DNA of 64,000 nt from Imbricaverruca yamaguchii (Eukaryota > Arthropoda > Thecostraca > Neoverrucidae), in contig JAOTOL010001477.1 in the NCBI GenBank assembly GCA_034440575.1, positions 868,001-932,000 on the forward strand, written 5' to 3'. Shown in pieces: positions 1 through 64,000 of this stretch; position 1 is the first letter of the stretch; every line of letters starts with the position of its first letter. Below the pieces are notes generated by a model, which ran no database searches, was not told the origin of the DNA, and saw only the letters and a program-made list of their open reading frames with translations. A program made the position numbers and the translations under genes.

Positions 1-184
1 GACTCCGAAATTCCGGCTGACCCATCAACTGACTCCCACATTGCTGGCGTCCTGCAGGCGAAGGCGCTGGCGATGGTGCGCCGCACGGGGAACATCCGGA
101 AAGCTGACCCGAACTCGGTACGGCACCCGCCGTCTGAGAACAGCCGACAGAAGGTGCTGAAGCGTCTGGCAGAGAAAGTGACCG
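1..184 (+). CDS. MCM10: MCM10, internal coding exon (partial at window edge)
   Basis: The reading frame starts at base 1 and stays open to a strong donor (ACC G|gtgagc), ending in phase 1. The Lys/Arg-rich linker contains QAKALAMVR and ADPNS, which resemble the region of MCM10 between the central OB-fold/zinc-finger domain and the C-terminal domain. It joins in phase to the exon at 592. MCM10 is a nuclear replication-initiation and fork protein that works with the CMG helicase and DNA polymerase alpha. The N-terminal and central domains lie to the left of this window. The linker alone would be weak evidence; the downstream zinc-binding exons make the assignment firm. Confidence 0.8.
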
Positions 185-591
185 GTGAGCGGCTTTCTGT
201 GGCGTCAACATGCTGCAGTTTTAGAATAACGATCTCTCGTCAGGTATAATATGTCGAAACGAGTACAGCGGACTGCCGAAATCGCCATGGGAATGATGCT
301 ATTTGCAACATTGAAGTCATTGAAACGCAGTTTGGAACAATTGCGTGCACATCACGACTCTTTGGCATCCATTTTTATTCCGTGTTGGGTACTCTGATTC
401 CTCCAGCTCATCCATAGTCGGGATAGCATAGCCCTTACAGAACGGTTGTTACCCCCATCCCAGCCAGTGCTTCTCTCACCCAATATCTTTCACCAGCTAG
501 TCTTGCCTTTCACACCGCATTGGACATTGTGACCTCCCCCACCAGATGTGACTCGTTTATCGGCTGCTGTGACGCTTCTCACCATCGCCAG
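185..591 (+). other. MCM10 intron, nothing else seen
   Basis: A 407-base intron with GT and AG ends. I see no repeat, RNA or coding signal in it. Confidence 0.7.
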
Positions 592-809
592 ACAATGTGG
601 TGTTGCCGGCGACGAAGCGGTCCCGTCTGGAGGACGATCCCAAGTTCCGCGCCGTGCTCAATGCCCGCTCGTCGCACGCGGACGCCCTGGAGGCCGAGCT
701 GTTGGAGGGACAAGAGCAGTACTTCCAGGCGCTCGAGAAGAAGGAGATGATTGAAAACCACATGCTGAACACCTGGGAGATAAAGACCAAGGCTGTCCTC
801 TGCAGAAAG
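592..809 (+). CDS. MCM10: MCM10, coding exon with C-terminal-domain helix
   Basis: The acceptor cag|acaat supplies two bases that complete the phase-1 codon of the previous exon. The exon is then open for 72 codons to a donor after TGC AGA AAG (phase 0). It encodes KRSRLEDDPKFRAVLNARS, an acidic helical stretch with QYFQALEKKE, and ends KTKAVLCRK. That layout matches the helix leading into the first zinc-binding motif of the MCM10 C-terminal domain, and the first Cys of that motif is in this exon. Confidence 0.9.
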
Positions 810-2862
810 GTGCCGTTCTGGTGGGGTTATTCTCAGTTCCTTGCAGTGGCGGTTCTGATTCTTGGCGAGTGGGTATACTAATACATTCCGATCAACCCTC
901 CTCCAATATAACTAAGATTCCTGGTAATTTATTTTTGGGTTTCGGAATTATTTTACTTTCTGTTTGCTACATCAAAAATAAATTAAGTGAAACCCAGCGC
1001 TCACGTGACGACGTTTCCAGTCACTTGGCCGACAGCAGTCTGTCGTACATTATGTATGCAGCCATAAACCGTCGAGCATACATCTGACGGAGGCCACTTT
1101 GTGTCTGCTGATGACGTCTGTGATGACACCATCTTCAAACGGCACCACCGAGTGTGTAGAGCGTCCCTCATATCCATGTGGCACGGGTACGTCTGAGGTG
1201 TAACTTTGTGTCCGCTCAGGTCGTGATCCGTGCTGACGCCATCTTCACCCTGGATAACGCCCCTGAACTGGCGCTTCCACAACCACCCCATGGAAACAAA
1301 ATTCTGATGACAGCTGTGCACAATTTCGAGAGACTGTCCTGGTGAAGCCTGTGAATTGGCACCTGCACATCCTCCCCTTGGCGACAAACTCCTTGTGGCG
1401 CCTCGTACCATCCCAATCAATACTCGAAAAAAAGTCCCCGGTGACACTCAATTGGCACCTCCGCAACGGATCCATAGAAACAAGTTCATGCTGGCACTAT
1501 TGAATGAACATCACATCCACCTCCTCGAAACAGATCCCTGGCGACGTCCCTAAAGTGACATTTTCATCGCCACTCCTCGGAGGACAACCTCGGTGATTCC
1601 TCTGAAGTGGCACGAGAAACACCACTCTTTGAAGACAAGTGTGTTGTGATCTAAATTGGCCTCGCGCGCTGGAGGGAAATGTCTGGTGACGCCCCCGAGC
1701 CTGTTCGGTACGCCCGGCTGCAGTCTGTCCGCGATACGGCCGCGTGACGTCACCATCAGCTGACTGGCTGTGAACTGGATAGCTTGTTGATATGAAAAAG
1801 TTTGGGCATGTGGGTAGGACGTATGCAAACCTACTCAAAAGCTTTCATATCCAAACTAGGTAGTCCTGCTATTAGCTAATCGCAAAGCTTGATGCTAAAA
1901 AGGAAGACTACAAATGAACAATGCTGTTGACGATAACATTTCCGATGGCTATAAAACGTTTTTCTTGCATCTGGTGGTATCGCCAGGTACGAATCAGCTT
2001 AAATATTGTTGACGAAGATGGATCCCAGACTGCTAGATTGATACCGGTTTAGTTCATAGCGTAGACGATCTCTACATTTAATTTGTCCCTCAGCACTGTT
2101 GTGCATAATTGCAATTTTGGAACAAAGATGTTAATGTTAACGTCGAAACTTCAAAAACAATATCATATATCAATGGTTGTAAAAGGGTTACATTAAAATA
2201 TAACACGTGACTAGTCGCATTCCGAATTTTAGCGTCCATGCATATAGCGCAGTGTAGTTGATAGATCTACCATACGAAGTAAAATTATATATGTAGTATA
2301 CGAGGTAAGCTAGTTTCGTAGACTAATTAATCAGATTTGAAAATACGTTTCAGTACATTTATGGGGATACACCGAACCATAATCGATTTTCCATTCGATT
2401 ATATCATTTTAACAAATGTCATCAAGATATACGACAACAATTGCGCTGGATGTATTGCATATTACAAGGGCAGAGAACAGGCGGGCCTAAAAAATGTCCT
2501 AATGCTAACATTGTGAGTTCACTAATAACTTATTAGTGAACTCACAATGCTAGCATTAGGACATTTTTTAGGCTCGCCTGTTCTCTGCCCTTGTAATATC
2601 CAATACATCTGCATTGCAAATGTCCCCCTTCTCCAAGAACACGACCACCAATTCCACAACCATTGCGAATTGTGACGTGCTCATAGTTAATTCAGGTATC
2701 CTGTGCACTAATCACTACTTCTGATAATATCGCCTCTGCTCCCAGGCCGTCAGTATACGTCTAAAACGCCTGACACACGTAGTTTCGCTACCATGTGTCG
2801 ATATCGCCACAGCTCCGTTAGCACGCGTAAATGACGTCACGAGTCCGTCCTTCCCCCAACAG
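810..2862 (+). other. MCM10 intron (2.05 kb)
   Basis: The intron joins two phase-0 exons. The stretch 1090-1750 holds loosely repeated, diverged words (aattggcacct, cttggcgacaa) suggesting an old tandem array. 1850-2440 is AT-rich with no signal. A large hairpin lies at 2449-2609. Confidence 0.6.
2449..2609. repeat. 161-nt near-perfect inverted repeat (foldback element)
   Basis: Two 79-nt arms (2449-2527 and 2531-2609) are reverse complements with about three mismatches, separated by a 3-nt loop (act). The arms contain the words gggcagagaacaggcg and aatgtcctaatgct. It could be a foldback or MITE-type element, or a palindrome made by a replication template switch. I found no convincing target-site duplication. 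Confidence 0.85.
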
Positions 2863-3054
2863 TGTAAATACCTGGCGCTGTCCGCCTCCGACTTCTGCAA
2901 GTCAGAGGGGCATGCCACGACAATGGTGGACGCCGTCAAGCGCTTCTTCAGCTGCAAGAACTGCAAAAACCGCACCACCAGTCTGGACAAGCTGCCCAAG
3001 CGGCCGTGCACCAATTGCGGCAGCGAGAGTTGGCTGAAGGCGCCCATGGGCAAG
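2863..3054 (+). CDS. MCM10: MCM10, zinc-binding exon
   Basis: 64 codons, phase 0 at both ends, with a strong donor (GGC AAG|gtgagt). Together with the end of the previous exon it builds a CCCH zinc site (C-x2-C-x9-C-x4-H, ending FCKSEGH). It then encodes a CCCC zinc ribbon (C-x2-C-x14-C-x2-C, from SCKNCKN to CTNCG). This tandem zinc arrangement, with VKRFFSC between the two sites, is diagnostic of the MCM10 C-terminal domain, which binds DNA and polymerase alpha. Confidence 0.95.
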
Positions 3055-3092
3055 GTGAGTGCCTCAGTCTATGGTGGCTCTGCGTGGCGGTG

Positions 3093-3530
3093 AGCGCGTC
3101 TTGAGCGGTGTGTGTGGGCGCGTCTCGAGCGGTGTGTGTGGGCGCGTCTTGAGCGGTGTGTGTGGGCGCGTCTTGAGCGGTGTGTGTGGGCGCGTCTTGA
3201 GCGGTGTGTGTGGGCGCGTCTTGAGCGGTGTGTGTGGGCGCGTCTTGAGCGGTGTGTGTGGGCGCGTCTTGAGCGGTGTGTGTGGGCGCGTCTCGAGCGG
3301 TCTGTGTGGGCGCGTCTTGAGCGGTGTGTGTGGGCGCGTCTTGAGCGGTGTGTGTGGGCGCGTCTTGAGGGTGTGTGGGCGCGTCTTGAGCGGTGTGTGT
3401 GGGCGCGTCTTGAGCGGTGTGTGTGGGCGCGTCTCGAGCGGTCTGTGTGGGCGCGTCTTGAGCGGTGTATGTGGGCTCGTCTCGAGCGGTCTGTGTGGGC
3501 CCGTCTTGAACGATCTGTATGGGCTCTGCG
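3093..3530 (+). repeat. 24-nt minisatellite, about 18 copies, in MCM10 intron
   Basis: The unit is close to gtgtgtgggcgcgtcttgag plus cggt. It begins about 40 nt after the 5' splice site of the zinc exon and degenerates near 3530. The unit is a multiple of three, so all frames stay open and give spurious repetitive ORFs on both strands. Confidence 0.95.
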
Positions 3531-3812
3531 GGCGAGTTTAATCTGGTATTGACCGGCAAGCAGTGCTGTCATATGGCGCGTGCAGACCGTGTTGAGCATT
3601 GATGACAACCTGAACTAAGCTGACGGTGATGAGCGGTCCTGACCGGTACGGGGAGGGTCCGGTGTCTGGCGCGGTATCACAACCTTGCGACCCGGTGAGG
3701 TGTCTCCGGCCGTCTGGGTGTCCGATCGATCGTAGCGACGCGGACACCAGTCCGATGCTGGCGCCGTCCTTGAGCGTGCACTTACCTGACATTGCCTTTA
3801 CCCGTACTCCAG

Positions 3813-3920
3813 GAGCGGACCGGACCCAAGCTGGACAGCGAGATCCTCTCGATCCGCGGCAACGAGGCCGACCACATCCATAGCCACGTGCGCGACCACA
3901 ACATCAACCTCGAGTTCTGA
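3813..3920 (+). CDS. MCM10: MCM10, last coding exon
   Basis: After the acceptor ccag the frame reads ERTGPKLDSEILSIRGNEAD and runs to TGA at 3918-3920, 35 codons plus stop. TGPKL and LSIRG are the conserved extreme C-terminus of MCM10. It enters in phase 0, matching the previous donor. The four exons here give 233 residues. I saw no canonical AATAAA close downstream. Confidence 0.95.
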   Translation, partial: ERTGPKLDSEILSIRGNEADHIHSHVRDHNINLEF

Positions 3921-5118
3921 CGCTTCGCCACACTCGCGTCACCGGCCCGGTGTGTATTGTGTGTGGCACTTCACAACAAGTGGGCGGGCCGGCTCCACAG
4001 CACGTGTTGCCTCGCTCGCGTACCGGCGGCCGCCAGCTGACACACCATGATGCGCCTCGAGGGGCGCCCAAAAACGTCCCCACCAACGCGCTGGGGAGTA
4101 CCCTTAACAAGAAAACAAGTGTGGTGTATAACATGAGATAAACAATCGCGGGTGTATGTCGGCACGGCGTCGCGAGCGGAATAGCGAAAACCAAACGCAC
4201 CTGGTTACGCGGCACCTGGACGAAACAACAAAACCACTTGGCTCCGACGGCGCAAGCCGCCGCGCAAGGACGATTTCACCTTTTATCACCAGTTGCACCG
4301 GGGTGCGCGCATCCAGCAGCGTCACACAGCTGCACGGTCGTCTGTCAACGCCGGCGGTGAGGGCGGATCACCGCCCGGATGCGTACGTATAACCGTTCAG
4401 CACACTACACGCCGCAGGGCTCCCAAAGCGCGCCCAGCTATCAATAAGCACTACACACAGCATGACATGTACCGACACCAGCGCCAGTGGCGATCTGGTG
4501 ACCCATCCCCCTCAACAATGGGACGGTGGCAGCCGCACAAAGACGACCCCCGACAGGACGGTGGTGTCCGTATCAACACACAGTTTACCTCCCCTACACT
4601 GCGGGCCGTCGCATCCACACAGAGCCGACAGCTGCTTCTCCGACACTGGAACGATGGTATCCACCCCCTCAATCCACAACAATTGGACTGCCGTATCCGT
4701 ACAGACGGCTGCGCCGACACAAGGAATGCTTGTATCCGCGCAGAAACAACAGCGCTTCGAACAGTCAGGAGGTGATCGGGAAATTCGGTCCAGTCTCCTC
4801 CGCCGTCCCCCACAGTAGGTCTGTTGTGACTGCCCATGCGGAACCCCCACGCTACGGCAGTCTGCAGGTACCGCCATCGGTTCGCCCCGACGGCTGAGGG
4901 GTGTCAGAGCCGGGTTCCCCCGGCCGGCATGTCAGTGGATCGGCTGATATGATCACAAGATGCGTGTTGCGATGCTAGTGACACGCTAGGCCGTCGTAGC
5001 CAGGTTCGCCTGACCGTGACCGGCCACCACGACCCTGGCCTGACTGCTGGACGGGTGCCTGGTCACCTCGGTGCGCCTGATGGATCTGATAGGCCTGCAG
5101 TCTGCGGACAGGCGGCCG
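3921..5118. other. Intergenic gap between converging MCM10 and MON2
   Basis: 1.2 kb between the MCM10 stop (+) and the MON2 stop (-), so it holds both 3' UTRs. Several overlapping ORFs at 4290-4900 lack codon bias or motifs. No AATAAA or ATTAAA was found for either gene. Confidence 0.6.
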
Positions 5119-5288
5119 CTACGAGGCGCCGTTGTGGGCGGTGGCGCGGTCGGGCGGCGGCCGCAGCAGGTCGGTGTACTGGAGCAGAGCGTCGTGCAGC
5201 GGCCGGCCGATCTGGTCGGACGCCAGCAGCGTGCACGACACCAGCGGCGGGTACAGCTGCACCAGCTGGTGCCACGTCACCTCGTCCA
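5119..5288 (-). CDS. MON2: MON2 exon 32 (C-terminus)
   Basis: Residues 1602-1657. The acceptor aagcag|TGGACG completes a Val codon (phase 1). It encodes [16 protein letters not shown] and ends NGAS then TAG. This matches the MON2 pattern of a 'W..V..LYP.LV.C' helix followed by a short tail. Confidence 0.92.
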
Positions 5289-8200
5289 CTGCTTACACAC
5301 GGCGCCCGTGTCAGTAGTGGCTTTCCTGGCCCGCTGCAGCACAGCAACCTCTGGAGCCGGCCTCAAGTTTGGTATTTATAATATGTTCGGGTTCAGGCAT
5401 AGGAGAAAAGGCCGGAACTTCCGTCACATACCCATCACGATAAAAATAGCCTACAATGACGAGCCACCACTTGTGAGCGGCCGGTCACCGAATGTCCAAT
5501 AATCAATTGAGCCCTGTAGCAAATATTCCGTTAATATAGGTTGTTTTCTGCAATAATAGGACGTTACAAAGAACAGTGCTTTTTAGACATCTTTCCTTCA
5601 CAACGGCTAAGAAACAAGAACGTATTACAACTGCTAACGCGATCGTGCTTCAATCCTATCTAGTCTGTCATCATGGAGCACCGGATACAAACAGGCGAGA
5701 ACATGTTCCCATCCATTCGTCGCCACGGCCAGGTGTGGCGTTCCTGGCGCAACCACTTGGTCAAACCGCAGTAGTTCACCCGTCACTGCCACTCACCCTT
5801 GTCGGGCTCGACCTTCTTCAGGGAGATCAGCAGCGAAGCGATGGCTCGCAACACGAACGACATCTCGGCGATCCGAGGCCTGCAGCCGACCACACGTCAG
5901 TGGACAGCGTTACACACGTCAGCGGTCGGCGTCACACTCCGATGGATAGCGACACACATCAGTGGACGACACTGCACAGCGTGATGAAAAAGAACGGGCT
6001 GTGTCTGTCAGCATTGACGACGTATAGCATTCCGAATAAAGACATTTATTACGGTACTGCGACAAGTGATTTAGCATCAGTGTTTGCAGGTGGTATGCCC
6101 TAGGGGCTTGTATACTTACCGTGCACATTTATTTCACTTGATTTAACTGTGTATTTTATTACATTCTAGCTTTGCCGGAACTGTAAATTCCGGCAACACA
6201 GATCTTAATACGAAACACATGCCATGCATGATCGAGCGCCAATGCTGAGTTGAACGCGAGACTGTGAGAGGGAATGAATAAAATGAACAGGTCGTTGAAG
6301 CGATTTTCTATTCAGAAATATATCGACCATCAATTCGTTTTCATGCATGAAACAAAGACGTTCATCAGGACACATCAGGACATACAAAACGTGCCGGCCC
6401 ACAATTAAACAAGACAACCTGGGAAGGGGAGGCTGTCCACAGATCAAATTAACATTCAATCTAATCGTCTGACTCCCGGCAGCCTCATCCAGAGACGTCA
6501 TCAGCCTCACCTGGGCAGCGGGCACTTGCCGGCCAGCTTGCCGTCGCCAACAAAGCCAACCAGCACCTCGCGGAAGCGGTGCACCAGCGCGGTGACCGCC
6601 AGCTGTGACGTCACGCCGCCGTCGGCGGCCGCGCGCGCCGCCGCTGTGTCCGACTGTAGCGAGAACTGCAGCAGCGTCTCGAAACATGCGTTGGCGAACT
6701 CCTCGCGCAGCCGGGCCGTGCCGTTCTCTGCAGGCCGGGAGCTGCCGTGAGCGGGGGAGTGTCGCAGATGGCCGCACCGACAGACCAGTGAGTGCCACAG
6801 ATGGGCGCACGGACAGACCAGGGAGTGTCGCAGATGGCTGCACCGACAGACCAGGGAGTGTCGCAGATGGCCGCACCGACAGACCAGCGACTGTCGCAGT
6901 GTCACATTGACAAACCGGCGAATGGCCAAGTGTCCTACTGGTAATGAGACGAGTCGCGGCGTCACACTAACCGAGACTCTGGTGTTCGGCCGAGTGCAGT
7001 GAGCCCTTGTTGAGCAGCATCATGACCGAGACGAGGAACTGGCTGGGTACCACGGCCGCGTACGGCAGCACGTCGTCCCGGATCAGGCTGACCACGGCGC
7101 AGTCGAGCGCCTCATCCGCCTGCTGCTCGTCGGGAGTCAGGCTGGCCGGCGGCTCACTGGCAACACACACCACCAGCGGTCAGGTGATGGCGCAGCGTGC
7201 CGTTCACCGGGCGTCAGACTGGCCGGCGGCTCACTGACAACACACACCACCAGCGGTCAGGTGGTGACGCAGCGTGCCGTTCACCGGGCGTCAGACTGGC
7301 CGGCGGCTCACTGACAACACACACCACCAGCGGTCAGGTGGTGACGCAGCGTGCCGTTCACCGGGCGTCAGACTGGCCGGCGGCTCACTGACAACACACA
7401 CCACCAGCGGTCAGGTGATGACGCAGCGTGCCGTTCACCGGGCGTCAGGCTGGCCGGCGGCTCACTGACAACACACACCACCAGCGGTCAGGTGATGACG
7501 CAGCGTGCCGTTCACCGGGCGTCAGACTGGCCGGCGGCTCACTGACAACACACACCACCAGCGGTCGGTGATGACGCAGCGTGCCTTCACCGGGTCGGCG
7601 GCTCACTGACAACACACACCACCAGCGGTCAGGTGGTGACCCAGCGTGCCGTTCACCGGGCGTCAGGCTGGCCGGCGGCTCACTGACAACACACACCACC
7701 AGCGGTCAGGTGGTGACGCAGCGTGCCGTTCACCGGGCGTCAGGCTGGCCGGCGGCTCACTGACAACACACACCACCAGCGGTCAGGTGGTGACCCAGCG
7801 TGCCGTTCACCGGGCGTCAGGCTGGCCGGCGGCTCACTGACAACACACCAACACTGATCATGTGGCTTGTGATAGTTGCGAATACTAGAACCCTGATATT
7901 TGCAACAAAATCTCGATCTGCATGGCGAGACCTTAGCCTCTTCAATGTACCTTAACCTCATACATCTGCAGCAAGCCATATCCTGTACAGCGAGACCATT
8001 GCCGGCCATGCGGCTGGCCATGCCCTGTTCTATCTGACCTCTGCGAGAAGAGGAAGCTCTGCAGACAGTCGGCCAGTCGCGGCCACACGTCTACACTGTG
8101 CTGACGATGTTGCCGCGCCGTGGCCAGCCCCTCCTTCAGCATGTCCAGCAGACAGCGTACGGCCAGTCGCCACGTGGTGGGGGCCGGACATGCGTACTTG

Positions 8201-11200
8201 AGGGACAGCGGCAGCTCCAGCATCTGCGAGTACCCAGTTGCTGGTGATTGGCACGGCCTGGTCGGCCACCAACACGTGCCGTCGCAGCCACGTGTTGGTA
8301 ATAGGTGTGTGCTGGTCACAGACATGCGTGTGCCTGTCCGAGTTTGCTACAGTTGTCTGGGTGTTGGTCAGTCATATGTTAGAAAGCCACAATCGCCAGT
8401 CTACTCACAGAGTGGTGACTGAGTTACAGATGTACAATTCGTGAAAATTGTCATACACAGACAGCTTCTTCGTTATACGTCATACGTAGGCATGAATTAC
8501 AGGCCGTGCGCACCAAAATGACATCAAGAAACCCCTTCGCTTCTGGTCCTCCCCAATCTATGAATACAAACCAAAAACCGTCGTCACTGCAATGATATTC
8601 TCCTTTCCGTTTTATTCGCACTTCGCCATCCTGGAACAACCTAGTGGAGGCCGAAGAGGGGTAAAGTTGACGGCAACCGGCCGCTTGTACCTATATGAAT
8701 CGCCGGCCGGACGTTAGGGTGCGATTTCGGTTGGTCGCCGGCTGGACTAGCCTAGTGGAGGCCGGGGAGGGGTAAGGCTGCCGGCAACCGGCCGTTGATA
8801 CCTGTATGATTTTCTCCAGCACGTGCGACTCGATAACGTCCGTCCGGCGCGCCGTCGCCTTGTAGAGCACAGTTGTGCGCCGCAGCGTCGTCTCGGCGAA
8901 AGGCACGTAGTTCATGGCCACCCAGTCGGTCGTCTGTGAAGGGACGGCGGCAGTCAGGCGGGGGCGGCAGGTGGCAGCCTGCTGGACGGCAAGCTATCCG
9001 TACTGTTGTACATTGTTGACGCTGTGTCGTCTTTCCTTGCTTGCCATAAATGTCACGAGCGGAATGTGGTTTGCGTATTTTACATGCCATGCCAATAAAT
9101 TCCAGTTCATGGTGTGGATACACTGTATGAAACGGAAAATAATCAATGGCAGTATACTAGTTATCACGGGATATACTCAATGGCAGTACACTCGTTATCA
9201 CGTGATATCATCAGTGGCCTTACACTCGTTATCACGGGATATAATCAATGATAGGATGCTCGTTATCACGCTTGTACAATGTATGCACTTCACTGCAATA
9301 TAGCGAAGATTGAGACAAGCTTCACAATTCCCCGTCGTCTTAAGCTGACTAATTTAGTTCATGAAGTTCGAAAGCTTGCAAACTAAAATGCAAAACGTAT
9401 TGTGTTAGAGTAACAGAGAAGGGCCGAGTCGATTTTGTAAAATAAGTGAAATATAAGGCAAAAGTACAAGTGTTTGCTTTTGGGAGTTGTCTGGCACCCA
9501 CATCCTGAAAATGTGCGGCACTGCGGGCAGGGGCGTCAGTTGAGCAGCTACCTTGCCGCGGGCGGGTCCGGCCGGTCGGGTCGGCACGTCTCCGTAGGTG
9601 GGCGCCCGGCACCCGTACCGAGAGAACGTCAGCAGCTGATCGAATAGGGCCGGCACCAGTCGACTCACTGGCTCCGTGTCGCTCAGAGCGCCCTGGACAA
9701 CAGCAGGCGCACTGGTTACACCGCCAAACAACGGGTGTACGCCGAGCAGACTTAGCGCGCCGCGGGGACGCAGGTGGCACGAGGGGGCATACACGACCCG
9801 CCCATAATACACATTCCGCCCGTGCTGAGATCAAATTAGGCTCACTAAAACAGAACTACGACAGGATGGCTGACAGTAGTGCGTTTTAGTAGGCACTAGT
9901 TTCCGCCTGAAGGGCCCGGCCCATTCAGCAGGCGCGTTAATGAGCCACCGTGCAAATGAGGTGAGATCATGGTCAATAGCGGACCTGTCACGTTCAACCC
10001 TCGCCACAAAGCAGCACCTACCTTCTCGACGGTGTCTAGGCAGGCGATGATGGCTGCCTGCAGTTTGGTGAGCACCACCTCGGTGAGGGACGGCAGGATG
10101 AAGGGCGATGCCTCACCGTGCACGGGAACCGCCACGGCCCGCTCCAGGATCGAGCACAGCTTGCAAAAGTCCTCCGATTGGAACCTGAGCCGGGAACGCA
10201 GTGAGTCGGGAGCGAGACCACAGACGGCGCCGGGCACGCAGTGAGTCGGGAGCGAGACCACAGACGGCGCCGGGCACGCAGTGAGTCGGGAGCGAGACCA
10301 CAGACGGCGCCGGGCACGCAGTGAGTCGGGAGCGAGACCACAGACGGCGCCGGGCAGCGGCAGTCGGGAGCGGAGAGACCACAAACGGGCCGGGCACGCC
10401 GTGAGTCGGGAGGCGGGCCCAGCGGCGCCGGGCACGCAGTGAGTCGGGAGCGAGACCACAGACGGCGCCGGGCACGCCGTGAGTCGGGAGCGAGACCACA
10501 GACGGCGCCGGGCACGCGTGAGTCGGGAGCGAGACCACAGACGGCGCCGGGCACGCAGTGAGTCGGGAGCGAGACCACAGACGGCGCCGGGCACGCGACA
10601 ATGGACGGCGGGCGCGTGTATGGTGTGGGAAAATCTCACGGGAGATAAGCAGGGACCACACGGAGTGATCAATTGCGATACGAATACCTGAGGCTTTGGA
10701 ACAGTCACAATACATCCATACATCAATCACGGGATACTAGGTGGAATGAGCGCGGAGTGTAAGGGGTGACTGCTCGGGAAAAACACGGAGGCATTCATAG
10801 GTGCATATGAGCCGAGGAGCATTCCTCTAGGCTAGAATACGAAATGGGGGTACAAAGGAGACAAAGCGTGAGCAAAACGTGATATCGAAATTGAACAAGG
10901 AGGCATGTGAGAAGTCCATTCAATGGACGGCTGGACATTTAATTGCCCTTGCCTCCACGACGCAAGGGCAATGTATTAATGGAGAATATGGAGGCCCATG
11001 CGCCGTTCCTTTTCCAACATTTAACATCGCATAGTAATCGGCCATGTTGTTTATTGAATTAGTGCAGGCTAGATGTAGTTCGGAGCTCACCTGTATCTGA
11101 TGTGCTGGAACATTCCGGGGAAGATTTGCACCAGCGCTGTGAGGAACGGTTGTGACGGCACGTACACATCCGAGGCGGGTCCACCGGGCGGCGGCGGCTC

Positions 11201-14145
11201 CGTCACACCGGCGCCGATGTTGTGCCACACCTGGTCACAGACAAGTACCGACGTTGTGCCACACCTGGTCACAGACAAGTACCGACTTTGTGCCACACCT
11301 GGTCACAAACAAATACCGATGTTGTGCCACACCTGGTCACAGACAAGTACCGATGTTGTGCCACACCTGGTCACAAACAAGTACCGACTTTGTGCCACAC
11401 CTGGTCACAAACAAGTACCGATGTTGTGCCACACCTGGTCACAAACAAATACCGATGTTGTGCCACACCTGGTCACAGACAAGTACCGATGTTGTGCCAC
11501 ACCTGGTCACAAACAAGTAACGACTTGTGCCACACCTGTAAAAAATACGTTTGCCACACATGGTCACAAACAAGTACCGATGTTGTGCCACACCTAGCCA
11601 CAAACAAGTACCGATGTTGTGCCACACCTGGTCACAAACAAATACCGATGTTGTGCCACATATGGTCACAAACAAGTACCGATGTTGTGCCACACATGGT
11701 CACAAACAAGTACCGATGTTGTGCCACACCTGGTCACAAACAAGTACCAATGTTGTGCCACACCTGGTCACAAACAAGTACCGATGTTGTGCCACACCTA
11801 GCCACAAACAAATATAGATATTGTGCCATACCTGGCCATAAACAAGTACCGATGCCACACACAGCCGCAAACAAGTACCGATATCATGTCACATATGCCC
11901 AGAAGCGCGAATGCTGTCCGACATCTAGTCATAAACAAATACCGATGTTACGTATGCCACACTTGACCAAAAACAAGTACGAATGTTGTGCCACTTCTGG
12001 CCACAAATAAGTAGGGATGTTCAGCCACACCTGCTCACAAACAAGCATGAATTATGTGCCACAACTGCTCTCAAACAAGTGCCACTGTTGTGTGATATGC
12101 CCAGAAACGAGTGTAAATGTCATGTCACATTTGCCCACAAACAAATACCGATGTTGTGTCGGACTTGCCCACAAACTGGCACCGGCGTTGCACCTCAGTC
12201 GTACTAAATACGCCACTCACCACACTGGAAACGTGCCACACCCCCTGGCAGCAAACCGACCTCTATGATAACATATAAGGGCCCCCAAAACACATCAGCT
12301 ACTCTGATAACACACATATATGTGAGCACACGATAAAGTCAATTTGCAAACATCAGCAGCCAAGTGGTATACCAGCGGTCCCAGACGAAGAAACTTGGCA
12401 TGTTCTACGATGCGCTTGGCTGCGCGGTCCATGTAGCGTCGGCATTATCTTACGGCGTACGGTTGCGGGGAATCGAGTAAACTATTCTGCGCATACAAAA
12501 TATGCACACCGATATACCAACCACACATATGCACCATTAATACATTTCAACACCAAGTGTTCGCAAATATGGCTACCTCAGTATATGCAAATTACATCGC
12601 CATAAGTATGGATGCTACTCACAAACGGTTCCAGGACTTGCCTGAGCGGTGGCCCACAACAATAACTCTCAACAGAGCCGACATAAGAGTTCAATGCTGC
12701 AGTAGTTTACTCCATCCCAGCTTCTCAATCCTGATTAATCACAGCCTTCGTGGCAGGATAATTTCGCAGCAGTAAAGAGGACCACGTACCCGCCACGCGG
12801 CGTTCCAGTTGACCTGCGCGTCCTGCTCCGGCACCAGCGGATCCGTGCCATTAGGACTAGCTTTGCCAGAAGACATGATCTCCTGGAAAGCCTTCAGCGC
12901 TGCCAGTGACACCTGTCGGCAAATAGCTCAGTATCTAGTGGCTGCGATGGCAGTCAGATGTCGCACACACTGCAGCACGTCTCGCGGCTCAGCATGCACA
13001 TCAATGGTACATCAAAGGCACCTTCCACGGAAGTTGCACGCGGTCAATGATCCCATCCTACACTCACTGCACAATGCTTGCAAACTTAGTCCACTCCATA
13101 TTAATTCATTGTTAATTCGCACACAAAAATCAACATCTACGACCGATATGACTTTAAACAGAACGTTGCTCACAGCAACATGCGTATAATTATCTACCAT
13201 TAATATAGTGTGATTATACACAGTGAACATACATATGAACTGCATGCAAGCTACTTTGATAGATGCAACTGCATCTGTAGATTAGCTGCATGCAAGCAAA
13301 TAGATGGACACCATCAACACCACACAAACGCACACACACACACATACACACACCAGAACACCACCACGTTGTCTGTACCTCATCGTTCTCGTTGAGGGCG
13401 GCGTTCTGTATGAACTCCAGCAGCAGCGCCCAGGCGCGCTGGTAGTCAGTCAGCGCCGACAGGACCGCCCTCTTGGAGTGGAACACGCGCGCCACCCCGG
13501 ACAGCGTCAGTACCTGGAGGGAACATCACTTCAGTCAGCTCGACAGTGACACTACTCACTGACTGTATCGTTACATCTTGTTCTTCTACGTCGGGCTGGC
13601 GTCACATCCACGTCGATTTGTCGTACAAGGTAAATAGCTGATAGCTTTCAGCAAATAGCCAACAACAAATAGCCACCGATCATAAGACACAAACCAGCAT
13701 AAGACGCCATTATGTCACTGGGGGAGCGAGGGCAAGAGACAGCGGACTGCAGAATTCTCCTGCTGCAGACACCGGATCGGGTACCAAACAGCGAATGGGA
13801 ATTGGCGAGCCGACCACAACTGCACTCTCTTGACAGCCTGTGAAGGCATCCATTATGCCTCAAACCTAAAGCACTTTGCCAAAGTGTCTTTGCCAAGGTT
13901 CTTACGTATCACAGCCATTCCGTCCAGTATATGCCGCGCACAACCTTTCAGCAGGAGGGACGGCCCACATCAGAGACTGCCAGGCTGTGGGGCATGTGGT
14001 GCAGGTGGTGCATGCCGTCACAAGGTCACCTGGCAGTGGCTGAGAATTACGTGCCCGCTGCGAACCAATATGTATTGTAAGCATGTTGTGGTGTAATTGT
14101 AAGGATGTGTATTGTGTATTGCATCTTATTATAGATTATATACAT

Positions 14146-14214
<69 letters not shown>

Positions 14215-17200
14215 ATATTCTTATATATTATCTGACTATGAAAAGTAGGAAGAAGTAGGAAAATTAGAACCTGAAATGTTGCATTGTGCAGAGAAGCGAT
14301 GTTGAAAGTTGACCGCCAGCGGAAAAGCTGCCGCAAACCTCCTTAGTTAGCTGGTGTGATTTAAGGGCGCGTCGACCATTCCGTTGATCATACCACCTTT
14401 CTTTCAGTACAGATTCAGCACATTTCATGAAGACCATTTGGATAAGAATTGGAGAAAAAAATCAAAATTAAGGGCACATATCTGATTTTGAGTGAGAGAT
14501 GATGTAACAGGGTGAGAAACCAAGCAACAAATCAAAGGTCGTTACGGTTTCAAACGCGTGATGGTCGGGTCGGCAGAGCCGCTCAGATGAAACTTTTTCA
14601 CCACATACCCAGGATTCTTTGACCATATTCACCATATATACGGGAGTCGATTCGTTCGGGCTTGGGGATAGCTAATGATCAGCACATTAGATTAAACAGC
14701 TCCGCAATGAGAACAACACGAACAAAATTACTCAACAGTACCCCCTTTTCATATTGTGACCATAACACAACTTTTGCTCTCCAGTGCATAGTAACAAGGC
14801 GAAATCTGGGCATACCGCCAACTGTTAAAAGCCTCAGGATGCATGGCAGGCGTTGGCGCCAATCCCAGGCAGCACAGGCGTTGTCGTGATGCTGCCTCCA
14901 CAGAACTTCCACATCCATTGAGAACACAACTCGGCCTGTGGCCGGGCAACTCACCTGAGTCTCTGCCCACTGTTTGTGCGCCGTGTTGCGCGAGTGGTGG
15001 ATCAGTATGTTGCCGCCGGTGTCGTCCTTCTCCGTGCTAGCCGAACCCGACATGGTGCGCACCTTGTCCAGCAGCGGGAACAGCACCTGTGCACACCACC
15101 ACACGTCACCAGCCACGGATACAGCACCTGAGTACACCGCCAAACGTCACCAGCAGCGGACACAACAGCCGGAACACCACCTGTGTACACCACCCACCGA
15201 CACAACAGCCGGAACAGCACCTATGTGCACCGCTACACGTCACCAGCCACGGACACAGCAACCGGAACAACACTTGTGTACACCGCTAAACAACAGCCAC
15301 GGACACAGCAGCCCAGAACAGCACCTGAGTACACTGCCACGCATATGGAAGTGGGAACGGTACCTGAGTACACTGCCACACGTCAACAGCAACGGACACA
15401 GCAGCCGAAACAGCACCTGAGTACACCGCCACACGTCAACAGCCACGGATACAGCAGCCGGAACAAAACCTGTGTACACCACCGCACATCACCAGCCACA
15501 CATATGGCAGCAGGGACAGCACCTGAGTACAACGCCACATGTCGCCAGCCACGGACACAACAGCCGGAACAGCCCTGTTTGAGCAAGAACACCGAACACC
15601 CAGTTGGAATAAAACGATAGTGACTCACTTGCAATAATCCACAATTTAACACGTGTCCAATTATAAAGGAAAAAATAACGTGAAAACAATCTGATACAAG
15701 TACAGGCTTCAGGTACAGGATATTCATTAACGTAGCGTGAAAGGCATCGGTGCCGTTCACCCTTAGAGGAGTTGATTAGTCTGACAATAAGGGGGGACGG
15801 ATGAACTGTTACCTCCAGTTAGCACAGGCAGCAGTTCTTGGTTCTTTCTGGAGTTCTTGGATGACATAGATAGTAGTTGGCGGCCATTAGCTAATATATT
15901 GGATCAGGATTGGAAGCACGGCCTTGTCCTATATGTTCGTCATCCTGGACATTATCTCCTTGTGGAAAATATCGACTCATTTGCATTAATGAAGTTGTTT
16001 GAAAATAACTGCAAGCTCACTAGTTTGTTAAGCATGCCTGAAACTGAAGGCAAGGTACATGTAGCTATTTATTCCCAACAGATGAAGAACAAAAATATTT
16101 TCCGACTTGGAATATCCCTAAATTTTCATCTCCAAATCAAAGATTTCAAAATTAAATCAAACCTTGCATGGAACAGTTTGCTGTATTCGGTAAGCATGGC
16201 TACGTTCGCTAGCACACAGGTGACATCCACGCCAGTTACCTGCCACAGGACAGCCTGCCAGGTGGTGTGCTGCAGCAAGGAGCCGTGAGCCGCGATGGTG
16301 GAGAACAGCGTTTGGCCCGCAGACTTCCGCACCGCCGGACGACTATCCACACACAGGTCACCTGTTGACCCAAGGCAGCGGAGGTCAGCATACAGGTCAC
16401 CTCTAAACCAAGACAAATTGAGCGCAACGCACGGGGCCAGTTTATACCAGGGCCAATGGTGGTCGTTCTACCTGTAAAGTGGCTGTCGCTTTGTGCTGAG
16501 AAGGATAAGCTACAATATTATGAAAGCTATAATATGAGGTTCTCTAAAGTGGAAGAGTTACCAAGAGTTACCAAGCACCAAAGTCTACACTGGTGACGCA
16601 AATGCGTCGCGTGCATACCGTACACCTGAACCCCTACAAGTGGAGGTGACCAACCCCAGATCAGACGAGTCCCACATCTGTCGCCTCTGTTCGAGGCGTG
16701 TTCTCAGCCGGAGAGGAACTACTGTTCTCTGAACACCAACAGGGTACATTTACCACCTCTACCGCAGGCACAATGACTCCCTCACCGAGTCTGGCGAACA
16801 AGCACATCCAGAGTCGGTCGAACGGCGGCATGTTCTGCACGCCTGGGAACTCCGGGAACACGCCCGCTTCGGCCGTCAGACAGCTGCGCAGTTTGTCCTG
16901 GCTTTGGAAAAAGTAGTCCGAGATGTTCCACTGAAACATACCCCAGCGTCACGTCATAAGAAGCGACACTAATCAAACATGCAACAAGGATCTCCACCCC
17001 AATCCCTGTATCGTAGGGAAAGGCGGTCACATCGTTTTCTGAAATATAGGAACCAAGAAACCAACGAAAAATAAGAGCGGCCAAGTATGTCCTGGAAAGT
17101 GAAAAAACATGCTTATCAAGTCATGAAATTGCATTGGTACCCCATGCAAAGAAAATTCCAGAAATACGTTGGCCGCCACATTTCGCCGCTTCCAAGGTCA

Positions 17201-20200
17201 CGTAATGTATCTACTTACAACGGCACCAGTCGGATACAGGCGATGTCCAGCGCCGGTTGTATACGGAGATACCTGGTTGCCATGACCTAACAAAAAGGAC
17301 AGTCGTCCACAGCTCAGTGGCGTTGGTCCGTATATCCAGTGACCAGGCCAGCAGCCCAGAGCTCAGTCACATTGGTCTGTATATCCAGTGACCAGGACAG
17401 CCGTCCATAGCACAGTTGGAAAGATAGACTGTTCCTTGATTTTGGCAACCATAACATTATCCTCTAGAAAACACTTCGCATTTTCCCATGCAGTGATTAT
17501 ATGGTGTTGTTTAACAATGAACCGCTCCGTGATAAAGTGCTCAATATTCACTGGAAAGTGCGAACTGAGATTCTGATGTTACATATTTGAAAAATATAAC
17601 TCAACCTTCGGTTCCACTAAATTTTCCCCTCCACATAAAAAAATTACAAGACACAAATCGAAGCCTGCCCTTACGGTCTAGTGACGTTTGTCTGTCTACC
17701 CAGTGGCGAGGATAGGAACCATAGTCCAGTGACGTTGGATATGTTCATTCAGTAGCGAGGACAGGCGACCATAGTCCAGTGACGTTGGATACATGTATCT
17801 TGGATATATGTATCCAGTGACGAGGACAGTCGACCACAGTCCGGTGTCATTGGTATGTTTATCCAGTGACGTAGGTGGTGCGCTTACCATGAGTCCGATG
17901 GCGGTCAGCGAGATGTTGAGCTCCTGGGTTTGCGAGCCGAACTTGGCGACCGTGTCGACGCACGGCGGCAGACAGCTCCAGGGCATCACCGGCAGGAAGT
18001 CGGTCACCACCAGCTGCAGACACTGGAACGCCAGCCGCACCAGCTGCTCCCTATATGGAAACGCGACGTCACACAGCTGGGTGGCTTAGAAGCGTAGTGG
18101 AGAAGTGAGCGAGCAGGTGCGCTTGTCAACAAGATGTTGCGTCAGTTCCAGTCCATTGACGTGTGGGGTGATGGGGGTGGCGTTGGGGGTGGCGGTGGGG
18201 GTGGGGTGGGGGTGGGGGGGGAGGGGAGGGACGTAAGTATGTCAGTCTGTGTCTAGATGTGACGTACGTGTGCCAGTCCATGTTTTGGTGTGACACACGC
18301 GTGTCGGTCTGTGTCGGGATGTGACGCACGTGTGCCGGTCAGTGTCGGGGTTTGACGCACGTGTGCCGGTCAGTGTCGGAGTATGACGTACGTGTGTCGG
18401 TCGGTGTCGGGGTTTGACGCACGTGTGTCGGTCGGTGTCGGGGTTTGACGCACGTGTGTCGGTCGGTGTCGGGGTTTGACGCACGTGTGTCGGTCGGTGT
18501 CGGGGTTTAACGCACGTGTGCCGGTCGGTGTCGGGGTTTGACGCACGTGTGTCGGTCGGTGTCGGGGTTTGACGCACGTGTGCAGGTCAGTGTCGGGGTT
18601 TGACGCACGTGTGCCGGACAGTGTCGGAGTGTGACGTACGTGTGTCGGTCAGTGACGGCTCCAATGATGGTCAGCACCAGCGGCCAGCCGTGCGACAGAC
18701 GCTCGCCACAGCTCTGCACCACCTGCAGCGTACACTCCAACTGGCGCTGGCGCACGTCCGGCTGCGGCACGGCAGACATTTGCTGCAGCGGCGTCAGCAG
18801 CAGCGTCTGCAGCTTCTGCAACGCCACGGTACAACACGTTCGTCACGGCGAATGACTGGTTGGTTGGTTATTAGCGTTTACGACATGTCAACACCTTCTG
18901 TCACATAGCGCCATCAATCTCTCACGCCGATTGGTCGCGAGCGGACAGGTTACAGGTGGAACTTCCCAAACCCACAATGTTTTCGGATGGAAGACGAGCA
19001 CACCACTCCCAGACTATCCATCCCTCCACCACAGCGGTTGAGTGCATTGAACCAGGACATTACAGCAGCCCGCATATCACCAGCGTAACGGGCATGTCGG
19101 TGGCTGCAGAACCACATAAATTGTCACAAGCTAATGAGACATCCTCAATCTAAACAATACCGCTTCACACACACAAGGTCATGAGGATAAGCCATACAGG
19201 GCAGCTGCATTGCTGAATCGTGCATTGCAGCTTTACATTAAAGTTTGTTAACTACGCACCGATCGGGTGTGGAATCTCGCTGGTGAAGACCTGTGGAGGA
19301 AGTCCGAATGCATTCAAGCCGAACTTGATTTAGTGTACTCACATTGGCCTAATTGTTAAGAATGAGTACCATGGGGGATGGAGCCCTGCAATGGACGATA
19401 GCTCCATTCCCGCCACCGATTTCCTTCAAGGTAAAATAACTGATGGCTTGGACCATAACGAACAGCTGCCACCCGCGCACCTGATTATCCTTCAGCGGCG
19501 TGGCGTAGGTATGCTGCAGCGCGGCGCGCGTCACCGTCGTCACCGCCTCGGCCCCCCACTCGCGCATGCGCAGGTGTGGGTGCTGGCAGGCCTCGAGCAG
19601 GTGTGAGGTAAGCGGCCGCCAGAACACCTCGACTCGGTCCAGGTTCACCAGGCCGGTCTCTAGCAGCTTGGCCACGGCGAACAGCGACGGCTCCTGTTGT
19701 GGATACTCACGGCAGTCAGTCAGTCACTACACACAGACATGAACCGGATGCCCTACCGAGGCAGAGTGGTGTAGAGATGTACCCAGTAACGGGAGTCATG
19801 CAGCACTACACATACACACCTGACGCCGTGCTGAGGCAGAGTGGTGTAGAGATGTACCCAGTAACGGGAGTCATACAACACTACACACACACACCTGACG
19901 CCCTGCTGAGGCAGTGATGCAGAGATGTACCCAGTAACGGGAGATAGACAGCACTACACACAGACATACACCGGACGTCCTGTTGAGCAGAGTGGTGCGG
20001 AGAAGCATTCAGTTACATCCAGTTACAGGGAGTCAGACAGTCACTACACACAAACACACACCGGATGCCCTGCTGAGGCAGAGTGGTACAGGGATGTAGC
20101 CAGTCACTGGAGTCAAACATTGCACGCAGGCGCCTTGCTGAGGGCGGTTGATGGTAGGAGCCAGTCGGGCTCTGCCGCCCCAATAGCGACGGTCAATCTT

Positions 20201-23200
20201 CTGTATCATTAGAAATCACGAAGGCCGATTCCGCCGGTGTCTATCAGTTTCGAAAGACAGCCATTATCACCACAGCGGGCTCGGTAGCGTACCGATCACC
20301 CGCTTAACGAGAGAGAATTCCCGCATCAGAAAGACGCTCAGCAGATCGACACTTAGCAGACTGACTCGCAGCAGATTGACCTTCAGCAGACTGACCCGGT
20401 TGGAGAAGGCGAGCTCCATGGACTCGTGGTTGAGCTGGTTGAGAGCGTCGATCAGATGATGCAGCGCCACGTCGTCCAGGTAGCGGCTCGACTCGAATAG
20501 GCGCGACAGCATGGCCGACAGCACGGGCAGGTCGGCCAGCACGGCCGTGGTCAGCACGGCCGCGTCTGTGGTGGCGCTGCCCGGCGGAGAGCCGGCAGCG
20601 GGGCGGGCCTTCAGCGAGCCGCCGGACGCCGGCTTCAGACCCAGGATCCATACCAGGTGCTGCGGCAGACAGACACGGGTCAGTGACACGTGATGTGGCC
20701 GGCATACCTTGGTCAGTGTCAGGTGCTATGGAGGACATGGATCAGGTGTCGGATGCTGGGGTAAGCAGCACGGATCAGGATCAGGTGCTGCGGTGGATAG
20801 ACATGGGTCAGGGTCAGGGTCAGGTACTGCGGCGGGAAGACTTGGGTTGGGATCAGGCGCTGAGGCGGGCAGACATTGATCAGGGTTAAGTACTGTGGCA
20901 GGCAGGAATGGGTCATTGTCATGTGCTACGTTGGGCATCCACGAAAAATAACTAAAATAGTTCCCGAATTGTACATGGTGTAGTGCAGCTATGGGCAGAA
21001 TTCTGGTCTGCAGCAATCGGCAGCAGGGCGCACCGCCAGAAGTAGTCCCATACTCATAGTACAAATACATAATAATATCGTTAGTTATTTGAGTTTAGGG
21101 GCGCGTCGACTACATACAGAATAATATCACTTGCTGTTCAAATGCGTTGTTCAATTAGCTTTACACGCGTGGATATAAGGACCAAAACCCACAGCATTTC
21201 CACCTAGTTATAAAGATACCATCGACCCTGGACAGATAAGCATGTGCACGAGTAGCAGCCGCGGGTGGGACCTGTACATTGGACCCAGGCACAACGTCTC
21301 TGCGCGAGAGAGTAACAGCCGAGGGTGGGGTCCATACACATACAGTCAGCAAATGTGTCGGGTTGCGCTCAGGACGGACTGACAGTGTGTACGGACCTGC
21401 AGTGTGGTGAGCACCAGGTGCCAGGCCGAGCCCAGCACGGCACCGTGACAGTGGGCCAGTGCCAGGATGGCCCGCATACACTGCAGGTTCTTGGCAGTCA
21501 GCATCACGGGGCCCTGGTGAGCCGCTGCAGGCAAAACAGCACGGGTCAGGCAGCGCCCGGTGAATCGCAGAGGTCACACCGGAGGGGGGGGGATGGCCAC
21601 GGATTATAATACAGCAGTGACCTGCTGCAGGGAGAACAAACAGCACAGTTGCCCGGCATACCAGCGAACAAAACAGTGCGAGGTGGTAGGAGCCATCGGA
21701 CGCCAGTGCAGGACGGGACCGGGAGTATTTTTAAAAGTACAGATCGGTACAGATCGATCAGTACAGCACTTGTTGAGCCCAGACGCCCGACGACAGATCA
21801 AACATGTCAGCATAAACCTCCTCACATTAGAACTGCCGCAGGAATTACGATTTAGTCAGTCACACCTGCCACTGAACGACAAGACAGATGAGAGAAATAA
21901 GGTTGCTAGCAATACTCACTAGTGACAGTACGGCAGTGGTGCTGTGGGTCGTGAGGCGGGAGGACAGCGAGACAGTTGGCAACATACTGGTGGGTAGCGA
22001 AGCAGTGGATAGTTGACTCACCAGCGTGTAGTAAGGTGGTAGGCAGTTTCCTCACTGGCGGGAAGTGAGGCGGTGGATAGTTGACTCGCCGGCGGGTAGT
22101 GAGGCGGTGGATAGTTGACTCACCGGCGGCGGCGGGTAGTGAGGCGGTGGGTAGTCAACTCACCGGCGGGTAGTGAGGCAGTGGGCAGCGCAGTGCCTAC
22201 TGCCACCACCTGGTGGCGCGCCAGGCCGTCATGCTGTGGCGGACTGGCCGCCGGTGGCGCGTGCGACGGACTTCGCTGAGGGTTCAGCACGGTCAGAGTG
22301 TAGTGCGGCGGCAGCGACGCCTTGCAGGTGGCCGTGATGAAGGCATCGCGGGGCGTGCTGAGCTGTAGGCGGCCAGCCAGCTGCGCCAGAGTCTGCATCG
22401 CCTTCAGGATGGCTTCAGTGGCCGACTCGTCCGTGCTGTGGACAGTGGGTCAGCTGCCGAGGTGGGCGGAGAAAGTCAGGTTCCTGGGGTGACTGGGCAG
22501 ATCAGGCCGCTGGAGTGGGCAGGACAGATCAGGCTTCAGTGGCCGACTCGTCCGTGCTGTGGACAGTGGGTCAGCTGCCGAGGTGGGCGGAGAAAGTCAG
22601 GTTCCTGGGCTGACTGGGCAGATCAGGCTGCAGAGTTGGCCGGAGTAAGGCAGCCTGCTAGAGTGGGCTGGGTATGTCAGGCTGCTGAGGTGGCAGGGGC
22701 ACGTCAGGTAGGGAGAAGCAGATCAGGCTGCTTAGATGGGCTATGTATGTCTGCTGAGGTGACGGGCAGGTTAGGCTGCTTGGATGGCAGGGACAGATCG
22801 GGCTGTTGAGGTGGTCGGGAAGATCAGGCCACTGAGGTGGGCAGGATAGGGCAGGCTGCTGAGGTGGATGAGTATTTCAGGTGGCTGAGATGGCCAGGGC
22901 AGATGAGATGGTTATTGAGATTCCCAGGCGGATCAGACTGAGATGGTAGGAGCAGGCGAAACTCTTGAAGGGACGTCCAACATGCTATATCCCCACCCAA
23001 ATGTCATCGAGCGCGAAATGTACCATATCCTCACCTGCCTTCAAGCAGGCCAGAGACCCACCATCACTCCTTTCGTAATCGCCGGATCCCCAGCAGCACA
23101 CATAGCCATCACCACTCTTACCTCGCATCCAGCAGGACAGAGAGAGCTGCTAGCAGTCCGCACCAGCTAGAGTTGATGAGCTGACAGCTGAGCTCACGGC

Positions 23201-26200
23201 CATGCTCTGCCTCAGCAGTGTTCTGGGCTGGCCCGGCGCCGCCGACGTCCGGCTTAGCGACTACGGCAGCCGGGACGGACTGGCCGCCGACTGGCTCGCT
23301 GCCGACCAGCGACAACACACTCGGTGGTGGTGGTGTGTCGACACGACCGACATGTAACAGTCTACAGACGGAACAATCCGACTACAAAATCGCAATTGTA
23401 TCCTGAGCATTACAACATGTTTGATAATTATGATGATCTGCTTTCAGAGGAAGGTCCAAAGAACAGCATTAGTGGTAAGTACAGGACTCACGCCGCTGGG
23501 ATTGACACACTCCGCTGACAAATGAAACCTTGCTGTCATGACAAATCACCCGGTCAAGCTCCGGTCACAATCCAGAGCCGAGAACGAACACGTTATGAGC
23601 CCAACTGACATTAACGTCAACAACACGTCACCACGGGAGACTTCGCGTCCCAGCCCTGCAGACCTCACACGGGGATCGCGGGGTCACGTGGGCCGGCTCA
23701 CGGCGGCAGGGTGACCTGACCTGGCCTGGTCAGCGGCGGGTCGGCGCCGGCTCGGGTGGCAGCGCTCGCTCCATGATGAGCGACAGCGAGCGCACGATCT
23801 CGATGAGGCAGGTGAAGGCCACGGAGGCGCCGTAGCCCTCGGCGACGGCCGGCGGGTCGATTTTGTCCAGCATCTCGAGACTGTAACGGCGTCGCGGTCG
23901 GCCGCGGGTGAGAAGGGTCGATCTGACTCAGCCACGTGCTCACGGCACATTTGCAACGAACTCAGAATCGCACTAAAGAACTGAACATCGTACAGCGTGG
24001 ATGGAGATCAGCCCTCGAACTGAGGTGTCATGACGCCCATATTTGTTCAAAATATCTTATTCAAAAAGGAAACATATGGCGGAATTTTTGATGTGTTCAC
24101 CCACCATAAATAATTCAATCGTTTTGTTTTCCTCCCATTCCATTGTCACGCAGCTTCGCACAACACCGACAAAATGATACCAAGAGTTGCATGTGGTGTG
24201 GTCCAGTCATAGGCATAATCATTAATTGGCCCAATAGCATAAGCTGTCTCTTCTGCTGGTTGGGCATCACGACTAGCGGAACAGATTGCACCACTAGTGT
24301 GCGATGCACTCACTAGGTGGCCTTGGTGGCGCCGGGCGGGAACGACACCGCCAGAGGGATCCACACGCCGCGGTAGTAGAACGCCGGCTGCGGTGTGACG
24401 CCCGGTCCCACCGGCATGCCGGCCAGCAGCGACGGCGGGTGGCCCTGGGTGACCGTCGAGCCGGAGCCTGCAACCAGAGAGCAGCGGACCATTGCCAGTC
24501 TCCACTCAAAGTCGGTGAGGATATCGGCAGTCAAGGGTCTGTGGACTAACAGACCTCGACAGGATGTACTTTTCTTTCAAGAGGCGCAGCTAAGCAATTG
24601 AATGAATTATCAGATTGAGATGAAATTAGGCCAGGAATTTCACCACAATGAAAACACTTAATCGCGTGAATTCGGCTCCAAAATTATCCACAAGAGTTGT
24701 GCATACGTTTCCTAGCGACAAGCACAAGTTTGACATCAACGCACAAGTGATGCCACGCAAAATTCGCGCATCACACACACATACACAAGTTGAGCCAGTT
24801 GCAACTGAACGTTGCAATGTCGCGTTCAATTAATGCGCGGTCAGATTTAATGACATTTAAGTGGTGCTACTCTCCAAATTTTCAATATCTGGTTTGATAT
24901 AAGTCGTGAAAACAAATTCAAAGCACCGCAGTCGCACTTGCCGACAACGTTCGGAACCGTAACCGCATTCACGGGGGAGCTCTGGACCTCAGCCGCACTC
25001 ACGGGGAGCGCTCGGGACCGCAGCCGCACTCACGGGGAGCGCTCGGAACCGCTGCAGTACTCACAGTGAGCGCTCGGAACCGCTGCAGTACTCACGGGGA
25101 GCGCTCGGGACCGCAGCCGCACTCACGGGGAGCGCTCGGAACCGCTGCAGTACTCACAGTGAGCGCTCGGAACCGCTGCAGTACTCACAGGGGAGCGCTC
25201 GGGACCGCAGCCGCACTCACGGGGAGCGCTCGGGACCGCTGCAGTACTCACGGGGAGCACTCCGAACCGCTGCAGTACTCACGGGGAGCGCTCCGAACCG
25301 CTGCAGTACTCACCGGCAGACGAGAAGGCGCCCGTTGAGTCACGAACAAACAGACTCTGCACGTACGCGCCCAAACTGTTGACAATGTCCTGCCGGCAGC
25401 CACACAGCCATCGTCGGCACAGTACAGCGGAGCCGACCCGACTATCAGGCGACCTCACTATCCATCACAGATCATTCGGCAGTCACACTGTCCATCACAG
25501 ACCGCCCGGCAGTCACACTGTCAATCACAGACCATCCGGCAGTCACACTGTCCAACACAGGCCACTCGGCGGTCACACTGTCCATCACAGACTATCCTGC
25601 GGTCACACTGTCCAACACAGGCCACCCGGCAGTCACGCTGTCCATCACAGGCCACCCGGCAGTCACACTGTCCATCACAGACTATCCTGCGGTCACACTG
25701 TCCAACACAGGCCACTCGGCGGTCACACTGTCCATCACAGACCGCCAGGTGGTCACACTGTCCATCACAGACCGCCCGGCAGTCACACTGCCCATCACAG
25801 ACCGCCAGGTGGTCACGCTGTCCATCACAGACTATCCGGCGGTCACAGTGTCCATCACAGACCGCCCGGCAGTCACACTGTCCATCACAGACCGCCCGGC
25901 AGTCACACTGTCCATCACAGACCGCCCGGCAGTCACACTGTCCAACACAGACCGCCCGGCAACACAGACTATCTGTCCAACACAGACCGCCAGGCGGTCA
26001 CACTGTCCATCACAGACCGCCAGGCGGTCACACTGTCCATCACAGACCACCCGGCAGTCACACTGTCCATCACAGACCACCCGGCAGTCACACTGTCCAT
26101 CACAGACCACCCGGCAGTCACACTGTCCAACACAGGCCGCCCGGCAGTCACACAGCTAAGCAGCCGTGTTCAACGATGACGCAGCTACTCATTGACATAT

Positions 26201-29200
26201 CATAAATGATGTATTACAAGTTAGCCCCACCAGGGAAAAAGGTAGCTCACCCTTGAATGTAACACGTCAAATAACGAGTATCGCCACAGACAAGCCTAGG
26301 AAAATGCACTGCATAATACATCAGCCACTACGGTCGCAATGTCATGTCTGGTTTGCTGAGTTATTTGAGTTTCAAGACGTATCACCTGCAATGGTGATAT
26401 AACACCATGTACCATCTATGTTAGTCAGACCGACTAGTATGGTTCAAAAGCAGACCAAACGACAATGCTATATCAGGTGGATATTTTTCGCACGGTGTGT
26501 TACTGAGAAACATAAATGGCAGCGACTTCAGCCCGTGACGGTGTATGCGCCAAGCGCTCGCCGAGACTCGCCTGCACGATCTTGGTACTGTGCGGCTTCA
26601 TGTCGTAGCTGGTACAGAAGCTGGTGAGAATGTCCTGCTGCACGGACAGCTTGTGGATCACCTCGAGCGCCACGGCGCGCTGCCATACGGGCCGGTCCGG
26701 CTCCAGCAGGCGCACCACCAGCGAGAGGAAGATCTCGCACTGAGTCACCTGTGGAAACGGGCCGTGGGGGGATCTCACCCTGGTCCACCTGCGGAAACGG
26801 GCCATGGTGGGGATCTCAGACTGAGTCATCTATGGAAACGGGCCGTGGTGGGGATCTCATACTGGGTCATCTGTGGAAACGGGCCATGGTGGGGATCTCA
26901 CACTGGGTCACATACGGAGACGAACCATGGTGACTACCTCACACTGGATTATCTGTGGGAACGTGTTGTAGGTGGAATATCACACTGGGTCAGCTGTGCA
27001 GATGGGCTGTGGTGACGATTTCATACTGGATCATCTGTGGAAACGTGTCTTGCTTGGGACCTCACACTGAGTCACCTGTGAAAACTGGCCATGGTGCGCA
27101 TGCTGCGTTGGATCATACAAGAAATGGGTCGTGATGGGGACTCAGACTGGGTCAACTGTGATGGGTGGGGGGGGTTAGTGGCGCGTCGTGGGTCAACTGT
27201 GAAGAGAGGCCGTGGTGAGGATCTCACACTTGGCCACCTGTGGAGACGGCCACCAGAACTGGTGTGGATTTCACATTTGATGCCTGTCCACATGATGTAT
27301 TGCACCAGACAAATATCACCTTCTAGCATAAGCTCATTCACGATGTGATGATGGATATCGTTTCGATGTCAATCAATAAAGCAGCAAACCAACGAACATT
27401 TTCTTTACAGCATGCAGAAAACACTATGCATAAAATCCTGATGCAACATTACCAAACACACGATTGTCAACATAGGCGCATCATGCAAATAATGCAGTTC
27501 ATAGGCCTCACATGCTATTGCGCTTGTGATCGTTCCCATTCACTGACAGACAGAGAGCGCCATCCATCATAATGCACAGCCAGCGGTCAGATCCGCTTAG
27601 CAGCAGCACGTCTGCAGAGCCACAAAATTTCGTTGGGGACGAGTGGCCTAGGGGTAAGTTACTCGTCTCACAATCGAAAGGTTGTGGGTTCGAGTCTCAC
27701 CTGTCGCTACTCTTTGCCCGCGACCAATCGGCGTGAGAGATTGGCGACGCTACATGACTTAAGGGTCGATGTGTCGTAAACCAATAACCAACCAACAACC
27801 ACTATTTCGTTCGACAGGGGACAGGGGACAGGACAGGGACAGGGGGAGATGCGGGGAGAGGGACGTATAGCCTGAGTCTGGCCGTTGGTGCCGACACTCA
27901 CCAGCAGCGGGTAGAACTTCTGTATGAGCACCGACACCACGCGCAGCAGTCGCATGCTAATGGGGAAGTAGGGCTTGTCGTGCGGACTGGGCGGCGGCGC
28001 GTGCGAGGGCGCCGCGCCGCGATGCTTCAGGTTGGGCGAGAACAGTCGAATCACCATGGCGCACACGCGCTCCTTCAGCAGGAAGCCGAACTCGGGGTGC
28101 TGGCGGCGAGACACGGCGGCGCCGGTTACAGAGCGGGTGCCGAGGACGCTGCCTGGCACATGAGCGGGTTAAAAACCATAAGTCCAGGGATGCGGAGCCG
28201 GGAACATTTTGGACGGCACCGGCTCCGGCTCCGGCTCCGCATCCCTGCACACGTCGGTTGCAGGCCGCCATCATGTGCTGACTTCTCGCTATCGTGCGCT
28301 CGTGTGACGCAGGGAACGGATATTGGTGGGGCTTCGAAGTGCTTTCAACATGTGCTGGGACGAAATTGATTCGCGTGTCCTTCCAAACGGAATGATTTCA
28401 CAACCGGGGAATAATATCTGGTTGGAGAAGAAACCTACAGCGCTTGCTTTAAGGGTGCCATTCATTAATCTAAACATTGGCCATGAATTCAATCATATTG
28501 ATTTACGATGCATCATATTCTCATATAACAAATCAAAGTAGTTAACAGAATTGTCAGCTGAAGAATATAAATTCGAACGTCTTGAACATTGGCCCTGTCG
28601 CCCGAAGGCTTTCCATGATATTTTGTTCCTCGAAACATCCTAAGCAAAGTATCAGTTGCTCACGAGGTGTGCCGCCAGCTTGTCCCATCTCCGGGCAATA
28701 GTACTCACCTTATGAAACACGCCTGGGAACGAGGTGAGGATGGACTCGATCAGTTCCAGGCCAAAGGTGCGAGTCATCTCGGTCAGTCCGGCTAGCCAAA
28801 ACGGCTGCTCACCGTTCACCAGCTGCACCAGGTCCTGCGCACGGCTTCAAGTTAGGTCAGGTCAGATCTGCTTCAGGTTAGAGATGTCAGCAGGTAACAG
28901 ATGTTGCTGGAGCGGTATGTCACTGGTGTGTCAGAGAGCAGCTAGAGACGCCGGATCGCATGGTTATCATCCCTATCCGGCATCTTTGGGCACGAAGGGC
29001 GGGGATGTATGGGCATGGCCAACCTTCACTTAACCAATACCACACCTCAGCCATGACTAAACATGAGGCCCTAGCATATGTGTAACAGAGTGATGATTGT
29101 ATCAGCATGCATATCACTATTGTTGCACAATCTATACTAAGAAAAACTGTCTTCATCCTGAAAGCCACAATCAAATATTTTCAATGCGATGTCTAATATG

Positions 29201-31371
29201 CTCCAATATTCTACCAAATGTCTGCAATGCACCAATAAGTGTTGGAAAAACTGGCATTTGTTGGTGTCAAGCATACCAATACATTTTGTACTCCATAATC
29301 GTGACTAGACAAAATGAAATATTTTGTACTTCAGAAGGGAAAAGGAAGAACGACATTGTTTGGTTAAGTGCTACCACTCAAAGTCCATACATGAAAACAA
29401 ATAGCAGTTGCAGCAGTACCAAAATCACCGACCCGTCAATGACCACAATAGAACTAGACGACATTCGGATCTGTTGGTATCGGTGTTGTTTGTCTGTTTT
29501 AGCGCCATTTATGCGCTAAAAACGTCTCCGCACCGCACAAATGGCGTCGCGTGACGTCATGCACGAAGACGCTATAGTTATTGGTTGGTTGGTTATTGGT
29601 TTTACGACACATCGACCGTTGATTCATGTAGCATCGCCAATCTCTCACGCCGATTGGTCGCGGGCGAAGAGTAGCGACAGGTGAGACTCGAACCCACAAC
29701 CTTTTGATTGCGAGACGAGAAACTTACCCCTAGACCACTCGTCCACGAAGACGCTATATAGAAGACCCATGTAAGAAGACACTATTGTGTCAACATAGTC
29801 AATCATTAAATCAATATTTATTCAAGATGTATTCAATGTTGATTCAATATTCATCAATATTGATTCAATGTTGATTCAATATTCATCAATATTTATTATA
29901 ATATACGATATATTTAGATTAATCGATATCTATTCAATATATATTTTTAGATACTTGTGCTGGAGCGTTCGCCAGGAAGTACCAGAAATCCATAGTTGGC
30001 AAATCTGGGGGTACTTGGTATCGCCGGAGTAAATACTTGAGGCCTTGTTTGGCCAATAAGGTGCTTTGAATGCGTAATCGAAGGTCATTTTGTTAAAGAG
30101 ACAAGTTTTTTAGACACAAATCACTTCAAATTTACGAAAATCGGCCTCTGAGAAAGCAAGTTCTCCGAGGCGATTACACCAAGAAACCAATGTCATTTGT
30201 GCACTTACGCATGACTGTCATATATTTGTGTTTTGTAAATGTGCGCGAAGATAAATCATGCGCCTTGAAATATAACTGGATATGGGGTTCATCAGTGTCA
30301 GTGAAGGGTCCGTAATACGTGTTCCAAATTTACTCCGAGCCACCAACTGTTCGCCCGCCCCTTGATCAGCTGTCCTTCTAGTGCTGGGGTAAGCAAATCC
30401 GACCAGCTCTATTTAACAAACAAAAAAAAAAACCGCCTATGAGCCATTTTACAGGGGCAATTTGCTCTCCAGTCTAGCAGCTCTGGATCCTTCCAAGTCG
30501 ATCCTTGCTTCAACTAAGCATTCCAGACATGAACTAAACAAGTATATAAAGGAACTTTTAATATGAATAAGAATCGGTTTCAGTCATTTTTCTCAGCTTT
30601 TTCATGCAAAATGACTATTTATGGTGGTGAGAATAAAACTATTTTAGACGGATTGTTTTAGTATATTTTTCATGAAACCATTTTATATTCCAAAACCAAT
30701 ATCCAATAGTCACATGGGGTTTGTTGTATCAGTTGTGCGTTGAGCCGGTTCCGGGTGTTGGGTGTGCATTTGTGAACTTCGTTGACATCGATTAAGTATA
30801 CTTTTGTTATCATTTTCTCTGCCATTGCTCATGAAGTTGGCTTATAACCTCATCTTTCGCTAATAATTTAACAACAGCCAATTTTGAGGTCTGAGGCAGA
30901 ACTGTGTATTATGCCTCGGTGGCGAATGGTGCGCACAAACTCGGAATGGCGCAAAGGTTGACCAGGGCCATGAAATGTATTTTGGCAGTGCTTGAGATTT
31001 GGGAAAACAACGGAAGTTAGTAATAATTCAAATGAGCCGCGGCTGAACTGGGCTCATTAGTTGTGGAACTAGTCCTTCGGAGAAGTGTTTGTTGAAGGAT
31101 GATCCTGGTTGTGTGGTTCGCCCAAGATGAGTTTGAGTGCGATTCATCCTCAGCTCTCCCAGGAGAAATGTTATTGGTGTATTCACATCACATGATGCCT
31201 ATTTATCATAAATATCTGTTTGTGAACTTTGAGAATACATCACCCACCTACACTCAGGAATATTTGGGGTACTTTGGCTCCTGGGGGCTTTCCCAATAAA
31301 TATATTTCCTGGCAAAAATTAACCTATTTAAAAATTTTTTTTTTTAAAAAATTCTAAAAAAAAAATAAAAA

Positions 31372-31442
<71 letters not shown>

Positions 31443-31547
31443 TTTTTTAAAATAAAAAAAAAAAAAAATAAAAATTTAAAAAAAATTAAAAAAAAATTAA
31501 AAAATAAAAAAAAATATTTTAAAAAAAAAAAATAAAAAAAAAAAAAA

Positions 31548-31579
<32 letters not shown>

Positions 31580-34500
31580 CATTGGTTTTTCAGCCCCACT
31601 AAAACAAGGTTAATTGTCAGCAAGTGCATAGCTATTTTTTGCAATCCAGCTAAAAAATTCGTACTCCAGCTACAAATTGTGTACTCCACTCCCAAGAAAG
31701 AATATGGAAATCCTGCACTGATGGACACCATGCATGAAAGGTAAATACATAATTTAGTTTTCACACGATAATATGGCAGTCGTGTTAGCTCCTCGTCGCT
31801 GCATTTGGGAACGGGGGGCTGTTGGAACATCAGGCAAACAGTTAGTAAATAATTGCTCTGTACTGTGGTTTCCACGATGTTGATGACATTATCACATAAT
31901 CGATTTTCTGTCAGTCTGACCAAACCTGAAAGAGGAGGTATGCATCGGCTGCTGCCTGTTGCAAGGTTTTCGGCGGAGCTCCGCTGGGCGTCTTCAGATA
32001 CTCCAGGTCAGCCGGCTGAGACGCCTCCACCTGTGTATTAAAACGCCGCGTCAGAGAACATTCAAGCAGGGACCAGACGTCAGTATGCTGGTCAGGACCA
32101 GACGTCGTAGCGTCCTGACCAGACGCGTGCACTGGTCAGGACCAGACGTCAGTATGCTGTCCTGGACCAGACGCCAGTGCACTGGTCAGGACCAGACGTC
32201 AGTATGCTGGCCAGGACCAGACGTCAGTATGCTGTCCTGGACCAGACGTCAGTATGCTGTCCTGGACCAGACGTCAGCGCACCGGACAGGACCAGACGTC
32301 AGTATGCTGTCCTGGACCAGACGCCAGTGCACTGGCCAGGACCAGACGTCAGTATGCTGTCCTGGACCAGACGCCAGTGCAGTGGTCAGGACCAGACGTC
32401 AGTATGCTTTCCTGGACCAGACGTCAGTATGCTGTCCTGGACCAGACGCCAGTGCACTGGCCAGGACCAGACGTCAGTATGCTGTCCTGGACCAGACGCC
32501 AGTGCAGTGGTCAGGACCAGACGTCAGTATGCTGTCCTGGACCAGACGCCAGTGCACTGGCCAGACCAGACGTCAGTATGCTGTCCTGGACCAGACGCCA
32601 GTGCAGTGGTCAGGACCAGACGTCAGTATGCTTTCCTGGACCAGACGTCAGTATGCTTTCCTGGACCAGACGTCAGTATGCTGTCCTGGACCAGACGCCA
32701 GTGCACTGGCCAGGACCAGAAGTCAGTATGCTGTCCTGGACCAGACGCCAGTGCAGTGGTCAGGACCAGACGTCAGTATGCTTTCCTGGACCAGACGTCA
32801 GTATGCTGTCCTGGACCAGACGTCAGCGCACCGGACAGGACCAGACGCCAGTGCACTGGCCAGGACCAGCCGTCAGTACACCATCCATAAGGCGTTAGCC
32901 GTTGTTGTCGAGCATCTCACTACGCCCGCGCATGATAATCGAGCCTCTCACCACGTCTGCACATGATCCTCGGGCCTCTCACTACATCTGCACATGATCT
33001 TCAGATCTCTCACCACATCTGCACATGATCATCGGGTCTCTCACCACATCTGCACATGATCGTCGGGCCTTTCACCACCTATGCACATGATCCTCGGGCC
33101 TCTCAGCACGTCTACACATGATCCTCGGGCCTCTCAGCACGTCTGCACACGATCGTCGGGCCTCTCACCACGTCCGCGCATGATCCTCAGGCCTCTCAGC
33201 ACGTACGCACATAATCCTCGGGTCTCTCACCACGTCTGTGAATGGTCCCCGGGCCTGTCGCCGGGCCCGATCATGGTCCCCGGGTTTCTCACTCGGGCCT
33301 ATCACCATGGCCGACCATGGTCCCTGGGTCTCACACCACGCCCCAGCATGATACCGGGTCCCTCACCACGTCTGTCGTTGGCTGCCGGCCGTCCTCGGCG
33401 ATGACTCGCTCGAACACAAGCGAAACCAGCTGCCGGACGGTGGCGCCAGCCGTGTTCATGATCGTCGAGTCCTTGCAGAAGCATAGCCGGAAACACAACG
33501 CCAGTGCCTGCCGACCACAGCACAGGTCAGATGGGTGATACCTTGGTTGGAATTGCGCATCGTAATTCTGGATGTGAAGAAGATTTTCGGCAATCGAATA
33601 TGGAGTGTGCTTCTCTACAAACGTATGTCTTCTGAATCTCAGCTCGCACTTTCCAGTGCATCTTGAGCATGGTACCACAAGCCAGTTAATTGTCAAACAG
33701 CATCATTCAATCCTGAAATGAGAGCAATGAGAGGATAATCTTCTGGAGAGGCAACTGTTCAGGATGCTTTATTTTAAATTCAGGAACAGCCAATATTTCC
33801 AACCCTGGTGACAAGTCCCGGCTGATCGGAACAGGAACAACATCAGACAGTCGAGCATACTCAGCCACCTCACAGGGAGCCACTACACTTCGCTAAGTAA
33901 GCCGGTGCTATAGTGTGGACTCTGGCTAGCATCCGCGGACAGCCAAGAACCACTAGATGACCGGTTACTGTACGTCACATTTCTGCGGTTACTGTTGCTG
34001 TAAAAAGCAGCCGCGTCGACGTAGGAAATATGCAACACAACAGAACGCACTGAAGCATTACACCCTGACGAGATATTTGCCCCTGAAGCTGTGTGCACCA
34101 CAGGGAACGTCTGTATGGCTTCAGTTGTAATTTGAACTACCAAGTATTTAAATTGTAGTTGTTCTTGTTCTTTTGCTAATAGGTCGTTATTTAAATCAAG
34201 CGGGCATTGCATGACAACGCAACAACACAACATACAATGTGAACACAGTAATGTGGAGCCAAGGAACAACATTGATTATTCAAGCTTGTTGCCCTAAAAC
34301 ATTCCATTGAAACGAGCTAACCAAAAGCGTTCGTGTTTCTCTGGACGATCAACTAGTACCGTACATTGACCATGACGTCATCATGGGCGACTAACCAGGG
34401 CCACACCCTGGCCAGTGTCTCCCTGGGTGACACTGGCCATCCCTCACCACATAATCAAGGTCGTACTTCGACACACCATCTCCCTGGGCGAGTGACAAAG

Positions 34501-37500
34501 GACATACCTTGGCCAGAGTGTCTCCCTGGGCGACTGCACTGGTGGTCAGCAATAGGGTGACTGTCTGCAGCAGCTTCACCTCTTCGATGTTATACTTCAT
34601 CAGACTCCACACTGTCTCGGTGATGTAGCCGGCACCCTTGGTGTCCACCGCCTGCTGCAACACTAGCCGCTGGACGGTGCCCAGGCATTGCTGCCGGCGG
34701 CGCCGACGTCAGTGTGCGCCAGACGGGCGGAGCCTGGCTAAGTGTGTGTCAGATGGGTAGAATCAGGGTAAGTGTGTGCCAGCTGGGGCAGAGCTTAGTC
34801 GGTGTGTGCCAGATGGGGCAGAGCTGAAGTCAGCGTGTGTCAGATAGGTCAGAGCCGGGTCGGTGTGTGACATATAGGTCAGAGCTGGGTCGGTGTGTGC
34901 CAGATGGGGCAGAGCTGAAGTCAGTGTGTGACATATAGGTCAGAGCTGGGTCGGTGTGTGCCAGATGGGGCAGAGCTGAAGTCAGTGTGTGACATATAGG
35001 TCAGAGCCGGGTCGGTGTGTGCCAGATGGGGCAGAGCTGAAGTCAGTGTGTGTCAGATAGGGCAGAGCTGGGTCGGTGTGTGACATATAGGTCAGAGCTG
35101 GGTCGGTGTGTGACATATAGGTCAGAGCTGGGTCGGTGTGTGCCAGATGGGGCAGAGCTGAAGTCAGTGTGTGTCAGATAGGGCAGAGCTGGGTCGGTGC
35201 GTGACATATAGGTCAGAGCTGGGTCGGTGTGTGACATAAAGCAGAGCTGGGTCGGCGTGCGACAGTTCTTGGGTAAATGTGTGTTAAACGGACGGCAGAT
35301 CAGTGAAAACCATAGGCGATTTCAGGGCAGAACAGTGATACATTATTCGTGACATAGGGTGGAATATACAACTTTCTGAACACTGAATCGACATCCCCCA
35401 ACGAAGTATCGACATCGTGTTTCGTCATGAGTCTTTACATCTAATTTTGAATAGCATCTTGTTGATATATACCATGCTTATGTACATCACTGTGGTTTGT
35501 AATGCACAAAAATCTCTTAGCACAATTCCAGGTAAGTGGAGTACCTTTGATGTGGTCTGTTATACAATATTACTTGATAAGGATATGTATTTTGAATCGT
35601 TATTGCTAAAATAATGGTACAGATATATCTAAAACAAAGAAGAGGGCACACATGTAAGGATGTTGGTGGATCAAAATTGTGTTTACAGAACTTATAAGTC
35701 ACACTAAGCGACATCGTTTCCATGACGAATTTCGACATCCTACTGTATTCGTTTCGACATGTCGCAACCGAAGAAAATCAATTATTTTAACACTGAAGCA
35801 GAATGTGCTGCAAACCGGAAGACCACCATCATCAACCCACTAATATGATGCATCCTGCAGCAATGCATCCTGTAGATTTGCATGAAATGAAATGAAATTC
35901 ATTTCATGCATGTCATGGCTTCAAAGCTGGGTGAAGAAACATTCACAATCATGAACAAGAATCATGGAAAAGAAAAGCATTGCTGCCCCGGTAGCTCAGC
36001 TAGTTACAGTGCTGTCCTGCACAGGTCTCCCCTGCCCTGTCAAGACATGGTTCGAGTCCCTTCACGTGCTTACATTTAGCACGTGAACTGTCTGGGAGGG
36101 TCAGTTGGCAACAAGCCCGATAAGGTCAATGGAGAGCTACCAGGACGGCCGTGTCGGTGCATTGATGGCGCGTAATACTATCAGTCACCATTCTGCCATT
36201 TAACTGCAATAGGATAGTGAGGCCAGGGTTCATGCAACAAGCTCTGCTTAACAATAAAATCCTGGTTGATGATCCAATCCTGGTTCACCCAGGAAGAATC
36301 ACACTGAATTTCTTCATCACCAAGATCCTCGCATGTGTGCCCTTTTCTTTGTTTTAGATGTCTCGATACAATTATTTTAGCAATAACGATTCAAAATACC
36401 TATCCTTATCAAGTAATATTGATTGTATAACAGACCACATCAAAGGTAATCTATTTCTTTAAAGAAAAAAGCAAAAAAGGCAATAACTTTCCTTCAACTT
36501 GAAGACTATGTACCAGGAAGTCAAAGCAGCACAGTATAACTGTCGGGATGATTGTTTCTCTTGTGTGCAGCATACATCATGCAAGGATGTAACTAACTAC
36601 ATTGTGCAGTAATAAACTATTTTCTGAGCACTGAATAAACATCCTTTCCCAAGAAGAATCGACATCGTGCTTGCTGATGTGTGCTTATGACGTTTTCATG
36701 ACTCACTTTTGAGTATGACATGCATAAATATCATGCTCACCATTATGCATTGTGATGTACAAGCATCTCATGAAATAATTCCAGTTACAGAGATTATATA
36801 TGATGTGGTTTGCTGAGCAGTATCATCAGCTGATATTATGGTTTTGTAATTGCCATCATTAGCATAGGTATCTCTATGGGTCAGTGAGGGGTATTTTGGA
36901 GATAACTTGCAGGACTATGAGATTCAGGGATATAATATGTTTTCGTGCAATAGGGGTCCAGCAGTGAAAGGGGGTGGTGTAATGCTCTATAAAGACATAA
37001 AAGATTAGTGCAACTATGAGCCACAAGGGATGCACTCTGTACACTCAACCAATTGCCCACCAAATCCGTCGATCAGCCCTCCCTGTAATACTGAAAAGCA
37101 AGCCCTCTATTCTTATAATGATTGTCTATGCTGTTTTTAAAGACGTTCAATGTGCCGCTACTTACAATGGTTTCTGGCAGCTGGTTCCAGTGTTCTACTA
37201 CCCTGTTGGTGAAGAAAAACTGTTTTAACCTTGTTCTGCTGCGGTTAACTTTAATTTTGAATTGATGACCTCTAATGGCGTCATTTCTGTTAAATTCATA
37301 CATTTCTCCAAGTTATCCCCTCCCCAGACCATGGACAAATACAAAGACACCGATGAGATCTCCTCTCAACCTCCTATACCGAAGCAAAAACATATTGAAG
37401 TTCTTCAATCTTTCCTCATATGCCAGGTTGCTTATACCATTAACCATTTTTGTAGCCCTCTTTTGTACTCTTTCTAAAAGCCAACAACCTTTTTCATAGC

Positions 37501-40500
37501 TAGGAGACTAAGCTTGGATGCAGTATTCCAAATGTGGCCTGACATATGCACAGTAAAGCTTCCTGATGACATCCCAACTTCTGTATGATACATTCCTATT
37601 TATTGCCCCAAGCATTCTCAGTGCCTTCTTCCTGGCTTCCTTGGTCTGTTCTGATGCCCCCAGTTTTGTGTTTAGAATAACACCTAAATCCTTCTCCTGG
37701 TGAGTCACTGAGCACTTGGTGGTGAGCACTTGGCCACCCATCAAGTATGGAGCCTTCACATGCTGCTTACCTACACACATGATTTTGCACTTATCAGAAT
37801 TAAATTTCATTTCCCATTCTTTGGACCACTTCACAAGTTCGTCTAAGACTTCTTGCAGCGAGATATGCTCATTTTGAACTGTTATTGCCCTAAAGACTTT
37901 CAAATCATCCGCAAATTCCAAAACCTTACTGCCTAGGCCACTTTCAATGTTATTTACAAATATAATGAATAGTAGTGGCCCCAATACTGACCACTGGGGG
38001 ATTCCACTAATAACATTTTGCCATGATGACTTTGTACTACTTAGCATCACTCTTTGTTGTCTATCTGAAAGCCACAACTCTATCCATTTTAAGATGCTAC
38101 CTGCAATACCATGGGCCTGAAACTGTATCATTAATGGTGTATGGGGTACCTTGTCAAAGGCCTTACTAAAGTCAAGATTTGTTCAAGGAAGCTTCAAATA
38201 TCGTAAATATAGGTCGTATCGAAAAGCTAGAGACACAAATCTCTTGGACTTTTTGAACTTCGCCACAGAACAATTTGATGAGGGAAATCATGTTGATGTA
38301 GCATACCTTGACTTTAGTAAGGCCTTTGACAAGGTACCTCATAAACAGTTAATGATGCAGCTTCAGGTCCATGGTATTGCAGGTAACATCTTAAAATGGA
38401 TAGAGTTGTGGCTTCCAGATAGACACTAAAGAGTGATACTAAGTGGTACAAAGTCATCATGACAAAATGTTCTTAGGGAGTCCCCCAGGGGTCAGTACTG
38501 CGGCCACTGCTGTTCATTATATTTGTAAATAATATTGAAAGTGGCCCAAGCAGTAAGGTTTTGAAATTTGCGGATGATTTCAAGGTCTTTAGGGCAATAG
38601 CAGGTCACAATAAGCATATCTCGCTGCAGCAATACTTAGACAAACTTGTGAAGTGATCTGAAGAATGGCAAATGAAATTTAATTATGATAAGTGCAAAAT
38701 CATGCATGTAGGTAAGCAGCATATGAAGGCTCCATACTTGATGGGTGGCCAAGTGCTATCAGTAACTCAACAGGAGAAGGATTTATGTGTTATTCTAAAC
38801 ACAAAATTGGGGGCATCAAAACAGACCAAGGAAGCCAGGAAGAAGGCACTGGGAATGCTTAGGGCAATAAATAGGAATGTATCATATGAGGAAAGATTGA
38901 AGAACTTGAATATGTTTTTGCTTAGACATAGAAGGCTGAGAGATCTCATCGAGGTCTTTACATTTTTCCATGGTCTGGAGAAGGGATATCTTTCGGAAAT
39001 AATGAATTTAACAGAAATGATGCAATTTGAGGTCATAAATTCAAAATTAAAGTTAAACACAGCAGGACAAGGTTAAGACAGTCTTTCTTCACCAACGTGG
39101 TAGTAGAACACTGGAACCAGCTGCCAGAAACCATCGTCAGTAGCAGCACATTGAACATCTTTAAACACAGCATAGACAATCATCATAAGGATAGAGGGCT
39201 TGTTTTTCAGTATTCCAGGTAGGGCTGATCGACAGATTTGGTGAGCAATTGTTTGAGTGAACAAAGTACAACCAAGAAGGGCCCTTGAGGCTTATAGTTG
39301 CACTAATCTTTTGTCTTTATGTCTTTATATTATTTGTCCCACAAATGAAACTAAAAACAGGTACTTATGAGGGTACCATTGGCTTAAAATCTAGGCTGAA
39401 GAAATCAAACGATAGTTTAATTAGCAAGCATTTATGACACGATTTTTACTACAACACACTATTCATTTCAATATCTCCACCAGATGAAGAAGACAAATTA
39501 AACTGTGCAAACACAACTTAATTTTCATAATTTGCTGCCATCCCAGTTCATACAATCTGACCATTGCTCACCTTGGCGATTTTGGGCTCCCTGGTCTCAC
39601 ACCCCTGGACCAGTGGATACAGAATGTGAGCACTAATGTGCACGAGCGTCACATCCGGGTTTGCCAGGCCGCCCCTCACTTTGACGATAGCCTCTTCACA
39701 CGCCTGCCAACACATAACATAACACTGAGGCATTGATCACAAGATTTAGCTGATGCTATATCTCAACATACCTAAACTTCACATTCGGCCAATACACACA
39801 CAGAGATACCAGGTTTGGTACAGAACAGAATGCAACCTGAACATATTTACATCCTAAGTTAGGGGACGAATAGTCTAGGGGCAAGCTACCCATCTCACGA
39901 TCGAAAGATTTTGGGTTCGAATCTCACCTGTCGCTACTCTTCGTCCGCGACCAATCGGCGTGAGAGATTCGCGACGCTACATGGCTCAACGGTCGACGCG
40001 TCGTAAAGCCAACAACCACCGCCACATCCTAAGTTAATCATGCTGTTTTTTTTTATTTACATGGTATACTAGTCAATATTGGACTCTATGGGTTGAAAGG
40101 AACAGTTGATATGCACAGATTTGATTGTCAAAAAGGAGAGTCGTTTGATGATAATGGCGTGCATGGCTTGGAAAAGCTAAAGTGAGCCTGAAAACAATCT
40201 AGCCCAACCATGCTTATTGGTGATCAAGAATGAGCAGCAAACATTGCAGAACTGCTAAATGATAAATGTATGCTTGCCAAGTGCAACAAACGGAAATGCA
40301 GATTCACATAAGCAACACATATGATTACCAAGACAGCATGATATATTTGGCATGCTAATGAACGATTCCAGGACAAATGTATGTAAGGACAAATGCATGC
40401 ATGGCAGAGGAACATAAATAAATGTATGTAAGCAAAGATATAAGTATGGCAATTGTACGTAAGCGCAAATGTACGTATGCGTAGAAGTACGTGTGCGCAA

Positions 40501-42119
40501 ATGTACGTCAGCACAAACGTACGTATGCGCAAAAGTATGTAAACGGAAATGTGTGTATGCGCAATTGTACATAGGCGCAAATATACGTAAGCGCAAATGG
40601 ACGTATGCGCAAAAGTACCTAAGCTCAAAAGCACGTATGCGCAGAGGTAAATGTGCTTACGTACATTTGCGCTTACGTGCATTTGTATGTAAGCGCAAAT
40701 ATACGTATGCGCAAAAGTACGTAAACGAAAATGTGCTTATGCGCGAAAGTGCGCATAAGTACATAACGGATGCGCAAAAATACGCAAGTGCAAAAGTACG
40801 TAAACGCAAATGTACATGTGTGCAAACGGACGTAAGCGCAAATGTACGCAAGCGCAAGAGTACATATACGCAAATGCACATATGCGCAAGTGTACGTACA
40901 TTTACGCATGCGTACCTTTAAGTTCACGTACATTTGGTTAGGTGCATATGCCATACGTACAGTTGCTCTTACATACATTGGCTAACGTAACCTTGCCATA
41001 CGCATATTTTGCTCTTACGTATATCTGCCACCTTTTTGCGTTTTCGTATACATGAGCTTACCTACATCCGCCATACGTACTTTCGCGCTCACATCCATAT
41101 CTGCATGCGTACATTCGCGCATACGCACATTTGCAACTACGTACGTTTACGCATACGTGTATTTGCGCTTACGTGCTTTTGCGCTTACGTACATTTGGTT
41201 AGGTACATATGTCATACGTACAGTTGCTTTTACATGCATTCGATTACGTACCTTTGCCATACCCACATTTGCTCTTACGTATATCTGCCATCAGTGCATG
41301 TGCCACACGAATTTTTGCGCTTCGTATATGCAAGTTTACCTATATCTGCCATACGTACTTTTGCGCTTGCGTACATATCTGCATACGCACATTTGCATTG
41401 ACATATTTTTGAGCTGACGCACATTTGCAATTACGTACATTTACACATTTACGAAACAGTTACGAACATGTGCGCATACCTACATCTGTGCCTACGCACA
41501 TTTCCGCTGATGTACATTTTCGCTTACGTACTTTTGTGCCTACGAATATTTGCGCTTATGTACATTTATGCATACATAGATTTGCACTTCCGTACATTTG
41601 TGTTTACGCACGTTTGCGTTTACGGACTTGTGCGCTAACGTACATTTGCGCTTACGCACAGTTGTACCTACGTACATTTGCGCTTAGGTACTTTTGCACA
41701 TACATACATTTGCGCTAACGTACCTTTGCGCATACGTACATTTGAGTTTACGTATATCTGCGCTTACGTACATTTGCGCATACGTACATTTGCACTTGCG
41801 TGCATTTGCGCATACGTACATTTGCATTTACGTGCACTTGCGCTTGCGTACATTAGTCATACGTACATCTGCGCCTACGTACAGTTGCCATACATACATC
41901 TGCACTTACATACATTTGCTTACACACATTTGTGTATGCACACCTTCCCTGCATACATTTGTTTTGCATACATTTCTCCAGTTACCTAATGAACAAGAAA
42001 CTAGGGTGACTTACATCTCTTAGTTGAGGATATTTCTTTTTAGCTTCTTGAGAAAGATTTCTGAGATCAATCTGAACATTTTCCAGAAACTTCCTCTGGC
42101 TTTCACTTCTTGATGCCAT
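5119..42119 (-). CDS. MON2: MON2 gene span, 32 coding exons, 1657 aa
   Basis: MON2 is a peripheral Golgi/endosome scaffold related to the large Arf-GEFs (BIG/GBF) but lacking a Sec7 domain. It has DCB, HUS and HDS helical-repeat regions and acts in trans-Golgi and endosome-to-Golgi traffic. The 32 exons total 4974 nt with matching splice phases throughout, starting at ATG 42119 and ending at TAG 5119. Family-specific runs recur along the length: [50 protein letters not shown] (the HUS-box equivalent, residues about 377-380), [42 protein letters not shown] and CFETLLQFS. The length is close to that of animal MON2 proteins (about 1.7 kb codons). The exon 11/12 junction is the one uncertain join. 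Many introns carry junction-anchored minisatellites. Confidence 0.95.
5289..5796 (-). other. MON2 intron 31, nothing else seen
   Basis: 508 bases with GT-AG ends. I see no repeat array or coding signal. Confidence 0.6.
5797..5879 (-). CDS. MON2: MON2 exon 31
   Basis: Residues 1574-1601, with a strong donor AAG G|gtgagt. It encodes [20 protein letters not shown], matching the conserved helix after KCPLPR in MON2. Confidence 0.92.
5880..6510 (-). other. MON2 intron 30
   Basis: 631 bases. About three copies of a roughly 30-nt word (cacacgtcagtggacagcg) lie at 5888-5975, right next to the exon 31 acceptor. The remainder is AT-rich with no other signal. Confidence 0.55.
6511..6727 (-). CDS. MON2: MON2 exon 30
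   Basis: Residues 1502-1574. It encodes [18 protein letters not shown], a Ser/Ala-rich loop, and [13 protein letters not shown] at the donor (CCC AG|gtgagg). These are among the most recognisable C-terminal MON2 motifs. Confidence 0.96.
6752..6905. repeat. 33-nt minisatellite in MON2 intron 29, about 4-5 copies
   Basis: The unit contains gagtgtcgcagatggc and gcaccgacagaccag. It starts about 25 nt upstream of the exon 30 acceptor. Confidence 0.9.
6972..7156 (-). CDS. MON2: MON2 exon 29
   Basis: Residues 1440-1502. Acceptor gttgccag|TGAGCC, donor CTC G|gttagt. It encodes [20 protein letters not shown] followed by NKGSLHS, as in family members. The first ~25 nt of this exon are repeated in the upstream minisatellite. 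Confidence 0.94.
7145..7845. repeat. 77-nt minisatellite carrying copies of the exon 29 acceptor, about 9 copies
   Basis: Read on the - strand each unit contains gtgtgtgttgtcag followed by tgagccgccggccagcctga. This is the 3' splice site plus the first ~20 nt of MON2 exon 29. The repeats run head-to-tail into the true exon. Confidence 0.95.
8039..8223 (-). CDS. MON2: MON2 exon 28
   Basis: Residues 1379-1440. It encodes [24 protein letters not shown] and FLFSQ, ending CAG AG|gtcaga. This matches the conserved 'PLSLKY.CP...TW.LAV' block of MON2. Confidence 0.95.
8224..8801 (-). other. MON2 intron 27 with a duplicated donor region
   Basis: About 60 nt around the exon 27 donor (8750-8810) recur at 8639-8697, offset by 111 nt. 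They share ctagtggaggccg, ggcaaccggccg and a tacct..atga donor-like core. Confidence 0.75.
8802..8933 (-). CDS. MON2: MON2 exon 27
   Basis: Residues 1335-1378, phase 0 at both ends. It encodes [17 protein letters not shown] and VLEKIIQ, the conserved 'W.ALNYVPFAE' motif. Confidence 0.95.
8934..9551 (-). other. MON2 intron 26
   Basis: 618 bases. A 34-nt tandem repeat of about four copies (core gttatcacgggatata) lies at 9140-9275. The rest is AT-rich and unremarkable. Confidence 0.65.
9552..9692 (-). CDS. MON2: MON2 exon 26
   Basis: Residues 1288-1334, phase 0 at both ends. It encodes [17 protein letters not shown] and PTYGDV, matching the family 'P.IFDQLL.F...C..P.YG'. The donor is GGC AAG|gtagct. 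Confidence 0.92.
9693..10021 (-). other. MON2 intron 25, nothing else seen
   Basis: 329 bases, no repeat or coding signal seen. Confidence 0.6.
10022..10184 (-). CDS. MON2: MON2 exon 25
   Basis: Residues 1233-1287. It enters with one base completing an Arg codon and encodes [20 protein letters not shown], the conserved '[15 protein letters not shown]'. The donor is GAG AAG|gtaggt. Confidence 0.95.
10187..10600. repeat. 40-nt minisatellite abutting the exon 25 acceptor, about 10 copies
   Basis: The unit combines gtgagtcgggagcgagacca and cagacggcgccgggcacgca. The last partial copy runs into the 3' splice site of exon 25. Some copies are slightly shortened. Confidence 0.93.
10601..11090 (-). 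other. MON2 intron 24, unique part
   Basis: 490 bases of intron outside the minisatellite. No further structure seen. Confidence 0.55.
11091..11230 (-). CDS. MON2: MON2 exon 24
   Basis: Residues 1187-1233. Acceptor ccag|GTGTGG, donor TAC AG|gtgagc. After a Pro/Gly-rich loop it encodes [20 protein letters not shown], matching '[16 protein letters not shown]'. Confidence 0.95.
11213..12200. repeat. 34-nt minisatellite carrying copies of the exon 24 acceptor, ~19 clear and ~10 decayed copies
   Basis: On the - strand each unit reads gtgaccag|gtgtggcacaacatcgg plus a short spacer. That is the acceptor and first ~17 nt of exon 24. Copies are nearly identical close to the exon (11213-11820) and diverge progressively to 12200. 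This gradient suggests growth or homogenisation at the exon end. Confidence 0.95.
12201..12789 (-). other. MON2 intron 23, unique part
   Basis: About 590 bases, AT-rich, no clear signal. Confidence 0.5.
12790..12912 (-). CDS. MON2: MON2 exon 23
   Basis: Residues 1146-1186, phase 0 at both ends. It encodes [13 protein letters not shown], a short linker and VNWNAAWR at donor gtacgt. The family has a much longer linker at this point, so the protein is compact here. Confidence 0.9.
12913..13378 (-). other. MON2 intron 22 with CA microsatellite
   Basis: 466 bases. An imperfect (CA)n tract lies at about 13328-13353, close to the exon 22 donor. Confidence 0.7.
13379..13513 (-). CDS. MON2: MON2 exon 22
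   Basis: Residues 1101-1145, phase 0 at both ends. It encodes [29 protein letters not shown] and NENDE, closely matching 'AGVARIF' and 'RAWDVLLDHIQSAALS.NNE'. Confidence 0.95.
13514..14954 (-). other. MON2 intron 21
   Basis: 1.44 kb. It holds an AC/AT microsatellite and otherwise nonrepetitive sequence with no coding signal. Confidence 0.55.
14142..14213. repeat. (AC)n-(TA)n microsatellite
   Basis: A short ACACAC tract runs straight into about 27 uninterrupted TA dinucleotides. Confidence 0.97.
14955..15086 (-). CDS. MON2: MON2 exon 21
   Basis: Residues 1057-1100, phase 0 at both ends. It encodes [24 protein letters not shown] and KQWAETQ at donor gtgagt. [13 protein letters not shown] is a MON2 signature. 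Confidence 0.97.
15075..15570. repeat. ~52-nt minisatellite carrying copies of the exon 21 acceptor, about 9 copies
   Basis: On the - strand the units contain acacaggtgctgttccggct, which is the acceptor plus the first ~14 nt of exon 21 (acag|GTGCTGTTCC). Units are imperfect and vary in length. Confidence 0.9.
15830..16192 (+). other. Exon-like ORF antisense to MON2, inside intron 20
   Basis: From a possible acceptor (gcacag|GCAGC) the + strand is open for about 120 codons to a good donor (TAT TCG|gtaagc). It encodes [32 protein letters not shown] and [15 protein letters not shown]. Composition is much more AT-rich than the MON2 exons. I do not recognise the family. It could be an exon of a nested gene, a captured gene fragment or part of a transposon. 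Confidence 0.35.
16240..16361 (-). CDS. MON2: MON2 exon 20
   Basis: Residues 1016-1056. Acceptor caacag|GTGACC, donor TGG CAG|gtaact. It encodes [28 protein letters not shown] and TWQAVLWQ, a highly conserved MON2 block. A partial copy of the acceptor plus exon start recurs about 35 nt upstream. Confidence 0.97.
16362..16785 (-). other. MON2 intron 19
   Basis: 424 bases. Apart from the short acceptor duplication near 16385-16405 I see nothing. Confidence 0.55.
16786..16930 (-). CDS. MON2: MON2 exon 19
   Basis: Residues 968-1016. It encodes [18 protein letters not shown] and [15 protein letters not shown], with donor CTC G|gtgagg. It matches 'WNISDYFF' and 'PFD.LW.CL.AKLGEL' of the family. 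Confidence 0.96.
16931..17887 (-). other. MON2 intron 18 with two decayed tandem arrays
   Basis: At 17290-17420 and 17690-17880 a ~60-nt unit (core atatccagtgaccaggacag / ccagtgacgttgg) recurs about three times each. The second array ends at the exon 18 donor. Confidence 0.65.
17888..18050 (-). CDS. MON2: MON2 exon 18
   Basis: Residues 913-967. It encodes [20 protein letters not shown] and [13 protein letters not shown] at donor gtaagc, as in family members. Confidence 0.96.
18164..18231 (+). repeat. G-rich tract with G-quadruplex potential
   Basis: At least eight runs of three or more G (tgggggtgg-type units and a final run of 8 G) occur in under 70 bases in MON2 intron 17. The opposite, transcribed RNA strand is C-rich. 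Confidence 0.8.
18240..18655. repeat. 31-nt minisatellite carrying copies of the exon 17 donor, about 13 copies
   Basis: On the - strand each unit contains gaccgacacac|gtgcgtc. That is the last ~11 nt of exon 17 plus a GT donor; the real junction reads GACCGACACAC|gtacgtc. The array starts at the splice site itself. Confidence 0.95.
18640..18815 (-). CDS. MON2: MON2 exon 17
   Basis: Residues 855-913. It encodes [31 protein letters not shown] and [12 protein letters not shown], ending CAC AC|gtacgt in phase 2. I chose this donor because it alone restores phase into exon 18 and the family spacing ('GAIRNDQGESLIR'). Confidence 0.94.
18853..18960 (-). repeat. SINE fragment (3' body only)
   Basis: It shares ttggttggttatt, tctctcacgccgattggtcg and the 'acgaca' segment with the full-length SINEs elsewhere in the window, but lacks the tRNA-like head. 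Confidence 0.85.
18961..19480 (-). other. MON2 intron 16, unique part
   Basis: About 520 bases with no recognisable signal. Confidence 0.5.
19481..19693 (-). CDS. MON2: MON2 exon 16
   Basis: Residues 784-854, phase 0 at both ends. It encodes [35 protein letters not shown] and [12 protein letters not shown]. This is one of the best-conserved MON2 segments; the donor is the less usual AAT CAG|gtgcgc. Confidence 0.97.
19715..20130. repeat. ~77-nt minisatellite in MON2 intron 15, about 5 copies
   Basis: The unit includes gatgtacccagtaacgggag, actacacaca and ctgctgaggcagagtggt. It begins about 20 nt from the exon 16 acceptor. Confidence 0.92.
20336..20395 (-). repeat. 15-nt x4 tandem repeat of the exon 15 donor
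   Basis: The first 60 nt of intron 15 are four imperfect copies of gtcagtctgctgaag. The first copy starts at the donor itself (AAC CGG|gtcagt). Confidence 0.9.
20396..20659 (-). CDS. MON2: MON2 exon 15
   Basis: Residues 696-783, phase 0 at both ends. It encodes [50 protein letters not shown] and MELAFSNR, an almost line-by-line match to the family. Confidence 0.97.
20645..20930. repeat. Diverged ~45-nt tandem copies of the exon 15 acceptor, about 6
   Basis: On the - strand copies read like ctgccgcagtacctgaccct or caccgcagcacctgatcctg, echoing the acceptor and exon start gccgcag|CACCTGGTATGGATCCTG. The copies have drifted more than in the other arrays. Confidence 0.75.
20931..21396 (-). other. 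MON2 intron 14, unique part
   Basis: About 470 bases without recognisable features. Confidence 0.5.
21397..21524 (-). CDS. MON2: MON2 exon 14
   Basis: Residues 653-695. It encodes [20 protein letters not shown] followed by [15 protein letters not shown], and ends ACA CTG CAG|gtccgt. Strong family match. Confidence 0.97.
21990..22165. repeat. ~34-nt tandem copies of the exon 13 donor, about 4-5
   Basis: On the - strand each unit contains cctcactacccgccg|gtgagt, the last ~15 nt of exon 13 plus the donor hexamer. Confidence 0.88.
22164..22435 (-). CDS. MON2: MON2 exon 13
   Basis: Residues 562-653. It encodes [35 protein letters not shown] followed by YTLTVLN, and [11 protein letters not shown], ending GCC G|gtgagt. 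Strong family match with a shortened Ser/Pro loop. Both edges of this exon are duplicated in the flanking repeats. Confidence 0.96.
22408..22930. repeat. 121-nt duplication of the exon 13 acceptor, then decayed G-rich repeats
   Basis: Bases 22413-22500 (first ~25 nt of exon 13, its acceptor and adjacent intron) recur at 22534-22621, nearly identical. Beyond that, 22630-22930 holds loosely repeated caggctgctgaggtggcagg words. Confidence 0.88.
23122..23298 (-). CDS. MON2: MON2 exon 12
   Basis: Residues 503-562. The low-complexity start ([13 protein letters not shown]) is followed by the conserved [16 protein letters not shown], with donor GCG AG|gtaaga. The 3' half is certain. The acceptor at 23299-23300 was chosen on phase; an alternative lies slightly downstream (ggccag|TCC). 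Confidence 0.85.
23299..23769 (-). other. MON2 intron 11, nothing else seen
   Basis: About 470 bases, no repeats or coding signal. Its 5' boundary is uncertain (see exon 11). Confidence 0.5.
23770..23880 (-). CDS. MON2: MON2 exon 11 (3' end uncertain)
   Basis: Residues 466-503. The acceptor ttacag|TCTCGAG completes a Tyr codon. It encodes [20 protein letters not shown] and VRSLSLIM, matching 'LEMLDKVEPP.IPEGYAMSV'. No GT donor follows before an in-frame TGA at 23730-23732. The only phase-compatible solution I found is a GC donor (ATG GA|gcgagc). With it the full 32-exon frame closes exactly; otherwise the gene carries a stop here. Confidence 0.75.
23881..24313 (-). other. MON2 intron 10, nothing else seen
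   Basis: 433 bases, no recognisable feature. Confidence 0.55.
24314..24467 (-). CDS. MON2: MON2 exon 10
   Basis: Residues 415-465. A Gly/Pro/Ser loop is followed by [20 protein letters not shown] and TKATY, matching 'PAFEYRGTWIP...GSAKATY'. Donor ACC TA|gtgagt, phase 2. Confidence 0.95.
24468..24969 (-). other. MON2 intron 9, unique part
   Basis: About 500 bases, AT-rich, no clear signal. Confidence 0.5.
24970..25320. repeat. 31-nt minisatellite carrying copies of the exon 9 donor, about 11 copies
   Basis: On the - strand each unit begins gtgagtactgcagcggttc, identical to the sequence at the true donor (GCC G|gtgagtactgcag). Nearly every unit keeps a consensus or near-consensus gtgagt. Confidence 0.95.
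25314..25389 (-). CDS. MON2: MON2 exon 9
   Basis: Residues 390-415. Acceptor cggcag|GACATT. It encodes [20 protein letters not shown], matching 'DIVNALGSFIQSLF'. Confidence 0.95.
25440..26155. repeat. 30-nt minisatellite in MON2 intron 8, about 24 copies
   Basis: The unit is accgcccggcagtcacactg plus tccatcacag, with limited variation. Because the unit is a multiple of three it gives a 266-codon spurious ORF on the + strand and others on the - strand. It ends about 50 nt from the exon 9 acceptor and does not contain the splice site. Confidence 0.97.
26156..26571 (-). other. MON2 intron 8, 5' part
   Basis: About 415 bases, AT-rich, no signal besides the GC donor at 26570-26571. Confidence 0.55.
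26572..26748 (-). CDS. MON2: MON2 exon 8 (GC donor)
   Basis: Residues 331-389, phase 0 at both ends. It encodes [35 protein letters not shown] and [18 protein letters not shown] is the HUS-box equivalent. The family reads 'STK.F.DIVN' across this junction, and exon 9 starts DIVN, so the exon must end at CAG|gcgagt, a GC-AG intron. Confidence 0.95.
26728..27260. repeat. 41-nt minisatellite carrying copies of the exon 8 acceptor, about 12 copies
   Basis: On the - strand units read tttccacag|atgacccagtgtgagatcc. They copy the acceptor and first ~19 nt of exon 8 (tttccacag|GTGACTCAGTGCGAGATC). Copies diverge away from the exon. Confidence 0.93.
27627..27811 (+). repeat. tRNA-derived SINE, full length, 8-bp TSD
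   Basis: The head has tRNA-like A and B boxes (gtggcctaggggtaag; gggttcgagtctc), with a CAC-containing anticodon-like loop. It is followed by the body gaccaatcggcgtgagagat and an (accaaccaac) tail. The flanking atttcgtt at 27627-27634 and 27804-27811 is a target-site duplication. Not a functional tRNA gene. Confidence 0.9.
27902..28099 (-). CDS. MON2: MON2 exon 7
   Basis: Residues 265-330, phase 0 at both ends. It encodes [20 protein letters not shown], a Pro/Ala loop, and [20 protein letters not shown]. It belongs to the DCB-HUS region. Donor CTG CTG|gtgagt. Confidence 0.97.
28100..28708 (-). other. MON2 intron 6 with a short perfect hairpin
   Basis: 609 bases. Arms at 28186-28201 and 28231-28246 (agggatgcggagccgg and its complement) form a perfect 16-bp stem with a 29-nt loop. 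Nothing else seen. Confidence 0.75.
28709..28834 (-). CDS. MON2: MON2 exon 6
   Basis: Residues 223-264, phase 0 at both ends. It encodes [20 protein letters not shown] then [13 protein letters not shown], a textbook MON2 block. Donor CAT AAG|gtgagt. Confidence 0.97.
29562..29758 (-). repeat. tRNA-derived SINE, full length, 15-bp TSD
   Basis: Same family as the 27627 copy, inverted. The perfect direct repeat cacgaagacgctata flanks it at 29562-29576 and 29744-29758. Confidence 0.95.
29790..29950. repeat. AT-rich simple tandem array
   Basis: Irregular repeats of ttgattcaatattcatcaat. Confidence 0.8.
31329..31580. repeat. Near-pure A/T low-complexity tract
   Basis: About 250 bases made only of A with scattered T, including an uninterrupted run of roughly 60 A. 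It may be a genuine poly(A)-type tract or an assembly/sequencing artefact. Confidence 0.9.
31926..32030 (-). CDS. MON2: MON2 exon 5
   Basis: Residues 188-222, phase 0 at both ends. It encodes [15 protein letters not shown] and [14 protein letters not shown], matching 'TLKPCAKDAYMLFQ'. Donor TTT CAG|gtttgg is weak. Confidence 0.92.
32072..32885. repeat. ~24-25-nt minisatellite in MON2 intron 4, >30 units
   Basis: Alternating sub-units built from ggaccagacgtcagtatgct, gtcct and gccagtgcactggccagga. It begins about 40 nt upstream of the exon 5 acceptor. It causes spurious ORFs of up to 335 codons. Confidence 0.95.
32925..33375. repeat. 31-nt minisatellite carrying copies of the exon 4 donor, about 14 copies
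   Basis: On the - strand the units read cagacgtg|gtgagaggcccg. They repeat the last 8 nt of exon 4 and its donor (CAGACGTG|gtgagg). Confidence 0.93.
33367..33507 (-). CDS. MON2: MON2 exon 4
   Basis: Residues 141-187, phase 0 at both ends. It encodes [20 protein letters not shown] and [17 protein letters not shown], matching 'IVLCFRLHFTKDN..NNTAAATVRQ'. Confidence 0.97.
33508..34507 (-). other. MON2 intron 3 with duplicated exon 3 ends
   Basis: At 34395-34545 two diverged copies of the exon 3 end (cgcccagggagacactggcc-like) follow the real junction. The rest (33520-34380) shows nothing recognisable. Confidence 0.75.
34508..34690 (-). CDS. MON2: MON2 exon 3
   Basis: Residues 80-140, phase 0 at both ends. 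It encodes [34 protein letters not shown] and GDTLAK at donor gtatgt, matching 'LEELKLLQTVLVLLTTN'. Confidence 0.96.
34710..35260. repeat. ~31-nt minisatellite next to the exon 3 acceptor, about 17 copies
   Basis: Units alternate between gtgtgtgccagatggggcag and gtgtgtgacatataggtcag, each followed by agctgggtcg or agctgaagtca. It starts ~20 nt upstream of exon 3 but does not copy exon sequence. Confidence 0.93.
35880..35909. repeat. 30-nt perfect hairpin
   Basis: gcatgaaatgaa and its complement flank the loop atgaaa. Confidence 0.85.
35982..36240 (+). repeat. Second SINE-like element with tRNA-like head
   Basis: It starts gccccggtagctcagctagt and carries a B-box-like ggttcgagtccc about 60 nt on. 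The insert between them is too long for a simple tRNA, and a non-tRNA body follows. It differs from the main SINE family in the window. Single copy here, so the right edge is approximate. Confidence 0.5.
36987..38178 (-). mobile_element. 5'-truncated CR1/Jockey-type LINE, copy A
   Basis: A reverse-transcriptase segment of a non-LTR retrotransposon. It begins [12 protein letters not shown], then [15 protein letters not shown], the catalytic motif FADD, and [14 protein letters not shown] 207-codon stretch (38131-37508) is intact; beyond it the frame decays. The normally conserved Gly in PQG is Trp. The 3' end carries cactaatcttttatgtctt. The endonuclease and 5' RT parts are missing. Clade assignment is by motif recognition only. 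Confidence 0.85.
38190..39332 (+). mobile_element. CR1/Jockey-type LINE, copy B, inverted relative to copy A
   Basis: It starts slightly further 5' than copy A ([33 protein letters not shown]). It has a stop at about 38429, a frameshift, FADD near 38570, and a deletion of roughly 60 codons between NVSY and EERLK compared with the family. The 3' end shows two copies of gtctttat, as in CR1-like tails. Non-functional remnant. Confidence 0.85.
39572..39703 (-). CDS. MON2: MON2 exon 2
   Basis: Residues 36-79, phase 0 at both ends. It encodes [38 protein letters not shown]. '[10 protein letters not shown]' corresponds to 'MGCGTKEPKI' of the DCB region. Acceptor tggcag|GCG, donor AAG|gtgagc. Confidence 0.96.
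39849..40036 (+). repeat. tRNA-derived SINE, full length, 13-bp TSD
   Basis: Same family as the 27627 copy. The direct repeat acatcctaagtta lies at 39849-39861 and 40024-40036. Confidence 0.95.
40370..41990. repeat. 16-nt palindromic array, block 1, ~1.6 kb
   Basis: Consensus acatttgcgcwtacgt with period 16. The left part runs as its complement (gcgcaaatgtacgta) and flips orientation near 40655-40690 and again near 40905. Junctions between units create tacgtacgta-like palindromes. It sits in MON2 intron 1, just after exon 1. A second block lies at 48190-49010. Confidence 0.93.
42015..42119 (-). CDS. MON2: MON2 exon 1 (start codon)
   Basis: Residues 1-35. The ATG at 42119 opens [20 protein letters not shown] then [15 protein letters not shown], ending at donor gtaagt. 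'LLENMQSDLRALS.ECKKKFP' is the family N-terminus, so the start is well supported. No in-frame upstream start was considered better. Confidence 0.95.
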
Positions 42120-43478
42120 TGCAATGCCTTCTATTATTGCAGTGTTATCTTATCACCATGGCTATGCCATTCAGTACAACACAGCATCTGAAAGAAGGCA
42201 AAATTGGTGAGTTTTTGTCACTTTGTAGTTTGGACTGTTTAATCCAGCATTGACTGGGGTCTCAAGCCACACACCACTGACTGGGGGTGGTGGGGGAGGG
42301 GGATCATTTTCTATCCCCAAACCACCAGGCTGGTGTGAACAAATCCAACTGCATTTGATAGATCTATGCCACAAGACCTCTGTGGATATAAACTCCATTT
42401 GTGTTGCAGGCCAAAAACAACATTTACAGGTCATGCAACAATCCTAGGCAAGATATTTGTTATCACCATGCTGTTGTCATGGAATAGAATAGCACATAGT
42501 GGAAAGCCTGTTAAAAAAAATGATGGTACATAGCTAAGCATGTAGTGTGGGGACCCATTTTTCCATGATTCTTAAGGTCACAAGTCAGGGTCAACTTATG
42601 CTGAGCTGACTTAATATTTGTATCTTGGAAACCCCTGGGCTAATTGAAACATTCAAATGGTAATTGACAGACTTATGTGATATCAATATGGATGCTGTGT
42701 GCCCCTGAGGCATATGGGGTTTTTGTTTGGAGTTAAATGTAAGGCTGCAGGCCTGGATGAAATGTAGATATCAGGGAATGTTTGTCTGAATATGTCAGGA
42801 AACAATAGTTTTGACATTTAGACACTGTAAATATGCACAAAAGGTTCTTGGAAATAATATCAGCTCTAACATACCCAGAGTTGAGGAAAAGGTATTTCCT
42901 CCATGACTAACCAAACCTCCTCAGAATTTGAAGCAAGTGAAGGGTTATATGGAAGAGGGACAAACAAAATGGAAGCCAATATGGGAAGCAACCACCACAG
43001 GCAGATTCCTGAGAGTATGCCAAGATTGAAATAGTGGATATATGGATTGTAGGATTCACTTCTGGATAAAGTATGAGTTGTCATTAATTGCAAGCCATCA
43101 TCCAAGGGATTCCATTCATACATACAACACATCATATACATAGAACATACCTGGGGCCATTGAGTGGGACACAAACTGGAGGACTCACTAGAATGCCAGT
43201 AAATGGCTGAGACATATGCCTGGGCATTTTCATCAGTATTCTGTACAGATAGGCTAACAAGCTCAGCCCCACACCAAACCACTTGATATTTGGGTTTTAG
43301 GGTGCTTTGACCATCACCAAACCACTGAAACAGTACTGCAAACCATTTGGATGACAGAAGCTGATGTGCTCACAATTTTCAGCAAGGTTGCTGGTTATCC
43401 AGCATGGGTCCCAATGGGTTCACCATCAATTGCTTGTACCTTGCTGTGTGAAGCTTGTAAAACCATTTTCACCATTTT

Positions 43479-43520
<42 letters not shown>

Positions 43521-43890
43521 TTCAATCACGTCATTATGCTTGAATACTTTATGAACTTCATCCCTTACTACTGGAAGTCAATTTTTTTTTAAACAAAAAT
43601 ATAACATACAAAACCCTAACCAAACTTAACCAAACCTAACCCCTTTGCATGCTTTATAGAAGTAAAATGTTTGCAAAACTTGCCTTGCAGTTATTTGAAA
43701 CTACAATAATACCATCTGGAGTGATTAGTTATTGTGAACCTAGCAGAATATTGTGAGGGCACTGCTTGCTGGACCAAGGTTGGTTTTGCTATCATTGAGG
43801 ATGTTCTGTTGAGCATCAGCTATTGCTGAAATATGAGATCACTTCTACCAGGCTAGATGCATGTTATGTCATGCATGAAACTTTCTTTGA
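42120..43890. other. MON2 upstream region, no gene recognised
   Basis: AT-rich, with a short G-rich run at 42286-42301 and a TCA microsatellite at 43482-43519. The promoter of MON2 should lie here but no TATA or defined element is visible. Confidence 0.5.
43482..43519. repeat. (ATC)n microsatellite
   Basis: About 12 uninterrupted ATC triplets. Confidence 0.97.
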
Positions 43891-43894
43891 TATT

Positions 43895-44700
43895 TATACA
43901 GGCATTTGACATTGTGAACCATGTCCATTGTGTTCTGCTATAAACAAAACTGAGGGCTATGGAAATTTCAGAGATAATCCTCATCTGGATTCAACATTGC
44001 ATTTGTGGGAGGGAAATGAAAGTGCTTGTCTATGGCTCTTCCAGCAAGCCAAAGGAAGGTCCAAGTGGAGATCCCAGGGATCTGTACTGGATTGTTATTT
44101 TTAATTTTGTGAATTATGTACCTCATGGTATACACTTCCATTTCAAGATGTTTGCAGATGGCCAAAAGTTACACATCAAACTAAAGTGAAAATGTTTTGG
44201 TGACCTGACAGTGGATAGTTCACAGAGCCAAAAAGTGAGGATACACTGCAGTCATGCCAACTAACAATGAACAATAAATGTGCAGTTCATAAAGCATACA
44301 GTGGTTCATATGATGAGTAATCTTGGCCCTCATGCACATCATTACTAAATGGAGTTCAGGCAAAATTTGTCAAGCTGCATCTGATTTAGACATCATGGTA
44401 AATAGAAACTTACACTTCCATCAAAACATTACTCAAAACACACAAAAGGTTGGAAGTCTGGTCAGAAATTTACTGATATATATTTTATGCATTCTACTGC
44501 ATTGATGAAAACCTTGTACATTACTTGTAGTCATATCAGAGCTTTTTGAGATTTCTCTATGCATTGGGAATGTGGTAGGTATGAGGAATTTCTTGCCTGA
44601 TCATGTCATAACCTTAATGACCCTGAGTGCATTTAAGGCTAAATTGCAAGAAAACTTTGGCACAATGTTGTATGAGTATATTAATAGATTAACTACAGTA
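43895..44700 (+). pseudogene. Decayed non-LTR reverse transcriptase
   Basis: Recognisable RT order: AFDIVNHV, KLRAMEISEIILIWIQH, GREMKVLVYGSSS, a degenerate PQGS region, then KMFADGQKL where FADD is expected. Further on come NRNLHFHQNITQNTQK and SLVRNLLI. Multiple stops and the lost catalytic Asp mark it as a fossil. It differs from the LINE copies at 36987-39332. Confidence 0.7.
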
Positions 44701-45664
44701 GCATGATTAATGACTTGGAAGAGTATCTTTACTTCTCTGTGCTTCATTCTCCCAAACTTTGATTATAAATATTGTGTTACAGCTATTTGTTAGCACATGC
44801 AGTACATAGCTACTTAAGCATTTAAATATTACTGTATGCAGTGTCTGGTTCATGTTGCTTGCTCTGTAAATCTGATGCACTATTTTCTTTAAGCTACAAG
44901 ACTGTCATATCTGTAAATACAGGTGCTCTACATTTGGCCATGAATCTTGTCTCTGGGCAACATGAGACTTGAGAATTTGGAGAGCCAACCAGGTGAGAGA
45001 ATGTATGCTTTCCTATGCATTGTTGTTTCCAAACCCTTCATCTATCCTGTCACAACCACGAGAACACTTTTTAGACTACCACCCACAAGATGAAACACGT
45101 CAATTATCTATAGCAACAGTTGTAACTGTTGATGGATTCCGAACCAGCATGCAAGCATATGATGCTTAAGATATTGGACATGGTAGCATAACAGGGTACC
45201 TAGGTACCTAGGTACCTACCGGTTGAATCCAGATGGTCTAAGTGGCTTTCATTGAGCGTTAAAGCTTCATCGCCTCATGGCTACGATGGAACTGGGCAAA
45301 ATGATGGAAAAACCGGTGGGGGTTGGATAATGATCCCAAGCTTCATGTGATTTGCTTGTAATTCAACTACAGAACGTGTTGATTTAAATTGTTCATCACC
45401 ACACAAAATACTTACAGATATTTCTGCGCTATTAGAGCTTTACTGTGACAAGCACCTACTCACCTATGATTTTAACGAGGCCAATAGTTCCACTGCCTTG
45501 CGCCCCACTGTATTGTTTACCATTTGTGAGGCAAACTTTGCGCTGACTGAATGCTTCCATACATCAATCGTGGCGGAAAGATTCCTTTGTTGCTAGAAAA
45601 TAATAACGAGTGTAATCCGACATGTCCTGTTCCTCTGGACTGTGCTTGGCATTAACACACATCC
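44701..45664. other. AT-rich region, no gene recognised
   Basis: Only a short self-complementary run of cctaggtacctaggtacc near 45198-45220 stands out. Confidence 0.5.
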
Positions 45665-45874
45665 TCAACAACGGTCAACGTAGCGGCTGGTCACCATTGG
45701 TGCATACAATATTAACTTTTGGTCGATTACTTCGGTAAGATTGCATTCAGAGCGAACAATTGCATTGGGCAGAGCCCCTCTGCCCAATCTGTCCATTCTG
45801 TATTTCATAGCCTGTTCTCTTGACAACGCCAGAGGCCCGAGCGTTATCAAAGAATCATGTGATGCCGGTGGCAT
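45665..45874 (-). other. Possible first exon or small ORF (69 codons)
   Basis: ATG at 45874 opens MPPASHDSLITLGPLALSRE followed by QAMKYRMDRLGRGALPNAIV. The composition is more gene-like than its surroundings and a weak donor (ACC GAA|gtaatc) is possible. No family recognised. Confidence 0.3.
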
Positions 45875-45929
45875 TTTATCTGATGGGTTTATGTTCGCGT
45901 CGTTGGTGTAGTTGATTCCCGCCTCTCAT

Positions 45930-46069
45930 CCGTTTTATATTGTTTTAATATATTTCACAGTTATTCCTAGCTGTGATTAAGAAAGTGAAGCTCTGGACTC
46001 TGTTTGCTTCGTGCTTTCTCGACACGGTCAAAGCAACGCAGGATATCAATCTTCAATATTTTGTCTTGG
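45930..46069 (+). other. Possible 5' exon of the V-ATPase e transcript
   Basis: A GC-balanced stretch ends at a good donor (GTC TTG|gtgagt, 46070). The next + strand gene is V-ATPase subunit e, whose coding exon at 49063 begins just after an acceptor and so needs an upstream 5' exon. Linking the two is inference. Confidence 0.25.
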
Positions 46070-46337
46070 TGAGTGCCCAACAATGGAAACGTTTGCGCTT
46101 TAAGGTGTTTTGGCGAATTTTCAAGTTTGTATTCCCCGTTACACCGTTTATGAACCGAATTGCGACGACGTGACCACTCATTTCCACTGTGAATGTTATG
46201 AGATAGGCACCATGTTCACTAAATTTGTACTGTAGTCTCATGAATTCTTGTAATTTATTTTTCCAATGCCATGTTTATGGATGTGACAAAGATGGTTGGA
46301 CCACTCATTTTCTATACAAATACTTTTCAGGTTGTGA

Positions 46338-46539
46338 GCAAAATAAATAAGGGGATGATTAGTCTAGGGGTAAGTTACCTGTCTCACAATTGAAACTTCA
46401 TGGGTTTGAGTCTCACCTGTCACTACTCTTCGCCCACAACCAATCGGGCGACCAATAGGTGTGAGAGATTGGCAACGCTACATAATTCAACTGTCGATGT
46501 GCAGTAAAACCAGTAATGTATGAATGCAAAATAAATAAG
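46338..46539 (+). repeat. tRNA-derived SINE, 14-bp TSD
   Basis: Same family, more diverged head. The direct repeat gcaaaataaataag lies at 46338-46351 and 46526-46539. Confidence 0.93.
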
Positions 46540-48189
46540 AAAATTTGTTTGGGGTTAGGTAGCATATCAGCATGAAAGGCAGTACTCCAAATATGAAAAT
46601 TAAGTGCAACATAAATTAACCTAACCTAGCTTTGGTTCCAGTTAAACAACACAAAATTTGACCATGAAATTTGAGAAGAAAAATGTCAAACAATTTTTCT
46701 TAATGTTTCTGGACACAAAAGGACTCTAGATGTTGACATGCCCCTAAACTCCAATCCACCACCACTTAATGTTTCCTGAACAAAAGCAGCCTAAATTGAC
46801 AACACACTTCAAGAAAAACAAGTTAGATTTTTTCCATTTTCTTGAAATATTTGTGAATTATTTTCCAACTTAAAAAAAAACTAAATTAACCTAACCAAAC
46901 CTAAATCATTTGATTGCTTTATGGATGCAAAATGTATTCAAAACTTGTCTTGTGAACAGCTTAAGGTATGATAGCATGCCATGACCTAGATACCTACTAG
47001 GTACCTAGGTAGGTGCCCAAATGCCTACTTAGTCCTAGGTGCATATCAGTAGATCAACGGTTAAGCTGAGTGGTAAGCCAGAGGTATGGATTCCCAGCTG
47101 TGCCCACCCTTCCTGCCATGGTGAGAGGCAGGTGACACCAGATGGCCTTGGCTGCTTAACATGTTAGGTCACAATATCCAACCAAAAGTTGGGGGAAATT
47201 CAAACATTTTTATCCCACATTTCCAAATGAAAAAAAAATATAACTAACCTGACTTGCTCCAGCCAACCTAACTGCTTTATAGGAAAATAATTTCAAATAC
47301 AAAATTGACAGGTTTTTTCAATGTAGAACAAAAACATGACTTCATCTAACCAAACCTAACACCATTGTTTGGTTTGCGGAAGTAGAATGTGTGTAAGGCT
47401 TGTCTCATGAACACCTAAAAGCACATGCACAATTATACTGGCCAGAGGTATTGTATTCTTAAGTGTTTAAAAGACATGTTCTGGGACAAAGGATTATTTG
47501 GTGCATGTGGCAAGAGCAGCTTGTTACATTTTAGCATTTACTGATTCATCACCCAATTACTGATAACTTAGCTGAATTTCTTCTTGCACAACCAAAATTT
47601 CAGGATTGCTCATGAGGAATGTTGCCACCAGGAATGTTGTCAGACTACAAGATGGTATTTATGATGGAAAGTGTCCTTCAGATCATGGTCATCACCATGC
47701 AGTGGAGCATGATGTGCCATGTCCCTTCTTCCCTTGGTCTGGTCAGGCTGTATGGAAATCAATGGGGAGCTTGGTGAAAAGTCTGCCTTAAGAACAGTCA
47801 CACCTCTTATAACGCCACAAGGATGGACCCTTGGACAGTCACACCTCTTATAAGGCCATGAGGATGGACCCTTGGAAGGCCTCTCAGGAAAAAAGAAAAC
47901 ATTGGAGATGCCTCTGCTTCAAACATTTATTGAGTTCAAGATGATGAAGGCAGAGGAAAAGGGATAAACATACCCAGATAATTCATGAGATGTCTGGAAA
48001 GGTGGTGTCATCAACAAGTGGCTGCTCCCACTTGTGGAGTTTCCTGCCTTCGAACAATTGCATATGGTGCTCTTGGATGGTCTTGCAATTCAGGGGTGAC
48101 GATTTTCTACCTATCTCTGAAGGCCTAGTGTAAATTTTTTAACTAGGTGTTCAGCCACTCCCGAGTGGTCCTGCCATATCATGCTGCTC
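46540..48189. other. AT-rich intergenic DNA with dispersed repeats
   Basis: Contains several ctaaccaaacctaac tracts, another cctaggtacctag palindrome cluster (47000-47040) and a 37-bp direct duplication at 47798-47872 (cagtcacacctcttataa). No gene recognised. Confidence 0.5.
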
Positions 48190-49010
48190 CTGTAACCGGA
48201 CAAATGTGTGTAAAGCAAAGGTATGTATGGCAGATGTACGTAAGTGCAGATGTACGTATGACAATTGTATGTAAGTGCAGATGTATGTATGGCTAATGAC
48301 GTATGGCCAATGCACGTATTGTATGGCCAATGACGTATGGCTAATGTACGTAAGCATAAATGTACGTATGGGAAACGTACATATGCGCAAATGTGTGTAA
48401 ACATAATTGTACGTAAATACAATGTATGTATGTACGTATGCGCAAAAGTACTTATGCTCAAAATGTATGCAAGTGCAATTGTATGTATGCTCAAAATAAT
48501 ACGTATGCACACAAATACGTAAGCGCAAAAACTGCGCGTGACAATTGTACGTAAGTGGAGATATGCGTATGTTAAAGTTACTTGAGCTCAAATGTACGTA
48601 AGGGCGAATGTCTGTATGGCATATGCACCTAACCAAATGTGCTTAAACGTAAAAGCACGTATGCCTAAATGTACGTACATTGGTTCACACATATATTTGT
48701 TCTTACATACTTTTACGTTTGCGTACTGTTGCTCTTGGGCATTTTCGCGCTTAAGTACCTTTGCGCTTACATACATTTGTGTTTAGGTACAATTTCATTT
48801 ACACTTACACTATTTACATTTACACTATGTATATTTGTGCTTACGTACATTTGTGTATGTATACATTTGCGCATACGCACATAGTTACGTTACGTACGCA
48901 TAGTTACATAGTTACGCACATAGTTACGTATAGCACATGGTTACGTGCATTCGCTTACGTACATCTCCCATACGTACATTTTTCCTTACGTACATTTGCC
49001 CTATAATCTG
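48190..49010. repeat. 16-nt palindromic array, block 2, ~0.8 kb
   Basis: Same unit as 40370-41990, in complementary orientation until about 48680 and in the other orientation after that. It shares the longer junction word ggcatatgcacctaaccaaa with block 1. It ends about 40 nt before the acceptor of the V-ATPase e exon. Confidence 0.92.
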
Positions 49011-49062
49011 ATGCTACATGTCACCGTTTTATATCTTGGCGATGTTGTTTCAGATTATCAGG

Positions 49063-49308
49063 ATGGGTGTGGATGTGGTTCTGGCGTGCTCCATCTCCGG
49101 CTTCTGGCTGATAGTCGGTGCCGTGCTGCCGTTCTTCGTACCGAAGAGTCCGCACCGCGGCGTGACTCAGTCGTGCCTGATCCTGACGGCGTTCGTCTGT
49201 TGGATGTTCTGGACCTACTGCTACATGGCACAGATGAATCCACTGATTGGACCAGACCTGAAGATCAATGTACTACGACTAGTGAAACGAGAATGGGGAG
49301 ATTTCTAA
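49063..49308 (+). CDS. ATP6V0E: V-type proton ATPase subunit e (Vo sector)
   Basis: An 81-residue hydrophobic protein of the membrane Vo sector of the proton pump. Subunit e is a small, poorly understood component of Vo assembled in the ER. Two membrane helices are evident (about residues 4-24 and 35-54). They are separated by the family motif VPKSPHRGVTQSCLILTAF, and followed by CYMAQMNPLIGP, also diagnostic. Length matches the family (about 80-90 aa). The single coding exon starts nine bases after the acceptor gtttcag, so a 5' UTR intron is likely. The MG start agrees with arthropod homologues. Confidence 0.95.
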   Translation: MGVDVVLACSISGFWLIVGAVLPFFVPKSPHRGVTQSCLILTAFVCWMFWTYCYMAQMNPLIGPDLKINVLRLVKREWGDF

Positions 49309-50997
49309 GACGACAGAAAGAAGTGGTGTTCACATTTTGTCAGTGATGGGAGAGCTAATCTGGAAATAGTGAAGATGCATTGGCGTGCGACGCTTCTGTA
49401 GCTCTGGGTTGTGGCTGCCAACATATCAGTGTGTATATGTAGCCAAAGAATTGTGGGACGTTGTGGCTATGTTATGCCATGATGTTACAACTAAACCAAT
49501 TGTAAATAGTGGTTCGGATGTTGTGTATTTAATCTCATGTTAGCCATGCTTGATTTACCATTATTGTTTTACTGGATCGAATGCCAAGGAAAGGGCATGA
49601 CAGTCCAAAGCAGCACATGCAAGGGACGACAAATGAACCCAGTGCTGCATGTGCCAGCATTTAATTCTGCATGCATGAGTATATTAGGGGCATGGCCGAT
49701 TTCGGCTGATCATATGTGCCCTGCCTGGTGATATTTTGTTTTTGGTATATTGTACTTCTACAGCAATCAGGGTGTGTATCAATGTTTTACCATGTGGCTT
49801 GCCATTATAAATAAAGGGGCATTTTTAAACGTTCTGAGAGCTAATCTAAATATGATTTTCTTGCGTGAAAGACTGAGGGAGAGTCATTCAGAATCATCAC
49901 TACTACAAAGCCATGTGCTGTAAGACACCAGACGATTATAATCGCATTCCCTTTAGCGATGCTGGGACAGACAGCACCAAAGTCTGTCTCCCCCCACCCC
50001 CCGGGCTGATATATTTGGGGAATAGTTTTCTAGATGTAATTAAGCTTTGGGCCCTTCTCTGATTGCTGAATTTTAACTGCTTTAAACTTGCCTTCTGGAT
50101 GCAAAATGGTAAACTTATTCACTGCAACGCAATCCTATAAAGCAATTGGAATTAAACTCGGCCTTCTTTTTGCTGATGTTCATAATCCGTAGTTTCCAGA
50201 TTTTTTTATAAGAGCACTTCGTTCCACCCCAAGATTCCACCGAACTCCAGTTTGCGACTATTTAAGAACTTTGTTCGAAATGACACCCAACCATGACAAA
50301 TTCCATACTCTTACCCGACACATTTTCTAGTAACTTTCAATACCTGTCACCCTGCTTCAAAATTCAAGATATACAAGAAAAATCCAACAACAAAATGTAT
50401 CCGATGACGAAACAGCACCAGTATGTTGAGTAATATCCAATACCTCTGAAAAAGAGCAGTATTTTAACGCAAATAGTATAGTAGGTTGCTGGACTCTCAT
50501 ACAGTACATAATCGTCCTGCATCGCATTCTGAAACGTATTATGCTGTTCCAGTTTCGTTCAGAATATTTAACTGTTTACATAATATTTTAGCAGCAATTC
50601 CCCTCCACCACCAAGAAGGAAACCATTGGGACTGCCCCCCGGCTCGCCTACTCCGTAGTTGGCTTGATCATCTTCCAATTGACGCTATTTCGCCCGACAG
50701 CCAACTAAGGAAGTCTAGTACACAATTGTACATCGGGTATCAGCAAATTGCACTATATTTGGGTGTTACATTCACACATAACATCAAAAGGAATGTATGT
50801 TACTTCATGCAAAGTAACATTCCGCAAGATGTGAAAGCCTTGCAAGCTGCAGCATGTCAAAACATCATCGTACAAGCTCCATCGATGAAAAACACGATCC
50901 TTGCATTACAAGTCCAGCTCACGCCGAGCCACATCGTGGCTAAACGGACTAAGTAAACATTAGACATCAAACAGCTGTCGGCCGGCTTCAATATCCG
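49309..50997. other. V-ATPase e 3' UTR and intergenic DNA
   Basis: A likely poly(A) signal AATAAA lies at 49810-49815, implying a ~0.5 kb 3' UTR. The remainder probably includes the 3' UTR of the bublin gene on the - strand. The ORF at 50486-50956 has no protein-like features and is treated as chance. Confidence 0.6.
49810..49815 (+). terminator. Poly(A) signal AATAAA of V-ATPase e
   Basis: First canonical hexamer downstream of the stop on this strand, followed by a T-containing stretch. Confidence 0.6.
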
Positions 50998-51324
50998 CTA
51001 ACTGGGCTGCTTAGCCGAGCTCTCACTGTTACCGGCGCTATCATCCGACTCGGGCGCTTTGTTTTTCTGTAGGAATTCCAGCAACCTCTGTTGCAGGTTG
51101 TCATTCTTCTGTTCAAATTCGTCCAGTGCCACGTTCAGAAAATCCAACTGAGAGTTGAGCCGTTCTAACTCGGCCCGCTCGCCCTCTGTCATCCCACCCA
51201 GCTCATCATCCTCGTCTTCATCGACGAGCTCTCCCTCAGGCTGCTGTGTATGGTTGTCCTTGTTTTCTTCACAATCATCCTCTTTGTAGTCGTTAGGTTC
51301 TCTTCGTTCCCCATTGTTTGCCAT
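50998..51324 (-). CDS. BBLN: Bublin coiled-coil protein (UPF0184 family)
   Basis: A 108-residue acidic protein. The N-terminal half is charged and disordered (EDDCEENKD, DEDEDDELGG). It is followed by a coiled coil at about residues 50-90 containing ERLNSQLDFLNVALDEFEQ and KNDNLQQRLLEFLQKN, then a Ser/Glu-rich tail. 'L..LN..LD..EQKNDNL..RL.E.L' is the signature of UPF0184/C9orf16-type proteins, which in animals associate with intermediate filaments. The start at 51324 has a good context (A at -3, G at +4); an in-frame ATG at 51381 would add 19 residues. No intron interrupts the coding part. Confidence 0.9.
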   Translation of the reverse strand: MANNGERREPNDYKEDDCEENKDNHTQQPEGELVDEDEDDELGGMTEGERAELERLNSQLDFLNVALDEFEQKNDNLQQRLLEFLQKNKAPESDDSAGNSESSAKQPS

Positions 51325-51381
51325 GCTCACAGTGTACATTGATCCCAGCACCTGGCGATGAGGCAACATGTTCAGTTGCAT

Positions 51382-53072
51382 ACCTTAGTCATTTTGTTTT
51401 TTTCTGTGCATCATCTGTATCGCACCACACAAACATCTGCGTGATCTACATGATGACTCTGAAGTAACAGACACCTGTTTATTTATTTAAAAGCCATCAC
51501 CCAACATTAAGTGACCAGAGCACTCTTCGCCCTCACACCCCAGAAGAAAAACATTACACTTTCTGCTAACCTATTAATTTTGCATCATCAGAATTAGTTC
51601 AGATAATGAAGGGTGTGGGATATAGTTTCTTAAATAGAAAGATATAGTACAAGAGAAGTATAGGGTTAAGCAGGTTGCTAAAAAGTGAAAGGTAAAAAGT
51701 GAGGAGCAAACAAGGTTTTCAATTTGCAAAACAGGCTAGGGAGGCACAGAGCCTAAAGTCTGTTCCCAGTTGTGTGCCAAGAAGTCACCAAAGGTGACAA
51801 GAAAAGAAGAAGTAAATTTCTGAATGTGAACACTGGATCAATGACCAAAACATGATAATGTATAGATTCATTTTGCACATATCAGCCAAGATTATTTTAC
51901 CACAACTTGGTAATGAACTAAGTGAAAAGGAATACATTGTGCATGGTTGTGTACATTGTGCATTGTACATTGGTACATTGTGCCCATCTCACAATCAAAA
52001 GGTTTTGGTTGTCTCAAAGTCTCACCTGTCACTACTCTGCCTGCTGCCAATCAGCATTAAATATTGGCTATGCTACATGACTTGACAGTCTATGTGTCAT
52101 ACAACCACTAACCAACCTTCTCAAAGCATTGGGGCTATAAGCTGTAGACCTGTGCCTATGATGTCATAAATTATATTGACCACATTTGACTTGAAGCTTG
52201 TGTAAAGAAAATAAGTGGTCATATTGTGTTAATCATGTTTAAAAAAAGCATGGCATCCAAAAAACAAGTTTTGAAAAATAAGCCTGTCTTGATCAATATA
52301 TTTACTGCCAACACAGGGGCTAAGTTTGGCTAAGCTAGGTTAGTTTGTGTTCTTCGGACTTTTCTAGTAAGCTAGACAAGCATTGGACAACAAAAATTTA
52401 CATTAAAAAAGTCTATTTGTTTTCTTCCATAGCAGGTCATGCCATGTCCATAACTAAATCATGTTAGGTTCAGTTAGTTTATTAATTGAATTTTTTAAAT
52501 AACTTTAATTTTCCCTTTTTAAATAATGTTTTATTGCATTGAAGGTTAGGCTAGGTTATGATATGATTTGCAGTGGAAATGAGTGGTTGCATGAGGTTCA
52601 GCACACTCACAAGCACTGCATGACAAACACAAATACAGAAATATAATATTACCTTGTTCAAACTGCAACTTTATCCTCAGCCCCATTTGAAAATTATTTG
52701 TGTTTGCCAACTGAAAAGTAAGCATTTCCAGAAGAAATGAGTGGTCATACCATGCTAACAACATCCATAATAAGCATTGCATTGGAAAGTAAACAACTAA
52801 AAAATGTCTCAGAGCAAATTTACCCAACCGGCTAACCTGACCTAACCCCAAATGATTTGCAATGCATTAGTTTATTGCAGACTAGGTACTAGCCATTAGA
52901 AAGCACTTCACCATCGACACTACCTACATCTAGGTGTGCAGCTTTCTATCCTTTTGATGAGGAAGCTTCCATTTCCCAGTGTCAGCGCGGTAAACAGTGG
53001 TGCTTTGGTGTCGTAGGGCGAACCGACTGCCGGCTCATTTTGCGCCCAATGCCAGTCAAGTCGTGAAGAAGA
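51382..53072. other. Intergenic DNA with SINE remnant and dispersed repeats
   Basis: Holds a diverged SINE (51970-52125) and copies of an AT-rich dispersed family with agtggtcat..catg (52215, 52565, 52738). No gene recognised. Confidence 0.5.
51970..52125 (+). repeat. Diverged SINE, 5' truncated
   Basis: It keeps ctcacctgtcactactctg, the 'ccaatc' body and the accaacc tail, but lacks the first part of the tRNA-like head. Confidence 0.8.
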
Positions 53073-53133
53073 ATGTCGGCGAATACGCGTGTGATAACCT
53101 TAGTTAACTGCACCAACCTGCCCAACGAACAAG
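53073..53133 (+). CDS. Possible first coding exon, unknown + strand gene
   Basis: ATG in good context (agaagaATGTCG) opens MSANTRVITLVNCTNLPNEQ and reaches donor CAA G|gtagta. The upstream 100 bases are GC-richer than their surroundings, as at a start region. I cannot identify the family or the following exon with confidence. Confidence 0.4.
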
Positions 53134-53388
53134 GTAGTATGGTAGGATTAAATCCAGTTCAATTGATGTCCAAATCAAACCAGTCTTTTAGTAAAATACA
53201 AGCACAAACAAACTGAAATAATTGGAGGCAGCTTACTACCACTGTATGTATGCGCTACATTGCAATATACTGCGCCAGGTTAGCCACGTGCTATTCCTGC
53301 CAAATGTCACGAGCGTTTAGTTGGGTGTCAAAATGAAGGTATCTTGGGCTTAGCTGGGAGTCAAAGTAAAGGTATCTCAGGTGCCCCT

Positions 53389-54095
53389 GATTTTTTTCCC
53401 AATGCGCGGAAGCTACAGGGCGCATTTAATTGGTTGATGAGCCTGAGGCGTGACGTCATTATCTCTGGTACCCAGAGTGCATCATGTTAGCTCCATTTGT
53501 CGCGTCGGCGGAAATTAGGATGGTTTTGAAGTGGCATGGTTAGGTTTGGTTTGGTCATGATACATAGGTGAAATATTCTGTAGCGATTAGTTTTTTTTTT
53601 TCTTCAAAGGATAATATGCCCGAGGCTTGCTAACCGACGGCTTACAAGTGCTGGTGAAGCAGATATGGACAAAAAAGTACACCTTTCTAGCATAAAATGG
53701 AATATTTCAATCCAGGATTGCAGCGAAGTTTGATTTTAGCACCACGGATTTCTTATCCTTTTGAACAAAAAACATTATAGGTACTTACATCATGTGTCTA
53801 CCTCACGCGGTGTACCCACGTGCAAAAGTAAAAGATCGCCGGTTCAGGTTAGGGTTGCTTGAACAATTACACTGGCTTCTTCCAAGTCTCTTTCTCTCAC
53901 AATTCAGTCTCTTACAGCTTCAAGGGAACTCAGACCATACGCATCCGTTGCTAAACGAGACGAATTCAAATTTCCGATGACGCGACGAATGGGGCTAACA
54001 GATGATGCACTCTGGGTACTAGAGATAATGACGTGACGCCGCAGGCCCATCAACCAATAAAATGCGTCCTGTAGCTTCCGGGTATTGGGAAAAAA
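53389..54095. mobile_element. ~0.7-kb element with ~130-bp terminal inverted repeats
   Basis: 53389-53519 and 53966-54095 are inverted copies (ends cccaat...ggaagctacagg / cctgtagcttccgggtattggg; inner gtgcatcat and tcgcgtc). The interior has no transposase ORF, so a MITE-type nonautonomous DNA element is likely. No target-site duplication was verified. Confidence 0.8.
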
Positions 54096-56299
54096 TACCA
54101 CGCTTTCGCCCCTCGCCTTCGACTTTGCTCCTTCTCCACGGGGCGCACGGCACTTTCGTTTACCGACTTCTCCGCAGGCGACGGTTTGCGATCAGTACCG
54201 TTCCGTGTTCAGTTCGTCCATTCATTGGAGCTGCATCACTTGGGTGTGCATAGCTTTAAGTTTTCTTCTCCCTATTCAGAAACAGGCAGTATAGGCGACG
54301 ATGTAATGTATTTTAAAGGGTGGATGAATGCCCCCAATGCTCCTAGGTGGCACTGGGGAGACTTTCCCGTCCCATAGCAAATGGTGCCCCCTCCAGGAAC
54401 TCGAGTACTTCCCCGCTACCAACGGATTTTTCAGCCAGTGGCTTTCGGGGTAGATTGCATTCCAGCCCCCCTAGCGTCATGTCCCCATCGGGGGCGGGAG
54501 GGCACGTGCCCAGTGCTCCCTGGCGCTGTATCCCGCCTCTGCCCCCACCCTGTCTTGGATAATTCCAAAATTAGTGTCCACCACATCTTTTGCTATCTCC
54601 ACCTTGTATTAGTCTATTTCGTCCAGATTGATATTTAAAAAAATAAATTATCCCTCCCTCACAATTCATTTGCTAATTCTTTTGACTTCCTGTCGCTTAG
54701 GCCCCATGGCCATGCAACGCCTCTCGCTCATTTGGCAACAAGAATACATCCACGGGAGGAGATATTGCAGTGCTTTGTCTACTGGGAATGGACGCATCTT
54801 AGGCGTCCAGTGACATACAGCTGGGTCTCAGACACGTGCAGGTAGCAGGAATAACGATGTATTTGTGCAACTAACGAGTTCATGGAACTATACAAACGAA
54901 GCGTCGCCAATTGCCACGCTCCTGTAAAGAGTGCTGGTCAAAAACTACCGGTTCTGGTCACCGCTGCACCACAACTGGCGCATAACATATGACACGGCAC
55001 AGCGTCGCCACACCGCATCGACACAGCGATCAACGGCATGGCACAGCAGCCGACCTCGACTACCGAATTATCACAGACAGCGCTGCCGACAGCCAACAGC
55101 GACGGAAAGTCTGACGTCGACTGCCGAGATGGTCGTCTCGACATCCGGTCGACACCACAGGCGGCTACCCTAGAGCTCCCTCCGGCCACGGCCACCGGTC
55201 TCTAGTCATGAGCACAGCAGTTGATCCAGTACCGGTTTCGACATAGCCCCGGCCAGGGACTAGAATTTCGCCGTCAGTACCAATGGTGAGGAGGAATGCT
55301 CGGATGATTTCCACATGCACAACGTTGCGTTTGGGACGCGACCGCCGCGCAGTGGCGACACGACCACCGCGCAGCACCGGATACCTGATTATGTTGCTCG
55401 TCAAATGGGGTTAGTCCAGGTTGTGGGAGGAGCGAGGGGTGTGGGAGGGCAACACTGGCAGCAATATCGATACGGAGCTCCATCAGCTTCATATCGTTTT
55501 GCGATGTGCTCAACCAGATGCTACGCAGTCATCACTCTGACATGGTTAATGGTCACGGAGCATCTGGACATTGTAGGCAGTCAACACGGGAGATTGAACG
55601 CACATGGCGATGGACATAGGGGAGTGTCGCCACTCCCCTAGCGACAGAATCTGAGGACACTCGGCAACTATGCAATGATTTGGGAACTGAAGAAACGTAT
55701 CGGGAAAGGTTGGGGAGATATTAGTCTGGCCCTCTCCATAAACGTATGACTAAACTAATCCGGGTTTTCACATTTACGCAGACCAACACACCAGCCACAA
55801 TATCAAAGGTGAGCCCCACACTTCGCATCAGGGGTCTCGGCTGGAAGGTGTACTTCACACGGCACCTGGCGGTTCAGAGAGCCAGCTAATTTTTTTGTTA
55901 CCACGCTAGGCGTCTCTCTGGCTCCGGCGTGTCCTGACAGCGTTCAGTCACCTTCACATATGGTCTGCGGTCAGAGGCAGCGGAACAGGAATGGGGATTA
56001 CAGGCATACGGTGCACACCCTTGGATCCGGAAATTATCGTTGACCCGATGGTGTTGACTGAAAAGAATCAACAACAAAAACTGCCCGTTGCCGACCACCT
56101 AAATTCTGACATTCCACCACCTATGTCTGTGATCAACGTCTCTACAATACAGTAAAGTCAACACTCTCTCCAACGCCGTTCAGGACGTCTCTCCTGCATG
56201 GCGGGAATGTCTCTCAGGCGTCACCACGTCTCCGACGGCCCAGACTGCCTCTCAGACGCCGGCCGTGGTGGCGTGGACGGCGGCGTCGGCTCGGCGCAC
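54096..56299. other. No gene recognised
   Basis: 2.2 kb, GC-balanced at 54300-55700, with several short overlapping ORFs lacking motifs. Part is presumably the 3' UTR of the - strand coiled-coil gene ending at 56300. Confidence 0.45.
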
Positions 56300-56395
56300 T
56301 CAGAACTTGCAGCCCAGGTACTGGTTGTCCTCGCGGAGTCGCACCACCTCCGCCTGCAGACTCCGGATCACGGCGGCCATGTCGTTCATGCTCGA
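56300..56395 (-). CDS. Coiled-coil protein, last exon
   Basis: Acceptor gttgcag|TCG. 31 codons: SSMNDMAAVIRSLQAEVVRL followed by REDNQYLGCKF, then TGA at 56300-56302. The heptad pattern of a C-terminal coiled coil is clear. A superficial likeness to the C-terminus of NEDD1-type centrosomal proteins exists but is not enough to name it. Confidence 0.75.
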   Translation of the reverse strand, partial: SSMNDMAAVIRSLQAEVVRLREDNQYLGCKF

Positions 56396-56954
56396 CTGCA
56401 ACAGCGGCGCCGGCCGGGTCACGCTACCGTGCGCGCCACAGACGGCCCACCGCGGCGGGAAACCGGCCGAGCCGCGACGTTGACTCGGCGCCGATACAGC
56501 AACACCGGTGCACGTCGAGGGTATGACATCCCACTCCTGGTGCAGCTTATACGCCGTCGTCAGTGAATAGGTTACCTTAATTTATAGTGCGGGTAGAATA
56601 TATCGGAATAGATAGTAAGTGCAACAGCGTATTCCACCTTCTGCACAGCATGTGCGGAGGGCGCACCAGCAGCCGACATATGAGCAATTTCGAATACACG
56701 GGTATAGGCATTCACACAACGCAGTTATAAGCATTGACACAGCACGGTTACAGGCATTCACAACACAGCAAACGTCCCTCACGGCTACTAATGCAGGCTC
56801 CACCAGACGTGTCACAATACAACTCTGGCACAACGCCCTGACACACAGCGAGCCGCGACGCTCGGTGTACAGACAGGACGGGACAACTCACCTGGTGCCA
56901 CACCGAAGGGACGGCACAATTTTCCTGATGCCACATCAACAGATAACGCCTTAC
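56396..56954 (-). other. Intron of the coiled-coil gene
   Basis: 559 bases. At 56700-56775 about three copies of a ~25-nt word (gcattgacacagcacggtta) occur; otherwise nothing. Confidence 0.55.
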
Positions 56955-57051
56955 CTTGACCTCATAGATGTGCTTGCCGAAGCTCCACTGGGTGTTGAAA
57001 TTCTCCTGTCGCATCCCGAGGTACATCTCATCCATCTTTTCTTGCAGACCA
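56955..57051 (-). CDS. Coiled-coil protein, penultimate exon
   Basis: Acceptor tttccag|T completes a phase-2 codon. It encodes GLQEKMDEMYLGMRQENFNT and QWSFGKHIYEVK, ending AAG|gtaagg in phase 0, which fits the last exon. Charged and helical. Confidence 0.75.
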
Positions 57052-57916
57052 CTGGAAACATGATAAACACGTGACACCGCGACGCATGGACATCGCGCAA
57101 TGCTCACCCCGAAGCGCCCAAACCCTGTGGATACAGAACTGCCCAAGTGAAAAGTCTGTGCAGTGGACTCCTACCCAACTCCCTAACGGCGCCGAAGGTG
57201 GAAAGCCGGTTTCATTTGTGACGCGGTGCCTTATCGCATGCTGAGTTAGATCTAGGTCGAGCTAGTTTAGCCAAATTAACACCATAAAACAGCTTAGTTG
57301 ATTCTCAAAAGCAAAGTTGTCGAATTCCTACTGGTTCGAAAATTCCAAACGCTCGAACGAAACGTGCGACAGGTATGTGGTGCTGTTTGGTTTCAACTGG
57401 CTAACGCCTACGCGGCGAAAGAAAACGGAGCGTAGATGCACACCGAAAGAAAGTGATGGATACATCCCCATCAGGTTTCACACTATGCATCATATGCCTA
57501 CAACAAGCAGGAAACGGATCGTGGCAGCATGCTTTTTGATCGATTGCCGGGAAACGATTGATTGCTAGAAACTTTCCAACAAGTCTGCATCAGGGGACGA
57601 GTAGTCTAGGGGTAAGTTGCTCGTCTCACAATCGAGAGGTTGTGGGTTCAAGTCTCGCCTGTCGCTGCTCTTCGCCCGCGATCAATCGGCGTGAGAGATT
57701 GGCGACGCTACATGACTCAACGGTCGATGTGTCGTAAAACCAATAACCAACCAACCAACTAACCAACCAACAAGTCTGCATCACCCGAGTCACAGACTCA
57801 ACCCACTCACGTATACCCAGGACGTAACTTTGATTCAGAGGTACCGCACAGCTACCCAATACTCACCAGACAGGGTGGTGCGCTATTCACACGACTGCGC
57901 AGCGCGGCACACTTAC
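57052..57916 (-). other. Intron of the coiled-coil gene with SINE
   Basis: 865 bases including the SINE at 57577-57783. Otherwise no signal. Confidence 0.6.
57577..57783 (+). repeat. tRNA-derived SINE, full length, 16-bp TSD
   Basis: Well-preserved copy of the main family. The direct repeat caacaagtctgcatca lies at 57577-57592 and 57768-57783. Confidence 0.95.
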
Positions 57917-58394
57917 TCGAGCTTCTCGACCAGAGTGTGAGGTAGCGGTGCCTCGTCGCCGGCCTGCTTTCCTCTCTCGGCTCCGACCGCCGTCGTCCCA
58001 CCGAACGCCAGCTCGGCGAGTACGTCGCGGCGCGTCTCGGCCTCGCGCGGCGAGTCGGGCTCGGCCAGCAACGCCGCACTGGAGCCGTCTCCGCCACCGG
58101 CGCCGTCGGGACGCGCGCGGGCGCGGCTGGCCGCCGGCTGCGGGTCGGCCGCACCGACAGGTTCGCTGTCCAGTCGGTCGGCCGCACCGTCGGCACGGGC
58201 AGAAATGTCAGGACGGCAGGGCAATGTGCTGTGCTCGGCCCGGCCAGTGCCGGCGTCGCCGCCGTCAGCTGAGAAGTTGAGTCGCAGCGGCGAGAAGAAG
58301 GAGTCCGACACCTTGGCGGCAAGGGCCGAACCGGGCGTGGCCGCCGACACACTGGAAGCTTCTCGCAGCGGCGAGAACACGCTCGAGTCGCGAC
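57917..58394 (-). CDS. Coiled-coil protein, large Ser/Pro/Ala-rich exon
   Basis: Acceptor ggcacag|GT, donor CTC GA|gtaagt. About 159 codons, open and GC-rich. It contains two related motifs, SSVFSPLREA and SDSFFSPLRLNFS (possible SP phosphorylation or docking sites), a disordered Ala/Arg/Pro middle, and RRDVLAELAFGG near the end. It leads into the C-terminal coiled coil. Phases match the penultimate exon. Function unknown. Confidence 0.75.
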
Positions 58395-59389
58395 CTGTGC
58401 CCACAGCAGAGGCAGAAACAAGCTGACGCCGCCGCCGTGGATGGCACAGGAGGCGGAGGCACAAAGACAACGCCAAATAATCAGTGCACCCTTAATCACT
58501 TAGTCCAGCAAATATGAGAACGCTATCCGTCACTTGGCGATACTGGACAGGCGCTCAGGCACTGCAGCAACGTAGGTACATATTTTATTTAACAATATTG
58601 CATAGTCAAAACCACATAAGGTACATCGAGCATCGTTGTTCATCACCATATCCATGCTTCTTGTTTTGCCTTGAACAATATGAACAGGCGCTGAAGTACT
58701 TCACTGACATATTTGCCACCACCGACAGTACATTGGCGTAAGTCCCGAGAGCAGTGGCATGCTTGATGCGTGCCTGTATATCAGGCATGACACCTCTACC
58801 ACTGCCGCCGTCCACTGAAGTGGACCGACTAGAGTCGTATCAGCCGGCACCACCCGGCTACCGCGCGCATGGTGTCGACACCATCCGCGCGCCACGCGCG
58901 CCGAATCCACCCACCGTGAGTGTCGACGACGGTCTTGGTGCCGTTAAGAGTAGCCCAAGCTGGAGAAGCGTCGCGAACGCGTGAAAAGTTCTCATCGCGG
59001 AGAGGTGAGAAAAGCGAGCTCTGGTCTGCAGACGCCTGGCCGGGCCTGGCAACAATTCAGGTTATGCCAAGTCACCCAGGATGTGGACCACGCACGGGGT
59101 CAGAGTCGGACTCCGAGTCGAACTTCCGGTCTGGCTAAATCAAGTATCAGGGTAGTTCGCGGAAAATGATCACGTTGCGAGTTCGGTCAGGCTAGGTTAG
59201 GTCACTTGCCACGAGGGTCAGGAGTCGGGTGTCAGAATTACGAGTAGGTTAGGTCGTCGAACATGAATGGCATAAACGAATGTTGATCGAAGCGAGGAAA
59301 AATATGGCGCGTGATACGTAAGAACAACGTCAGCTATGTCAATCAGCTATAAACATCCGCAACCGTGAGCACATCAATGTGATGAACGC
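58395..59389. other. Intron(s) of the coiled-coil gene; upstream exon not resolved
   Basis: The exon at 59576 ends in phase 2 but the exon at 58394 needs phase 1, so at least one small exon is probably hidden here or a boundary is wrong. Confidence 0.4.
58785..58915 (+). other. Exon-like segment on the + strand
   Basis: Acceptor tatatcag|GC, donor CCC ACC|gtgagt. It is open for 43 codons: MTPLPLPPSTEVDRLESYQP, APPGYRAHGVDTIRAPRAPN. It might be an exon of a + strand gene (for instance one starting at 53073) overlapping the - strand gene. Family unknown. Confidence 0.3.
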
Positions 59390-59575
59390 ACGTGGTCCTC
59401 CCCATGACGTCAAGGTGATGAACGTAGTTGGCTCTGACCATGGCATTGACGTGAATAACGAATGTGGCTCTGCCCATTACGCCAATGTAATGAATATTCG
59501 CGGCTCTGTCCATGACGTCCATGTGCCTTGAACATGAAAGCGACCGATTACGACGTCACGGTGTTTTGGACGTAC
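59390..59575. repeat. ~37-nt tandem copies of an exon end and donor, about 5
   Basis: On the - strand copies read gtcatggacagagccgcgaa or ggtcagagccaac. They echo the end of the neighbouring exon (GTCTTGGCCAGAGCCAC|gtacgt). Confidence 0.8.
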
Positions 59576-59775
59576 GTGGCTCTGGCCAAGACGTCGCTGG
59601 CGTCGATCGAGCCCGGCGACGGCACCGGCTCGCTGTTGGGCGTGGAGTGAGTGTTGCCGGAGGCGGCGCCGGCGGCGGAGTGTGGGTGGGTCACCTCGGT
59701 GGGCGTGTGGACGCGCGCCGCCGCCATCGAGTGGCTGTCCTGTGTCGACTGCTCGCCCTGCTGCCGACTCCGACC
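59576..59775 (-). CDS. Coiled-coil gene, upstream Ser/Thr/Pro-rich exon
   Basis: Acceptor gctccag|GGT, donor GCC AC|gtacgt. 66 codons including HSMAAARVHTPTEVTHPHSA and PNSEPVPSPGSIDASDVLAR. Disordered, with SP and TP sites. Grouped with the downstream exons by strand, composition and proximity only; the 5' exons lie further right or beyond the window. Confidence 0.55.
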
Positions 59776-60377
59776 CTGGAGCACGTGACGGAGGTAACCC
59801 GGTGACCCACCCCGTCAACTGCTTACTCTGCTACCGACCCTTACCGTCGAACCGACCCAGATCATCAACGGTCAGGTTGACAGTCTGTTGACTCGACTAA
59901 TAACAGGTCATCAGCAGTCTACAGATCACCAGCAGCCGCGTAAGTAGGTCATCAGTGGTCATGCGAACAGGTCACGGACGGTAACATCAACATACTTAAC
60001 TGCAACCAGACTAGCAGGTAATGAAAAGACAAGTTACCAGGCCATCAACGGTTGATAATTATAGAACTGACGAGGAGAAATATAGCCACTTGACGTTTCA
60101 ACGGTAACTCATGAACGCTTAGATGAATTTCGATCAAACTCGCATCCGAGTGTGATTTTACAGATGCATAAAGGAAGCTAATGAGTGTGTAGATGTTCGT
60201 TCAAACGAAAACACACAACAACTTCGATGACCTCGGGTTGGATAACGATTTTAGGTCAGGGTCAGCATTGGAAGTGGCCCTTTTTGGAACTTTTGCCATC
60301 CAAAGAATTACACTCCAGAAAAAAATACACTCCTTGCATTGCTGGATGAAGGCATGCTTAACTAGCAAGACAACTAG

Positions 60378-60722
60378 ATGTCATTGTACAATAGTGAAAA
60401 CTTGGATGGAGAGGAAGATTCAGTCATACTGGGTCCCCTACCACATAAACTTTCCAGTATAATTGAGAATAATACACATTTGGTATTTCAGGTCATCTGC
60501 AGGCACATTCCAAGAGGAGGCAGGAATGGAGCCAAAAATGAGATGCCAGCCAGATTGGAAGAATATCAGCTTGCTAGCATGCACAAGTACAACAGATGTC
60601 AACAGATGGCAAAATATGGATCACTGCAGTCTGAATATGATCTTAATGCCACTGAACATTCCATATTTCATAACATTCCATCTTCCATATCATTCCGTAA
60701 CATTCCATTTGTGCATGTGTGA
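60378..60722 (+). other. Unrecognised 114-codon ORF
   Basis: Opens MSLYNSENLDGEEDSVILGP then LPHKLSSIIENNTHLVF, which looks protein-like. After about codon 38 a possible acceptor (tttcag) precedes a differently composed tail. It could be an exon, a transposon fragment or chance. Confidence 0.25.
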
Positions 60723-62784
60723 TTTCTGTTGAAGTGCAGGTGAATTAATAAACCACAAATGCATTCATGTGTATGTTCTACATTTGTGGAAAAACATCAG
60801 AGTCAGATGTGCCCAGAAGAATGTATGGACGAACACCAAGAGCTACAGTGGCATGCACACAACTGGTAAGCCACAAAGTGTAGCACTTGGCCCAGATCCC
60901 CAAAATACTGGTGGATATGAGCTATGTTTTTCCACAGCATAGGAATTTTCATGGCATTAATACTATTCCACACATGTTTTCCACACATTTTGCCTCCATG
61001 AAGCATACAAAGGTGTTAGGTTTGGCTAAGTTATGCTAGTTTTTTTTGTAAGTTATCCATTTATCAAATTCCTTTGGGGATCATTCAGGATTATTTTTAA
61101 AAAAAGTTTTCGAATAAAAAAAAACACTCAGGCTCGCATAGGCTGTTTGGTTAGAATAAGCCATTTAGTTTTAATTTTTTAAAGGAAAAAAATTGCTTAG
61201 AAAATTTCCATTAAAGAAGGCTTTCTTCCATCCAGTTCGGCTGCACCAATTTTCTTCATTTTTAACATTACATTTCATGGTATATTTCCCAACCAAACCC
61301 AGCCACTTTTTGGGGGTCATTTTGCTACCCAATTGCACTTGCCAAAAAAATATGTGGTCACATCATGTAAGTACCTACATTATGAACACACTCATAATCA
61401 TTGCATCAAAAATAAATCTCAAGAAATCAAATCACCTTAAACTGCAAATTTGTCCATTCAGAAAGTCAGAGACCAGAAATGTTAAAAGTATAATGGTGGT
61501 CAATGGAGAATGGGGACAAGATGCACCTAACAATTCCCTGAACATTTCATGAATGCACAAATAATGCTTGAATGATTGCATATCTATAATATCTGCAAAG
61601 TCAATGTGCACTGAAGAGGCCCAGCCCCAATTTTGAAAGAAAAAATTCATGCTTCAAAAGGTGGTAAGTGAAAAAGGATTTTCCAGACAAAAGCAAGGCA
61701 ATCAGTTTTGCTCATTACTATACTACGCTTGTCGGCAAAACATCGCAGCAATTAATAGTATCATCTCCTGCTCCTTGCATTATCTGAAGATGTCCTGTCA
61801 CACAACACAAGCTTACAGCTTTGGTTTATCCAAATCAATAACTCGAATAACCGTTAAGCTATTTGATATAGGTAAGTAGGTAGGTACCTACATAGTCAGG
61901 TAATACCAACTCTAATACCTCGAGCCAAACACGCAGTCAATTCCATCCGGAGAGCAGCGAATAGCTTTAAAGAAAATCCTTCCTTCAATGAAAAAAATAA
62001 CTATGCTCCGCTAACAAAATATAGGAATTCACCTTTACCAGCCCGACCGCGTACGAAGGTCCGTTCTTGGATTCAATGCATTCGCCGCTCTCCATTTCCC
62101 ACTCCGGCCGGAGCTATTTAAACCATTGCCACGAAAAGCCATGGGTAATGCATTTCTTTTTGCTTCCTTGGATAATGATATGTTCTGCATCAAATGGTAT
62201 GGATAAAACCGTTCATATTTATATTATTAAGCAGTCAGGAGCGATATACATAAAAGATATCGGAAGGATTTTCCCCATGAAAATTGCCTGAATGGTACCA
62301 AAACATTCATAAAACCTGCTAACACTGCTCCAAAATGAAGATCCATAGAACCAGAAATTTCACCTTCTTTCGATTTCATGACTTATATTGTTTCCGAATT
62401 TCATCAACAAGCGGGAATAGTTGTATTCATGCCACTCCGACCGCGAGGTTTCCCCACACCGGACAAATTCATGTTTACGTTTGTTGACCTAATCCTCTAC
62501 AATCTTATAAGCCTCATTCTGATCCAATGATTAATTTCTTTCCATAATCCTGATTATTATTAATTGAGAAAAAAGTTCCCTGTAATTCTCTTGGCAGTTT
62601 CCTCCAACTTATTTGCATTTTTTTCGTATTTCATAGCAATCATGGTGCGAAATGAGACGCTAATTTCCGCCCGTCCGTGACGATAGTCGGTTTTGCAGCG
62701 GCAATTTGCCCGCCCGTCATCCACGTAACGTGGATGACTTCAGACGACGAACAAATGACTTGAAGGCGTTTTATTCTTGAAGAA

Positions 62785-62862
62785 GAATCTCGGGTTATTT
62801 TACGACGTATTCAACCGCAAGGCTGCATAGCGTCCCCAACCTATCACAGCGATTGGTCGTGG
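62785..62862 (-). repeat. SINE body fragment, diverged
   Basis: Retains ttttacgacgtattcaac and gcgattggtcgtgg, corresponding to the SINE body; the head is absent. Confidence 0.6.
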
Positions 62863-64000
62863 ATGAATTCTGCAAATGCCGCCGGCCGCGAGATTCCAGT
62901 CCCACGCTCCACCATCTAACCTACCCCGGGTTTTTATTCTTCATGCCAGGAAACATCACTGCATATTTTCAAAATGTACACACTTCGTTATTTATAAAAT
63001 GTTTATACTCCATTACTTGGTGCTTCAATATATACCCCATAATTTGGCAAACTGGGAAATTATACACCCCATAACATAGTGCTTCTCAAGATCATACACT
63101 CCATACTTTGGCAAGCCCACAAATTATACACTCCGAATCCAAGACCGAGAAGTGAATATCCAACACTGGTTAGGGTCAAATCTTAACTTCGTATTTCTGT
63201 CCAGAATTTCAAGCCTAACTAAACTTTTCTGGTGTAATGTTGACGCTGGATTGAAATGTAGCGTAATTTCTTCATTAATACCAATATTTTAGCAAAACAG
63301 ATCCCCTAAGCTTGATTCTGCCTGACTAATTAAAACTATTCCACTTCACTGCTGCTCGCCTGACATTTGGTGTTTTGTCTGCAAGTGCCTTCTACAGCGA
63401 TATATCGTCGTTTTGTTCACTTTTCATCTTTCCTCGCTGTATCATTCTTAGTCTATGTCGGCTAGCATGCCCAATGCACGCTAACTTCACTTCAAATGTC
63501 AATTTCAATATTACCGCGTTCGCAAGAAGCTAAGCCATCTATCTACACCGAGTTTGATCTATCAGTTATATTTGGTTTGAGGTTAGGAATTGAAAAGCTA
63601 TAAAACAAGCCGGTCGACTGGCGAGGGCCACACCTAGACCTCTGTGAAGGGGGGGGGGTGCTTCAACTGCAGAGTTCATGCATCTTGACCTTTTTGACCT
63701 GACCCTGAAGTTAAACGGTAAAAGATAGACATACAGGTGTTATCTACGACGTGGGAAAATGTGCCCTTCCCACAGCCGAAGTAGGAGTGTCCACGCTGAC
63801 GACAGTTTGCCGACCGCAGTTTGTCAGCAGTAAGTCAACATATCTTTAGCGACCAGGCTGGTGGAGTCAACAGGTCATCAATATTCAGATCATGAGGTAT
63901 AAACGGTCTGATTTTCAGTTTATGAGAGGTAAGGTCAACATGTCGTTAGCGGTCAGTCAGGTCACCAGCGTTCAGGTCAATAGATTTACAATGAGGTACA

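Follow-up and report, generated by a model that had tools for sequence, protein, structure and literature searches.

What kind of process builds minisatellites out of the exon/intron junctions of the gene in which they lie? The question is raised by a window of 64,000 nucleotides (the whole stretch of DNA analysed here, from contig JAOTOL010001477.1) of the barnacle Imbricaverruca yamaguchii, where the repeat units of the MON2 gene had been predicted to match adjoining exon edges together with their splice sites. We located barnacle MON2 in the window on the minus strand at 42119-5119, with 32 exons; all positions below are those of the window and all arrays are given on this strand. The explanation that we favour, and consider fairly probable, is that ordinary tandem duplications arise in the GC-rich flanks of exons and can be tolerated where they meet a junction, which would make these arrays the barnacle counterparts of the "mirages" of amphioxus.

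Copies of exon edges and splice sites in MON2

Junctions of MON2 were scored (60 of 62, leaving aside the exon 11 donor and the exon 12 acceptor) by seeking an intron-side copy within 1.5 kb. Controls (n = 754), in which junctions were compared with stretches of MON2 3-25 kb away, had a 99th percentile of 10 and a maximum of 18. Exon-edge bases and the splice site are copied in tandem at 10 of the 60 junctions, namely the donors of exons 4, 13, 17 and 27 and the acceptors of exons 8, 13, 15, 21, 24 and 29. The highest score, 335, belongs to the exon 29 acceptor (exon start 7156), which is crossed by a 77-nt array at 7131..7848 that includes 26 exon nt. Next come the exon 17 donor (score 254; exon end 18640; 31-nt array at 18258..18658, 19 exon nt), the exon 24 acceptor (222; exon start 11230; 34-nt array at 11214..12092, 17 exon nt) and the exon 13 acceptor (94; exon start 22435), where a 121-nt duplication at 22411..22628 with 25 exon nt holds one copy of the junction, identical over 30 nt. 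Lower scores were found at the exon 21 acceptor (40; exon start 15086; 53-nt array at 15072..15578, 18 exon nt), the exon 13 donor (36; exon end 22164; 34-40-nt array at 21992..22184, 21 exon nt), the exon 27 donor (32; exon end 8802; one extra copy 111 nt downstream, 8676..8816, 8 exon nt) and the exon 8 acceptor (26; exon start 26748; 41-nt array at 26731..27096, 18 exon nt). The arrays at donors 13 and 17 and at acceptors 8, 21, 24 and 29 are supported by both TRF and the junction score. Degenerate copies reach the exon 4 donor (exon end 33367; 9 exon nt) from a 31-nt array (32908..33380; TRF 32908-33256) and surround the exon 15 acceptor (exon start 20659; 6 exon nt) at 20640..20857, of which TRF covers 20772-20857 only. 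The last two junctions, both scoring 18, only equal the largest control.

Fourteen junctions had been named in advance as carrying exon edge plus splice site in their repeats, and the ten above are all among them. At the donors of exons 9 (score 94; 31-nt array at 24969..25313) and 15 (score 15; 15-nt array at 20339..20396), both detected by TRF and score, the repeats begin at the GT and match no exon bases. The exon 20 acceptor, with a score of 11 (19 of 30 matches), is what chance would produce in 60 trials, and the exon 3 donor is marginal, scoring 11 against the controls and yet showing 22 of 30 matches in a fixed 30-nt window. In that fixed window 22/30 is reached by 10 of the 60 junctions (donor 3 included; donor 27, with 21/30, excluded), by 28.9% of purely intronic positions and by 0.6% of purely exonic ones.

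Several other repeats lie near MON2 exons. A 40-nt array, absent from the earlier list, lies 4 nt off the exon 25 acceptor and holds no exon bases (10189..10596; TRF and score), and two non-spanning arrays found by TRF lie 39 nt off the exon 5 acceptor (25-nt unit, 32070..32878) and 20 nt off the exon 3 acceptor (30-nt unit, 34711..35265). The exon 9 acceptor (score 12, copy 1245 nt off) was taken as chance, and the arrays of 16-nt units that follow exon 1 were set aside, since the score of the exon 1 donor is just 8 despite the GTAAG-like words in their sequence.

The units do differ in length and sequence, as had been claimed, and the lengths given for them agree with TRF save that the 52-nt unit is one of 53 nt. 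It is hardly credible that the arrays come from a family of transposons or from errors of assembly, in that the units are unrelated and each fits its own exon edge, which bears out the earlier argument against a single transposon, and arrays resembling those of MON2 are present on other contigs of the assembly.

Proximity of arrays to splice sites and the role of GC content

By base coverage, MON2 junctions are less repetitive than intron interiors. Since this measure shows no junction excess, arrays were counted once each, and the MON2 excess is visible only in such a count. Within 50 nt of a splice site lie 16 of 27 MON2 arrays, compared to 5.1 expected under uniform placement, and 11 of 29 arrays (3.4 expected) in five myosin genes of the same genome. 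The preference for exon flanks is directly apparent in the positions of the arrays, in the exon bases that they include and in this excess over uniform placement.

GC content is 56.6% in the 50 nt next to exons and drops to about 43% at distances above 150 nt. Composition and chance alone might therefore account for the arrays if minisatellites grow in the GC-rich DNA around exons and MON2 was picked for having many of them. This gradient fits such an account, as does the fact that MON2 exceeds other genes, and a cruder GC-matched placement leaves the proximity excess non-significant (p 0.09 and 0.10). Regression with flanking GC in the model argues in the opposite direction: the odds ratio for proximity is 4.07 (bootstrap 2.36-9.03) for MON2 and the myosins together and 3.47 (1.45-9.50) in the independent myosins alone, and we regard composition and chance as an improbable explanation. 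Arrays more than half exonic, or composed almost entirely of a single base, were removed before the regressions were run, and the final regression also omits the donor 4 array and one other MON2 array, because the retained unit of each lies inside another array; a minor row with a 17-nt unit at donor 14 counts among the eight exon-overlapping arrays of the GC-matched placement and among the eight spanning arrays of the regression. The predicted crowding of arrays at splice sites thus stands against uniform placement in both gene sets and falls short under GC-matched placement. The same division applies to the idea that duplication starts at junctions, which is favoured by an odds ratio of about 4 with GC in the model and not by the matched placement.

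Exon-spanning repeats are rarer in the myosins, at 3 of 78 junctions compared to 10 of 60 in MON2 (p 0.016), where the myosin junctions come from splice-site scores near homology ends, not from full gene models, and the 78 include the outermost ends. The three include a 12-nt case at an uncertain donor; two scores of 138 that both stem from duplication of an alternative exon were excluded, as was a shift of 10 nt in low-complexity sequence (score 15). Taken by themselves, the myosins show no significant excess of spanning arrays (odds ratio 2.13, 0.01-5.68), and none of the six MCM10 junctions in the window has spanning repeats. MON2 exceeds the myosins partly because it was picked for being striking; this excess need not follow from composition alone.

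Splice signals in the copies and the proposed mechanism

The splice dinucleotide is kept in 74 of 86 copies from eight arrays, including the donor 9 array with no matched exon bases. In these arrays the dinucleotides are slightly better conserved than other columns (0.94 vs 0.87, p 0.023), in keeping with the suggestion that selection maintains decoy splice sites, perhaps because they buffer or regulate splicing. However, acceptor 24, the array richest in copies, shows the reverse trend (0.84 vs 0.88), CpG decay in the other columns may contribute to the difference, and use of the arrays would mostly shift the reading frame (a shift is predicted from use of the nearest decoy in 8 of 11 cases). 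Selection for decoys is accordingly a very improbable cause in our judgement.

A junction-specific mutational cause of the duplications is possible. Such a process, acting through R-loops formed during transcription, through breakage where exon meets intron or through slippage on CAGGT and GTGAG words, seems rather unlikely to us, and the evidence is divided. In its favour, arrays remain in excess near splice sites once flanking GC is adjusted for. Genome-wide, pairs of CAGGTGAG 20-50 nt apart number 15,019 compared to 2,715 for the reversed word, an excess larger than the single-word ratio predicts (69,181 to 21,727), but the pair count is inflated by a few giant arrays. Across 264 kb of this contig, GGTGAG or GGTAAG occurs in 13 of 139 arrays compared to 6 with the reversed words (11 and 3 without MON2), but in the same sequence the longer words give no such difference (GGTRAGT, 1 vs 2 arrays; AGGTRAG, 1 vs 1), and copies of GGTGAGT spaced 13 nt apart are not in excess (130 vs 149). 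The non-significant GC-matched placement and the paucity of spanning arrays in the myosins also argue against it. We likewise doubt the broader proposition that splice junctions in this barnacle lineage are themselves hot spots where breaks or R-loops linked to splicing or transcription set off tandem duplication, and that much of the genic minisatellite content is seeded at exon edges; if true, hot-spot junctions would provide material from which introns could be gained or could slide.

Under ordinary tandem duplication, the explanation we prefer, short stretches (15-121 nt) would be duplicated in tandem, probably by slippage or unequal exchange, and would then expand. The founding events would be most frequent in the 50 nt of GC-rich sequence next to exons, and consequently some of them would span an exon edge. 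After a junction-spanning duplication, one exon would remain complete and keep a splice site of its own, and the redundant copy of edge and site would be absorbed into the intron; the duplication would be tolerated because the exon-proximal site stays intact, as the contiguous protein suggests. Duplication inside an exon would not be tolerated. Decoys of comparable strength would be ignored by the spliceosome, most likely via exon definition across the short exon.

The protein in question was joined across the 28 MON2 introns with both ends fixed and aligned with the MON2 proteins of Pollicipes and Amphibalanus. With exon-proximal sites used, the alignment to both orthologues is free of gaps at 26 of the 28 junctions. 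Exons 4/5 meet in a variable stretch, with a one-residue gap in Pollicipes and three further on in Amphibalanus. The Amphibalanus protein also carries 5 extra residues where exons 30/31 join. Such contiguity with the orthologues would be expected if regular MON2 splicing is undisturbed.

Repeats are almost absent from exon-interior windows (0.6% at 22/30), which we counted for the preferred explanation. Counted against it were the base coverage, the GC-matched p values of 0.09 and 0.10, the non-significant spanning in myosins, the excess of MON2 over the myosins and the lack of any case in MCM10.

Comparison with known systems

Ordinary intronic minisatellites are GC-rich and consist of degenerate copies in tandem. 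The barnacle arrays are like them in unit size, degenerate tandem copies and GC richness, and differ from them in the excess at exon edges and in the exon bases within the unit. No report of exon-junction minisatellites in barnacles or other crustaceans is recognizable by title or abstract opening among the matches listed from the open-licence literature, and neither "tandem" nor "minisatellite" occurs in the main text of the paper on the Pollicipes genome.

The original prediction knew of no described system of this kind, but one exists in amphioxus. Mirages, for which PMC3087553 and PMC3902484 cite Canestro et al. 2002 as the primary paper, are boundary minisatellites described there in Adh3, the globins BflGb6 and BflGb9, troponin C and PGBD5, and PMC3087553 already ties them to intron gain. 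The barnacle arrays are the same kind of structure. Both are minisatellite-like tandem repeats over donor or acceptor boundaries with variable units (10-160 bp in amphioxus, 15-121 nt in the barnacle), both keep AG or GT in their copies, and in both the product is apparently unaffected, in the barnacle as judged by protein sequence. Units that combine exon bases with intron bases from a genuine junction are one mark of a mirage and occur at 10/60 MON2 and 3/78 myosin junctions; another mark is that many copies keep AG or GT (74/86). The barnacle case differs in its host, a crustacean and not a cephalochordate, in the presence of about ten in one gene, with 6-26 nt of exon bases, and in that the proximity bias has been measured. 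Length polymorphism and somatic instability are among the traits given for mirages, with polymorphic copy number reported for amphioxus Adh3; the barnacle arrays are known from the DNA of a single assembly.

A second relative is the Rogers model, presented in PMC4974935, by which introns are gained when AGGT segments are duplicated in tandem. Tandem duplications copy splice signals in both, but in the model an exonic segment is duplicated to give a new intron, whereas in the barnacle existing junctions are duplicated with no new intron shown, the relatives having been compared for this question by proteins alone.

The density of repeats in MON2 makes the gene well suited to studying how such arrays are tolerated. 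It is also a natural setting in which to ask how the spliceosome passes over numerous intact decoys next to the authentic site, and whether introns are gained through tandem duplications that arise at junctions. Mirages as described in PMC3087553 and PMC3902484 come from a few genes of amphioxus; the presence of about ten in one crustacean gene suggests that the phenomenon is not private to cephalochordates.

MON2 gene model and repeat copies at its junctions

The source assembly comprises 767 Mb in 1430 contigs, and the window is C1244:868001-932000. The MON2 gene occupies positions 42119 to 5119 on the minus strand, with exons located by tblastn and junctions read from the sequence. The protein put together from these exons has 1621 residues. 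Its two top database hits come from barnacles, the MON2 proteins of Pollicipes pollicipes and Amphibalanus amphitrite; both are 86% identical to it, in top local alignments spanning 100% and 69% of the query, respectively, and at this identity the source is most likely a third barnacle species. Joined at the chosen sites, the protein aligns without gaps to the two orthologues across 26 of the 28 introns with both ends determined. Intron 8 appears to have a GC donor (exon 8 donor, 26571; GTGCAG/GCGAGT), the joined protein being contiguous with both orthologues, and exactly at intron 30 (5880-6510) the Amphibalanus model has 5 additional residues, as if using an acceptor 15 nt upstream.

TRF returned 74 rows for the window. 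For each of 60 MON2 junctions we scored the best ungapped intron-side copy at most 1.5 kb away and recorded its reach into the exon; as controls, MON2 junctions were compared with gene stretches 3-25 kb distant (754 trials, 99th percentile 10, maximum 18). Exon bases were found inside repeat copies at 10 of 60 junctions, namely acceptors 8, 13, 15, 21, 24 and 29 and donors 4, 13, 17 and 27, the weakest of which, donor 4 and acceptor 15, tie the highest control. All ten are among the 14 junctions at which the original prediction placed the exon edge plus splice site within the repeat; the claim does not hold for donors 9 and 15, where arrays start at the GT and include no exon bases, or for acceptor 20, where the copy score is no better than chance relative to the controls, and donor 3 is marginal (score 11; 22/30 matches in a fixed-window scan). 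At acceptor 25, absent from that prediction, an array ends 4 nt short of the junction.

Other elements lie in the same window. Arrays of a related 16-nt unit similar to GTATGCGCAAATGTAC, detected by TRF in both orientations (40444-40898, 41108-41919, 48221-48530 and 48873-49002), sit in its AT-rich part, one starting 95 nt from the MON2 exon 1 donor. Judged by eye, scattered copies in both orientations with a tRNA-like head (18863-18960, 27636-27800, 29581-29755) are a candidate tRNA-derived SINE, and a near-perfect long inverted repeat with a short loop at about 2458-2602 is foldback or MITE-like. A frame scan gave open frames at 49012-49308 (plus strand) and 50998-51384 (minus strand), which we take to resemble V-ATPase subunit e and a bublin-like coiled-coil protein, respectively.

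Placement of arrays in MON2 and in independent genes

Base coverage reveals no junction excess in MON2: 10 of 60 junction windows were repeated at 22/30 matches, compared with 28.9% of positions in introns and 0.6% of those in exons. Tandem expansion swells coverage within introns, and arrays were therefore collapsed, each being counted once at the place of its founding unit. Seventeen of 30 collapsed arrays then have a splice site no more than 50 nt away, where 6.4 are expected by placement in any intron (p 5e-5) and 10.2 by placement in the same intron (p 0.003); 8 of 30 share 10 nt or more with an exon (expected 1.8, p 2.5e-4, and 3.0, p 0.0035, respectively). The GC content of collapsed introns falls from 56.6% beside exons to about 43% past 150 nt, and composition therefore matters for array placement. 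The original prediction had proposed comparing, genome-wide, array edges within 50 nt of splice sites with shuffled intron positions; the excess is present over uniform placement in MON2 and the myosins, but with GC-matched placement in MON2 it falls to p 0.09 near splice sites (13.7 expected) and p 0.10 for exon overlap (5.3 expected), a procedure that leans against the signal because its pool contains the arrays' own retained units.

To avoid bias from picking the striking MON2, five genes were fetched by a myosin-head search of the same genome, and 78 junctions were called by homology and splice-site scores. Copies include exon bases at 3 of 78: a myosin V-like donor (39-nt unit, about 20 copies), an acceptor (53-nt unit, about 4 copies) and, at an uncertain donor, a short case of 12 nt. 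Two further arrays lie 9 and 12 nt off a junction and hold no exon bases. Of the 29 collapsed myosin arrays, 11 are 50 nt or less from a splice site (3.4 expected) and 3 span one (1.2 expected). With flanking GC in a regression on MON2 and myosins, the odds ratio for proximity is 4.07 (bootstrap 2.36-9.03) and that for spanning 3.38 (1.51-6.07); for myosins alone the values are 3.47 (1.45-9.50) and 2.13 (0.01-5.68). Spanning junctions are commoner in MON2 than in the myosins (10/60 versus 3/78, p 0.016). None of 6 MCM10 junctions in the window has spanning copies; positions 1-3920 (plus strand) are presumably the end of an MCM10-like gene. A 24-nt array at 3090-3524, holding no exon bases, begins about 36 nt downstream of an MCM10-like donor. 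One muscle-type myosin gene (fetched sequences L031-L032) has a myosin-head exon in three similar copies, presumably like the mutually exclusive exons of arthropod muscle myosin.

Splice-site choice and donor-like words

In the MON2 arrays the true splice site is probably the exon-proximal copy: judged from the protein, the first GT of an array is the true donor and the last AG the true acceptor. No single first-come or scanning rule fits donors and acceptors both; exon definition, in which pairing of sites across a short exon would pick the exon-proximal donor and acceptor, would account for both. Scored from MON2's own sites, at least one decoy equals the true site at donors 13 and 17 and acceptors 8, 13, 15, 21 and 24, and the true site outscores its decoys at acceptor 29 and donors 4 and 9. 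Splicing to the closest decoy would change the reading frame in 8 of 11 cases. A duplication across a junction would leave one complete exon plus its splice site, so that junction-spanning duplications would survive and exonic ones would not. Selection for decoy sites had been offered as a possible cause. Splice dinucleotides are indeed slightly more conserved among array copies than other columns (0.94 versus 0.87, p 0.023), but at acceptor 24 they are not better conserved; with the edge slight and missing in that array, selection keeping decoys is at best weakly supported.

Genome-wide, CAGGTGAG occurs 69,181 times and the reversed word 21,727 times; pairs spaced 20-50 nt number 15,019 versus 2,715 (0.217 versus 0.125 per single word), counts strongly weighted by copies in a few giant arrays. 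GGTGAGT pairs at 13-nt spacing show no genome-wide excess (130 versus 149). Within 264 kb of the window's contig, GGTGAG or GGTAAG is found in 13 of 139 arrays and the reversed words in 6 (11 versus 3 when MON2 is left out), and longer donor words show no excess there (1 versus 2 and 1 versus 1). The donor-word excess is no more than suggestive. On another contig of the assembly (C66), a 38-nt unit is repeated over more than 3 kb at about 21305-24839, with CAGCAG/GTGAGT in nearly all units among the matches listed, and forms a candidate giant donor-bearing array.

Comparison with amphioxus mirages

The original prediction knew of no described system of this kind, which the amphioxus accounts contradict. 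Intron-exon boundaries duplicated in minisatellite-like fashion are described there in globin genes, and earlier in Adh3, under the name mirages; they show length instability and somatic instability, and a part in the gain of introns has been proposed for them (PMC3087553); troponin C and PGBD5 are further examples (PMC3902484). The AGGT tandem-duplication model is set out in PMC4974935. Judged by title and opening of the abstract, none of the open-licence papers listed by our searches reports such junction minisatellites in barnacles. Repeat units holding both exon and intron bases, a feature of mirages, occur at 10 of 60 MON2 and 3 of 78 myosin junctions. With mirages on record in amphioxus, we assign the MON2 arrays to this kind of structure. 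As far as the amphioxus accounts describe them, the structures are of the same kind; the barnacle case differs in its distant phylum, in the unusual density within one gene and in the measured proximity bias.
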